Assembly: GCA_021817905.1 (NCBI GenBank)
Contig: JAKAFM010000008.1
Location: forward strand, 1 to 44,488
Reading direction: 5' to 3'
Source: a bacterium
GTDB taxonomy: Bacteria; Patescibacteriota; Microgenomatia; UBA12405
Length of the DNA stretch: 44,488 bases
The position numbers and the translations under genes are program-made. This document shows positions 1 through 44,488 of the stretch, piece after piece; the stretch's first letter is position 1; each line of letters begins with the position of its first letter. Below the pieces are notes generated by a model, which made no database searches, was not told the DNA's origin, and worked only from the letters and a program-made list of their open reading frames with translations.

Positions 1-2
1 TA

Positions 3-467
3 AAACATTTTCAATCCACGGGCCAAACGATCATCGCCCAGATTCAGCTTAAGCTTCCTCACTTTCAAAAAATTATTCCCGACACATCAACAAATTACCC
101 TATCCAAATAGACCAAATAATTAGCCAAAGCCAGGGAGCTTGGTCAATTTACACCCAGCGCATATCCCCACACCGATCTAATCTAACTTGGACTCGCGGC
201 GCGCCTGTTGCTATCGACGATATCCATAAATTACTCGACCAAACACCATCCCAAATCAACCAGTCACTTATTACCCATGCTATCCCTGAAGGTCTCAAAG
301 TCGCCCAAATAATTGACGAAAGTCAGGGTCATTATGCTTTTCTAATAAGTCTCCCCAATAGTGAGCAACTTTTATTAATCTTCGAAAACGCTGCCCCGCT
401 AACCCAAATCAAAAGTGATATAGAGCAACTTTCCACCGTACTCTATTGGGGCCTTATCAGTCAATAG
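3..467 (+). CDS. C-terminal part of an unidentified protein
   Basis: An open frame runs in from the left edge and ends at TAG 465-467, giving the last 154 residues of a protein whose start lies outside the window. The fragment is soluble-looking and mixed alpha/beta, with no membrane segment and no motif I recognise. It ends 3 bp before the stop codon of the converging HD-domain gene, a spacing typical of gene ends in this window. A surface or cell-division protein such as an FtsQ-like protein is possible, but nothing specific supports that. Confidence is in the reading frame, not in a function. Confidence 0.7.
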   Translation, partial: KHFQSTGQTIIAQIQLKLPHFQKIIPDTSTNYPIQIDQIISQSQGAWSIYTQRISPHRSNLTWTRGAPVAIDDIHKLLDQTPSQINQSLITHAIPEGLKVAQIIDESQGHYAFLISLPNSEQLLLIFENAAPLTQIKSDIEQLSTVLYWGLISQ

Positions 468-470
468 ATT

Positions 471-1118
471 TTATATATGCTCCGGGTTAGTCTGTTTATT
501 CTTTTGTGCTAAAAACGGACTCGGTTCTTTTGTTCCCTTTTTGTAGGCTGCTTTTATTTCGGCCACCAAATCATGAATAAATGGCAGCTCGATTTTTGCC
601 AATCGATCGACGGTATTAAACCAAATCATCTCCCAACCCTCATGGTTATATCCCAAATATTTCCATTCCAGCATTTCCACCAAATATGCTGTCAAATCCG
701 CTGCTGACAATAGCTTTTTCTCGGTTTCATTAACATCTGTAAAATAATCTTTTGTTTCTACTTCACCGCTTACAAGTTCCATCATTGCTGTAAAAGCATT
801 ATCAAGCGCTTTGCTCGTTTCTTTACGGATATCAACTTCCCAAAAACTGGCTCAACTCGGGCTCCCGTAAGGCAGGTCTCCAATCACTGATTCCGGCATG
901 TCATGAGTCAATGCCTTACGAAGTATTTTCTCCAATGAGATATTTTCTTTATCACCTATAGTATCGGCAAAAAACATTGCCAAATACGCCATCATATAAC
1001 TATATTCGGCAATCGATAAATTAAAATGTTCTGGCAATCCCAGTGCCAGTATTCCACCGGTTCTTTTTAGTCGATTTAAATTTTGCAATTGTTGTGTCAA
1101 TGTCAGCAATTTTTTCAT
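471..1118 (-). pseudogene. YfbR-like HD-domain 5'-deoxynucleotidase with in-frame TGA stop
   Basis: One continuous frame of 215 sense-length codons is interrupted by a single TGA at 852-854. The N-terminal part (88 aa) carries the HD motif in THDMPESVIGDLP, matching the HDxxExxxGDLP block of YfbR-family dNMP 5'-nucleotidases. The part after the stop carries SAADLTAYL, matching the second conserved Asp region (ADALCAYL in E. coli YfbR). The two parts together have the normal family length and order. The first metal-ligand His of the family (SEHS) is Tyr here (AEYS), so activity is doubtful even with readthrough. TGA is a normal stop elsewhere in the window, for example at 10853-10855 and 11230-11232, so a genome-wide code change is unlikely. 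It follows the DHH gene by 3 bp as its operon partner. A sequencing error is also possible. Confidence 0.75.
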
Positions 1119-1121
1119 AGT

Positions 1122-2144
1122 CTATTTTTTTACTAAAAATGGATAAACTTCACTAATTTTAGCTAGCAAATATTTTTTGGCTTCTGCCAAAGGCAATCGT
1201 ATGGTTGCCCCCGCCGCGGCGGGGTGGCCTCCTCCAGTTCCGGTTGCCAAGGCAATCTGTGACACATCAAATTTTTTGGCATCACGAGTCCGAAGACTTA
1301 CTCCAATTACCCCCGGTTCTTTTTCCGTCATACACACCCCAATATTCCAGCCATTAACAGACTTAAGCATATTGGCTATATCTGATTTATCCCCACCTTC
1401 CCCGAGTAGATTTTTTTCTTTTAACTGTTCAAAAGTAAGTGCCACTAATGCCACATTACCACCATAAAATAACTCAATCGAATTAAGTGCTAATCCTAAA
1501 AATATCAGTCGTTCCGGCTCGTTATTATTTTCAATCTTAAAAATAAAGTCACTGAATTTTGGATTAATAGCAGCCAATTTCGAAGCCACTGCCAAAGTTT
1601 TACTCGACGTTGGATAATATTTAAATCCACCGCTATCAGTATAAATTCCGATAAATAAATTTATTGCTATTTCGGGAGTAATTTTTAACTTCCACGATTT
1701 AGCTAAATCATAGACCATCTGCGCTGTTGCCACATAACTGGTATCGATCAGCTTAAGTTTTGCTGTAATTGCGTTGGCCACATGGTGATCAATAACAACG
1801 GTTGTTATAAAATCAGGCAACAAAAAAGTATCGATTTTGCTAATTTGATTAACAGCCGAAGCATCCTGAACGATAAAAAGATCCCCGATTTGCCATTTAA
1901 ATTCACCTGCCCGAACACTAATAATTTTGTCAAAACCAGGCAATTCTGAAAGATACTGTGGTGGTTTGGAATCTCCCCCCAGCACGGTCACTCGTTTACC
2001 TGCCATCTCGAGCAGTCCCATCATTCCTAAGGCGCTTCCAACGCTGTCACCATCTGGACTAGGGTGAAGATGTAAAATAATCCTTTTTGCTTGTTCAATC
2101 TCCTCCCATAGTAGCGGAGCCAAATGTTTTACGTCAGATATCAT
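1122..2144 (-). CDS. DHH/DHHA1 phosphoesterase, NrnA-like
   Basis: This 340-residue protein is predicted to be a cytoplasmic manganese phosphoesterase acting on short oligoribonucleotides, pAp or cyclic-dinucleotide breakdown products. The DHH domain shows HLHPSPDGDSVGS at about residues 25-37, an Asp in FIVQDAS, the DHH motif in VIDHHVAN at about 117-124, and GIYTDSGGF. The C-terminal DHHA1 domain ends with GTGGGHPAAAG, the substrate-binding glycine motif. The length is normal for NrnA (about 310-340 aa). The start is supported by a TATAAT box 5 nt upstream. The YfbR-like gene follows 3 bp after its stop, pairing two nucleotide-degrading enzymes in one unit. Confidence 0.9.
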   Translation of the reverse strand: MISDVKHLAPLLWEEIEQAKRIILHLHPSPDGDSVGSALGMMGLLEMAGKRVTVLGGDSKPPQYLSELPGFDKIISVRAGEFKWQIGDLFIVQDASAVNQISKIDTFLLPDFITTVVIDHHVANAITAKLKLIDTSYVATAQMVYDLAKSWKLKITPEIAINLFIGIYTDSGGFKYYPTSSKTLAVASKLAAINPKFSDFIFKIENNNEPERLIFLGLALNSIELFYGGNVALVALTFEQLKEKNLLGEGGDKSDIANMLKSVNGWNIGVCMTEKEPGVIGVSLRTRDAKKFDVSQIALATGTGGGHPAAAGATIRLPLAEAKKYLLAKISEVYPFLVKK

Positions 2145-2149
2145 AGGTA

Positions 2150-2155
2150 ATTATA
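2150..2155 (-). promoter_or_regulatory. -10 box (TATAAT) of the DHH gene
   Basis: TATAAT ends 5 nt before the ATG at 2144. Initiation about 6-7 nt downstream of a -10 box would place the transcript start at or next to the start codon, so the mRNA is predicted to be leaderless. No Shine-Dalgarno sequence fits in this space. Confidence 0.6.
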
Positions 2156-2160
2156 TCCTG

Positions 2161-4269
2161 TTAAGGTTGCCCTCCAGGTGTCGGAGTTGGTGTCCCCATC
2201 GGAGCGCACACAACCGATTTTTCTGTTCCCACCACAAAATACTCTTCCTTTCCGCATACACTCGCTTTTTCAATTCCGTTTGGTTCTTGCCAGGGAGTAT
2301 CTGGCTTATCCTTTAATAATGCTGTCATGATTCGATTCCAAATAGGAGATGCCCCAGTTACCCCAGACGCCACCCAGCTCATTGGTGTTCCGTCATTATT
2401 CCCCACCCAAGTCGCCACCAGATAATCGGGCGTCCAACCAATTGTCCAATTATCCTTTAAGTTATTAGTGGTTCCTGTTTTAACCGCCACTGTTTTGCCA
2501 TTAATTTTGAGCTTAGAGTTGACCCCAAAGATAGGCGCCCTCGCTGAATCATCACTTAAAATATCGTTAATCAAAAAGGCATACCGAGGATCAATAAAGT
2601 TATCAGTCCCATTGTCTGTCTTTTGCCACAAAACATTACCATTGTAATCCAGTATTTGATCAACCGGGTTTATTTCAACCTTTTTTCCCAAATTTGCAAA
2701 AAGAGAATAAGCTTGAGCTAAATCTACCATCTTAACTTCATTGCTTCCCAATGCTAGCGCCAAACCCCATCGACTTTGGTCTCCCCATGAAGTAATTCCC
2801 ATTCGTACCCCCAATTGACCCATATTATCTACTCCATCCTCAGCCAACAGTTTAACCGAAGGAATATTAAGCGATGAGGCCAGTGCGGTTTTAATAGTAA
2901 CTGTTCCCATGTATTTACCATTGTAATTAATCGGGACATAAGGTTTTTGGCCTTTAATAGGGTAGCTAACGGGGGAATCTTCAACAGTAGACAAAAGCGT
3001 TTTTCCTTTTTGCAGTGCCAATAAATAGTTGATAGGTTTAATCGATGACCCTGGTTGCCGTTCGGCAGTAGTTACATTATATTTTCCATCAATATCGGTT
3101 GCATAGTAATTTTTTGATCCAATCATAGACAAAATATCACCATTACGTACATTCACAACTAACGCTGCCCCGTTACTAATTCTCAAGTTTGCAATTTTAC
3201 TAACTTCATCTGTTACTATCTGCTGGGCCATATCTTGATCAGTACTATTTATACTGGTCTTAACTGTTAACCCTAATTGATCAATTGGTCCCAAATGAAA
3301 CCGTTGTTCCAAAAAATCTTTTACATAAAATACAAAGTGAGGATAACGGATCGTACTGACATTATCTTTTAAATCAAGTGGAACATTTTTTAATTCATTA
3401 GCTTTCTCCTGAGTTATATAACCGGCATTTACCATCTCATCCAACACGTGACGCTGACGGGCATAGACCAAATCCTTATTGCTACCATACGGTGAATAAG
3501 TCGATGGCGCTGCTGGAATCCCTGCCAAAAATGCCGACTCGGCCATGGTTAGCTCCCACACATTCTTGCCAAAATATTTCCAGGCCGCTTCCTGTACCCC
3601 ATACGTATTACCACCATAGGATACTTGGTTAAAATACCGTTCTAAAATTTGATTTTTATCAAGCCTCCATTCCACCAACATCGCCAAAATCACTTCCTTA
3701 AGCTTCCTCTTCCATGTTTTTTCCTGATTCAGAAACACATTTTTAACCAACTGCTGAGTAATCGTCGACCCACCCCGTAGTCCGTCATTTCCTTGTGTCC
3801 TAATATCATAAAAAAGCGCTTGAAGAACTCCCTTAGGCGAAAATCCCGGATGTTGATAAAAATCCTTATCCTCAATTGCAATTGTTGCCCAAACTAAAGA
3901 CTGTGGAATTTTTGACAAAGGAATCCATGTTCGATTTTCACCATCATAAAATTTATAAAGTAACTGATTTTGTGAGTCTACTAAACGTGTGGTCAGTGCT
4001 GGCGGCGAATAAATTTTGGTTATTTGTGGCAAATCTACCAGTATTTCTTCATAAAATATCACTCCCACAAAGGACAAAAATATTAAAGCACTACTCAAAA
4101 GCAGATAAAAAGTTGCCCTTTTATAATTAAATTTTTTTGGCCAAAAAAAACGCCATATCGCCGCCATAACCAACTCCGTTGGTCTTCCTATAAGGATCAG
4201 TATTCTAACAATTAGACGCAACCCGCCCCGCCCCCATTTTTTTGCCCGCTTCAAAAACCTGCTCATCAT
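2161..4269 (-). CDS. class A penicillin-binding protein (PBP1A-type), copy 2
   Basis: This is a bifunctional peptidoglycan synthase: a glycosyltransferase (GT51) polymerising lipid II and a transpeptidase crosslinking stem peptides, anchored by one N-terminal membrane helix (FYLLLSSALIFLSFVGVIFYE). GT51 motifs are IEDKDFYQHPG, GGSTITQQLVKN, RKLKEV and RYFNQVSYGG. Transpeptidase motifs are SxxK in PGSSIKP, SxN in SSLN, and KTG in AVKTGTTNNLKDNW. It ends in a Thr/Pro-rich tail. A longer reading frame exists upstream to 4362, but that would overlap the preceding gene by 70 bp. ATG 4269 (or the adjacent ATG 4266) follows a TATAAT box at 4280-4285 and is preferred. It is a paralogue of the gene just upstream. 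Confidence 0.92.
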   Translation of the reverse strand: MMSRFLKRAKKWGRGGLRLIVRILILIGRPTELVMAAIWRFFWPKKFNYKRATFYLLLSSALIFLSFVGVIFYEEILVDLPQITKIYSPPALTTRLVDSQNQLLYKFYDGENRTWIPLSKIPQSLVWATIAIEDKDFYQHPGFSPKGVLQALFYDIRTQGNDGLRGGSTITQQLVKNVFLNQEKTWKRKLKEVILAMLVEWRLDKNQILERYFNQVSYGGNTYGVQEAAWKYFGKNVWELTMAESAFLAGIPAAPSTYSPYGSNKDLVYARQRHVLDEMVNAGYITQEKANELKNVPLDLKDNVSTIRYPHFVFYVKDFLEQRFHLGPIDQLGLTVKTSINSTDQDMAQQIVTDEVSKIANLRISNGAALVVNVRNGDILSMIGSKNYYATDIDGKYNVTTAERQPGSSIKPINYLLALQKGKTLLSTVEDSPVSYPIKGQKPYVPINYNGKYMGTVTIKTALASSLNIPSVKLLAEDGVDNMGQLGVRMGITSWGDQSRWGLALALGSNEVKMVDLAQAYSLFANLGKKVEINPVDQILDYNGNVLWQKTDNGTDNFIDPRYAFLINDILSDDSARAPIFGVNSKLKINGKTVAVKTGTTNNLKDNWTIGWTPDYLVATWVGNNDGTPMSWVASGVTGASPIWNRIMTALLKDKPDTPWQEPNGIEKASVCGKEEYFVVGTEKSVVCAPMGTPTPTPGGQP

Positions 4270-4279
4270 AATCTTGCCT

Positions 4280-4285
4280 ATTATA
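4280..4285 (-). promoter_or_regulatory. -10 box (TATAAT) before PBP copy 2
   Basis: TATAAT sits 10 nt before ATG 4269, in the short gap after the stop of the preceding PBP gene at 4293. It decides the start codon against the longer upstream frame. The predicted 5' UTR is about 3 nt. Confidence 0.55.
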
Positions 4286-4292
4286 CTGGTTG

Positions 4293-6473
4293 TTAGTGGA
4301 TGGTAACAGGAGCAGGAAGCGTCGATCCAGCAGCCGCCCCAATCGGGGTGCAATCCAGGCAAACCAAAACATTTGTTGCATCAGTCACTACTGAATGAGA
4401 TTGATATTCCACATTTGGTTGATTTTCTCCGGGTTGAACCGGCTCACCGGTATCTTTATTGATCAAGATATTCTGACGTAATGAGACTTTCTGTGTTGGG
4501 GCATACTCCGGCTTAAAGTATTCATAATGCGAGTCACATCCTTCGTCAGGTGGCAGTTGGCCAGTTAAGTTGCAGACATTTTCTCCGATTATGCTAGCTG
4601 GAACAATCCATCTTTTTGACTCAACATTTTCCAAAATATGAGTCATAAGTTTATTCCAAATTGGTGCTGCCCCAGTAGTTCCCGAAACAATTTGACTCAT
4701 TTTTGAATTATCATTATTGCCAACCCATACTACGCTCACATAATCAGGAGTAAACCCAATCGTCCAGTTATCACGTAAATCATTGGTCGTTCCTGTTTTA
4801 ACCGCCACCTCAGGGTGTTTTTTTATATTTAACAACGACCCCGACCCAAAAACCATTGATCGGGCTCCATCATCTGAAAGTATATTTTGAATAATAAAAG
4901 CTGTTTCACGGGACAATACTCGTTTGCCGGGCAAGGGACGATATTCATCAATCACGTTTCCCAAGCGGTCAGTAACCTTGAGAATAGAATGCAAATCAGT
5001 TCTGGTTCCTGAATTTGCAAAAACTCCAAATGCTACCGCCATATCTGTCATGTGAACTTCGCCACCTCCCAAGGTTAAAGATAAACCATAAGCACTCGGA
5101 TCCTTAAATGTGGTAATCCCCATTGCTGATGCCGATGCCACAAATGATTCAACCGTATTAATTTTAAGCGCTTTTACTGCCGGAATATTTAAGGAATTCC
5201 CCAATGAAGTTCGCAAGTTCTGCACACCATGAAAGGCATTTCCGTAATTTCCCGGGCAATATGGCTTTTGACCTTCAACGAGAAAACAGGTTGGCTCATC
5301 ATCAAAGATAGATGCTGCTGTCAATTTTCCCTGCTCAATCGCTGAGGCATAATTAAGAGGTTTAATTGACGACCCTGGTTGTCGGGCCGCGGTTGTTACA
5401 TTATATTTACCATCAATGTCGTCTGCAAAATAATCTTTAGACCCCACCATTGCCAATATTTCTCCGGTCTTGGGCTCTGTCACCAAAGCTGCACCATTAC
5501 TGACTAGTTTTTTGGTTAAGGAAGCTATCTCAGTGGCTACCACTGCTTGGGCATAGTTTTGTAAGTCTAGGTCCAAACTAGTTGTTACTCGCAATCCACC
5601 CTGATTTACTCGTTTTATCCCATACGAATCGATAAGTTGATCCTTAACATAAAACACAAAATGAGGTGCCTTTATCGTGTCCTTTTTTAAATAATATTTC
5701 AGTTTCTCCTGATCTGCCGCCTCGCGTTGCTGTGGGGTAATCATCTTTAATTCCTCCATTCGTGCCAAGACCAATTCCTGTCTTTTTTTGGCCAAATCGG
5801 GGTGAGTAAAAGGGGAGTAATACGTCGGTGATCCCGGTAAACCTGCCAATAGCGCCGACTCAGCTAAAGTTAAATCTTTAACATCTTTGTTAAATATCCC
5901 ATGCGCTGCTGCTTGAATACCCCATAGTGTACCTCCATAAGGCGTCTGATTAAAATACATCTCCAATATTTGATCTTTGTTATACATAAACTCCGTCGCA
6001 ATAGTCAAAACCGCCTCCTTCATTTTTCGTGTCAACGTCCTCTCTGGAGTCAATAAAGCGTTCTTAACTAACTGCTGAGTTAATGTTGAACCCCCTTGTA
6101 GTCTGCGCTCAACAATAGTCCTAAATAATCCTCTTAAAACTCCCCGCCAATCAATCCCGTTGTGACTATAAAAATGGGAATCCTCAATCGCAATCGTTGC
6201 ATCCTTAACCGACTGAGGAATATCTTGCAATTTCACTGAAACTCGATTCCGTTCACTGTAAAGCTCAAACAATAATTTTCCGTTACGATCGTAAAGCAAT
6301 GAAGATTCCGGATAATCAAAGCTATTAAGTCGCGATGGATTGGGCAAATCTTTTAATATGTAATAGCTTCCCCCAATAAACCCTAGTAGCATTAGAACCA
6401 AAAATCCCAAAAATACTCTATTTTTAAAGAGTTTTTTGATCGATGAGTGCAGATTCTTTTTGGTTCCAGTCAT
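4293..6473 (-). CDS. class A penicillin-binding protein (PBP1A-type), copy 1
   Basis: This 726-residue bifunctional peptidoglycan glycosyltransferase/transpeptidase has one N-terminal membrane helix (about residues 19-40). GT51 motifs are IEDSHFYSHNGID, GGSTLTQQLVKN, RKMKEA and MYFNQTPYGG. Transpeptidase motifs are PGSSIKPLNY (catalytic Ser), GNSLN, and AVKTGTTNDLRDNW. The C-terminal tail has an ENVC...DEGC region and a CLDC pair, so an extracellular disulfide is possible. Its first 50 bp overlap the end of the DUF5667-like gene, and no good ribosome-binding site is seen. It shares long stretches such as DIDGKYNVTTA-RQPGSSIKP with its downstream neighbour, so the pair arose by tandem duplication. 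Confidence 0.93.
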   Translation of the reverse strand: MTGTKKNLHSSIKKLFKNRVFLGFLVLMLLGFIGGSYYILKDLPNPSRLNSFDYPESSLLYDRNGKLLFELYSERNRVSVKLQDIPQSVKDATIAIEDSHFYSHNGIDWRGVLRGLFRTIVERRLQGGSTLTQQLVKNALLTPERTLTRKMKEAVLTIATEFMYNKDQILEMYFNQTPYGGTLWGIQAAAHGIFNKDVKDLTLAESALLAGLPGSPTYYSPFTHPDLAKKRQELVLARMEELKMITPQQREAADQEKLKYYLKKDTIKAPHFVFYVKDQLIDSYGIKRVNQGGLRVTTSLDLDLQNYAQAVVATEIASLTKKLVSNGAALVTEPKTGEILAMVGSKDYFADDIDGKYNVTTAARQPGSSIKPLNYASAIEQGKLTAASIFDDEPTCFLVEGQKPYCPGNYGNAFHGVQNLRTSLGNSLNIPAVKALKINTVESFVASASAMGITTFKDPSAYGLSLTLGGGEVHMTDMAVAFGVFANSGTRTDLHSILKVTDRLGNVIDEYRPLPGKRVLSRETAFIIQNILSDDGARSMVFGSGSLLNIKKHPEVAVKTGTTNDLRDNWTIGFTPDYVSVVWVGNNDNSKMSQIVSGTTGAAPIWNKLMTHILENVESKRWIVPASIIGENVCNLTGQLPPDEGCDSHYEYFKPEYAPTQKVSLRQNILINKDTGEPVQPGENQPNVEYQSHSVVTDATNVLVCLDCTPIGAAAGSTLPAPVTIH

Positions 6474-7056
6474 CCAAATCCTTCAATAAAACTGAATATT
6501 TTGTTTGATCAAGATCAAACATTCCTGACAATGATTCTACCATTTGTCGATATGCGACCCCTGCTCGCACCACATCCCGTTGTACCGTTGTTTTTTCTTC
6601 TTGATTAGAAGCTCCGTCCAAAATCGTTTGGGAATTCTCTAATATCACCACCGCGTCTTGAGCTGATTGCAACGCCCGGGACGGATCTTGTAATTTAATC
6701 ATTTCATACATTTCAGCCATTTTTTTATCAGCCAAAAAAAGTGAGATCTGGCTTTTACTGACTGGGTTAAAGCTAAACATCAGCCAAAAGTAATCCCGAA
6801 TTGACTTAAGGCCATACCATGGACTAGTTGGTAATACCGAAACTGTTGGTAATTTGTAGGTTTGAGTTGTTTGACTGTCATCCGCCGCCATCACGTAACT
6901 GATAAGTTGCTTTCGTGCTGAATCACAACCATTTTGCAAGGCCATCACCGACAAAGACATCCTTGAAAGTGACACAAACAATATCACCCAGGCCATAACC
7001 ACCGCAAAAACACTATACCCAAAAGTAGCTACTATCTTTTTTAATGGGATAATCAC
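6424..7056 (-). CDS. DUF5667-like membrane-anchored protein
   Basis: This 210-residue protein starts at GTG 7056-7054. One N-terminal membrane segment (about residues 10-35) is followed by an extracellular helical region. The block SPWYGLKSIRDYFWLMFSF followed by KSQISLFLADKKMAEM resembles the DUF5667 family, often found in actinobacterial and CPR surface proteins; this is family recall, not a search. No catalytic motif is visible. The gene overlaps the first PBP by 50 bp, so the two are probably co-expressed and it may act in cell-wall assembly. The start is supported by TATACT 8 nt upstream. Confidence 0.7.
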   Translation of the reverse strand: MIIPLKKIVATFGYSVFAVVMAWVILFVSLSRMSLSVMALQNGCDSARKQLISYVMAADDSQTTQTYKLPTVSVLPTSPWYGLKSIRDYFWLMFSFNPVSKSQISLFLADKKMAEMYEMIKLQDPSRALQSAQDAVVILENSQTILDGASNQEEKTTVQRDVVRAGVAYRQMVESLSGMFDLDQTKYSVLLKDLDDWNQKESALIDQKTL

Positions 7057-7064
7057 TAATATCT

Positions 7065-7070
7065 AGTATA
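7065..7070 (-). promoter_or_regulatory. -10 box (TATACT) before the DUF5667-like/PBP operon
   Basis: TATACT lies 8 nt before the GTG start at 7056. It would drive the DUF5667-like and first PBP genes with a very short or absent 5' UTR. Confidence 0.5.
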
Positions 7071-7100
7071 GCAAATCGCCTACCGTGATTTGACTTTAAA

Positions 7101-7868
7101 TTAAGGATAAAAATATGCCCACTTCAATCCCACGTCGCCTTTGCCAATTTTTCCGTTCATATAAATTCTTTGTAGCACATAGCACTTCCAATTGACTATT
7201 TTCCAAAATAAACTCGTTGTTGGTCTTTTATTTGTCATTAGAAATTTGTTATTTAAAATTAATTTTTGGTATCCTGTAGCCACAAATTTCTTTGCCCAAC
7301 TATTCGCGTTTAAAAATCGCTGATAACAATTATTTTGATCATAAACCGGTTTCATCATTACCAGATCTACCGCTGAGCTACGGTTTTGCCGATGATTAAT
7401 GATTCCCAGACTGTCACTTTCAAGCCATAGATTAAAACAAAACATGTCCCTAGCTTCCGGACGAAAATACCTCCGGTGGGGTATCTTATGAATCCATAGC
7501 CAAAACATTACCTGAAATCTTGTCAACCACAAACTTTGAGCCTTAGTAATGATTAACAAGTCAATGTCATCATCTATATCACAGTTTTCTGCCGCCACTG
7601 AACCGGTTACTCCAATCATCTCAATAGTATTAAATCTTGTTAATTGCTGCGCCAACCACTCGGCTTTTCGTAGTTTCGCTGTCACAATTTTATTCGACTC
7701 TCCGTTTTTTAGAGGGATCCCCATCAGTTTGGCAGTCTTAATAATCTTCTCGTCTGGATACAACCGATTCGAGAGCAACCTTAGGCACAATTGTTCCTTG
7801 GTCAGGGATGCCCCATGTCGTCGGGCATAAGTCACTGTTTTAGCAATCGATTGTCTTAAAAATGGCAT
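7101..7868 (-). CDS. nucleotidyltransferase-domain protein
   Basis: This 255-residue protein has the pol-beta/minimal nucleotidyltransferase signature: IGVTGSVAAENCDIDDDIDLLII, with GS followed by the metal-binding DxD (about residues 87-105). The N-terminal 60 residues are helical, with a possible winged-helix look. The Trp-rich C-terminal half resembles no family I can name. The substrate is unknown; related domains transfer nucleotides to sugars, proteins or antibiotics. It is divergent from the glycosyltransferase at 7895 with 26 bp between starts, so a link to the polysaccharide cluster is possible but unproven. A near -10 sequence (TATACC) lies 5 nt before the ATG. Confidence 0.75.
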   Translation of the reverse strand: MPFLRQSIAKTVTYARRHGASLTKEQLCLRLLSNRLYPDEKIIKTAKLMGIPLKNGESNKIVTAKLRKAEWLAQQLTRFNTIEMIGVTGSVAAENCDIDDDIDLLIITKAQSLWLTRFQVMFWLWIHKIPHRRYFRPEARDMFCFNLWLESDSLGIINHRQNRSSAVDLVMMKPVYDQNNCYQRFLNANSWAKKFVATGYQKLILNNKFLMTNKRPTTSLFWKIVNWKCYVLQRIYMNGKIGKGDVGLKWAYFYP

Positions 7869-7894
7869 TTATTGGTATAATTCAACATAATTAA

Positions 7895-9409
7895 ATGAAC
7901 TACGTTATAAACAAAAATACCAGAATTTACCGACTTTGGGAAATGCTTCCGGGACTTTTTGCCTGGATGATTATTTTATTTCCTATCTGGGGAGCCTTTT
8001 TAGTACCCCGTCTTGTTGCTTATTTTGTCATCGCCTTTCTTGTTTACTGGCTATATCAATCCACTAAATCTTCATATTTAGCAATTAAGGGCTATTTCAA
8101 GATTCAACAGTCTCAGGCAACAAATTGGCAACAGTTATTTATTACCAACCACACCGCCTCGTGGCCGCTTCAGAACGCCATAAACCACGTTATTATTATT
8201 TCCTCATATAAAGAACCAGTTGAAGTTATCGAAATGGCCGTCGGTAGTCTTGCCGCACAGATTGATTGTAATCTTAAGAAATTCCACGTAATCATCGGCC
8301 TTGAAGAACGTGCTGGCCAAGATAACAACCAAACCACTATCGATTATTTCACTAAAAAATATTCCGCAACTTTTGGAGATCTTATTTTTACGATCCATCC
8401 GCCAAATGTCACCGGTGAAATTGTCGGTAAGCATAGCAACGAGGCCTATGCTGCCAAATACTTCAAAAAACATTTTATTGATACCAAAAAATTTAATATC
8501 GATAATTTAACCCTAACTTCCTGTGACGTTGATACTATTTTTAACCCGAAATATTTTTCGGCACTTAGCTATCATTTTGCCTCTGATCAAAATCGATATC
8601 TTAAGTTTTGGCAGTCGCCTATTTTTTGGCACCACAATATTGACTCAGTTCCTTTTCCGATTAGAATAATCGGCACCATAGGTAATGTTCTTCATATTGC
8701 CAATATCCAGGAACCTGATGGTCTATTCTTTAATTATTCCTGTTACTCTTCATCCTACAAACTTATTGACCAAGCGGGTTATTGGGACCCCGATATGATC
8801 CCTGAAGATTGGCATATTTTTTTGCAATCTTTTTTTGCTACCAGCGGCAAGGCTTCAGTTAATCCCATTTTTCTTCCCACAATAGTTGATGCTCCCGATG
8901 GTAAAACCTATTTTCAAGCCCTCAAAAACCGTTATAACCAATGCCTCCGTCACGCTTGGGGAGCAATCGATATTGCCTATGCTATCGAACAAGCCCGCAT
9001 ACATACCGAAATCCCTTTGTTAACCCGAGCTCTAAGAATCTTTAAATTAGTCGAAACCCATCTTATTTGGTCAAGTAACTGGTTTATTCTTACACTTGGC
9101 ACTAGTTTGCCTGTAATGCTCAACCCTTCATTTTTCGAAACTTCTTTCGGCTTTAATTTGCCCAAAATATCAAATATTATTCTTACCATCTGTCTTATTC
9201 CTCTAGCAGTAGTCATCATTCTTGACTGGAAACTAAAACCGCCATCTCCCAAAAAAAACTTTTTTGGTTTTATAAAAAATCTTTTTCAGTGGCCTTTTAT
9301 GCCCATAGCTACGCTAACTATGTCGGTCCTTCCTGGGCTGCATTCACATACTCGTTTGATGATGGGCAAACGACTTGAGTATAAAACTACTGTTAAAAAA
9401 GCTTCCTAA
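7895..9409 (+). CDS. membrane-bound family 2 glycosyltransferase
   Basis: This 504-residue enzyme has two N-terminal membrane helices (about residues 15-55) and two or three near the C terminus, flanking a GT-A catalytic domain. IIISSYKEPVEVIEMAVGSL begins the nucleotide-sugar fold, SCDVDTIF holds the DxD metal motif, and PEDWHIFLQ is an ED-W acceptor/catalytic block like that of processive cellulose-synthase-type enzymes. It probably polymerises or adds sugars on a lipid carrier at the inner leaflet. It heads a plus-strand cluster with a GT39-type enzyme and a WecA-like transferase. TATAAT at 7876-7881 is 13 nt from the ATG, more distant than usual here. Confidence 0.85.
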   Translation: MNYVINKNTRIYRLWEMLPGLFAWMIILFPIWGAFLVPRLVAYFVIAFLVYWLYQSTKSSYLAIKGYFKIQQSQATNWQQLFITNHTASWPLQNAINHVIIISSYKEPVEVIEMAVGSLAAQIDCNLKKFHVIIGLEERAGQDNNQTTIDYFTKKYSATFGDLIFTIHPPNVTGEIVGKHSNEAYAAKYFKKHFIDTKKFNIDNLTLTSCDVDTIFNPKYFSALSYHFASDQNRYLKFWQSPIFWHHNIDSVPFPIRIIGTIGNVLHIANIQEPDGLFFNYSCYSSSYKLIDQAGYWDPDMIPEDWHIFLQSFFATSGKASVNPIFLPTIVDAPDGKTYFQALKNRYNQCLRHAWGAIDIAYAIEQARIHTEIPLLTRALRIFKLVETHLIWSSNWFILTLGTSLPVMLNPSFFETSFGFNLPKISNIILTICLIPLAVVIILDWKLKPPSPKKNFFGFIKNLFQWPFMPIATLTMSVLPGLHSHTRLMMGKRLEYKTTVKKAS

Positions 9410-9427
9410 TCTGTCATAATAACCATA

Positions 9428-10855
9428 ATGAAAAAGTTTATTCATCAACATAAACTTATCCTGCTTCTTGCAATTCTATTCCTTTTCTTTAGACTTCCAA
9501 CGTTATTTGAACCAAACTGGTATGGCGATGAAGGTATATATCTTGTCATTGGTCAGGCGCTTCGTCACGGCCTAACGTTATATAGTCAAATTCACGACAA
9601 TAAGCCGCCTAGTCTCTATTACCTTGCTGCTATTGGCCAAACCGTTTTTGGCTTCCGCCTACTGCTTTTATTGTGGATGATACCAACGCTTTTATATTTT
9701 TCAAAATTATCTCACTTTTTTTTCAAAAACAAAGCCGCTACCATTGCTTTTTTATTCTTTTTTCTTTTCAGCTCCATTCCTTTTATCGAAGGCACTATTG
9801 CCAATGCCGAAATTTTTATGATGTTGCCCACCATTGCCGCCTTTCTTTTAGCACTTAAATCAAATCGTAAAACCAGTTGGCTTTTTGTTGGATTATTACT
9901 TGGTTTTGCCTTTACTATCAAAGTTCCTGTTGCTGTCGAATTTGGTTTCTTATGCTTATGGCTTTTTTTCAAAAATCCCAAAAGTCTTAAGCCTTGGCTA
10001 CTTTCCCTCGGTTTTGCGCTCCCCATTATCTTTTATGCCATCTATTTCTGGTTTAATGGTGCCTTCCTTCCTTTCCTTTCGGCCTCACTCCTCCAAAATT
10101 TTGGTTATTTATCATCCTGGGCCACGGGCAGCCATGCCGCGTCAGTCACCTCTGGTGGTCTATTACCTCGACTGGTTTTCCTAGTGGCTATCTGGATTGT
10201 CCTGACTGTCTTACTCATCAGGAATAAACTGTCCTCCCAACTCCATTTCCTTTTATGTTGGCTGGCAGCTGCCCTTTTTGGAGCCTTGCTTTCCGGCCGA
10301 CCCTACCCCCATTACCTAATTCAAGCCTTGCCGCCTTTGGCACTGATCGTTGGTGCCCTTTTTGATAAGACGCAACAACGATTGATAATTATCATCGCTC
10401 TTATTATTTTTGCTTTTGGCGTCAAAAAATATCAGTTCTATTCTTATCCAGTATTCTCCTACTATAGTAATTTTTATACCTATGCACTTGGTCTAAAAAG
10501 TCAATCACAATATCGGCAATATTTTGGGTCGGAAGTTAATCAAAGCTATCAGATCGCTAACTATATAAAAATCAATACCAACCCAACCGATAAAATTTTT
10601 GTCTGGGGAGATAATCCCTTTATTTATGCCTTATCGCAGCGTTTACCCATAACCAGATTTACCGTTGCCTATCATATTGTTGATTTTAGTGCCTATAACG
10701 AAGTCATGAGTATACTTGAGACCACCCCACCTAAATTTATTGTTTTCGTTCCCATGACTGGTCGTCCCTTTCCTGAATTATCTTCATTTCTCGACCGCTA
10801 CTACTACATCAAACAGGTTTTTGGTTCAAACCTGATTTATACGCTCAGATCATGA
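9428..10855 (+). CDS. GT39/ArnT-type polytopic glycosyltransferase
   Basis: This 475-residue GT-C enzyme has about ten or more membrane helices. The first periplasmic loop contains YGDEGIYLVIGQALRHG and DNKPPSLYYLAAIG, the acidic motif and PP-containing helix typical of the PMT/ArnT family, which transfers sugars from polyprenyl-phosphate donors outside the membrane. The soluble C-terminal part carries no clear motif. The gene begins 18 bp after the GT2 gene and overlaps the next start by 4 bp (ATGA), so they form an operon. The acceptor could be a surface polymer or protein; the sequence does not say which. Confidence 0.82.
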   Translation: MKKFIHQHKLILLLAILFLFFRLPTLFEPNWYGDEGIYLVIGQALRHGLTLYSQIHDNKPPSLYYLAAIGQTVFGFRLLLLLWMIPTLLYFSKLSHFFFKNKAATIAFLFFFLFSSIPFIEGTIANAEIFMMLPTIAAFLLALKSNRKTSWLFVGLLLGFAFTIKVPVAVEFGFLCLWLFFKNPKSLKPWLLSLGFALPIIFYAIYFWFNGAFLPFLSASLLQNFGYLSSWATGSHAASVTSGGLLPRLVFLVAIWIVLTVLLIRNKLSSQLHFLLCWLAAALFGALLSGRPYPHYLIQALPPLALIVGALFDKTQQRLIIIIALIIFAFGVKKYQFYSYPVFSYYSNFYTYALGLKSQSQYRQYFGSEVNQSYQIANYIKINTNPTDKIFVWGDNPFIYALSQRLPITRFTVAYHIVDFSAYNEVMSILETTPPKFIVFVPMTGRPFPELSSFLDRYYYIKQVFGSNLIYTLRS

Positions 10856-11232
10856 AATTTTTCGAAATAATAAAGAAATATCTAGGTCAACTCGGCCTTT
10901 TTTGGCAAAAAAAAGGCAACAGCCAATTTTTGAGATTAAATTTGCTTATCATCGGTATTCAGTTAGCCTTCTTGGTTTACAAATTTAATCAACTCCCTCC
11001 GGAAGTCCCATTGTTTTATTCCCTTCCTTTTGGCGAAGAACAACTGGCTACTACCTCTCAACTTTTTTTTATTCCCATATTCTCAATTACTATCGGTCTA
11101 ATTAACACCATCTTTGCTGCTGTATTTTTACCAAACCATCAATTACTTTCTCGACTCCTCATTATTTTTTCTGTAATTTATAGCTTACTCTCACTTGTCA
11201 CTATCTATCAAATCATTACCCTCATCTCCTGA
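10852..11232 (+). CDS. small membrane protein of the polysaccharide cluster
   Basis: This 126-residue protein has about three membrane helices (roughly residues 28-45, 70-92 and 100-125) separated by a loop with PPEVPLFYSLPFGEEQL. I do not recognise an enzymatic domain; the LPPEVPLFYSLP loop resembles DUF1648-like small membrane proteins, which is weak support. It overlaps the upstream GT39-type gene by 4 bp and the downstream WecA-like gene by 1 bp (TGATG), implying translational coupling. A role as an accessory subunit in glycan assembly is inferred from position only. Confidence 0.7.
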   Translation: MKFFEIIKKYLGQLGLFWQKKGNSQFLRLNLLIIGIQLAFLVYKFNQLPPEVPLFYSLPFGEEQLATTSQLFFIPIFSITIGLINTIFAAVFLPNHQLLSRLLIIFSVIYSLLSLVTIYQIITLIS

Positions 11233-12284
11233 TGACTATAACGTTCATCATCTCCATCATTGTCGCCACTATTATTTCAACGTTAGTTACCCCGCTTACG
11301 ATTACTTTTTTTAAATCCCGTGGTTGGGTCGAAGATCCAAAGATAAAAAATCAAAAAAGTCATAATGCTACTGCCCTAGCCGCTATTCCTCGAGGAGGCG
11401 GCATTCCTATTTTTATTAGCATTGCCATTGTCTTATTAGTATTTTTACCGCTCGACAAACGGTTGCTAGCTATACTTCTTGCCTCACTGCTAACACTTTT
11501 AGTAGGGGTTTGGGATGATATTAAAGATATTAGCCCCAAAATAAGGCTCTTAACGAATATTGTTGCTGCCCTCATTGTTGTTGCCTCGGGTATTGGTATT
11601 GCCTATATTTCCAATCCATTAGGCGGAATTATTGATCTCTCTTTTATCCGTTTCACTTTCAATTTTATAGGTCCCCACACTATTTGGGTAATTTCCGACA
11701 TCCTTGCTATCTTCTGGATAGTATGGTGTATGAATAGTATCGGCTGGGCTACCGGTGTCGACGGTCAACTTCCTGGTTTTGCCGCCATATCCGCTTTCTT
11801 TATTGGTTTATTGGCAATGCGTTTTGGCGATACGAGTCAACTATCGGTCATTGTTATTTGTGGGGCGGTTGCCGGTGCTTTTCTTGGGTATCTACCATTC
11901 AATATTTTTCCTCAAAAAGCCATGCCGGGATATAGCGGCAAGAGTCTAGCCGGCTTTTTTTTAGCACTGGTTGCTATTCTTTCAGGTGCGAAATTAGCCA
12001 CCGTTATCTTTGTTCTCGGTATTCCTATGCTTGATGGTTTTTTTACGCTTTTGAGACGATTATTCCATCACCAGCCACTCCTTAAACCAGACGGTCAACA
12101 TCTTCATCATCGGCTTTTAGCGCTTGGTTGGTCCCGTCCTCAAATTGCGCTTGCCTATTGGGCTTTTAGTTTTATTTTAGGTATTATTGCGCTTCTGCTT
12201 AATAGCCAACAAAAATTCTATACCTTTATAGGATTATTCCTGGTTTTTATGGCCTTCATCATTCATCTTTCGAAACATACTTAG
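11232..12284 (+). CDS. WecA/MraY-family polyprenyl-phosphate sugar-1-phosphate transferase
   Basis: This 350-residue integral membrane protein has about ten helices. Family motifs are present: AIPRGGGIPI near the N terminus, VWDDIKDISP (the catalytic Asp pair), GWATGVDGQLPG in place of the usual DGxDGLA, and the C-terminal HLHHRLL loop typical of the WecA branch. It should attach a HexNAc-1-phosphate to undecaprenyl phosphate as the first step of a surface polysaccharide or wall polymer. It is coupled to the upstream gene. The polyprenyl carrier would come from UppS, encoded at 25732. Its 3' end overlaps the opposing lipoprotein gene by 26 bp. Confidence 0.88.
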   Translation: MTITFIISIIVATIISTLVTPLTITFFKSRGWVEDPKIKNQKSHNATALAAIPRGGGIPIFISIAIVLLVFLPLDKRLLAILLASLLTLLVGVWDDIKDISPKIRLLTNIVAALIVVASGIGIAYISNPLGGIIDLSFIRFTFNFIGPHTIWVISDILAIFWIVWCMNSIGWATGVDGQLPGFAAISAFFIGLLAMRFGDTSQLSVIVICGAVAGAFLGYLPFNIFPQKAMPGYSGKSLAGFFLALVAILSGAKLATVIFVLGIPMLDGFFTLLRRLFHHQPLLKPDGQHLHHRLLALGWSRPQIALAYWAFSFILGIIALLLNSQQKFYTFIGLFLVFMAFIIHLSKHT

Positions 12285-13038
12285 TTGATACCCACCCGCT
12301 TATTGTTGTATTTACCTGGATCTTATCCCAATCAGTCCCGATCTCAAGCAAAGGATAGTGTTGTCCTGGCGTCACCCGTCCGACTTCCTTACCATTAACA
12401 CTCGCTGTATCCCGGACCCTTAACCAACCTACTCCGGTATCAAGAATCTTCACTGTCTGTCCGCTGGTTCCCCCCGGAGTCGGCACCGGTGACTCCGTTG
12501 CTATAGGTACTACCTCAGGTGCTAATGTCGCATCGATTAACAACTGATAGCCGTTTATCCCTTTGGCATAAATAGTATTACTTTTATAACCCGGGTAACT
12601 AATTGTTATTTGTTTATCACCCTCACCAACATCTTCAATTTTTAAGGGAGAAAACCCTTTAATTTCCCCGTCTATTGCTACCGCCGCCTGGTTTGGATCG
12701 GCACTAACTAACAATCCGCTTTTATCGACTCCGGTCTTTTCCAGATTAAGCACATATCCGCTTGTCTGGTCATCGAGTTTTATATCAACGACAGTATCAG
12801 AATAGTTTTCTAGTCGAATCGTTTTTTGCCAACTATTTTTACCATCAGGAGAGACTAATTTAACATCCATATCGCCTGGTTTTAGTTCATTATTTTTGTA
12901 AGGAGTCATCCCAGCACTTTTACCATCAAGATATACTTTTGCCTGAGGAGAGGACATAATTTCCACACCTGACCGTTGCGGTGCCAAGCTGCAACCTCCT
13001 AAAAACAGCAAGCTTATAAACAGAATCATTTTTTTCAT
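12259..13038 (-). CDS. lipoprotein with two PEGA domains and an SH3b domain
   Basis: This 259-residue exported protein has a signal peptide ending in the lipobox LGGCS, so Cys16 should be lipidated. Residues about 24-90 and 105-170 form two PEGA-like beta domains (SSPQAKVYLDGKSAGMTPY; SADPNQAAVAIDGEIKGFSPL), common in surface-layer and cell-wall proteins. A Pro/Thr linker follows, then a bacterial SH3 domain (VKILDTGVGWLRVRDTAS...GWVSTKYV) of the kind that binds peptidoglycan. The role is probably structural at the cell envelope. A TATACT box lies 11 nt upstream of the ATG. It overlaps the end of the converging WecA-like gene. Confidence 0.87.
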   Translation of the reverse strand: MKKMILFISLLFLGGCSLAPQRSGVEIMSSPQAKVYLDGKSAGMTPYKNNELKPGDMDVKLVSPDGKNSWQKTIRLENYSDTVVDIKLDDQTSGYVLNLEKTGVDKSGLLVSADPNQAAVAIDGEIKGFSPLKIEDVGEGDKQITISYPGYKSNTIYAKGINGYQLLIDATLAPEVVPIATESPVPTPGGTSGQTVKILDTGVGWLRVRDTASVNGKEVGRVTPGQHYPLLEIGTDWDKIQVNTTISGWVSTKYVSKDE

Positions 13039-13072
13039 TCGCTATACATAGTATACGGTAAGTAGTCAAAAT

Positions 13073-13648
13073 CTACGCTCGCTCAACCATGGTCAAAATC
13101 TCAATAACTTCCTGTGGTGTTTTGGCAATACTTACTACTCCTTTTTCAATAGTTTCAAACTTCATCCCTTTTTCTATATCTGTCACGATTTTTCCCCATT
13201 GTTCACCAAAAAACACCAACGGTTTATGGTGACCATTATTAAATTTTGCTAATTCCCAAGTCATTCCCACCTCTGATAATGTCCCTGTACCGCCATCGAA
13301 AATAACAAAGGCATCGGCCAGTTTAATCAAAGTATTTAATCGTTCTGGGTAGTCTTCGGTGGTATATACCCGATCTGCCATTTCCAGATTTTCCTGGTTA
13401 GTTCCTTCATAATTTTTTGGTTGTTTGTCTGGATTCAATATCACAATTTCCACTTTGCCGTTAACTGATTTAGCTCCTCGAGATGCCGCCAGCATCACTC
13501 CTGGTCCTCCCCCATTAACAATAATATAACCCGCCTGGGCAGCCAGTTTACTAACCACCAAAACATCCTGAAAAATGTGACTTTTTTCCTCAACCATTGC
13601 GTCACCAAAAAACGCCACCCGCTTAATTTTTTTTGTTGTTTTTATCAT
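13073..13648 (-). CDS. LOG-family nucleotide-binding protein (possible 5'-monophosphate phosphoribohydrolase)
   Basis: This 191-residue Rossmann-like protein of the SLOG/LOG group has GGGPGVM at about residues 46-52 and FDGGTGTLSE at about 117-126, corresponding to the family's GGxxGxM and PGGxGTxxE. Members such as LOG and PpnN hydrolyse nucleoside 5'-monophosphates to base and ribose 5-phosphate; other members have unknown roles. It is the last gene of the rpiB-pgk-hydrolase-gap-RPE-like-cdd operon and overlaps cdd by 4 bp (ATGA). Release of ribose 5-phosphate here would feed RpiB, encoded by the first gene. That assignment is inference from context. Confidence 0.82.
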   Translation of the reverse strand: MIKTTKKIKRVAFFGDAMVEEKSHIFQDVLVVSKLAAQAGYIIVNGGGPGVMLAASRGAKSVNGKVEIVILNPDKQPKNYEGTNQENLEMADRVYTTEDYPERLNTLIKLADAFVIFDGGTGTLSEVGMTWELAKFNNGHHKPLVFFGEQWGKIVTDIEKGMKFETIEKGVVSIAKTPQEVIEILTMVERA

Positions 13649-14082
13649 AGATTAAATGATTTTAGTTTGTCGTCAAATGTCACACTTCTGTATTTTTTTG
13701 GTAATAATTCCGATAATTTTTTTATCTCATATTTACCATCCATATCCGTCGCTACTATTTCAAAATCCATATCATTAACCTGACTAAACTGAGTCAGATA
13801 TTGCAAACAAGCCCCGCATGGATAGGTAATATTTTTATCTGCCACACAGAGTGCTTTATGAGCATATTTGCCATGTGTAGCCGCATGATCAACGGCTGCC
13901 ATTTCAGCACAAACACCCATACTCGAAATAACCCCCTCCACATTGACTCCCTCGTAATAATTACCATCCACTGTCAATACGCAGGCCCCAAAACCGTGAC
14001 CAGATTTAAATGCAAATGCGTATTTTCTGACTGTCTGAGCTTTATGTATCAAATTATTTATCTCTTCTTTGGTTAGCATCAT
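13645..14082 (-). CDS. cdd: cytidine deaminase
   Basis: About 145 residues, converting cytidine or deoxycytidine to the uridine form for pyrimidine salvage. The zinc site is visible: VCAEMAAVDH (Cys ligand and the catalytic Glu) and PCGACLQ (two Cys ligands), the pattern of the small homotetrameric enzymes. The frame opens further upstream to 14166, but those residues would lie wholly within the RPE-like gene and look unlike the family. ATG 14082 (or 14079) gives the expected start, MMLTKEEINNLI. It overlaps the RPE-like gene by 29 bp and the LOG gene by 4 bp. Confidence 0.92.
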   Translation of the reverse strand: MMLTKEEINNLIHKAQTVRKYAFAFKSGHGFGACVLTVDGNYYEGVNVEGVISSMGVCAEMAAVDHAATHGKYAHKALCVADKNITYPCGACLQYLTQFSQVNDMDFEIVATDMDGKYEIKKLSELLPKKYRSVTFDDKLKSFNL

Positions 14083-14674
14083 GTACTTCAAAATAATGAC
14101 TTCCACAATATACGACATCCGCCCCTGCTTTTTCAAATTGCAAATAATTGTCCTCAGTAACTCCACCGTCCACTCCCACCAAAAAACCGCGCTCTCGTTT
14201 ACTGCTAAGGTCTTTGGCCAGTTTTATTCGATCAAAAATATTTGTATCAATAGGCATTTCTTCAAACCCAGCTTTTCTCGACATCAATAAAACCAGGTCA
14301 ATTTCATCAGGAATTTTTTCAATTTTTGTCCCGCTATCATACGCCAGTCCCACCTCCAAACCTGAATCTTTGGCTTGCGTTACAAAAGCCTTTCGATTGC
14401 TCATCATTTCTACTTGCCCAATTACCCTTGAAGCTCCAACAAACAAACATTTTTCAATCCACTTAATCGGTTCTTTAACCATCAGGTGTATTTCCCACAA
14501 AAATCCTTCATTGCGTTCTAATTTAGTCAGCTGCTCTAATTCAAATGATTTCCCATAACTAAAAACTCCATCGAATACATCAACCTGTATCCACCGACTG
14601 GTATCCCGAATCTTTTCAATTCGTCCCCTTACTCCTTCGAAGGTCTTCTCTTCAATTGTTGGAATAACTATCAT
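14054..14674 (-). CDS. ribulose-phosphate 3-epimerase-like TIM barrel
   Basis: This 206-residue protein follows the RPE pattern: VIPTI (usually PSIL), WIQVDVFDG (usually MHVDxMDG), EIHLMV (xHLM), VLLMSRKAGFEE (VxVNPGFGGQ) and GVDGGV. RPE would interconvert ribulose 5-phosphate and xylulose 5-phosphate. Of the four metal ligands, the two Asp and the His in HLMV are kept, but the first His (MHVD) is Gln, and the N-terminal Ser is missing. It may therefore be a divergent epimerase or a related sugar-phosphate enzyme. It starts 1 nt after the gap stop codon, firmly inside the operon. Confidence 0.78.
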   Translation of the reverse strand: MIVIPTIEEKTFEGVRGRIEKIRDTSRWIQVDVFDGVFSYGKSFELEQLTKLERNEGFLWEIHLMVKEPIKWIEKCLFVGASRVIGQVEMMSNRKAFVTQAKDSGLEVGLAYDSGTKIEKIPDEIDLVLLMSRKAGFEEMPIDTNIFDRIKLAKDLSSKRERGFLVGVDGGVTEDNYLQFEKAGADVVYCGSHYFEVHDANQRRDK

Positions 14675-14675
14675 A

Positions 14676-15713
14676 TTATCTATTGGTCTGTAGTGCCATT
14701 TCTAAAAGCCGACAACTATAGCCGTACTCATTATCATACCAGGCCCCAATTGATACCAAATCATCGGAAATTACTTTAGTCATTCGAGTATCTACAATAC
14801 ACGAAGCGTTATTTCCAATAATATCAGAAGAAACGAGCGGCTCATACGACACCTTTAATCTTCCAACCAATTCTGGACTAACACTCGCTTCTTCAAATAT
14901 GGCATTGACCTCTTCCACAGTTGTTTTCCGTACCAATTTAAAAGTTAAATCAGAATAAGAACCACACACTACTGGTACCCGAATAGCTGTTCCTGCAAAC
15001 CGTCCTGCAGCAGCGGGATAAGCTGCAATTACTGCCTCTGCTGCTCCGGTGGTAGTCGGCACAATGTTAATGGCTGCTGCTCGCGCCCTGCGAGGATCTT
15101 TATTACTTCCGTCCACCAGATTTTGATTAGTGGTATAGGCATGAATAGTTGTTAACATACCCTCTTGAAAACCAATTTTTTCATCAATAAGCTTTACGAT
15201 TGGCGCCACACAATTCGTCGTACATGAACCATTGGAAAGCAATTGCTCATGTTTATAATTTTTCTCATTTACCCCCAGAATATATACGGGAATCTTAGGG
15301 TCTTTTGGGGGAGCTGAAATTACCACCCTCTTTGCCCCAGACATAATATGCCCCATCGCTTTATGGTCAGTAAATGCTCCGGTACATTCCAAAACCGTGT
15401 CCACTCCGTAATTTTTCCAAGGAATTCGATTGACATCAGCCTCACCCAAAAAAGGTATAATCCGCTCACCTACCACCAATCTACCAATTTCGCCACCTTT
15501 TTCCGGGTCTTTGTAATCAACCTTTTCTCCGATCCTTCCATAAACAGAATCATACTTAAATTGCATGGCATAACTTTCCATTCCTAATTCGCCTTTTGTA
15601 TTAATAGCTACAACTTCAATATCATAATTTTCCAAAACCAGCGCCCGTAATGCTACGGTACCGATTCTTCCAAAACCATTAATACCAACGCGTATTTTTT
15701 TCTTTTCAGTCAT
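14676..15713 (-). CDS. gap: glyceraldehyde-3-phosphate dehydrogenase, type I
   Basis: This 345-residue phosphorylating GAPDH converts glyceraldehyde 3-phosphate, NAD+ and phosphate to 1,3-bisphosphoglycerate. The NAD-binding GINGFGRIG is at residues 10-18, the catalytic block is SNGSCTTNC (usually SNASCTTNC), followed by HAYTTNQNLVDG, and the C terminus has WYDNEYGYS. The length is normal. It lies in the operon after the esterase gene. A TAGAAT box at 15720-15725, overlapping the previous stop codon, sits 6 nt before its ATG, suggesting an internal promoter. Confidence 0.97.
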   Translation of the reverse strand: MTEKKKIRVGINGFGRIGTVALRALVLENYDIEVVAINTKGELGMESYAMQFKYDSVYGRIGEKVDYKDPEKGGEIGRLVVGERIIPFLGEADVNRIPWKNYGVDTVLECTGAFTDHKAMGHIMSGAKRVVISAPPKDPKIPVYILGVNEKNYKHEQLLSNGSCTTNCVAPIVKLIDEKIGFQEGMLTTIHAYTTNQNLVDGSNKDPRRARAAAINIVPTTTGAAEAVIAAYPAAAGRFAGTAIRVPVVCGSYSDLTFKLVRKTTVEEVNAIFEEASVSPELVGRLKVSYEPLVSSDIIGNNASCIVDTRMTKVISDDLVSIGAWYDNEYGYSCRLLEMALQTNR

Positions 15714-15717
15714 AAAT

Positions 15718-16368
15718 TCATTCTACCTCTTTTCTTAACAACTCCAAAGTTTCTGGAGATTCCAAAATCCTGGTATGCCCATTAATCAGTATACAAATAT
15801 TTTTTGCCTCACTCAGTTTTAGGCTTGAGAAAGGGACTACATGATTATCAAACTTGGGATATAGTACCAAAAACTTATGATTATTTTCATTATGTTTTCC
15901 CATTTTCTCTAAAAAAGTATTCTTATAATCCAATTGTTTATAGCCAGGTACCAAATTTGCCAAAAGACTGCCTTGAAAAGGTGATGATAGTGTTACTATT
16001 TTTTTAATTAATCTATTTATTTCCGGGTAAGTATCAACCAAATATTTTGCTACTAATCCACCCTTACTATGTGCCACCAAAATAACCTTTTGCAATTTAT
16101 TATTGATAATAAATTGAGCAGTTTTTTCAGCCAAAAATTCAATTTTTTCTTCTGTTTCTTTTTGATTATAGACACTGTTAATCCCATATCCCATCGTGTG
16201 TAATTCTTTCGCAATAGTCATTAAAAAATATGGCTGTTCGTAAATGCCTTGTAATACCAAAACAGTCTCTTTTTCTCCTCGCTTCCAATCATCAGGAAAA
16301 TCTTTACCTGTCAGTTTGTTTTTTGCAATCAGTCGATACTCATCAATTAAATCACCCAAAAGACTCAT
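15718..16368 (-). CDS. alpha/beta hydrolase (lipase/esterase-like)
   Basis: This 216-residue protein resembles the PGAP1/triacylglycerol-lipase-like branch of the alpha/beta hydrolases. VLVLQGIYEQP carries the oxyanion-region strand and VAHSKGGLVAKYLVD holds the nucleophile elbow (Ser in AHSKGG). A candidate catalytic His is in INGHTRILE near the C terminus, and an Asp in YPKFDNHVVP. There is no signal peptide, so it acts in the cytoplasm or at the membrane face. It sits between pgk (3 bp) and gap (4 bp) in the operon, though its substrate is not obvious from that context. Confidence 0.83.
   Translation of the reverse strand: MSLLGDLIDEYRLIAKNKLTGKDFPDDWKRGEKETVLVLQGIYEQPYFLMTIAKELHTMGYGINSVYNQKETEEKIEFLAEKTAQFIINNKLQKVILVAHSKGGLVAKYLVDTYPEINRLIKKIVTLSSPFQGSLLANLVPGYKQLDYKNTFLEKMGKHNENNHKFLVLYPKFDNHVVPFSSLKLSEAKNICILINGHTRILESPETLELLRKEVE
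15720..15725 (-). promoter_or_regulatory. -10 box (TAGAAT) internal promoter before gap
   Basis: TAGAAT lies 6 nt before the gap ATG and includes part of the stop codon of the hydrolase gene. It could give gap and the genes after it a leaderless transcript of their own inside the operon. Confidence 0.5.
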
Positions 16369-16371
16369 GTT

Positions 16372-17397
16372 TTATTCCCAAGCTGGCAAGGTCCCTTTGG
16401 TTAGAAATTCCAACATTACCCCGCCTCCGCTACAAATAAAATCAATTTTATCTGCTAACCCTAATTTTCCAATCGATGCCCCTGTATCACCTCCGGCCAC
16501 TATCTTATACCCACTTGATGCTGCTACTGCCAAAGCTATTGCCTCAGTCCCGGATTGGTTTCCCGCCACTTCATATTGTCCCATCGCCCCCGCCCAAACA
16601 ATCATTTGAGATATTGCAATCAACCCTTTAAAACGTTCAATATCCCGCACACTAAGATCCAGACCGTCAGCTTTAAGTTGTGCCCAAATAATCTTTGATT
16701 CGCCGCCGTCATGCTTTTTGGGTAAAGGACTTAGTCTGGGCAACTTACCCCCCACCAGGATATGATCCGCAATTTTTTCCAACCCACCCAAATAATCAAG
16801 TTTATCTTCCTTAGCCCCGCCCAAAATCACCAACAAAGGCCGTCTGGGATTGGTTAATACGATATTAATTTTCTTAGCCTCTTCAACGAAACTATGACCA
16901 AAATAACTAGGTAACTGTCGATGAATCATAATCGAAGCATGCTCCCTATGTGCTACCGCAAAAGCATCATTCACATATACTTCGCCAAGGCTTACCAAAT
17001 AATTTCGAAAATTATCATTATTATCTTCTTCACCTTGCCAAAACCGCAGATTTTCTAAGAAAACAATATCGTTACTATCCACCGCCATATCAATAGTTTC
17101 CGTTGCTAATAAGTCTTCAATAAAAACACTATTAACGATTTTTATACCGCTAAGCATTCCCACCAACTCAGCATAAACCGGCTTAAGCGACAAGCTCTGA
17201 TCGACCCCTTTTGGCCGACCGCGGTGTCCAATAATCAAGACTTTACAATTTTTATCCAACAACACCTTAAGTGTCGGCAACGTTTTTGTTAATCGAGACG
17301 AATCCAAAATAACCCCATTTTCCATCGGTACATCTAGATCCATTCGCAATAAAACCTTAGACTTTTCCGGTACTTCGTTAACTGTTTTTAGATTCAT
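16372..17397 (-). CDS. pgk: phosphoglycerate kinase, compact form
   Basis: This 341-residue PGK transfers phosphate from 1,3-bisphosphoglycerate to ADP. Motifs are LRMDLDVP, GHRGRPKG, VFLENLRF, AVAHREHAS, VILGGAKEDKLDYL, IVAGGDTGASI and FICSGGGVMLEFL. Family members are usually about 390-400 residues. The missing stretch lies mainly between LVGGKLPR and the MIVWAGAMGQYE block, in the nucleotide-binding domain, yet the ATP-site glycine loops remain. It should be active; compact PGKs fit a reduced genome. It overlaps rpiB by 20 bp. Confidence 0.95.
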   Translation of the reverse strand: MNLKTVNEVPEKSKVLLRMDLDVPMENGVILDSSRLTKTLPTLKVLLDKNCKVLIIGHRGRPKGVDQSLSLKPVYAELVGMLSGIKIVNSVFIEDLLATETIDMAVDSNDIVFLENLRFWQGEEDNNDNFRNYLVSLGEVYVNDAFAVAHREHASIMIHRQLPSYFGHSFVEEAKKINIVLTNPRRPLLVILGGAKEDKLDYLGGLEKIADHILVGGKLPRLSPLPKKHDGGESKIIWAQLKADGLDLSVRDIERFKGLIAISQMIVWAGAMGQYEVAGNQSGTEAIALAVAASSGYKIVAGGDTGASIGKLGLADKIDFICSGGGVMLEFLTKGTLPAWE

Positions 17398-17830
17398 ATG
17401 CTTTTATTTTTTTGATTCTTCTAACATGCCGTTCTTCAGATGAAAAAAGAGTTTCCAAAAACACTCTCACAATCGCGATATTTTCTTCGCTATCAACCAA
17501 ATCAGCCGCCAGGCACAAAATATTAGCATCATCATCGGATCTTGCCAATTGTGCCTGCTTTTCTTCCATACACAAAGCCGCTCGTGCCCCTCTCACTTTG
17601 TTAGCTGCAATCGATATTCCCACCCCACTACCGCAAATTAATATCCCTTCACCTTTATTTGCCACTACTTTTTCCGCTGTTACTAGGCCAATTTCACTAT
17701 AGTCGTCATCAGGATTGTATTCACTGCTTCCAACTTCTTCCACCATATAACCCAAATCCGTTACCACCCCCACGATTTGTTTTCTAAGTTGATATCCCCG
17801 ATGATCACTACCCACATAGACTATACTCAT
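17378..17830 (-). CDS. rpiB: ribose 5-phosphate isomerase B
   Basis: This 150-residue LacA/RpiB-type isomerase interconverts ribose 5-phosphate and ribulose 5-phosphate. SDHRGYQLRK (normally DHAG) is near residue 8, with GILICGSGVGISIAANKVRG (active-site Cys) at about 63-82 and ARSDDDANILCL. It is the first gene of the seven-gene operon and has a TATGAT box 5 nt upstream of its ATG. It diverges from the metallopeptidase gene with 13 bp between start codons. Confidence 0.95.
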   Translation of the reverse strand: MSIVYVGSDHRGYQLRKQIVGVVTDLGYMVEEVGSSEYNPDDDYSEIGLVTAEKVVANKGEGILICGSGVGISIAANKVRGARAALCMEEKQAQLARSDDDANILCLAADLVDSEENIAIVRVFLETLFSSEERHVRRIKKIKAYESKNS

Positions 17831-17831
17831 A

Positions 17832-17841
17832 CATAATCATA
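17832..17841. promoter_or_regulatory. overlapping divergent -10 boxes, rpiB / metallopeptidase
   Basis: The whole 13-bp space between two opposing start codons holds TATGAT for rpiB (minus, 17841-17836, 5 nt spacing) and CATAAT for the metallopeptidase (plus, 17832-17837, 6 nt spacing). The boxes share two base pairs, so RNA polymerase can hardly occupy both at once. Confidence 0.55.
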
Positions 17842-17843
17842 CT

Positions 17844-18542
17844 ATGGATTCAGTCATTGTTGCTAATCAACCCTATAATTTAGTCATCAATCGTAAGCCA
17901 ATTAGCTCTCTTAGACTACGACTTAAGTCGAAAAATACCATTGTAATTTCTGCACCACGCCTTGTTCCTGTACTTTTTATCAAAAAATTTATTAACAATA
18001 ATCAAAATTGGATTGTCCAGCAATCAGCCAAAATAACTGACACCATTCCTTACCTTAAGCTAAAAAATATTTCTATACTTGATCAAAGCTATAGTATTCA
18101 AATTACTCATTCTCATCGCGATGCATTAATCATCTTTGATGATCTGAAAACGATTACTATTCATACCAAACACTTAACTCAAGATCACCTTGCGAAACTT
18201 ATCGATCACCATTTCCGGCCTCAGGCGCTTAAACTTATTAAACAAAATTTAAGACAACTTCAGAAACAGTACGATTTTCCGCTAAAAAATATTACTGTCC
18301 GCAATCAAAGCTCACGTTTTGGCTCTTGTTCCAGTAGTGGTAATCTCAACTTTAACTGGCAAATAATTTTTTTCCCTTTTGACAAATTTCGCCACGTTTT
18401 ATGTCACGAAATAGCCCACATTACTCACCATAATCACTCCATTCATTTTTGGAAACTATTGGCCACTTATGACCCCGAATGGCGCCTCAATCGTCTCTGG
18501 CTTAAGCAACAGGGGAGTAAGCACTTTTTAATCAAACCCTAA
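17844..18542 (+). CDS. YgjP-like zinc metallopeptidase (DUF45 family)
   Basis: This 232-residue cytoplasmic protein has the HExxH zinc motif in LCHEIAHITHHNHSIHFWKLL, with the third His downstream as in the YgjP/WLM-related (DUF45) family. SSRFGSCSSSGNLNFNW is also characteristic of that family. The N-terminal domain is beta-rich. Its substrate in the cell is unknown. It diverges from rpiB with nearly no intergenic DNA, and its last 4 bp overlap the stop codon of xth on the opposite strand (CTAA). Confidence 0.88.
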   Translation: MDSVIVANQPYNLVINRKPISSLRLRLKSKNTIVISAPRLVPVLFIKKFINNNQNWIVQQSAKITDTIPYLKLKNISILDQSYSIQITHSHRDALIIFDDLKTITIHTKHLTQDHLAKLIDHHFRPQALKLIKQNLRQLQKQYDFPLKNITVRNQSSRFGSCSSSGNLNFNWQIIFFPFDKFRHVLCHEIAHITHHNHSIHFWKLLATYDPEWRLNRLWLKQQGSKHFLIKP

Positions 18543-19306
18543 ATTTCAATTTCAATTCCTACCGGTGCATGGTCAGACCCCATGACATCAGCCAAAATAA
18601 AAGCTTCTTTCACTTTTGATTTAATTTTTTCATCGACAAAAAAATAATCGATTCTCCAACCAATATTACGTCCTCGTGCCCCCGATTTCTGATCCCACCA
18701 ACTATATTGGTTTGGCTCAGGATGAAACATTCGAAACGTATCCGTCCACCCATTGTCTATCAGCTTTGTTACCCATTCGCGTTCAATCGGCATAAATCCC
18801 GATTTTTTAACATTTTCCTTTGGTCGGGCCAAATCAATCTCTGTGTGAGCCGTATTGACATCGCCACAAAAAACAACTTTTTCACCTTTTTTTCGTAAGT
18901 CGTTTATATACCTCAAAAAAACATCGTAAAATTCCATTTTATAATCCAAGCGCTCAGGACCCCGGCCCCCGTTTGGAAAATAAATATTAAGTAGTGTAAA
19001 TGTTGGATATTTTGTAATTATTACTCTTCCTTCAGTATCAAATTTTGGTATCCCCAAACCATTAATAATTTCAATCGGCTTAAGTTTAGTAAAAGTTGCC
19101 ACCCCCGAATATCCGGCTTTATCTGCCGGATTATAGTAACTAAGGTACTCAGTTGGCATTTCTAATGTTGGCACCTGTTCCGCCCTAGCTTTAGTTTCCT
19201 GAAAGCAATAAATATCGGATTGATCTTGATGGACAAATTGCCACAATCCCTTTTTGATCGCCGCTCGCATTCCTGCCACGTTCCAGGAAATAATTCTTAT
19301 TTTCAT
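18539..19306 (-). CDS. xth: exodeoxyribonuclease III / AP endonuclease
   Basis: This 255-residue enzyme of the EEP superfamily cleaves DNA at abasic sites and has 3'-5' exonuclease activity in base-excision repair. Motifs are SWNVAGMRA (metal-site Asn), CFQETK (catalytic Glu), NIYFPNGGRG, FCGDVNTAH (Asp/Asn), WRIDYFFVD and GSDHAPVGI (Asp-His pair). The length and motif order match XthA/ExoA. A TAGAAT box sits 5 nt before the ATG, back to back with the promoter of the SIMPL gene. Confidence 0.96.
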   Translation of the reverse strand: MKIRIISWNVAGMRAAIKKGLWQFVHQDQSDIYCFQETKARAEQVPTLEMPTEYLSYYNPADKAGYSGVATFTKLKPIEIINGLGIPKFDTEGRVIITKYPTFTLLNIYFPNGGRGPERLDYKMEFYDVFLRYINDLRKKGEKVVFCGDVNTAHTEIDLARPKENVKKSGFMPIEREWVTKLIDNGWTDTFRMFHPEPNQYSWWDQKSGARGRNIGWRIDYFFVDEKIKSKVKEAFILADVMGSDHAPVGIEIEI

Positions 19307-19311
19307 TATTT

Positions 19312-19329
19312 ATTCTACCAGTGTAAAAT
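19312..19329. promoter_or_regulatory. back-to-back -10 boxes, xth / SIMPL gene
   Basis: The 31 bp between start codons contain TAGAAT for xth (minus, 19317-19312, 5 nt from ATG 19306) and TAAAAT for the SIMPL gene (plus, 19324-19329, 8 nt from ATG 19338). The plus-strand box selects ATG 19338 over an earlier in-frame ATG at 19254. Confidence 0.55.
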
Positions 19330-19337
19330 TAATTCAT

Positions 19338-20114
19338 ATGACTGATAATAAAAATCTCCCCATAATTATCATTTGTGTCACCATAATTCTTTCTTTATTC
19401 ATCTTTTCTCGCACCGGCATTTCCATCAAATCAGTTGGGGGAGCCGTCGACAATAATGGCAAAATATCCAATACTATTTCAGTAACCGGCGATGGTAAGG
19501 TTTCTGTTAAGCCCGACATGGTCACCATTAATATTTCTTTTTCTGAATTGGCTGCCACCAGCCAAGAAGCGCTTAATAAAGTTAACCAGAAACTAGCAGA
19601 TGCCCTCCAAATTCTAAAAAGCAACGACATTCCCGAAGCTGACATTACTACTACAGGACTCAGTATTAATACTGAGTATGATTATTCCAACAATACCCGT
19701 CACGTTACTGGCCAACGTGCCTCTGAATCCTTGACAATCAAAGTTAAAAAGATTGACGAAAAAGCTGCTAAGGCTGCAAAAATTATCGATCAATTATCGG
19801 CCATTGATAACGTTCAGATGAACGGTATTACCTTTGACGTTGACGATAAAACCAAATTCTTTACCCAAGCCAGAGAATTAGCTTTCAAAAAAGCCCAACA
19901 AAAGGCCGAAGAACTAGCTCGACTTGCTGGAGTTAGTCTGGCTAAACCGGTTACCATTACAGACTCCGCATATGAAGTAACTCCGCCGCTTATGTACAAC
20001 AATACCAAAATGGCTCTGGGAGTACTTTCAGCTCCTACCGCCAGTGACACTCAAATTAGTACCGGCCAACTAGATATCTCTAGCAACCTCTCCATTTTGT
20101 GGGGAATAAACTAA
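19338..20114 (+). CDS. SIMPL (DUF541/YggE-like) domain protein
   Basis: This 258-residue protein has one N-terminal membrane/signal segment (LPIIIICVTIILSLFIF) and an extracytoplasmic SIMPL domain. It begins ISVTGDGKVSVKPDMVTINIS, the conserved SIMPL opening, and continues with TTTGLSINTEYDY and a helical ARELAFKKAQQKAEELARLAGVSL. The family role is unclear; YggE has been linked to oxidative-stress tolerance. An earlier ATG at 19254 would lie inside xth and lose the promoter, so it is rejected. It converges with the aldo/keto reductase gene, overlapping by 4 bp. Confidence 0.88.
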   Translation: MTDNKNLPIIIICVTIILSLFIFSRTGISIKSVGGAVDNNGKISNTISVTGDGKVSVKPDMVTINISFSELAATSQEALNKVNQKLADALQILKSNDIPEADITTTGLSINTEYDYSNNTRHVTGQRASESLTIKVKKIDEKAAKAAKIIDQLSAIDNVQMNGITFDVDDKTKFFTQARELAFKKAQQKAEELARLAGVSLAKPVTITDSAYEVTPPLMYNNTKMALGVLSAPTASDTQISTGQLDISSNLSILWGIN

Positions 20115-20926
20115 TCCCTAAATTCGGCAAAGTCAGGCAACACCATCCGTGGCTGTTGCTCAATTTCATCCATTTTATTCATATCTTCCGGCTTTAGCTG
20201 CACCAGTAGTGATTCATAATTTTCTTTAATATGTGCCTTAGAAGTTGCCTTAGGAATAGCAATAATGCCACTTTGTCGCAGCCAGGCTAAAATTACTTGT
20301 GAAGGCTTTATTTCATACTGTTTTGCCAACTGAGTGACTACTTTTAATTTCAGATCCATACCTTGTGCAATCGGAGAATATGCGGTAATCGTCACATGAT
20401 TTTTAGCACAATGTTCCCTCAGCCTTTTTTGATTAAAACTTGGATGCAACTCAACTTGATTATTGGTTATTTCGATCCCGGTTTTAACCGCTTCGTCAAT
20501 ATGTTGCAAATCAAAGTTTGAAACACCAATTGCCCGAATAAGACCATTATCTTTTAGTTCCTGCATTGCTTCTAATGTTTCCATAATTGGCACCTCTTTA
20601 TTGGGCCAGTGAATCAAATACAAGTCTAGGTAAGTTAGTTTTAATTCATCTAATGTTCGTTCACATGCGCGAATTAAATCCTCAGATCGCAAATCAGAAC
20701 GCCATACTTTAGAAGTAACAAAAACAGCCTCCCGTGGTAAACCACTTTCCTCCAAAACAGTACCAATTATCTGGTGGTTATGGTAATAATCAGCGGTATC
20801 AATATGGCGATAACCTATCTCCAGGGCTGTTTCAAGCGGTTTTCTCGCCTCCTCTCCAGTCAATTGCCAAGTGCCAAAGCCGAGTAAAGGGATTTGAGTC
20901 GTAGTATTTAGATGTATAGTTTGCAT
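20111..20926 (-). CDS. aldo/keto reductase
   Basis: This 271-residue NADPH-dependent oxidoreductase has an eight-stranded barrel. The catalytic tetrad is visible: Asp and Tyr in DTADYYHNHQ, Lys in VFVTSKVW and His in DLYLIHWPN. NNQVELHPSFNQ and IPKATSKAHIKENYE form the substrate and cofactor sites, typical of the 2,5-diketo-gluconate reductase-like AKR5 group. The physiological substrate cannot be read from the sequence. TATAAT lies 6 nt before the ATG. Confidence 0.94.
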   Translation of the reverse strand: MQTIHLNTTTQIPLLGFGTWQLTGEEARKPLETALEIGYRHIDTADYYHNHQIIGTVLEESGLPREAVFVTSKVWRSDLRSEDLIRACERTLDELKLTYLDLYLIHWPNKEVPIMETLEAMQELKDNGLIRAIGVSNFDLQHIDEAVKTGIEITNNQVELHPSFNQKRLREHCAKNHVTITAYSPIAQGMDLKLKVVTQLAKQYEIKPSQVILAWLRQSGIIAIPKATSKAHIKENYESLLVQLKPEDMNKMDEIEQQPRMVLPDFAEFRD

Positions 20927-20932
20927 ATCATT

Positions 20933-20938
20933 ATTATA
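20933..20938 (-). promoter_or_regulatory. -10 box (TATAAT) of the aldo/keto reductase gene
   Basis: TATAAT sits 6 nt before ATG 20926 on the minus strand, predicting a leaderless mRNA. Confidence 0.55.
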
Positions 20939-20960
20939 TAGGTAAATGCCCTAATTCTGA

Positions 20961-20966
20961 TATAAT
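20961..20966 (+). promoter_or_regulatory. -10 box (TATAAT) of tRNA-Tyr
   Basis: TATAAT ends 10 nt before the first base of the tRNA, so transcription should start only about 3-4 nt upstream of the mature 5' end. No convincing -35 hexamer is seen. Confidence 0.55.
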
Positions 20967-20976
20967 CACCTGAAAA

Positions 20977-21049
20977 CCAGCGGGTGCCGGACGGTTTAGG
21001 CGACGGTCTGTAAAACCGTTTTAAGTAGGTTCAACTCCTACCCGCTGGA
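20977..21049 (+). tRNA. tRNA-Tyr (GTA), unusual short-variable-loop form
   Basis: 73 nt. The 7-bp acceptor stem CCAGCGG/CCGCTGG is perfect. Further elements are a D arm GCC/GGC with GG in the loop, anticodon stem ACGGT/ACCGT with loop CTGTAAA (anticodon GTA), and T arm GTAGG-TTCAACT-CCTAC; the discriminator is A. The 3' CCA is not encoded (A is followed by CAT). The variable region is only 5 nt (TTTAA), whereas bacterial tRNA-Tyr normally has a long variable arm, and the first pair is C1-G72 rather than G1-C72. Position 8 reads G instead of the near-universal T. The 2H phosphoesterase gene starts 6 bp downstream. Confidence 0.93.
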
Positions 21050-21054
21050 CATAC

Positions 21055-21609
21055 ATGATTGACGTAGCTCAAAATAAATATCTGCTAGTAATTATTCCTC
21101 CCCAGCCAGTCACCGATTTTATCAACCACTATCGTCAACAATATGACCAAAAGTCATTCACAAGCATTGTTCCACATATAACTATTCTTCCGCCGTTTTA
21201 TATCAGAGTCAGCGAGTCTGAATTAATTACTAAACTCAAAAAAGTTTTTAATAACACCCTGTCTTTTGAAATTTCTCTTACTACTGTCGATTATTTTGAA
21301 GGTAACAATAAGGTCGCCTTCTTTAAACCAGATTCACCCTCTTCTGAAAAAATAAAAGCATTATTTAAAGTTATTCAAACTAATATTTCTAATATTACCA
21401 CTAACATTTGGCCCTATTATCCCACTAATCCAGAAAAATTTACTCCTCATCTCACTATCGCCGAACACCTGCCCGATCCTGATTTTGAACAAATCAAACA
21501 AGATTTACAATCGCTTTCAATCAATCAAGAATTTATAGTCAATTCTATTTTTCTGCTCAAAAAAATCAACGATCATTGGCCAGTAAATACTGAAATTAAA
21601 TTTCAATAG
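21055..21609 (+). CDS. 2H phosphoesterase (LigT / 2'-5' RNA ligase-like)
   Basis: This 184-residue protein has the two HxT motifs of the 2H superfamily: PHITILPPF at about residues 40-48 and PHLTIAEHL at about 128-136. The fold handles 2',3'-cyclic or 2'-5' RNA phosphates. The start is 6 bp after the tRNA-Tyr gene with no promoter between, so it is probably transcribed with the tRNA and released by processing. That arrangement would tie an RNA-end enzyme to tRNA expression; this is inference. It is one of the few convergent genes here with a real gap (37 bp) after it. Confidence 0.85.
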   Translation: MIDVAQNKYLLVIIPPQPVTDFINHYRQQYDQKSFTSIVPHITILPPFYIRVSESELITKLKKVFNNTLSFEISLTTVDYFEGNNKVAFFKPDSPSSEKIKALFKVIQTNISNITTNIWPYYPTNPEKFTPHLTIAEHLPDPDFEQIKQDLQSLSINQEFIVNSIFLLKKINDHWPVNTEIKFQ

Positions 21610-21646
21610 TTTCTAATACATCAAGCGTGGTTAGTTACAACTTTCG

Positions 21647-22321
21647 TTATTTATTACTCGGATACACCACAAACAAAGCCATTGCCAAAATAACACCGAT
21701 AGTTACCAGTTTTATATGATCCCATCGTGAAGCAGGTACCCGCTTAGGAAAACATAACTTTAATACTACCTCAACCAACACCAGTCCTATCAGTCCTCCA
21801 AAACCCAAAATACCAATTTTTGAATATTCACCCGAAAATATTGTTGCTGCCAGAACACTATGCAATAGTAAAAAGGGGATCGCTACCCATATCAAATTAT
21901 GAAACACTTTCCATTTTCTTCTCAATACATGTACCGAATAATCATTTGATGTCAGCAACAATATTCCCAAAATTATCAAACCCACCACTCCAAAGAGTAT
22001 TGGCTGACTAAACAAAAAGGTAACCGACAAATTTCCCAATGCTATCCAACTCATCAAGGCATGAACGATAAAAATAATTCCCGAAGTAATCCCAAAATCA
22101 CGGCGTTTAACAAGCGCCCACTTTAACAATTGTCTGAGTGTCTGAAATGACGATGGTACCCACGTAATACTATTGTTAGGCACCAAAGTTAACCCGAGAA
22201 AACCTGTTCCCAAAAGAGCGCCTAATTTAATTGCCCGCAAAGGTTCAAATCGAAAAACGATCCATAATAACCCGGCACTTGCTAGAGTCAAAAGCCACCA
22301 AAACCTATTATGTTTAATCAT
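21647..22321 (-). CDS. MsrQ/YedZ-like ferric-reductase-type membrane protein
   Basis: This 224-residue protein with about six helices matches the ferric-reductase-like transmembrane domain. KRRDFGITSGIIFIVHALMSW (His87), LTSNDYSVHVLRRKWKVFHNLIW (His131, His141) and LLLHSVL (His154) give the histidines expected to hold b-type heme, as in MsrQ. MsrQ passes electrons to the methionine sulfoxide reductase MsrP, but no MsrP gene is visible in this window. TATACT lies 6 nt before the ATG, and the gene is divergent from recF with 36 bp between starts. Confidence 0.8.
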   Translation of the reverse strand: MIKHNRFWWLLTLASAGLLWIVFRFEPLRAIKLGALLGTGFLGLTLVPNNSITWVPSSFQTLRQLLKWALVKRRDFGITSGIIFIVHALMSWIALGNLSVTFLFSQPILFGVVGLIILGILLLTSNDYSVHVLRRKWKVFHNLIWVAIPFLLLHSVLAATIFSGEYSKIGILGFGGLIGLVLVEVVLKLCFPKRVPASRWDHIKLVTIGVILAMALFVVYPSNK

Positions 22322-22327
22322 AATATG

Positions 22328-22352
22328 AGTATAGCTAACCGTTTGCTAAACT
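22328..22352. promoter_or_regulatory. divergent -10 boxes, MsrQ-like / recF
   Basis: TATACT (minus, 22333-22328) is 6 nt from ATG 22321, and TAAACT (plus, 22347-22352) is 5 nt from ATG 22358. The plus box picks ATG 22358 for recF over the earlier in-frame ATG 22310, which lies inside the opposing gene. Confidence 0.55.
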
Positions 22353-22357
22353 ACCTT

Positions 22358-23431
22358 ATGTATCTTTCTTCCCTAAGTTTAGAGTTCTTTCGTTCCTACG
22401 ATCATCGCAAAATTTCATTTCAGCCAAGTTTTAACCTTATTATCGGTAATAATGGTACCGGCAAAACTAATATCTTAGAAAGTATTTATCTCCTTTCAGC
22501 CTGTAAAAGTTTTCGGGCCTCAAAACTATCACAACTCCTCAAATGGGAAACCTCATATGCCTCAGTTGTCGGTCTCATTGAAAAAAATAATGAACCCATT
22601 ACCCTCGAGGCCCAATTAATCGTTGATCCAAAATATCCCAATAAACCATCAACCAAACGATTCCTTATTAATTCCATTCAAAAAACTCGTAAAGAATTTC
22701 TTGGCACCCTCAAAACAGTTGTCTTCCAACCAGATGATATCCGTCTAGTTACCGGCTCTCCTTCCCGCCGTCGCGAATTTTTAGATGCTGTTTTTTTACA
22801 ATCAGAATGGCGTTATGCCCAAGCCTTAGCCCAATATCATAAAGCCCTCAAACATCGTAACGAATTACTCGATCTTATTGCCTTGAGTAAAGCCCATCGA
22901 TCAGAGCTTTTTTATTGGGATCAGTCGTTAGTAAAAAATGCTGAAATTATTCGTACGTTTCGTCAGCAGTTTATTACCCATGTTAACGATTTTTGGTCCA
23001 TTTCTAATCATCCCGAAGTTCAGAAATTATTTTTAGATTATCACCAATCAACCATTACTACCGAAAAATTAACCAATAACTTCAATCTCGATGTCTCCCG
23101 AGGTCACACTTCCTGTGGTCCACATCTCGATGATTTTCACTTTCAAAGTCACATTTTTACCGACACTCCTGATAAGTCGCTCGCCGCTTGGGGAAGTCGC
23201 GGCCAACAACGTTTATCTGTTTTAGCCCTAAAATTAGCCGAAATAAATTATATAGAGACCAAGACTAATGAAAAGCCTGTTTTACTTCTGGATGATATTT
23301 TCTCCGAACTAGATCCCGACCATCAACAACTTGTCATCGAAATTTGCCACGATTATCAATCAATAATTACTTCTGCCGACGGCCAAATTAACGGGCTACT
23401 TTCCAAAAACGCCCTTCTTATTTCACCGTAA
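22358..23431 (+). CDS. recF: DNA replication and repair protein RecF
   Basis: This 357-residue SMC-like ATPase binds DNA at gaps and helps load RecA through RecOR. The N terminus MYLSSLSLEFFRSY is classic for RecF. Walker A GNNGTGKT is at residues 30-37, the ABC signature is in WGSRGQQRLSVLALK, and Walker B is LLLDDIFSELD. The motif order and length are normal. There is no dnaA-dnaN-gyrB context around it. Its stop overlaps the DUF805 start (TAATG), so the two are coupled. Confidence 0.95.
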   Translation: MYLSSLSLEFFRSYDHRKISFQPSFNLIIGNNGTGKTNILESIYLLSACKSFRASKLSQLLKWETSYASVVGLIEKNNEPITLEAQLIVDPKYPNKPSTKRFLINSIQKTRKEFLGTLKTVVFQPDDIRLVTGSPSRRREFLDAVFLQSEWRYAQALAQYHKALKHRNELLDLIALSKAHRSELFYWDQSLVKNAEIIRTFRQQFITHVNDFWSISNHPEVQKLFLDYHQSTITTEKLTNNFNLDVSRGHTSCGPHLDDFHFQSHIFTDTPDKSLAAWGSRGQQRLSVLALKLAEINYIETKTNEKPVLLLDDIFSELDPDHQQLVIEICHDYQSIITSADGQINGLLSKNALLISP

Positions 23432-23772
23432 TGCTATACTTTTTAGTGAGCCTTTTTAGGGGACGTATCAATCGAAAAAATTATTTTTTAGCCTTCATTA
23501 TCTATTTTATTGTCTGTGCTGCACTTGAATATTTTATTGGCTCAAAATTGGATCTCATTATTAAAATTCTTCTTATAGTTTTAATACTCCCGCTAATGTC
23601 ACTTATGGTAAAAAGGGGACATGATTTTGGATTATCCGGCAGGTTTTTGCTTCTTTTAGGTATAATTCCAGTCATTAATGGCATATTTGGAATATTACTA
23701 TTTTTAATCCCTGGAAATCAGACTAAAAACAAGTTTGGACCATTACCTTTAGATAAAACAATTTTGTGGTAA
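23431..23772 (+). CDS. DUF805-family membrane protein
   Basis: This 113-residue protein has about three helices. FRGRINRKNYFLAFI at the start, VKRGHDFGLSGRF in the middle and IPGNQTKNKFGP at the end are the three conserved blocks of DUF805 (YhaH-like) proteins, whose function is unknown. It starts on the last base of the recF stop codon. It is the last gene before the 16S rRNA leader. Confidence 0.85.
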   Translation: MLYFLVSLFRGRINRKNYFLAFIIYFIVCAALEYFIGSKLDLIIKILLIVLILPLMSLMVKRGHDFGLSGRFLLLLGIIPVINGIFGILLFLIPGNQTKNKFGPLPLDKTILW

Positions 23773-23803
23773 ACAAATATTCCCCAAGCAAACACAAACT
23801 TGC

Positions 23804-23835
23804 TTGATGCAAATTATGGTTAACTATACTATAAT
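23804..23835 (+). promoter_or_regulatory. 16S rRNA promoter
   Basis: TTGATG (23804-23809) and TACTAT (23827-23832) are separated by 17 bp. Overlapping alternatives TATACT (23825-23830) and TATAAT (23830-23835) share the same -10 region. This is one of the few places with a plausible -35 box. The leader is about 190 nt, in contrast to the short leaders of protein genes here. Confidence 0.55.
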
Positions 23836-23918
23836 ATCTTCACCTAAAGCTAAACAGCTTTGGACAAAGTCCTTCCGAAGCTCACAAGGCGCCGAAGGAT
23901 TTTATTTGTACTTTAAAA

Positions 23919-23960
23919 GTTAGATGTGCGTTTCCCAAGTCACGTTTGTTCGTATCAGAA
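23919..23960 (+). other. 5' arm of pre-16S processing stem
   Basis: GTTAGATGTGCG-TTTCCC (23919-23936) pairs with GGGAAAGCGCACATCTAAC (25629-25647) with one bulged base. TTCGTATCAGAA (23949-23960) pairs perfectly with 25604-25615. The stem brackets 16S alone and is a likely RNase III substrate. Confidence 0.8.
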
Positions 23961-24026
23961 GGGATTTCTAATGAAATTTTTTCTGATTTCTTGTAAATCA
24001 GATTCCGGTTTAACACCGGAATATTG

Positions 24027-25559
<1,533 letters not shown>

Positions 25560-25603
25560 GAGGTTTATCCCGGCCACACACCGGGATCATAGCTTCATAA
25601 CCT

Positions 25604-25647
25604 TTCTGATACGAATTAACTTGATTTAGGGAAAGCGCACATCTAAC
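25604..25647 (+). other. 3' arm of pre-16S processing stem
   Basis: This region holds TTCTGATACGAA (25604-25615) and GGGAAAGCGCACATCTAAC (25629-25647), complementary to the 5' arm upstream of 16S. A small hairpin ATCCCGG/CCGGGAT at about 25567-25587 lies between it and the mature 3' end. Confidence 0.8.
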
Positions 25648-25656
25648 AAACAGCAC

Positions 25657-25695
25657 TATACTAAAAATCCCCCATAATGGGGGATTTTTAGTATA
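25657..25695. terminator. intrinsic terminator of the 16S unit
   Basis: A perfect 17-bp inverted repeat (TATACTAAAAATCCCCC and its complement) has a 5-nt loop ATAAT. The GC core CCCCC/GGGGG is flanked by an A run and a T run, so it can terminate in both directions. It ends transcription directly after 16S and is the only strong intrinsic terminator I see in the window. Confidence 0.88.
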
Positions 25696-25700
25696 TAGTA

Positions 25701-25706
25701 TATAAT
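25701..25706 (+). promoter_or_regulatory. -10 box (TATAAT) for uppS
   Basis: TATAAT follows the right arm of the terminator and lies 25 nt before the uppS ATG at 25732, giving a short 5' leader. TAAACT lies 3 nt before the ATG as an alternative. No Shine-Dalgarno sequence is seen. Confidence 0.4.
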
Positions 25707-25731
25707 CCAAACTATTGACGACTAAACTACT

Positions 25732-26472
25732 ATGACCGCCAAAAAAAACATTGCACCTTTCGTTACTCATCTTCCCATCGATAAGACAAAATTACCCAAA
25801 CATATCGCCATTATTATGGATGGCAACCGTCGCTGGGCCGTCAAGCATGGACTTCCTCCGACAAAAGGTCACGAAGCTGGGGCCAAAAATCTTGAAAATA
25901 TTGTTAATTACTGCCGTGATATTGGTATAACCAATATCACTGTCTACGCCTTATCAACCGAGAATTGGCGGAAACGTAGTGTCGATGAAGTTAGAGGTAT
26001 TTTTAACCTCTTTCGGCAAATTTATTTTAAATGGAAAAATGATTACCATAAATCCGGTGTCAAGTTTTTTGTTCTGGGTAACTTTCAAGCATTTCCTCTC
26101 CGTGTTCGCGATTTACTCAAAAAAATGATGGACCAAATTCTTGACGAAGAGAGAATAAAATTTAACGTTGCTCTTAATTACGGAGGCCGCGATGAAATTG
26201 TCACCGCCATTCAAAATATCATCAAAGATAAAGTTGCTGCCAGAGATATTAATGAAAAACTAATTTCCAGCTACCTATACACTACCGGCCAACCAGACCC
26301 AGATTTGGTAATTCGCCCCGGAGGGGAGTTTCGACTCAGCAACTTTTTACTCTGGCAGATGTCCTACGCTGAGCTTTATTTTACCGATATCCTCTGGCCT
26401 GATTTTACCCCCGTTGAACTCGAAAAAGCCATCTACTGGTATCAACAACGCGACCGCCGGATGGGGAAGTAA
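25732..26472 (+). CDS. uppS: undecaprenyl (polyprenyl) diphosphate synthase
   Basis: This 246-residue cis-prenyltransferase makes the C55 carrier lipid used for peptidoglycan and surface glycans. IAIIMDGNRRWAVKHGLPPTKGHEAG contains the catalytic Asp and the pyrophosphate-binding Arg residues. LSTENWRKR and LVIRPGGEFRLSNFLLWQMSYAELYF follow; the second usually reads IRTSGE. The length is typical. Its product would serve the WecA-like transferase (11232) and the PBPs in this window. Its stop abuts the stop of the opposing small membrane gene with no gap. Confidence 0.96.
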   Translation: MTAKKNIAPFVTHLPIDKTKLPKHIAIIMDGNRRWAVKHGLPPTKGHEAGAKNLENIVNYCRDIGITNITVYALSTENWRKRSVDEVRGIFNLFRQIYFKWKNDYHKSGVKFFVLGNFQAFPLRVRDLLKKMMDQILDEERIKFNVALNYGGRDEIVTAIQNIIKDKVAARDINEKLISSYLYTTGQPDPDLVIRPGGEFRLSNFLLWQMSYAELYFTDILWPDFTPVELEKAIYWYQQRDRRMGK

Positions 26473-26766
26473 TTATAAAATCTTAAAACCTAATGCAACC
26501 TGGGCAATTTGCACCACAAAATAGCTCACAAAAATAATGATAAAGCCGATAATCCCCGCAGTTATCTTTCCATAACCTTCTTTAGTCTTCCCCGGATCTC
26601 CCATTGCTGTCATCAGCGTAATTCCACCGGTAATCAGCATAAAAAGCAAAATCAACCCGGCAAGAACATAAATATAAGTCAGTGCACTACTAAAAATAGT
26701 TCCAATGGAGCCAGGGCCATCAGCAAATTTAAAATTAGTCGGTAATTGGGGTAATTTAGCTGCCAT
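26473..26766 (-). CDS. TrbC/VirB2-like small membrane protein B
   Basis: This 97-residue protein has two hydrophobic helices (about residues 29-50 and 70-92) around a short polar loop AMGDPGKTKEGYGKITAG. The topology and the GDP...G...IIG loop are like TrbC/VirB2-type pilins and the related two-helix proteins common in CPR genomes. It follows its paralogue by 3 bp and shares the loop pattern. No other conjugation or type IV secretion gene is in the window. A pilus-like or pore-like assembly is possible but unproven. Confidence 0.75.
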   Translation of the reverse strand: MAAKLPQLPTNFKFADGPGSIGTIFSSALTYIYVLAGLILLFMLITGGITLMTAMGDPGKTKEGYGKITAGIIGFIIIFVSYFVVQIAQVALGFKIL

Positions 26767-26769
26767 ATA

Positions 26770-27192
26770 TTAGCCGGTCACCCCGGGTATATGTAAAATG
26801 TTAAGCAATACTAAACGTACTATAAAAATTGCAAAAATCGAAACCAATAGTCCGATAATTGCCGATGTCACCGTTTCCTGTGCTCCTGCCACTGCCTTTG
26901 GGTCGCCTGCCGATGTTGCCATCAAAATAAAACCATACACCATGATTAAAAACGAAACTCCGCCAGCAATTCCAAAAAAGATCGGTAAAACTGTTGCCAT
27001 TAACGAATTAAAATCAACCGGAATACAGCCAAGCGCCGTGTTAATCTGAGGATCGCCGGAATCGGCTCCATGCCCGGCACAAAATTCTGACACTGCCAAT
27101 AATGCTTGTGGGTGGATTAGTGACAACCCAAAAACCAAAATTGACGCAACTGTGCCAGCTATTTTTTTCCCTAACCTTCTGGTTACTGACAT
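26770..27192 (-). CDS. TrbC/VirB2-like small membrane protein A
   Basis: About 140 residues. A signal-like first segment (IAGTVASILVFGLSLIHPQALLA) precedes a short extracytoplasmic part with two Cys (EFCAGHG and LGCIP), then two helices around the loop ATSAGDPKAVAGAQETVTSAIIG. The loop matches that of the next gene, so the two are paralogues. The start is set to ATG 27192 because a TATACT box lies 6 nt upstream of it; the in-frame ATG 27198 directly abuts that box. It diverges from the SpoIID-domain gene with 16 bp between starts. Confidence 0.75.
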   Translation of the reverse strand: MSVTRRLGKKIAGTVASILVFGLSLIHPQALLAVSEFCAGHGADSGDPQINTALGCIPVDFNSLMATVLPIFFGIAGGVSFLIMVYGFILMATSAGDPKAVAGAQETVTSAIIGLLVSIFAIFIVRLVLLNILHIPGVTG

Positions 27193-27197
27193 CAGCA

Positions 27198-27204
27198 TAG
27201 TATA
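27198..27204. promoter_or_regulatory. overlapping divergent -10 boxes, TrbC-like / SpoIID gene
   Basis: TATACT (minus, 27204-27199, 6 nt to ATG 27192) and TAGTAT (plus, 27198-27203, 5 nt to ATG 27209) overlap over five base pairs. The two promoters must compete for one site. Confidence 0.55.
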
Positions 27205-27208
27205 TCAG

Positions 27209-28954
27209 ATGTTACAATTATTTGTGCCCAAAATACGTCCCAGATTACTAGTAACTATTCTCACCCTAACCGCCTTGATCATCTTTTCCTTCTCAAAAAT
27301 ATCACCTGTCCATGCCGATCCCATCGACGATTGTATGGCCTCTCACACTGATCCTCAGACGTGTATAGACCTCATTAACAAGCGGGTTACAGAATTGGAA
27401 AATGCCATCACTCCCTTAAAAAAAGAATCTACCGGTCTTCAATCCGGCATTGCCAACGCCAAGATCCAAATTGCCCACCTTGGCGCCCAAATCACTGACC
27501 TAGGCGGCCAGCTTATCAATAAAGATGCTGATCTTGAAGTTCAAAAGGTCCTGATGGGTGAGCGGATTCGTCGCTATTATATTGACTCAAAAAAGTTTGA
27601 CCCACTTATGATTTTTCTTTCCAGTGTTGAATCTGCCTCTCTGATTCACCAATATACCTGGTATCAATCAATTATTAACCAAGATCGGTCGGCTATCAGC
27701 CAATTCAATCAGGACATTAATAATCTTCAGTCCAATAAGACGGCTTTAACGGTTCAAAAAGATAAACTTGCCGCTCTAAAGTCCTCACTTGAATCTCGTT
27801 TTGGGTTTCTTTCCGGAGAAATTAAAAAAGCTGAAGATTACAAAGCTCAACTTAGTAAAATGCAAGAACAACTTGTTGCCGAAAAACTCGCCAGCCTTAA
27901 TCTTCCAACCAGCCTTGGTGCCGGACCCTTAAGCTGTTCTGATGATCGTCAGATTGACCCTGGTTTTGGTGCTGGCTTTGCTTTTTTTACCTTCGGCATT
28001 CCTCACCATGTTGGTATGAATCAATATGGTGCCTATGGTCGCGCTCAAGCCGGACAAAATTATCACGATATTTTATCTGCCTATTTCAATAATATTAACT
28101 TTGATAAACGTCCTAATATAACCATCAAAGTTCAAGGGTATGGCTCCATGAGTCTTGAGCAATATTTATTGGGCATTTACGAAATTCCCGATAGCTGGCC
28201 AATGGAGGCTTTAAAGGCTCAGGCTGTCGCTGCTCGTTCTTATGCCCTTAACTACACCAATAACGGCCAAAACGAAATTTGCACCACTCAGGCTTGCCAA
28301 GTCTATAAAGGCGGCAACAAAGGTGGCAACTGGGAGCAGGCCGTCAAAGCCACTTCTGGCGAAGTTTTAACCCAAAACGGCCAAGTAATTACCGCCTGGT
28401 TTGCATCTACCGCTGGCGCTTACACCTATACCAGCGCCGATGTCGGCTGGAGCAATACTGGCTGGACCAAGCGTGTTCGTGACACTTCCGGTGACATTTC
28501 TTCATTTTCCGATCTTTTTTCCAAAGCCTATGACCGTACTTCGCCTTGCTTTTATTCTGCTCAAGGCTTCCGCTCTCAATATAATAATTCTGCCTGGCTC
28601 AAACCTTCCGAAGTTGCCGATATTGTTAACGTTATTCTTCTCGCTCAAAAAGATTCCTCAACTCAAAACCACCTCTATCCTACCGATCGCCAGAATATGG
28701 AGAATACCGACACGTGGGATGCTGAACGAGTAAAATCTGAACTAAGAAATCGTGGTGTGACGCCTTTTAACACCATTAATTCAGCCACAGTCACTGATTG
28801 GGATAAAAGCCAGGGGAAAACCAACACCATCAGCTTTTCCGGTGACGGCGGATCAGCCAGTTTTGATGGCAATACCTTTAAAGGCTACTTCAATCTCCGT
28901 GCCCCCGGGAATCTCGCCATCGTCGGTCCGCTTTTTAACATCGAAAAGAGATAG
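27209..28954 (+). CDS. secreted coiled-coil protein with SpoIID/LytB domain
   Basis: This 581-residue protein has a membrane/signal segment (about residues 12-35, ending PVHA), a long coiled coil rich in Lys/Gln (about 60-225, PcsB-like in feel), and a SpoIID domain. In the latter, HHVGMNQYGAYGRAQAGQNYHDILSAYF, LEQYLLGIYEIPDSWPMEALKAQAVAARSYAL and TAWFASTAGAYTYTSADVGW match the peptidoglycan lytic transglycosylase family. It probably remodels peptidoglycan outside the membrane. The start is ATG 27209, chosen because TAGTAT lies 5 nt upstream; an earlier ATG at 27152 would overlap the opposing gene. Confidence 0.88.
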   Translation: MLQLFVPKIRPRLLVTILTLTALIIFSFSKISPVHADPIDDCMASHTDPQTCIDLINKRVTELENAITPLKKESTGLQSGIANAKIQIAHLGAQITDLGGQLINKDADLEVQKVLMGERIRRYYIDSKKFDPLMIFLSSVESASLIHQYTWYQSIINQDRSAISQFNQDINNLQSNKTALTVQKDKLAALKSSLESRFGFLSGEIKKAEDYKAQLSKMQEQLVAEKLASLNLPTSLGAGPLSCSDDRQIDPGFGAGFAFFTFGIPHHVGMNQYGAYGRAQAGQNYHDILSAYFNNINFDKRPNITIKVQGYGSMSLEQYLLGIYEIPDSWPMEALKAQAVAARSYALNYTNNGQNEICTTQACQVYKGGNKGGNWEQAVKATSGEVLTQNGQVITAWFASTAGAYTYTSADVGWSNTGWTKRVRDTSGDISSFSDLFSKAYDRTSPCFYSAQGFRSQYNNSAWLKPSEVADIVNVILLAQKDSSTQNHLYPTDRQNMENTDTWDAERVKSELRNRGVTPFNTINSATVTDWDKSQGKTNTISFSGDGGSASFDGNTFKGYFNLRAPGNLAIVGPLFNIEKR

Positions 28955-28957
28955 CTC

Positions 28958-29149
28958 TTATATATTAATCAACGTATCACCTATATTATTGTCTTCTATT
29001 AAATCTTCTGGCGGTATTACTTTTGCGCGCCTTTCAAGCCTTTCTTTCCTCATTTTGGCTATATCTATTCCGACTTTTCTATCTGCCTCAATTGCCTCCT
29101 CCATTGTTGGTTGATACCTTTGTTCTCCTTTTTCATTTGTATTTGTCAT
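28958..29149 (-). CDS. small hypothetical protein
   Basis: This 63-residue, highly charged, probably helical protein (EEAIEADRKVGIDIAKMRKERLERR) has no recognisable domain. It fills the gap between the SpoIID gene (3 bp from its stop) and the Pcp-like gene. A TAGAAT box 5 nt before the ATG, the same arrangement as in confident genes, is the best evidence that it is real. Confidence 0.6.
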   Translation of the reverse strand: MTNTNEKGEQRYQPTMEEAIEADRKVGIDIAKMRKERLERRAKVIPPEDLIEDNNIGDTLINI

Positions 29150-29154
29150 AATTA

Positions 29155-29164
29155 ATTCTACACT
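29155..29164. promoter_or_regulatory. overlapping divergent -10 boxes, small protein / Pcp-like gene
   Basis: TAGAAT (minus, 29160-29155, 5 nt to ATG 29149) and TACACT (plus, 29159-29164, 6 nt to GTG 29171) overlap by two base pairs. The plus box supports the GTG start. Confidence 0.5.
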
Positions 29165-29170
29165 ATACTT

Positions 29171-29680
29171 GTGATCTTAATTTATGCTTTTTCTAACCCT
29201 TGGAGTACTAATATTTCCACACGAACACTGATTGATCTTCAGGAAACTCTTAGATCGTATCCCGACATAGTATTTCAAAAAATAACTAAATATCCCCAAC
29301 CCTTCTTTGAAGAATATATTCGTAATAAGCTTTATACCGCCATCGTTGGTTTGGGTGATTATTATGGTAGTTTCGATAAAATTAAAATCGAATCACAAGC
29401 CTCCAATCTATATGGTCATCACTCCATCATTCCACTTGCCCCCTCCATTATTGATCTTGATCTTCCCTTTTTTAAACATATTGACCGCTCACAATTTTTT
29501 ATAAGCTCTAGTATGAGTCCTACATACGGTAACTGGTTAGCTTACAATATACAGTCGCTGATCAACCAAAAACAACTTACTACGTATCATCTCTTTTTTC
29601 ATCTTCCTGAAAGATCAAATTCACAAAATAATGCCACAAACATAGCTAATTTATTAATAACTAACCAGGTGCTACAATAA
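29171..29680 (+). CDS. pyroglutamyl-peptidase-like protein lacking the catalytic Cys
   Basis: This 169-residue protein starts at GTG 29171. The pattern SNPWSTNISTRTLIDLQ, AIVGLGDYYG, IKIESQASN and ISSSMSPTYGNWLAYNIQ resembles pyrrolidone-carboxylate peptidases (C15), where the last block is normally GxFVCNxxxY with the nucleophile Cys. Here the Cys position is Gly. A His is present in FFHLPER. It may be a non-peptidase relative with a binding or hydrolase role. The assignment is by eye and could be wrong. The next gene starts 3 bp downstream. Confidence 0.6.
   Translation: MILIYAFSNPWSTNISTRTLIDLQETLRSYPDIVFQKITKYPQPFFEEYIRNKLYTAIVGLGDYYGSFDKIKIESQASNLYGHHSIIPLAPSIIDLDLPFFKHIDRSQFFISSSMSPTYGNWLAYNIQSLINQKQLTTYHLFFHLPERSNSQNNATNIANLLITNQVLQ
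29673..29678 (+). promoter_or_regulatory. -10 box (TACAAT) for the PH-domain gene
   Basis: TACAAT runs into the stop codon of the Pcp-like gene and lies 5 nt before ATG 29684. Confidence 0.45.
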
Positions 29681-29683
29681 GTA

Positions 29684-30394
29684 ATGCCTCGTTCTAAAAA
29701 CTTAGATACGGTTGCTCCGGACGACCCAATTATTACTCCTCCACTTAACACCGAGCCTGTCACTACTTCTCCTTCCCAGCCAACGTCTACTACTAATAAT
29801 CCTATCCCTCCCACGACCGATCTTCAGCAAAAAATTTATGATCTTATGGGCCACGCCAAACACTCTTTTTCTTCCATGCTCGTCAACCCCAAAGTTTTTA
29901 CATTTATGGAGAAAGATTCAGACGAAACTATCCTCGTAGTTTTGCGTCCCCATTGGTTTACCAATCTTCGCTGGATCTTTATTTCACTCATCATGCTCGT
30001 TGCCCCGATTCTTACCCGCTTTGTTCCTTTGTTGTCCTTCTTTCCTGCCAATTACCAATTTATACTCGTCATTTTTTGGTATCTCATTACCTTTATTATC
30101 GCCTTTGAAGGTTTTTTGTCATGGTATTTTGATGTTTTTATTATTACCTCACAACGAGTTATCGACATAGACTTTAACAACCTTTTAAACAAGAAATTCT
30201 CTGAAGCATCCCTTGATAAAATCCAAGACACCACCTATACCGAGACTGGTGTTGCCGAAACATTGCTCAATTTTGGTGACGTTTTAATCCAAACTGCTGC
30301 CGAAATTAACGAAATTACTTTTGAAAAAGTCCCCAATCCAGAAAAAGTGATTAAAATTTTACAAGAACTCCGAGAAGGTCTACCTAAACCATGA
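29684..30394 (+). CDS. bacterial PH-domain membrane protein
   Basis: This 236-residue protein has a long Pro/Thr-rich cytoplasmic N terminus (about residues 1-50), then DETILVVLRPHWF entering a pair of membrane helices (about 95-150), then a bPH domain: FDVFIITSQRVIDIDFNNLLNKKFSEASLDKIQDTTY, the pattern of YdbT/YdbS-like PH proteins. Ligand and role are unknown. The gene overlaps the next small membrane gene by 4 bp (ATGA). Confidence 0.8.
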   Translation: MPRSKNLDTVAPDDPIITPPLNTEPVTTSPSQPTSTTNNPIPPTTDLQQKIYDLMGHAKHSFSSMLVNPKVFTFMEKDSDETILVVLRPHWFTNLRWIFISLIMLVAPILTRFVPLLSFFPANYQFILVIFWYLITFIIAFEGFLSWYFDVFIITSQRVIDIDFNNLLNKKFSEASLDKIQDTTYTETGVAETLLNFGDVLIQTAAEINEITFEKVPNPEKVIKILQELREGLPKP

Positions 30395-30609
30395 TCACTA
30401 ATTTTTCCGTCATAATTCTCCAGGCCACAAAAATATTTGCTGTTCTTGGGACGGTTCTCTACTTTATTTTTGCTTTGATTGTTGTCAAACAAGTTAATAT
30501 GATGACCAAAAATATTTCCGATAAGTTTAACGCTATCCTAGTGATGTTTTCATGGCTTCATCTACTCTTTGCCCTCTTTCTCATCTTTCTGACCTTGACA
30601 GTCTTGTAG
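30391..30609 (+). CDS. small two-helix membrane protein, DUF5657-like
   Basis: 72 residues, with two hydrophobic helices (about 13-35 and 48-70) joined by VKQVNMMTKNISDKF. This resembles the small DUF5657 proteins common in Patescibacteria; the match is from memory of the pattern. It is coupled to the PH-domain gene by a 4-bp overlap, so they probably act together at the membrane. Confidence 0.7.
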   Translation: MITNFSVIILQATKIFAVLGTVLYFIFALIVVKQVNMMTKNISDKFNAILVMFSWLHLLFALFLIFLTLTVL

Positions 30610-30615
30610 TATCAT
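30610..30615 (+). promoter_or_regulatory. -10 box (TATCAT) for the PP2C-like/propeller gene
   Basis: TATCAT overlaps the stop codon region of the previous gene and is 7 nt before ATG 30623. Confidence 0.4.
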
Positions 30616-30622
30616 GTAATTA

Positions 30623-32446
30623 ATGCACTTTTCCTGCCGCTCTTTTATTGGTAAGTCAGGACCTAACTCCTGGTGTCAGTATTGGGAAAATGAACCGGAC
30701 GATCCTTCTCTCCAGCTTTCTCGCGGCCATCTTTTTGGTCTTATTGCCTTAACTTCAGATAAAGATCAAAATACCAACCATCTCGGACACTTGATCATCG
30801 ACAAACTCAACGAGCTCTATTTTTTGGAAAGCAAAACATCTCCTCCTCAGCAACTTCATCAGGCAGTCACTGAAACTATTAAACTTTTTCCGTCAGTCAA
30901 AATTACCTCATTATCTTTAGCTGTGGTCATTAGTGACCACCTCGACTTCTATTTGTATGGCGACGGTCAAGCTGCCATTATTCGTCAATCAAAAATCAGC
31001 GAACCTATCAAAGTTCCGCTCGATCAAAATTATCTTCTATTGAGTGGACCCATCAACCCAAACGATCGAATCTTTTTATTCACCTCAGAATTTGAGAAAG
31101 AATTATCTTGGATTAGCATTAAAAAAATAATGATTGAGCCCCAATTAACCACCGTCGAAGACAATACGCTTGCCCTAATGAGCAAACTTAGCCATCCCGA
31201 TCTTTTAGGCGCCTCTCTTATTGATGTTTTAATTGATAATGAGGTTGCTATTGATTCCACTGCCACCGATGAACCGGTTACTTTGCCTCCACCGCCAATT
31301 CCTGACCCCAGTTCTGTCGTCTCTCCCCATCCCCAACGCCCAATTTTTGTTACTAATCACCAGTCGTCACAGGTTGGCCATCGTCAAAAAATCAATATCA
31401 TTGCTGGGTTTATAGTACTATGTGCCTTAGGCATCAGTATTACCATCGGTTTTCAAAAAAACAAAAAAATGCAAACCGAAAAACAGTACCAAACCCTCCA
31501 GCTTCAATTAACCAAAACCCTTTCCGATGGATTTGCAATCAAAAATCTCAATCTTGAGACTGCCACTGAACTTGGAAAACAGGCCAGTGACCTTTTGGTT
31601 AAGATAGACAACCTTAAAACTACCAACCATACAATTGAGATAAACCAGTTCCAATCCCAAATCCAACAATTATTATCCCAAACCGGACAAGCTGACCCCA
31701 CCCAGTCTTCAGCCTGGTATGATACCTCGTTTATTACTGACAACCCAAAATATACCCAACTTTCCTTTCAAAGTAATGGTTTATATCTTCTAGATCCCCA
31801 ATCCGGTCGTCTCGACATTTTAAATCCGCAACAGAAATCGATTCGAAACCTTACCCAAGACGATCGACTCAAAAACATCACCCACTTATTTACCAGTAGC
31901 GATACAGTTTACGGTCTTACTGGTTCCAGTATTATCACCATCAATAAATCCCTTATTACTTCAATACTAACTACTACCGCCACCGACGCCACCGTTTGGA
32001 ACGGTACCCTTTATTTGCTTGATTCAGCAAACAAAACGATTTTAAAATCGACCCCAAATAGTAACGGATTCGACACTCCGGTTTCCTGGTTAAAAAGCGG
32101 CCAGTCATTGGCTGACAATGCCAGTTCGATTGCCATTAATGGAAAAGTTTGGGTCATAACCGACAATGGGCAAATTACCCCCTATTTACGAGGCACTAAA
32201 GACACCTTTACTCCTTCACAGCAAATTACCGCTACCCATGCCCGCAACCTAATTGTTGGTATCGACAGTGATATTTTGGCATTCATCGACGATGGTAATA
32301 CCATTTATGTCTATAAAAAAAATGGCGAAACCAAAGCTAAATATACTCTCGATGGCAAGACAATAACGAGTATTACTCTCGACGAAAAAGATAATCTAAT
32401 CTATGCCCTATGTTCAGACCAAAAAATTTATAAAATTGGTTTATAA
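30623..32446 (+). CDS. membrane protein: PP2C-like domain, TM helix, extracellular beta-propeller-like domain
   Basis: 607 residues. Residues about 1-190 look like a degenerate PP2C phosphatase fold (ITSLSLAVVISDHLDFYLYGDGQAAIIR, then NDRIFLFTSEF), without the metal-binding Asp set of active enzymes. A Pro-rich linker leads to one membrane helix (about 254-273, INIIAGFIVLCALGISITI), a coiled segment, then a repeat region of short beta units (YLLDPQSGRLDIL, VYGLTGSSIITI, LYLLDSANKTIL, VWVITDNGQI, IYVYKKNGETKAKYTL, IYALCSDQKIYKI) that should form a propeller outside the cell. It looks like a sensor or adhesion protein. Confidence 0.75.
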   Translation: MHFSCRSFIGKSGPNSWCQYWENEPDDPSLQLSRGHLFGLIALTSDKDQNTNHLGHLIIDKLNELYFLESKTSPPQQLHQAVTETIKLFPSVKITSLSLAVVISDHLDFYLYGDGQAAIIRQSKISEPIKVPLDQNYLLLSGPINPNDRIFLFTSEFEKELSWISIKKIMIEPQLTTVEDNTLALMSKLSHPDLLGASLIDVLIDNEVAIDSTATDEPVTLPPPPIPDPSSVVSPHPQRPIFVTNHQSSQVGHRQKINIIAGFIVLCALGISITIGFQKNKKMQTEKQYQTLQLQLTKTLSDGFAIKNLNLETATELGKQASDLLVKIDNLKTTNHTIEINQFQSQIQQLLSQTGQADPTQSSAWYDTSFITDNPKYTQLSFQSNGLYLLDPQSGRLDILNPQQKSIRNLTQDDRLKNITHLFTSSDTVYGLTGSSIITINKSLITSILTTTATDATVWNGTLYLLDSANKTILKSTPNSNGFDTPVSWLKSGQSLADNASSIAINGKVWVITDNGQITPYLRGTKDTFTPSQQITATHARNLIVGIDSDILAFIDDGNTIYVYKKNGETKAKYTLDGKTITSITLDEKDNLIYALCSDQKIYKIGL

Positions 32447-32447
32447 T
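32442..32447 (+). promoter_or_regulatory. -10 box (TATAAT) for smpB
   Basis: TATAAT contains the TAA stop codon of the upstream gene and lies 6 nt before ATG 32454. It selects that ATG over the earlier in-frame ATG at 32403. Confidence 0.55.
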
Positions 32448-32453
32448 TCCCCA

Positions 32454-32864
32454 ATGCGCCATTTCAACAAAGAGTCGCTTGACTACAAATTTATCGATAA
32501 ATTTGAGGCCGGAATTGCCCTCACTGGTTCTGATGTCAAGTCGCTTCGCACTCAACCAGTTCAGTTTGCCTCATCAAAGGTTGATTTTCTTGGAAGCCAG
32601 CCAATTTTAGTTGGTCTAACCATTCCTCTCTATAAATTTTCACAAAACCAAGAAATTGATACCACCCACAATCGTAATCTGTTACTCAACGAAAAAGAAA
32701 TTGCCAAATTAGTTAGCTATCGGCACCAAAAATATATGATTATTCCCATTGCTATTTTCTTCAAGGGCCGCTGGGCCAAGGTTGAGCTGGGTGTTGGCCG
32801 CAAAGCCAAAAAATACGAAAAACGCGCCCTTCTTAAAAAACGCGAATTCGAACGAGGAGTTTAA
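32454..32864 (+). CDS. smpB: SsrA-binding protein SmpB
   Basis: 136 residues. SmpB binds tmRNA and brings it to stalled ribosomes for trans-translation. Recognisable blocks are DYKFIDKFEAGIALTGSDVKSLR near the N terminus, FSQNQEIDTTHNRNLLLN, KEIAKLV, and GRWAKVELGVGRKAKKYEKRALLKKREFER at the basic C terminus. The length is slightly below the usual 150-160. The start ATG 32454 matches the family and the -10 box. The gene converges on the tmRNA gene, with only 2 bp between its stop codon and the tmRNA acceptor stem. Confidence 0.96.
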   Translation: MRHFNKESLDYKFIDKFEAGIALTGSDVKSLRTQPVQFASSKVDFLGSQPILVGLTIPLYKFSQNQEIDTTHNRNLLLNEKEIAKLVSYRHQKYMIIPIAIFFKGRWAKVELGVGRKAKKYEKRALLKKREFERGV

Positions 32865-32866
32865 GA

Positions 32867-33296
32867 GGAGATGCCCCGTAATGAGCGGGGGTCCGAAAGC
32901 GAATTTGATAAACGTCTACAAGCTTAATCTATTCTCTCCTACACCTTGATGAACTAGAACAAACAAGAGGCCATCAAGTGTCGATGATTGAAGGCATTAC
33001 CCCTCGCTTACCCCAACAGCCCCATCGAGAGGGAAGTGGTAACATCTTAGTTTAGTTTAAACCTATTAAATTTCCTCTAAGATAGAAAACTTATAGATTC
33101 GATATTTAGGCTAAACCAACAGCCGAAAAGGCTGGGGTCTGACCAAATAAAGTGTTGGCAGCATTAGTTAGATACTTGTCAACGTTAAGTAAAGTGTTTT
33201 TAGCATTTTACGTTTTAACCCTGTTTAACGACTCAATGGATCAAAGTCGGCTTGCAGTTTGTCAAAGAACATCTTCCGTCAATTCATTACATCTCC
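32867..33296 (-). ncRNA. ssrA: tmRNA (transfer-messenger RNA)
   Basis: On the minus strand, the 5' GGAGATG (33296-33290) pairs perfectly with 3' CATCTCC (32873-32867) as the acceptor stem. AATTGACGG near the 5' end matches the conserved ATTCGACGG. The 3' end has AAGCTTGTAGAC and TTTCGGAC, then the T arm CCCCG-CTCATTA-CGGGG. The tag frame is best read at 33162-33109, encoding AANTLFGQTPAFSAVGLA with stop TAA at 33108-33106; the exact resume codon (GCT or GCC) is uncertain. CCA is not encoded. The third acceptor pair is A-U instead of G-U, and the T loop departs from TTCRANY. Hairpins expected for the pseudoknot region are visible. Confidence 0.92.
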
Positions 33297-33314
33297 GGAA
33301 TTAAAAGTCCCGCT

Positions 33315-33320
33315 ATTATA
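33315..33320 (-). promoter_or_regulatory. -10 box (TATAAT) of ssrA
   Basis: TATAAT (33320-33315) includes the TAA stop codon of the upstream membrane-protein gene. The mature tmRNA 5' end is 18 nt downstream, so a leader of about 12 nt is removed. The -35 region is weak. Confidence 0.6.
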
Positions 33321-34371
33321 CCAAAAAATCACGTTTAAGTCTACTTATTCCCATAAGAATCACTATATTCGCTCCTAACCCAATCACTGCCGAAAACTGT
33401 TCAAAATAGAAATTAAACATCGATCCCAAAAAAATATTGACTAGCAATCCGGTCTGAAAATAAAATATCCCTCGTTTAATTTTTTTATTCGACACCCACA
33501 CTAATCCTCCCAAGAAGAGCAACGCTGCCAATCCATCAACAACTATTTTTGAACCTTCCATAAAAGAATCAAATTTAGGATAGGCAACTTTCTGTTCCAC
33601 TAGACTTGCCAAATTATAACCAGTCTGGCGCCAAGTAATAACCTGGTAAGTATTAAAAATACTCCCAATAATATCTCCAATCGCCAAAGCCAAGAGCAAA
33701 AACCAAACCACTTTTTTCTTAAATATTTTATAGTACGAAAACCATCGCAATCTTCGATAAAGCCGCAATAATAAATTTTGGTTTGGATGAGCCACTACGG
33801 TCAAATTTTCAACCAATTTCAAAAGATGTTTACCAAATGTCGCCTCGGCCACGTTGCGTTCACGCCGGATAACCATCGACAGTCGTCTGATCATCTCATC
33901 TTTCTCCTTTTGGTCTAAATCATTCTCGGCCACCTCTTCTAACTCACTAATGGTTTGATAAAGTAAAGTTTTTGGGTCTTTGGGATTAATTCTTTCAATA
34001 TACCGGTATATTAAAAACATAAGTACAAAAAAGCCATAGATTAGCAATATTGCCGGTTGAAAAAAATAATTATTATCTCTAGTTACAAATTTGCCAATTT
34101 CGTCGATAAATGAACCCATTCCTGCCCCCATAATCACTGCCGATAATCTTCTCACCCTATCCCCATGAAAAAGTTGTGGCAGCATTCCTCCAATTAACAT
34201 CCCCAAGCCTCCATACAGCACATGTGCCAAGTGCCATTGACCCCTTCCTAACTGAAAGTTATTTGTCAACTCTAAAATAATTCGAATCGATAATATGGTT
34301 ACAATCCCCGAAATAAAAGTGATCAGTAACAGTTCACTGGCATCCACCCGTTTGACGAGCTTAAAATTCAT
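33316..34371 (-). CDS. polytopic membrane protein, unknown function
   Basis: This 351-residue protein has about eight helices. Conserved-looking features are GQWHLAHVLYGGLGMLIGGMLPQ, GAGMGSFIDEIGKFVTRDNNYFF and a charged cytoplasmic stretch about 130-200 with repeated Glu/Arg. Similar WHLxHxLYG/IDEIGKF proteins exist in several bacterial phyla without known function. It diverges from the ComF-like gene. Its stop codon forms part of the ssrA -10 box, so ssrA may also be reached by readthrough. Confidence 0.75.
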   Translation of the reverse strand: MNFKLVKRVDASELLLITFISGIVTILSIRIILELTNNFQLGRGQWHLAHVLYGGLGMLIGGMLPQLFHGDRVRRLSAVIMGAGMGSFIDEIGKFVTRDNNYFFQPAILLIYGFFVLMFLIYRYIERINPKDPKTLLYQTISELEEVAENDLDQKEKDEMIRRLSMVIRRERNVAEATFGKHLLKLVENLTVVAHPNQNLLLRLYRRLRWFSYYKIFKKKVVWFLLLALAIGDIIGSIFNTYQVITWRQTGYNLASLVEQKVAYPKFDSFMEGSKIVVDGLAALLFLGGLVWVSNKKIKRGIFYFQTGLLVNIFLGSMFNFYFEQFSAVIGLGANIVILMGISRLKRDFLV

Positions 34372-34376
34372 GATTC

Positions 34377-34402
34377 ATTTTATCATTATCAAAGGCTAAA
34401 CT
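34377..34402. promoter_or_regulatory. divergent -10 boxes, membrane protein / ComF-like
   Basis: TAAAAT (minus, 34382-34377) is 5 nt from ATG 34371, and TAAACT (plus, 34397-34402) is 6 nt from GTG 34409. The plus box supports the GTG start. Confidence 0.5.
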
Positions 34403-34408
34403 TAGCTA

Positions 34409-35059
34409 GTGTCAGGTATTCTTGATTTACTATTTCCGCGAGTTTGTTATGGTTGTCACCGCCCTGGATCTTATTTGTGTCCTCGTTGTTCCAGTCTTTT
34501 AACAGTTCAATCATTTTCTCCATCTCAGCCAGACGCATCACTTTATGGCCACCTTTCGTTATTTGCTTACAAAAGTAGTCTCAAAAAACTCATTCACGAT
34601 TTAAAATATCACTTTCTAAGCGATAGTATTGAAATAATAGGGCAACTTATAGCCAACAGTATTACCTCCGATTTTCCTCATTTTCTCTCTGATTGGAAAA
34701 ACAACAATTATTGTCTTACTCCTGTTCCTCTCCATCCTTTAAAACGAAATTGGCGAGGTTTTAATCAATCGGATTTAATTGCCAAAAATTTCACTACAAA
34801 ACTTGGATTAAAGTACACTCCTGACCTCTTATTTCGCACACACTACACCAAGCCGCAGGTTAAGCAGCTTAAAAAAAGTGATCGTTTCTCCAATGTTGCC
34901 GGTGTATTTTCCGTAAATCCAAAATATCTTCTGACCCTCCCCAAAAACATTATCATCTTTGATGACGTCTTCACTACCGGTTCAACCATCAAAGCCGCCG
35001 CCAAAACCTTAAAAGAAAAGGGAGTAGATACTATTATCGGCCTTACTCTTGCTGGCTAA
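34409..35059 (+). CDS. ComF-family phosphoribosyltransferase-like protein
   Basis: 216 residues, starting at GTG 34409. An N-terminal zinc finger (CYGCHRPGSYLCPRC) precedes a type I phosphoribosyltransferase fold with the PRPP motif IIIFDDVFTTGSTIKAA near the C terminus. KLIHDLKYHF, TPVPLHPLKRNWRGFNQSDLIAK and RTHYTKPQVKQLKKSDRFSNV are standard ComF-family blocks. ComF takes part in DNA uptake in competent bacteria, plausible for a CPR cell that must acquire nucleotides, but the window has no other competence gene. The 3' end overlaps the SPFH gene by 17 bp. Confidence 0.92.
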   Translation: MSGILDLLFPRVCYGCHRPGSYLCPRCSSLLTVQSFSPSQPDASLYGHLSLFAYKSSLKKLIHDLKYHFLSDSIEIIGQLIANSITSDFPHFLSDWKNNNYCLTPVPLHPLKRNWRGFNQSDLIAKNFTTKLGLKYTPDLLFRTHYTKPQVKQLKKSDRFSNVAGVFSVNPKYLLTLPKNIIIFDDVFTTGSTIKAAAKTLKEKGVDTIIGLTLAG

Positions 35060-35714
35060 TTACCCGATGGCTCCTAATTTCGTCTGCACTTTTGGGCATT
35101 TCAGGTTCCAGTACTTCAGCTTTGATCTGGGCTGCCTCAATCGGGTTCCCTTCCAGCGGTGTCAATGAACTTAGGTAAAAATCATCAACAAACAAACCAT
35201 GGGGAGACAACGAATCGCGCAACTCCTGTCGAACTTCATCTTCAATCATGCTACGGTCAGTTGATAATGCCTTAGATAAGGTGTGATTTGTCAATACCTT
35301 TCTAATTCTGCTTCGTGTCACTGGACGAACCACTTTAGATACAAAATTTTCTCCAATATTTTGCCATATTTCCGGCAAACGCTCCGTATCAAGCTTAATA
35401 AGTACCGTTGCTTCAACCGCCACAAAACGATTATCGGCCGTTACTGCATTTATCACCTCATCTCCCATAATTTCTTTATTATCTTTCAGTAAAACATCTT
35501 TAGAAACCGTATATTCAATTAACTGAGCATTAAACAATTTCACCCGATGAATAATCGGAATCTTAATATGCATTCCCGGATGCCATACATTCTGCAAAAC
35601 TCCACTAAAAATACTATAAATACAGCCGACATGTCCTGGGGGAACCGTTACAATAATCCCGCCAACAACTTCATCAACAAACAAGGAAACGAGCAAATTA
35701 TCGATAGATGCCAT
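35043..35714 (-). CDS. SPFH (prohibitin/stomatin-like) domain protein
   Basis: 223 residues. A short N-terminal hydrophobic segment (VVGGIIVTVPPGHVGCIYS) leads into the SPFH beta domain (WHPGMHIKIPIIHRVKLFNAQLIEYTV, VEATVLIKLDTERLPEIWQNIGENF) and a helical C-terminal region (RSRIRKVLTNHTLSKALSTDRSMIEDEVRQEL). Such proteins form membrane-bound oligomers or microdomains. The coiled-coil tail is shorter than usual. TATAAT sits 6 nt before the ATG, at the 3' end of tpiA. Confidence 0.87.
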   Translation of the reverse strand: MASIDNLLVSLFVDEVVGGIIVTVPPGHVGCIYSIFSGVLQNVWHPGMHIKIPIIHRVKLFNAQLIEYTVSKDVLLKDNKEIMGDEVINAVTADNRFVAVEATVLIKLDTERLPEIWQNIGENFVSKVVRPVTRSRIRKVLTNHTLSKALSTDRSMIEDEVRQELRDSLSPHGLFVDDFYLSSLTPLEGNPIEAAQIKAEVLEPEMPKSADEIRSHRVISQQE

Positions 35715-35720
35715 GATTTT

Positions 35721-35726
35721 ATTATA
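35721..35726 (-). promoter_or_regulatory. -10 box (TATAAT) of the SPFH gene
   Basis: TATAAT lies 6 nt before ATG 35714 and directly after the stop codon of tpiA. Confidence 0.55.
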
Positions 35727-36389
35727 TCAACTAAATGATTTAACTCCAAATCCTTCGGCCATTTCTTTCAAAATATGCTCTGGATCTTCTGATTCTACCA
35801 CTGCTGATGCCACTAATACACCCTTCGCCCCCGCGGCCAACGCTACCTCTACATCTGTCCGACTTTTTACTCCCGCTCCCACCAATAGGGGAATTGGTGT
35901 CACCAAGTTCACCATTCTCTCAATTTGATCTCTTTTTTCTACCGATACCGATGATGTTTTGCTCCCAATCAACTCAGGGGGTTCATATGCCAAATAAGTC
36001 ACCCCTTTTTTGGCCCAAAAAACTGCTTGTTGTTGAGATCTAACACAGACTACCGTCATAAACCCCTTCGGTACCAAGGTCAGAAGCTTCAAAATTGTCC
36101 CTTTAGGTTGTTTATCTTCGCTGTGATTAATTAATGATCCTATCGCTCCAGACTGTGCCAATTGTCGTGGCGATGTTTTACCGGTAAATCGACCACTATC
36201 ATAAGGATCCATATGTTGACTCATCACCTTAAGATGATCAAGAGCGCTTAAAGAACGAATATCAATTGCGCTTACCACCGGGATAATAGTAACACCGGTT
36301 TTTTTAGAAACATTCATACAGCTTTTTGCCAGTTTTTCCGCCCCTTGTCCAAAACTTTGTTCCGCCAATTTGAAATTAACCAAGATCAT
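35727..36389 (-). CDS. tpiA: triosephosphate isomerase, archaeal-type
   Basis: At 220 residues it is shorter than the 250-residue bacterial enzymes. The active-site residues are Lys in NFK at residue 7, His in LINHSE, and Glu in AYEPPELIG, with GAGVKSRTDVEVALAAGAKGVLVASAVV binding phosphate. The short length and the YEPPELIG and GAGV blocks match the archaeal TIM branch. It interconverts DHAP and glyceraldehyde 3-phosphate. It follows the solute-binding protein gene by 2 bp in one operon. Confidence 0.92.
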   Translation of the reverse strand: MILVNFKLAEQSFGQGAEKLAKSCMNVSKKTGVTIIPVVSAIDIRSLSALDHLKVMSQHMDPYDSGRFTGKTSPRQLAQSGAIGSLINHSEDKQPKGTILKLLTLVPKGFMTVVCVRSQQQAVFWAKKGVTYLAYEPPELIGSKTSSVSVEKRDQIERMVNLVTPIPLLVGAGVKSRTDVEVALAAGAKGVLVASAVVESEDPEHILKEMAEGFGVKSFS

Positions 36390-36391
36390 AG

Positions 36392-37912
36392 TTAGTGAGT
36401 TAAATGATACTTTGCGATGGTTTGATTAATGCCGTTCATAAGTGGGGTCATTACATCGCCCGGTTGGTCATTTTTTTGAACAATGCCGTTTATTGCATCA
36501 GCAAAATAGCCAATCATGTCATCATTAACACCACTATCAAACGTTCGAGATGACAAATACCACGAAGATGCCGTCCCCGCCCCGTCTAGAAAAGTTTTTA
36601 ATTTGGGATTACTGCTTAGGCTGGCAGCCATACTTTTACGTGGGTAAAGTTCCCCAAAACTTCGTACCTGGGATGCTGATTGATAAAATTTTTGCAAGCC
36701 GTCACTTGATGCCAAAAAAGTCAAAAATTTCCATGCCTCCTTCTGATATTTACTCTTATTACTAACACCTTCCGCCCAATACGTTGCCCAATTAATATTA
36801 GTCAAGTTTCCTTGAGCTTGGCCGCTCTCGATCAATGCCGGGTCAACCCCGCTTAAGGTTGGCAATTGCGGCAGGGGAGCTACTCCATACGATAAGTTCG
36901 GATTTATTTGATCTATATCAAATATTCTCCATGATGGCCCAAAATAATATGCCAACTTCCCGTTAGCAAAATCAAGTGTAGAATTAGGCAATGTTTCATC
37001 CCAGACCTGATCACTCGTTCTAAACAATGTGTAAAAAGTCAGCACATCTTGTAATTTTTGTTTGTTAGCGTCATCCCCTTTAAAAAGATCGACCCCATTC
37101 TGTTTAAGCATTGTTCCCACGATATCGCTCCAATGGTCAACATTGTCAGTCACTCCCATTGCCACACCGGCGATATTTATTTTTCCACTTGCATCTTTAA
37201 CCGTCAGTTTTTTTGCCGAATCTCGCAATCCCCACCACGTTTTTGGAGGTGATATTCCGGCCGAATCTAATATAGATTTATTGTAAAAAAGCGCCAAACC
37301 GTCATACATCAACGGAATTGCCCAATAGTTTCCATTTTCTTTGAGATCAGTCTTATAAACATCAAAAAAATCGCTATCCATTTTAATATCGTTGGCTACT
37401 GTTGTTGGCACCGGCGCCATATAACTTTTCATCATTGGTAACCAGGTGGCATGAATTCTGAAAATATCTGGCACATCCTGACTGGTTGATCCAGCATTGT
37501 TAAGACGTCCAGCTAATCGGGTACGATAATCTGTCTTTGAGTTTTTAATGTAATTAATTTTAATTCCCGGATTTTGTGACTCATATTGACTAATTAATCC
37601 ATCAATAATGTTGCTATCTTCCCACAGTCCCCAATAATTTAAAGTAATCGTCGATGCTGTCGGGCTTTTAAGGTTTGGCAAAAGAAATTTGCTTACGACT
37701 ACAAAAATAAGTAACAAAACAACAACAATAGCCCCGATAGGCCAATAATTCTTCAATACATTTTTTTTGACCACCGGAGAGGCGGTAGTTGTCGGCAATG
37801 GTGGCGTTGGGACAGTTGTTTGGTTGGGTAATGGGCTATTAGGGAATTCTTCCGGTTGGAGCGCCGGAATTTTTCTGGGTGGTAAGGGTGAAGGTATGTC
37901 AAAACTGCTCAC
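36392..37912 (-). CDS. membrane-anchored extracellular solute-binding protein (ABC type)
   Basis: About 506 residues. The N terminus is cytoplasmic and Pro/Thr-rich, followed by one membrane helix (about residues 56-76, WPIGAIVVVLLLIFVVVSKFLL) and an extracellular family 1 solute-binding fold: TLNYWGLWEDSNIIDGLISQYESQNPGIKINY, DVPDIFRIHATWLP, YWAIPLMYDGLALFYNKSIL, KLAYYFGPSW, and KYQKEAWKFLTFLAS. Such proteins bind sugars or oligosaccharides. It has an uncleaved anchor instead of a lipobox, and no permease or ATPase gene is nearby. The start is set to GTG 37912 because TATGAT lies 7 nt upstream; ATG 37924 is the alternative. Confidence 0.85.
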   Translation of the reverse strand: MSSFDIPSPLPPRKIPALQPEEFPNSPLPNQTTVPTPPLPTTTASPVVKKNVLKNYWPIGAIVVVLLLIFVVVSKFLLPNLKSPTASTITLNYWGLWEDSNIIDGLISQYESQNPGIKINYIKNSKTDYRTRLAGRLNNAGSTSQDVPDIFRIHATWLPMMKSYMAPVPTTVANDIKMDSDFFDVYKTDLKENGNYWAIPLMYDGLALFYNKSILDSAGISPPKTWWGLRDSAKKLTVKDASGKINIAGVAMGVTDNVDHWSDIVGTMLKQNGVDLFKGDDANKQKLQDVLTFYTLFRTSDQVWDETLPNSTLDFANGKLAYYFGPSWRIFDIDQINPNLSYGVAPLPQLPTLSGVDPALIESGQAQGNLTNINWATYWAEGVSNKSKYQKEAWKFLTFLASSDGLQKFYQSASQVRSFGELYPRKSMAASLSSNPKLKTFLDGAGTASSWYLSSRTFDSGVNDDMIGYFADAINGIVQKNDQPGDVMTPLMNGINQTIAKYHLTH

Positions 37913-37919
37913 ACTTACT

Positions 37920-37925
37920 ATCATA
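37920..37925 (-). promoter_or_regulatory. -10 box (TATGAT) of the solute-binding protein/tpiA operon
   Basis: TATGAT lies 7 nt before GTG 37912 and itself contains ATG 37924, so the spacing rule of this window favours the GTG. Confidence 0.4.
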
Positions 37926-37975
37926 CCAAAAGGCTATTTGCTAAACTATGACCATAATTACCTGCTGTTTAATCA

Positions 37976-38854
37976 ATGAAAAAAATAATCTTAAGTATAA
38001 GCGGCCTTTTTACTATCATTACCATCATTATCATTGCTTCGTCTTACGGTCGTCCACAGCCCCGCCACGATTTGATTGCTGCGCTCCCTACTGTTAATCC
38101 AACAATTGTTCCCACTGTAATAAACACCCCTACTCCTTCTATTGTCCCCACTCCCACCCCTATGTCTTTTGCCGACCAAAATAAGCTCTATGGACCGTGT
38201 ACTGTTCTTCCGGTTCTTATGTATCACCATATTCAGCCCGAGGTTTCAGCTAAAGCTGATCATCAAACATCATTGACAGTTGATACTGCTGTTTTTCAAA
38301 AACAAATGGCATATCTTAAAGCCAAAAACTATCACTCCATTAGTCCCATTGACTTGGTTAATTTTTTTGACCATGGTATAAACCTTCCCCCTCGATCAAT
38401 TATGTTGACGTTTGACGATGCCTATAACGATTTTGCCACTAACGCCGCCCCGATTTTGCAACAAAATGATTTTAAGGCTACCTCATTTGTCCCCACCGGG
38501 TTAGTAGATAATCCTGATTATATGACCTGGTCTACCATAAAAAGTCTCGCCGGTACTGGCTTGTTTACGTTTGCTAATCACACCTGGTCTCATCACTCCA
38601 TGAACGCCAGCCTTGCTGTTATTCAAAAAGAAATTTCCACCGCTACTACCCAGCTAGCTGATAATGGTTTGTCTTCAAACATTTTTGCCTATCCGTATGG
38701 GACAACTAGTCAGACTGTCGTCAATTACCTGTCATCCAATAAATTCGAGTTGGCCTTTACTACCCGCCACGGTTTAATTATGTGTAAAAAACAACGTTTA
38801 ACCCTCCCCCGGCTTCGTATCGGCAATGCTCCTTTAAGCTCTTATGGATTATAA
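37976..38854 (+). CDS. polysaccharide deacetylase (NodB family), exported
   Basis: 292 residues. An N-terminal membrane/signal helix (about 5-24) and a Pro/Thr linker precede a carbohydrate esterase 4 domain. TFDDAYNDF carries the catalytic and metal Asp, NHTWSHHSM the His ligands (HxxxH), and FAYPYGTTSQ the later motif. It probably deacetylates peptidoglycan or a surface glycan outside the cell. The spacing from CATAAT to the ATG is 17 nt, longer than the norm here. Its end overlaps a reading frame upstream of the RNase H start. Confidence 0.9.
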   Translation: MKKIILSISGLFTIITIIIIASSYGRPQPRHDLIAALPTVNPTIVPTVINTPTPSIVPTPTPMSFADQNKLYGPCTVLPVLMYHHIQPEVSAKADHQTSLTVDTAVFQKQMAYLKAKNYHSISPIDLVNFFDHGINLPPRSIMLTFDDAYNDFATNAAPILQQNDFKATSFVPTGLVDNPDYMTWSTIKSLAGTGLFTFANHTWSHHSMNASLAVIQKEISTATTQLADNGLSSNIFAYPYGTTSQTVVNYLSSNKFELAFTTRHGLIMCKKQRLTLPRLRIGNAPLSSYGL

Positions 38855-38855
38855 T
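38850..38855 (+). promoter_or_regulatory. -10 box (TATAAT) of the RNase H gene
   Basis: TATAAT includes the TAA stop codon of the deacetylase gene and lies 6 nt before ATG 38862, which is therefore preferred over ATG 38844. Confidence 0.55.
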
Positions 38856-38861
38856 GTCCCT

Positions 38862-39284
38862 ATGATACTTCATATCCATACTGATGGTGGTGCCCGTGGT
38901 AACCCCGGAATTGCCGGCTGTGGAGTCGTCATTACCAACGAAAATAATGACCCCTTGTACCAAAAAGGTATTTTCTTGGGTGTTAAAACTAACAATGAAG
39001 CCGAATATGCTGGCTTAATTCATGGTCTTGAGTGGGTTATTACCCACCAGAAAACATATACCATTGACCGGATTGAATTTTATTTAGACTCTGAATTGGT
39101 AGTTCGTCAGTTAAATGGAAAATATAAGGTCAAATCACCACATCTGGTTGCCCTCTATCGCCAGGCACTCGAACATTGTTCGACCATTGCAGTTCCAATC
39201 ATTTTTAATCACGTCCGTCGCGAGTTCAACGCTCAAGCTGATCTATTAGCCAATGAAGCTATGGATCAACGGTATAATCAATAA
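38862..39284 (+). CDS. ribonuclease HI-family protein
   Basis: 140 residues. The four acidic active-site positions are visible: HTDGGARGNPG (Asp), NNEAEYAGLI (Glu), FYLDSELVVRQL (Asp) and FNAQADLLANEAMD (Asp). This is the short, basic-loop-free RNase HI form found in many bacteria and archaea; it removes RNA from RNA-DNA hybrids. An in-frame ATG 18 bp upstream lies within the previous gene and before the -10 box, so it is rejected. Its stop overlaps the start of the VanW gene by 1 bp. Confidence 0.92.
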   Translation: MILHIHTDGGARGNPGIAGCGVVITNENNDPLYQKGIFLGVKTNNEAEYAGLIHGLEWVITHQKTYTIDRIEFYLDSELVVRQLNGKYKVKSPHLVALYRQALEHCSTIAVPIIFNHVRREFNAQADLLANEAMDQRYNQ

Positions 39285-41008
39285 TGAATATCAAGTACCT
39301 TGGTATTGGAGTTGCCGCTGGTTGTTTACTAATAGCTATAGTTCTCGTCAGTCAAGTTCAATTTCACCCCACCACTCCCGACGGGACCACTATCACCGGA
39401 CGTGACTATAGTCACTTAACCCGTCAACAAGTCTTTGATCATCTTACGCGCGATTTTGTTTTCCCCATCGACATTCCGGTAACTATCGGTAGCTATCAGA
39501 CAACAATTTCTTCTCAAAGTTTTTCCGGAACCATTGATCAGTCGCAAACAGCATCACAAGTTATTCCTCCAGTTTTTAGACTTAACCTAATCGATTGGTT
39601 ACAATCACATTTTCACCCCCAGCTAACTGCCAACAACTATCAACTTATTATTTCCCAGGATGATGCTGCTCTCGATGCCGTTGTTGCTTCCATCTCTTCA
39701 CAGCTTGATAAGCCATACGTCCCCACTGAATTGCAAGTTAAATCAGGTCAGATAACAGTTAAACCTGGCGTTCTTGGTGTAGCTGTTAATCGCCAGCAAC
39801 TAAAAACCAGCCTCCATAAATATTTAACCAACTATCGGTCTACTTCCCCGGTTACCGCCGATGTTACTTCGATTGGTCAGCTTCCAACCCAAGATCAAAT
39901 TCAGTCAACCATCGCTCAAGCTCAAAAACTTATCGGTAAATCGCTCACTCTTACCTACGAAGATAAAGCCATCACTATCGATGACGCCACTCTTATTTCC
40001 TGGTTAAACTTTAATCACGACCTTCGTGCCGATAAAATACTCGATTACGCCCAAAATACTGCCGATACTATTAAGCGAGACCCTGTTGACGCTTTATTTA
40101 AGTTTGACGCAGCCTCCAAAAAGGTTTCCGAATTTCGACCCGCTGTTCCTGGAATCGCCGTTGATCCTCAGACACTTGCCAACCTTATCAATACCCAGCT
40201 TACCCAACTAACTACCGCCACTACTTCCACAATTTCCACTGCTATTCCTCTCATTACCACTCAACCAACAATTAAAAATGAAGATGTAAACAATCTTGGA
40301 ATTAAAGAATTATTAGGCAGCGGAGAATCAACGTTCCACCACTCAACTGCTCTTAGGAATCTCAATATCAAGCAGGGAGCTGCCATTATTAATCGTATTC
40401 TGGTTGCCCCGGGTGAAGAATTTTCATTTATCAAAAACCTTGGCCCGGTTACGCTTGAGGCTGGATTTCAAAAAGGATACATTATCAAACAAGGTCACAC
40501 TGTTCTTGATGTCGGCGGCGGAGTTTGTCAGGTTTCTACCACTCTTTTTAGGGCCATGCTTAACGCTGGTGTCCAGATTACCGATCGCTCAGCTCACGCC
40601 TATCGAGTTAGTTACTACGAAGAAGACTCTAAACCCGGTTTTGATGCCACGGTTTTTATACCCAATCCTGATTTAAGGTTCATCAACGACACTGGTCATT
40701 ATGTACTCATTCAAAGCAATTATGACGATGTCAACAAAAAACTTACCTATCAAATATATGGAACCTCTGATGGACGGACAGTTCAAATAAGCAACTATCA
40801 CCAATGGGACGCTACTCCTCCGCCTCCGGAAAAAATCATTGATGACCCGACACTTCCACATGGTGTCATGGTCCAGGACGAACATGCCATCCCAGGACTA
40901 AAAACCGCATTTGACTGGACTGTGACCAGGGGAAATCAAATAATTCACCAAAAAACGTTTGAAAGTAATTTTGTTCCCTGGGGTGCTGTCTTTCGACGTG
41001 GGGTCTAA
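39284..41008 (+). CDS. VanW-family protein with peptidoglycan-binding-like domains
   Basis: This 574-residue exported protein has an N-terminal membrane helix (about residues 7-25). Residues about 35-330 contain two repeated PG-binding-4-like modules (SQLDKPYVPTELQVKSGQITVKPG and KKVSEFRPAVPGIAVDP, each followed by a helical half). The VanW domain follows (GEEFSFIKNLGPVTLEAGF, VLDVGGGVCQVSTTLFRAMLNAG, DRSAHAYRVSYYEE, NPDLRFINDTGHYVLIQSN). The function of VanW is not established; the context is cell-wall modification. It is coupled to the RNase H gene by a 1-bp overlap. Confidence 0.92.
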   Translation: MNIKYLGIGVAAGCLLIAIVLVSQVQFHPTTPDGTTITGRDYSHLTRQQVFDHLTRDFVFPIDIPVTIGSYQTTISSQSFSGTIDQSQTASQVIPPVFRLNLIDWLQSHFHPQLTANNYQLIISQDDAALDAVVASISSQLDKPYVPTELQVKSGQITVKPGVLGVAVNRQQLKTSLHKYLTNYRSTSPVTADVTSIGQLPTQDQIQSTIAQAQKLIGKSLTLTYEDKAITIDDATLISWLNFNHDLRADKILDYAQNTADTIKRDPVDALFKFDAASKKVSEFRPAVPGIAVDPQTLANLINTQLTQLTTATTSTISTAIPLITTQPTIKNEDVNNLGIKELLGSGESTFHHSTALRNLNIKQGAAIINRILVAPGEEFSFIKNLGPVTLEAGFQKGYIIKQGHTVLDVGGGVCQVSTTLFRAMLNAGVQITDRSAHAYRVSYYEEDSKPGFDATVFIPNPDLRFINDTGHYVLIQSNYDDVNKKLTYQIYGTSDGRTVQISNYHQWDATPPPPEKIIDDPTLPHGVMVQDEHAIPGLKTAFDWTVTRGNQIIHQKTFESNFVPWGAVFRRGV

Positions 41009-41011
41009 TTT

Positions 41012-42037
41012 TTACAATTCCAGTCGGGCATCGCGCTCCAATTCTTCTATTTTTGCCACATATTCCCCACGCAAGGCTTGATAATAACCAACTACCCCAA
41101 TCATGGCAGCATTGTCGGTATTAAGAGCTTTTATTGCCGGCATTAATAGAGGAATATGATACGTTCCTGCCAATCGACGACCAGCTTTACGAAACTCACC
41201 ATTTGCGGCCACGCCTCCGGCTATCAGGAGTGTTTTTGGCTGATATATTTCCACTGCTTTTTCAAATTTAAGTAATAAAGTGTCAAGCACTGCTTTTTGA
41301 AAAGTTGCCGCTAAATCATTCAAATGTGATGCAATTTTTTCTCCACTCCAGTCTTTGATCTGGTAATAAAAACTGGTTTTTAGTCCCGAAAAGCTATAAT
41401 CTAATGTTTTTATTGCCGACATTGGTCGGGGTAAATTCAAAAAGGTATCACTCCCGCCCCTGGCTAGCTGTTCAATAATAGGTCCACCAGGATAACCCAA
41501 CCCCATCATTTTGGCAGCTTTATCAAGAGCCTCTCCGGCGGCATCATCCAATGTTTCTCCAACTACTTTATACTTCCCAACGGCTTCAATATAAACAAGC
41601 TTAGTGTGACCACCAGAAACAGTTAATCCCAAGGCAGGAAAAAGTATGTTCCGATCTGGCTTCCCTTTTGAATTTTTTGCAATATTCGACAATAAATGCC
41701 CTTCAATATGATTTACTGCCACCAATTTCTTATGATAGGTTAAAGCCAATGATTTTGCCTTAGCAATTCCAACTCCCAGGGCAATTGCCAGCCCTGGGCC
41801 TTGGGTTACCGCGATAACATCAATTGCCTCCATCGTAATTTTTGCCCGTTTTAAGGCGGTCGCTATTACGGGTTCAATCCGCTCAGCATGTGCCCGTTTA
41901 GCAATGTCAGGAACAACTCCCCCCCAAGGCGAATGTAAATCAGTTTGTGATGAGATTACGTTAGAAAGAATGCGATCATTTTTCAATACTGCCGCACAGG
42001 TATCATCACAACTCGTTTCAATCGCCAGTATAAACAT
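41012..42037 (-). CDS. tsaD: tRNA N6-adenosine threonylcarbamoyltransferase TsaD
   Basis: 341 residues. TsaD transfers the threonylcarbamoyl group to A37 of ANN-decoding tRNAs. Motifs are AIETSCDDTCAAV at the start, VNHIEGHLLSN (metal-binding His pair), LTVSGGHTKLVYIE, DDAAGEALDKAAKMMGLGYPGGP, and IAGGVAANGEFRK near the end. The length is normal. The TsaC-TsaE fusion at 43145 supplies the other t6A proteins; TsaB is not in the window. TACACT lies 5 nt upstream of the ATG. Confidence 0.97.
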   Translation of the reverse strand: MFILAIETSCDDTCAAVLKNDRILSNVISSQTDLHSPWGGVVPDIAKRAHAERIEPVIATALKRAKITMEAIDVIAVTQGPGLAIALGVGIAKAKSLALTYHKKLVAVNHIEGHLLSNIAKNSKGKPDRNILFPALGLTVSGGHTKLVYIEAVGKYKVVGETLDDAAGEALDKAAKMMGLGYPGGPIIEQLARGGSDTFLNLPRPMSAIKTLDYSFSGLKTSFYYQIKDWSGEKIASHLNDLAATFQKAVLDTLLLKFEKAVEIYQPKTLLIAGGVAANGEFRKAGRRLAGTYHIPLLMPAIKALNTDNAAMIGVVGYYQALRGEYVAKIEELERDARLEL

Positions 42038-42042
42038 GGTCT

Positions 42043-42052
42043 AGTGTAAACT
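42043..42052. promoter_or_regulatory. overlapping divergent -10 boxes, tsaD / membrane protein
   Basis: TACACT (minus, 42048-42043, 5 nt to ATG 42037) and TAAACT (plus, 42047-42052, 7 nt to ATG 42060) overlap by two base pairs within 22 bp of intergenic DNA. Confidence 0.55.
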
Positions 42053-42059
42053 AATAATA

Positions 42060-42731
42060 ATGATTACAACACGCCGGGAACTTCCATCATACAGTTCTCC
42101 TCCACCCAAGCCCAAAACACTACCATACATTTTCCTAACATTTATTTTTATTTCCCTATCTGTCGTCATTTTCATATTTTATCAAAAATATAATCAACAA
42201 TACTCAATGGACTTAGTCCTCCAAAATACCCAACTACTCCCTACCTCTCAACCCGATCCTAGTCCGCTTCCCAGTCCAACCATGGCAGCCATAGATCAAC
42301 CAACCGCCTATATGCCAAGCACTGATTATCTTCCCACTGCTTCAGTTACTCCAACCGATCTTCCTACCCCCACTCCCATTACCAAAATCTATCAAAATAT
42401 CGTTGACAATTTTAAAGTGACATATAAATCTAATCGTCAGGTCTATGAAGAAAAGTATTCGGCCGGCAATCGCCATGTCTTTTTTAACTCTGACGGCAAC
42501 ATTACCGTTCATGTCGGCACCGACTGGTCTTGGACCAATCCCGACCGTAACTTTACCCCGGACTTATTAGTTTCCGGACAACCCACATTTGTTTATTCCA
42601 CTGCCACTCAAAAAATTGTTGATTTTCAAAAAAATAACGTCGATTATACCGTACAATGTGTTCATAATGGCCTCAAATCACTCATGAACGAATGCGACCA
42701 ATTTATGCGTGATTTCAAATTTCTAAAATAA
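42060..42731 (+). CDS. membrane-anchored protein of unknown function
   Basis: 223 residues. One membrane helix (about residues 22-42, YIFLTFIFISLSVVIFIFY) is preceded by a Pro-rich cytoplasmic start and followed by a Pro/Thr/Ser linker (about 58-105). A compact extracellular domain follows (about 110-223) with GNRHVFFNSDGNITVHVGTDWSW and two Cys near the end (VQCVHNG, NECDQF) that could form a disulfide. I do not recognise the domain. Confidence 0.75.
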   Translation: MITTRRELPSYSSPPPKPKTLPYIFLTFIFISLSVVIFIFYQKYNQQYSMDLVLQNTQLLPTSQPDPSPLPSPTMAAIDQPTAYMPSTDYLPTASVTPTDLPTPTPITKIYQNIVDNFKVTYKSNRQVYEEKYSAGNRHVFFNSDGNITVHVGTDWSWTNPDRNFTPDLLVSGQPTFVYSTATQKIVDFQKNNVDYTVQCVHNGLKSLMNECDQFMRDFKFLK

Positions 42732-42742
42732 GATTATTTATT

Positions 42743-43150
42743 ATGAAAATAGCGGAATTATTAGCTGAACTAAAAACCTTAAAACTTCCTCAGGACAAAT
42801 TTGCAATCACTTCTTCTGGCCCATTAGGAGTTAGAAATTTACGTGAGATAAATGATTTAGATATTATTGTTTATCCTGAAGTTTGGCGTGAATTAATAAA
42901 AAATCATCCAGTTACCAAAGAAAATAATTTTGAATCAATTTACATCGGCAACCTTCAAATATTAGGAAAAGGTTCGTGGTTCACCGATAATCAATTCGGA
43001 TCAATTGAATCGCAAATTGATGACGCCGATGAAATAGATGGATTTAAATATGTCCAACTATCAACAATTTTAGCGATAAAACAACTAAAAACCAGGGAAA
43101 AAGATATTCAAGACGTCAAACTAATCAAAGATTATCTAACAACGTTATAG
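42743..43150 (+). CDS. nucleotidyltransferase-like small protein
   Basis: 135 residues. FAITSSGPLGVRNLREINDLDIIVYPEVW resembles the start of a nucleotidyltransferase fold with the metal DxD (DLDIIV), and the C terminus TREKDIQDVKLIKDYL is like that of small NTase or AbiEii-type antitoxin/toxin-related proteins. The helix-strand pattern fits, but the GS motif is altered (SSGPLG). It follows the previous gene by 11 bp and overlaps the tsaC-tsaE stop by 6 bp on the other strand. The role is unknown. Confidence 0.65.
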   Translation: MKIAELLAELKTLKLPQDKFAITSSGPLGVRNLREINDLDIIVYPEVWRELIKNHPVTKENNFESIYIGNLQILGKGSWFTDNQFGSIESQIDDADEIDGFKYVQLSTILAIKQLKTREKDIQDVKLIKDYLTTL

Positions 43151-44176
43151 TTCATATTTGATCTCTCTCGTTGTCGGATCTAAGTAACTAAAAGTCACTT
43201 TAACTACCTTTACTAATTTTTCCAGTTTTCGCAAATTTTCTTCACCTATATTTTCCGGCCACTCAATGCAGGCAACACTATTTTTAGTAAATAATTCAAA
43301 AAACTTTATTTCTCCTAGTTCAAAATCAGCCGTAATCCGATACAAATCAAAATGAAGAAAAAGTTTATCAACAATTTTATACTCGTTATAAATCACAAAT
43401 GTCGGTGAAGTTACTTTCCCCTTATACCCCAAACTTTTCGCGATCTGTTTACTAAACACCGTCTTTCCACAACCCAAGTCTCCGCTTAACAAGAAAACTA
43501 ATGGTTTTACTCCTCCCAATGATTTTTTCAACAAAAATTCCGCAATCTTTTGAGTCTCATCTTCTGATTTGGAAATAATAGTTGTGGCGCTAGTTGTTAC
43601 TAAGTCTCCCCGACGTAAAACTTTAAGTTCCGGCTCTGTGGCATCAATTACAGTTGATGGTTTATTTTTTGGTAACACTCCGGCGTCAACAACACTGTCA
43701 ATCATCGATTGTTTTTTCTTTGATAATGTTCTCCAAAAACCGGTCACACTATAGTTAGGTGTTTTTCCTGATAAATTTGCCGAGGTTGCTGTTACAGGCT
43801 TTCCCAACAGCGTTACTAATTGAGCAATCCACTGATTATCAGGGATTCTAATTCCCAAAGTTCCGTTTGGAGCTTCAATACCCGCTGCTACTTTATGTTT
43901 ACCTTTTGACACAATCGTAAAAGGGCCGGGTAGTAACGTTTTGTAAAGTCTTTGAGCATTATCGCTAAGTTCAACATAATTTTCTGCCATCTGTTGATCA
44001 GTCACAGCAATAGATATCGCTTTTCCTGCCCACCGATTTTTAAAGGCCAAAAGCTTATCGACCGCTTTTTGGTTCGTCGGGTCAACTGCCAAAATATAGA
44101 CCGTGTCCGAAGGGAAAAGAACCAACCCTCCCGCTCTAATTACTTCCGCAGCATGTGCAATATCATTGGAATTCAT
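43145..44176 (-). CDS. TsaC-TsaE fusion, threonylcarbamoyl-AMP synthase / t6A ATPase
   Basis: 343 residues. Residues 1 to about 190 are TsaC/Sua5-YrdC: AAEVIRAGGLVLFPSDTVYILA, KNRWAGKAISIAV, LLPGPFTIVSKG, GTLGIRIPDN, PVTATSANLSGK. Residues about 205-343 are TsaE: P-loop GDLGCGKT at 232-239, VTSPTFVIYNEY, HFDLYRI, CIEWPENI. TsaC makes threonylcarbamoyl-AMP, and TsaE powers the TsaBD complex. The TsaC motif TVYGLG reads TVYILA. The start ATG 44176 gives the usual TsaC beginning and has TAAAAT 7 nt upstream; longer frames to 44227 or 44302 run into the opposing gene. Confidence 0.93.
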   Translation of the reverse strand: MNSNDIAHAAEVIRAGGLVLFPSDTVYILAVDPTNQKAVDKLLAFKNRWAGKAISIAVTDQQMAENYVELSDNAQRLYKTLLPGPFTIVSKGKHKVAAGIEAPNGTLGIRIPDNQWIAQLVTLLGKPVTATSANLSGKTPNYSVTGFWRTLSKKKQSMIDSVVDAGVLPKNKPSTVIDATEPELKVLRRGDLVTTSATTIISKSEDETQKIAEFLLKKSLGGVKPLVFLLSGDLGCGKTVFSKQIAKSLGYKGKVTSPTFVIYNEYKIVDKLFLHFDLYRITADFELGEIKFFELFTKNSVACIEWPENIGEENLRKLEKLVKVVKVTFSYLDPTTREIKYEL

Positions 44177-44183
44177 TGGATCT

Positions 44184-44219
44184 ATTTTAACATTTTTATC
44201 CACTATCGCATGGTACAAT
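44184..44219. promoter_or_regulatory. divergent -10 boxes, tsaC-tsaE / downstream membrane gene
   Basis: TAAAAT (minus, 44189-44184) is 7 nt before ATG 44176, and TACAAT (plus, 44214-44219) is 6 nt before ATG 44226. Confidence 0.5.
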
Positions 44220-44225
44220 AATTTC

Positions 44226-44488
44226 ATGAACAAACCTGGTAACGACGGTAATAGTGTTGCCGTGCTACTAGCCATTATTGCCTTCGGTTTTCTCTTCGCC
44301 AACCTGCTTATTCCCTATCGGGATACATTATGGGGGATCAAACAAAATCTTATTTCCTGGTCAGTTGGTAATCGATATCAAGGTTGGCTTGGTCTTTATC
44401 ACTATTATCTTAACCATCAAAATATTACCGCCGCCAAAAACATCGATAAAAAAATAGCACCCGAGGACAGTATTGCCCTTAAAACTTT
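44226..44488 (+). CDS. N-terminal part of a membrane protein, cut by the window end
   Basis: The first 87 residues are visible: a polar start MNKPGNDGN, one membrane helix (about residues 11-30, VAVLLAIIAFGFLFANLLI), then a soluble extracytoplasmic region (GNRYQGWLGLYHYYLNHQN). No domain is recognisable in this part. TACAAT lies 6 nt before the ATG. Confidence 0.7.
   Translation, partial: MNKPGNDGNSVAVLLAIIAFGFLFANLLIPYRDTLWGIKQNLISWSVGNRYQGWLGLYHYYLNHQNITAAKNIDKKIAPEDSIALKT

What the first reader, a model, noticed from the sequence alone, without database searches (positions are those of the whole stretch)
2145..44225. Window-wide leaderless-gene architecture: -10 box 5-10 nt before the start codon, no Shine-Dalgarno
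For 27 genes a TANNNT-like hexamer (two cases begin CA or vary by one base) lies 5-8 nt (one case 10) before ATG or GTG: starts 2144, 4269, 7056, 15713, 17830, 17844, 19306, 19338, 20926, 22321, 22358, 27192, 27209, 29149, 29171, 29684, 30623, 32454, 34371, 34409, 35714, 37912, 38862, 42037, 42060, 44176 and 44226. A -10 box at that distance puts transcription start at or next to the start codon. No AGGAGG-like sites are seen, although 16S keeps CCTCC. The rule also resolves ambiguous starts (recF, smpB, RNase H, SIMPL, SpoIID). Leaderless genes with such motifs are established in Deinococcus and actinobacteria; I do not know of a description for this lineage.
Basis: partly seen in the sequence, partly recalled or inferred. 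Interest (0 to 1): 0.75.

Follow-up and report, generated by a model that had tools for sequence, protein, structure and literature searches.

The report
Genome-wide leaderless genes in CPR bacterium
In this tiny uncultured bacterium, and in much of the candidate phyla radiation around it, roughly a third to a half of genes place the promoter's -10 box right up against the start codon, so their messages probably begin at the start codon itself and are translated without the usual ribosome-binding site; the same arrangement is known from Deinococcus and Actinobacteria, but I found no description of it for this lineage.

Summary
25 of the 27 listed starts have a strict TANNNT 5-8 nt upstream; 4269 has TATAAT at 10 nt and 17844 has CATAAT at 6 nt. 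I read the whole 817 kb genome (97% complete; CPR/Patescibacteria, same family as Ca. Shapirobacteria UBA1435). At 217 genes with only one possible start codon, so that the motif cannot bias the choice, 44.7% carry the box against 12.9% in control windows (p=6e-23).

It is a sigma-70 promoter element: it carries the extended-10 TG, a TTGAC -35 at exactly 17 bp, and matches a matrix learned only from tRNA promoters (26.7% of starts vs 3.9% control, 0.6% inside genes). Shine-Dalgarno (SD) sites are rare but not absent: about 3% strict, mainly where the upstream gap exceeds 120 nt, with the anti-SD intact. The signal appears in 10 of 10 further family genomes, about half of the other class members and 14 of 36 genomes elsewhere in the phylum; across genomes it trades off against SD use (rho -0.41).

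This is a well-supported new member of a known kind. No RNA data exist, so transcript starts are inferred. The most interesting part is the phylum-wide spread.

The parts
2150..2155 (-). -10 box TATAAT, 5 nt before ATG 2144 (DHH/DHHA1 protein)
   Evidence: Pfam
4280..4285 (-). -10 box TATAAT, 10 nt before ATG 4269; orthologue keeps it at 11 nt (short leader likely)
7065..7070 (-). -10 box TATACT, 8 nt before GTG 7056
15720..15725 (-). -10 box TAGAAT, 6 nt before ATG 15713 (GAPDH)
17836..17841 (-). -10 box TATGAT, 5 nt before ATG 17830 (RpiB); partner of 17844, 13 nt between start codons; box at spacing 5 also in same-genus L066
17832..17837 (+). -10-like CATAAT, 6 nt before ATG 17844 (YgjP-like)
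19312..19317 (-). -10 box TAGAAT, 5 nt before ATG 19306 (Exo_endo_phos)
19324..19329 (+). -10 box TAAAAT, 8 nt before ATG 19338 (SIMPL); start supported by homologue
20933..20938 (-). -10 box TATAAT, 6 nt before ATG 20926 (aldo/keto reductase)
22328..22333 (-). -10 box TATACT, 6 nt before ATG 22321
22347..22352 (+). -10 box TAAACT, 5 nt before ATG 22358 (RecF/SMC-type ATPase); start supported by homologue
27199..27204 (-). -10 box TATACT, 6 nt before ATG 27192 (T4SS-pilin-like)
27198..27203 (+). -10 box TAGTAT, 5 nt before ATG 27209 (SpoIID); overlaps the minus-strand box by 5 bp, 16 nt between start codons, arrangement also in L066 and L085
29155..29160 (-). -10 box TAGAAT, 5 nt before ATG 29149 (63-aa ORF, gene status uncertain)
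29159..29164 (+). -10 box TACACT, 6 nt before GTG 29171; not conserved in two homologues
29673..29678 (+). -10 box TACAAT, 5 nt before ATG 29684; conserved at spacing 5-6 in six relatives
30610..30615 (+). -10 box TATCAT, 7 nt before ATG 30623; conserved at spacing 6-7 in six relatives
32442..32447 (+). -10 box TATAAT, 6 nt before ATG 32454 (SmpB); start supported by homologues
34377..34382 (-). -10 box TAAAAT, 5 nt before ATG 34371
34397..34402 (+). -10 box TAAACT, 6 nt before GTG 34409 (phosphoribosyltransferase-like)
35721..35726 (-). -10 box TATAAT, 6 nt before ATG 35714 (Band 7)
37920..37925 (-). -10 box TATGAT, 7 nt before GTG 37912 (solute-binding protein); conserved at spacing 5-7 in six relatives
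38850..38855 (+). -10 box TATAAT, 6 nt before ATG 38862
42043..42048 (-). -10 box TACACT, 5 nt before ATG 42037
42047..42052 (+). -10 box TAAACT, 7 nt before ATG 42060; 22 nt between divergent start codons, boxes overlap by 2 bp
44184..44189 (-). -10 box TAAAAT, 7 nt before ATG 44176
44214..44219 (+). -10 box TACAAT, 6 nt before ATG 44226
25546..25559 (+). 16S rRNA 3' end GGATCACCTCCTTT with intact anti-SD
20961..20966 (+). TGATATAAT promoter of tRNA-Tyr (control for a purely transcriptional element)
33315..33320 (-). TGGTATAAT promoter of tmRNA, 18 nt before the Rfam-mapped 5' end

Best explanation
Leaderless gene expression driven by ordinary sigma-70-type promoters. The -10 element (consensus TGnTATAAT, sometimes with TTGAC 17 bp upstream) lies 5-8 nt before ATG or GTG. 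RNA polymerase opens there and starts at or within about 1-3 nt of the start codon, giving an mRNA that begins with AUG/GUG. Initiator-tRNA-loaded ribosomes recognise that 5' start codon without SD pairing. It serves about a third of all genes and over half of same-strand genes with a 10 nt or larger upstream gap; many abutting genes are probably read from upstream transcripts, and a small set with long upstream gaps keeps SD sites. Shown: motif, position, promoter identity, conservation, SD rarity. Inferred from known promoter geometry: the transcript start. Inferred from known leaderless translation: how the ribosome starts.
For: Forced starts 44.7% vs 12.9%, p=6e-23. TANNNT first of 64 motifs. 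Sharp lower bound on spacing: 17% at 5 and at 6, 1% at 4, as expected if initiation cannot occur closer to the box. TG extension (T47 at -15, G49 at -14) and TTGAC at exactly 17 bp (25 sites vs 3-10 at other spacings). tRNA-only matrix hits 26.7% of forced starts vs 3.9% upstream control and 0.6% inside genes. Box conserved with start in orthologues: 73 of 187 pairs both have it vs 53 expected, footprints. 66 of 222 TGNTANAAT copies in the genome lie 5-8 nt before an ATG. Divergent start codons as close as 13-22 nt leave no room for two SD leaders unless the transcripts overlap. E. coli control: box 2% vs 10%, SD 29% vs 2%.
Against: No transcript 5'-end data. Spacing 7-13 could give leaders of 1-7 nt rather than none. 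About 55% of forced starts lack a strict box at 5-8. T at -1 is enriched in every class, including genes without a box, so it does not support a start at +1. Anti-SD is retained and some SD genes remain. No positive control genome was successfully run with my pipeline.
Confidence: 0.9

Rival explanations
1. The hexamer is compositional: upstream regions are A+T-rich (to keep mRNA unfolded), so TANNNT occurs by chance.
For: Upstream regions are A+T-rich; control windows already give 13%.
Against: The peak is more than 3-fold above the same genes' own upstream windows, concentrated at spacing 5-8, specific to TANNNT among 64 motifs, and carries TG and -35 context.
Confidence: 0.02
2. The motif is a translational signal (for example an A/U-rich site bound by ribosomal protein S1) on a leadered mRNA.
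For: bS1 is present in most family members, and S1 likes A/U-rich RNA; PMC5397173 raises this reading for A+T bias in other phyla.
Against: The same extended -10 precedes tRNA and tmRNA genes, which are not translated or not started there; TTGAC sits at the sigma-70 distance of 17 bp.
Confidence: 0.04
3. The promoters are real but mostly give very short leaders (2-10 nt), not strictly leaderless mRNAs.
For: Boxes continue at spacing 7-13, with a secondary rise at 11-12; orthologues of 4269 and 35714 have spacing 7-12.
Against: The mode is spacing 5-6, where the start codon itself falls at the usual start distance; nothing upstream could hold an SD either way.
Confidence: 0.3
4. Start codons are mis-assigned and the box sits in front of in-frame internal Met codons by selection of the reader or gene finder.
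Against: Forced single-candidate starts and starts shared with relatives give the same rate (44.7% and 48.0%).
Confidence: 0.02

Closest known systems
Deinococcus-Thermus TANNNT '-10 adjacent to ORF' leaderless pattern (PMC12340547; also Zheng et al. 2011, PMC3160421)
   Same: Same motif next to the start codon; about 30% of ORFs there; coexistence with an RBS class.
   Different: Different phylum; here the element is the extended TGnTATAAT in an A+T-richer genome, SD use appears low, and no experiment has been done. The 2025 paper scanned 'common phyla' across bacteria; its figure could not be read, so Patescibacteria may be included there.
Mycobacterial/actinobacterial leaderless transcripts (PMC3898074, PMC4633059)
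   Same: Large share of genes with transcripts starting at AUG/GUG behind a TANNNT-type -10 box.
   Different: Verified there by 5'-end mapping; here by sequence only.
'SD-scarce' CPR phyla with altered anti-SD (Absconditabacteria, Wolfebacteria, Campbellbacteria; PMC10783764)
   Same: Weak or absent SD use within the CPR.
   Different: There the 16S CCUCC core is lost; here it is intact and a promoter-based leaderless signal is shown.

Membership tests
Leaderless-rich bacterial genomes (Deinococcus/Actinobacteria type) | -10-like TANNNT at a fixed short distance (about 10 bp) from the start codon in 20% or more of genes | tested here: met
   44.7% vs 12.9% control at forced starts, excess about 36%
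Leaderless-rich bacterial genomes (Deinococcus/Actinobacteria type) | Motif is a promoter element | tested here: met
   TG extension, -35 at 17 bp, tRNA-trained matrix
Leaderless-rich bacterial genomes (Deinococcus/Actinobacteria type) | Transcript 5' end at or within a few nt of the start codon | not testable with these tools
   no RNA data
Leaderless-rich bacterial genomes (Deinococcus/Actinobacteria type) | Ribosomes translate 5'-AUG mRNAs | not testable with these tools
   uncultured organism
Leaderless-rich bacterial genomes (Deinococcus/Actinobacteria type) | A second gene class uses SD | tested here: met
   21 strict SD genes, mostly with long upstream gaps; anti-SD intact
SD-led initiation as main mode | SD 5-mers enriched upstream of a large share of genes | tested here: not met
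   6% vs 2% of genes; E. coli 29% vs 2% by the same rule

The most novel reading that the evidence does not exclude
Leaderless initiation is an old, widespread default of the candidate phyla radiation, with SD-led initiation dominant only in some of its lineages, so the CPR would be the largest leaderless-rich bacterial group.
Probability: 0.35. Interest if true: 0.75.

Novelty: new member of a known kind. Interest (0 to 1): 0.55.

Why it matters
CPR bacteria make up a large share of bacterial diversity, and gene finders commonly lean on SD sites to place starts. If a third to half of their genes are leaderless, many annotated starts, N-termini and signal peptides could be wrong; start codons become anchors for promoter maps in organisms that cannot be cultured. 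The trade-off between the -10 box and SD across CPR lineages makes the evolution of bacterial translation initiation testable on a large sample.

Tried and rejected
Loss of ribosomal protein S1 (bS1): only NusA and PNPase carry S1 domains in this genome (named from their sequences), and rpsA is also missing in G001, G005 and G008. Rejected as evidence: the gene lying next to rpsA in relatives matches G000 contig C11 starting at base 3, so rpsA probably lies just off a contig end; many other family members have it. Missing ribosomal genes are a known MAG artefact (PMC9723686).

T at -1 as a sign of transcription start at the A of ATG: rejected, equally strong in genes without the box.

EM mixture fraction (85% leaderless): rejected as an estimate; it absorbs A+T-rich background. 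Only its motif and spacing were kept.

One -10 box shared by two divergent leaderless genes as a general design: only weakly above chance (4 vs 1.1 expected in G000; 8 vs about 2.5 overall); kept as a side note.

Deinococcus MP1 plasmid as positive control with 5'-most ATG: failed (3% vs 2%), probably because 5'-most ATG is a poor start guess at 63% GC and the plasmid is rich in insertion sequences. No positive control was therefore run; the published figure was used.

Full report
What the window is. It is one contig (C6) of an 817,025-bp, 31-contig genome, 97% complete. I fetched all 31 contigs, joined them and called 889 genes with a hexamer-based finder.

The observation. 25 of 27 listed starts have strict TANNNT at spacing 5-8. 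Of 217 such starts, 44.7% have the box at spacing 5-8 against 12.9% in four control windows further upstream (p=6e-23). Starts shared with relatives give 48.0% vs 12.6%. The enrichment is specific to TANNNT among 64 like motifs and concentrated at spacing 5-8, with a sharp edge between 4 and 5.

It is a promoter. Aligned on the hexamer, T and G are enriched at -15/-14 and TTGAC is enriched only at 17 bp. These are sigma-70 features. The same TGnTATAAT stands 7-19 nt in front of most tRNA genes and 18 nt in front of tmRNA. A matrix built only from 28 tRNA promoters finds sites at 26.7% of forced starts, 3.9% of control windows and 0.6% of positions inside genes. That separates a transcription signal from a translation signal, since tRNAs are not translated.

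Who has it. Same-strand genes with an upstream gap of 40 nt or more: 62% vs 17%. Gap 10-39: 61% vs 9%. Divergent: 44% vs 18%. Gap under 10: 27% vs 8.5%. So genes that need their own promoter tend to have it at the start codon, and abutting genes mostly do not. SD sites are a small class: 21 strict cases, median upstream gap 190 nt vs 39 for box genes. They are in 10% of genes with gap >120 and 1% of genes with gap 10-120 (p=6e-6). From their sequences I recognise RecA, RuvC, a DinB-type polymerase, RpoC, an RRM protein and a DksA/TraR-type protein among them (named by eye, not by a database search). IF3 is present and the anti-SD is intact.

Conservation. Orthologues at roughly 35-90% identity often keep the box and spacing while flanks change; 29684, 30623 and 37912 are clear in six relatives each. 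Both members of a pair have the box in 73 of 187 cases vs 53 expected.

Spread. With 5'-most ATGs, box vs control: same genus 32% vs 13%; family 43% vs 12% (10 of 10 genomes significant, SD at background); order 33% vs 12% with SD 18%; class 32% vs 13% (4 of 8 significant); other CPR 26% vs 13% (14 of 36 significant; 12 of 36 SD-significant, 3 both). Most genomes are represented by about 20 kb, so 'not significant' often means too little data. L-excess and SD-excess are negatively correlated (Spearman -0.41, p=0.002; not corrected for phylogeny). G179 (137 genes, 39% vs 11%) and G176 (127 genes, 19% vs 18%, with more SD) mark the two ends. The class label of each phylum genome is unknown to me.

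Mechanism. With a -10 hexamer at -12 to -7, polymerases of this type start about 6-8 nt downstream of it (established knowledge), which puts the start at or next to the A of ATG. Translation would then follow the known leaderless route: initiator-tRNA-bound 30S or 70S recognising a 5' AUG. Spacing above 8 implies leaders of a few nt. These two steps are inferred.

Novelty. The kind is known (PMC3160421, PMC12340547, PMC3898074). Searches of the open-access library for leaderless genes together with CPR or Patescibacteria returned only passing mentions. PMC10783764 lists three CPR phyla with altered anti-SD, not this case. A bacteria-wide motif scan in PMC12340547 may contain Patescibacteria in a figure I could not see. 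GeneMarkS-2 also models leaderless genomes (from memory; not checked).

Verdict: real, well explained and a new lineage for a known mode; the phylum-wide distribution is the part worth following.

Noticed in passing
27192-27209 (also L066, L085): Divergent pilin-like and SpoIID genes start 16 nt apart and their -10 boxes overlap by 5 bp (TATACT/TAGTAT); the 16-nt arrangement is also seen in the same-genus and a same-family relative. Start gaps of 13, 21 and 22 nt with 2-bp box overlaps occur at 17830/17844, 29149/29171 and 42037/42060.
   Followed up: partly
Genome G000, 21 genes: The few SD-led genes lie mostly behind gaps over 120 nt and include recA, ruvC, a dinB-like gene and rpoC (named by eye); a possible link between long leaders, regulation and SD use.
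   Followed up: partly
G000 contig C11, base 3: rpsA (bS1) is missing from the assembly, but its neighbour gene starts at the contig edge, so it is most likely an assembly gap, not a loss.
   Followed up: yes
L051:1922-3361: IF2 is short (479 aa), apparently without the long N-terminal region of E. coli IF2; IF2 is the factor that favours leaderless initiation.
   Followed up: no
upstream of forced starts, genome-wide: Secondary rise of TANNNT at spacing 11-12 (and at 0); 17 forced starts have a box at 11-12 but none at 5-8 and may have 5-6 nt leaders.
   Followed up: partly
start codon context, genome-wide: T at -1 in about half of all starts and G rare there, in genes with and without the box.
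   Followed up: no
23937-24026: No clear -10 box within 90 nt upstream of the 16S rRNA 5' end.
   Followed up: no
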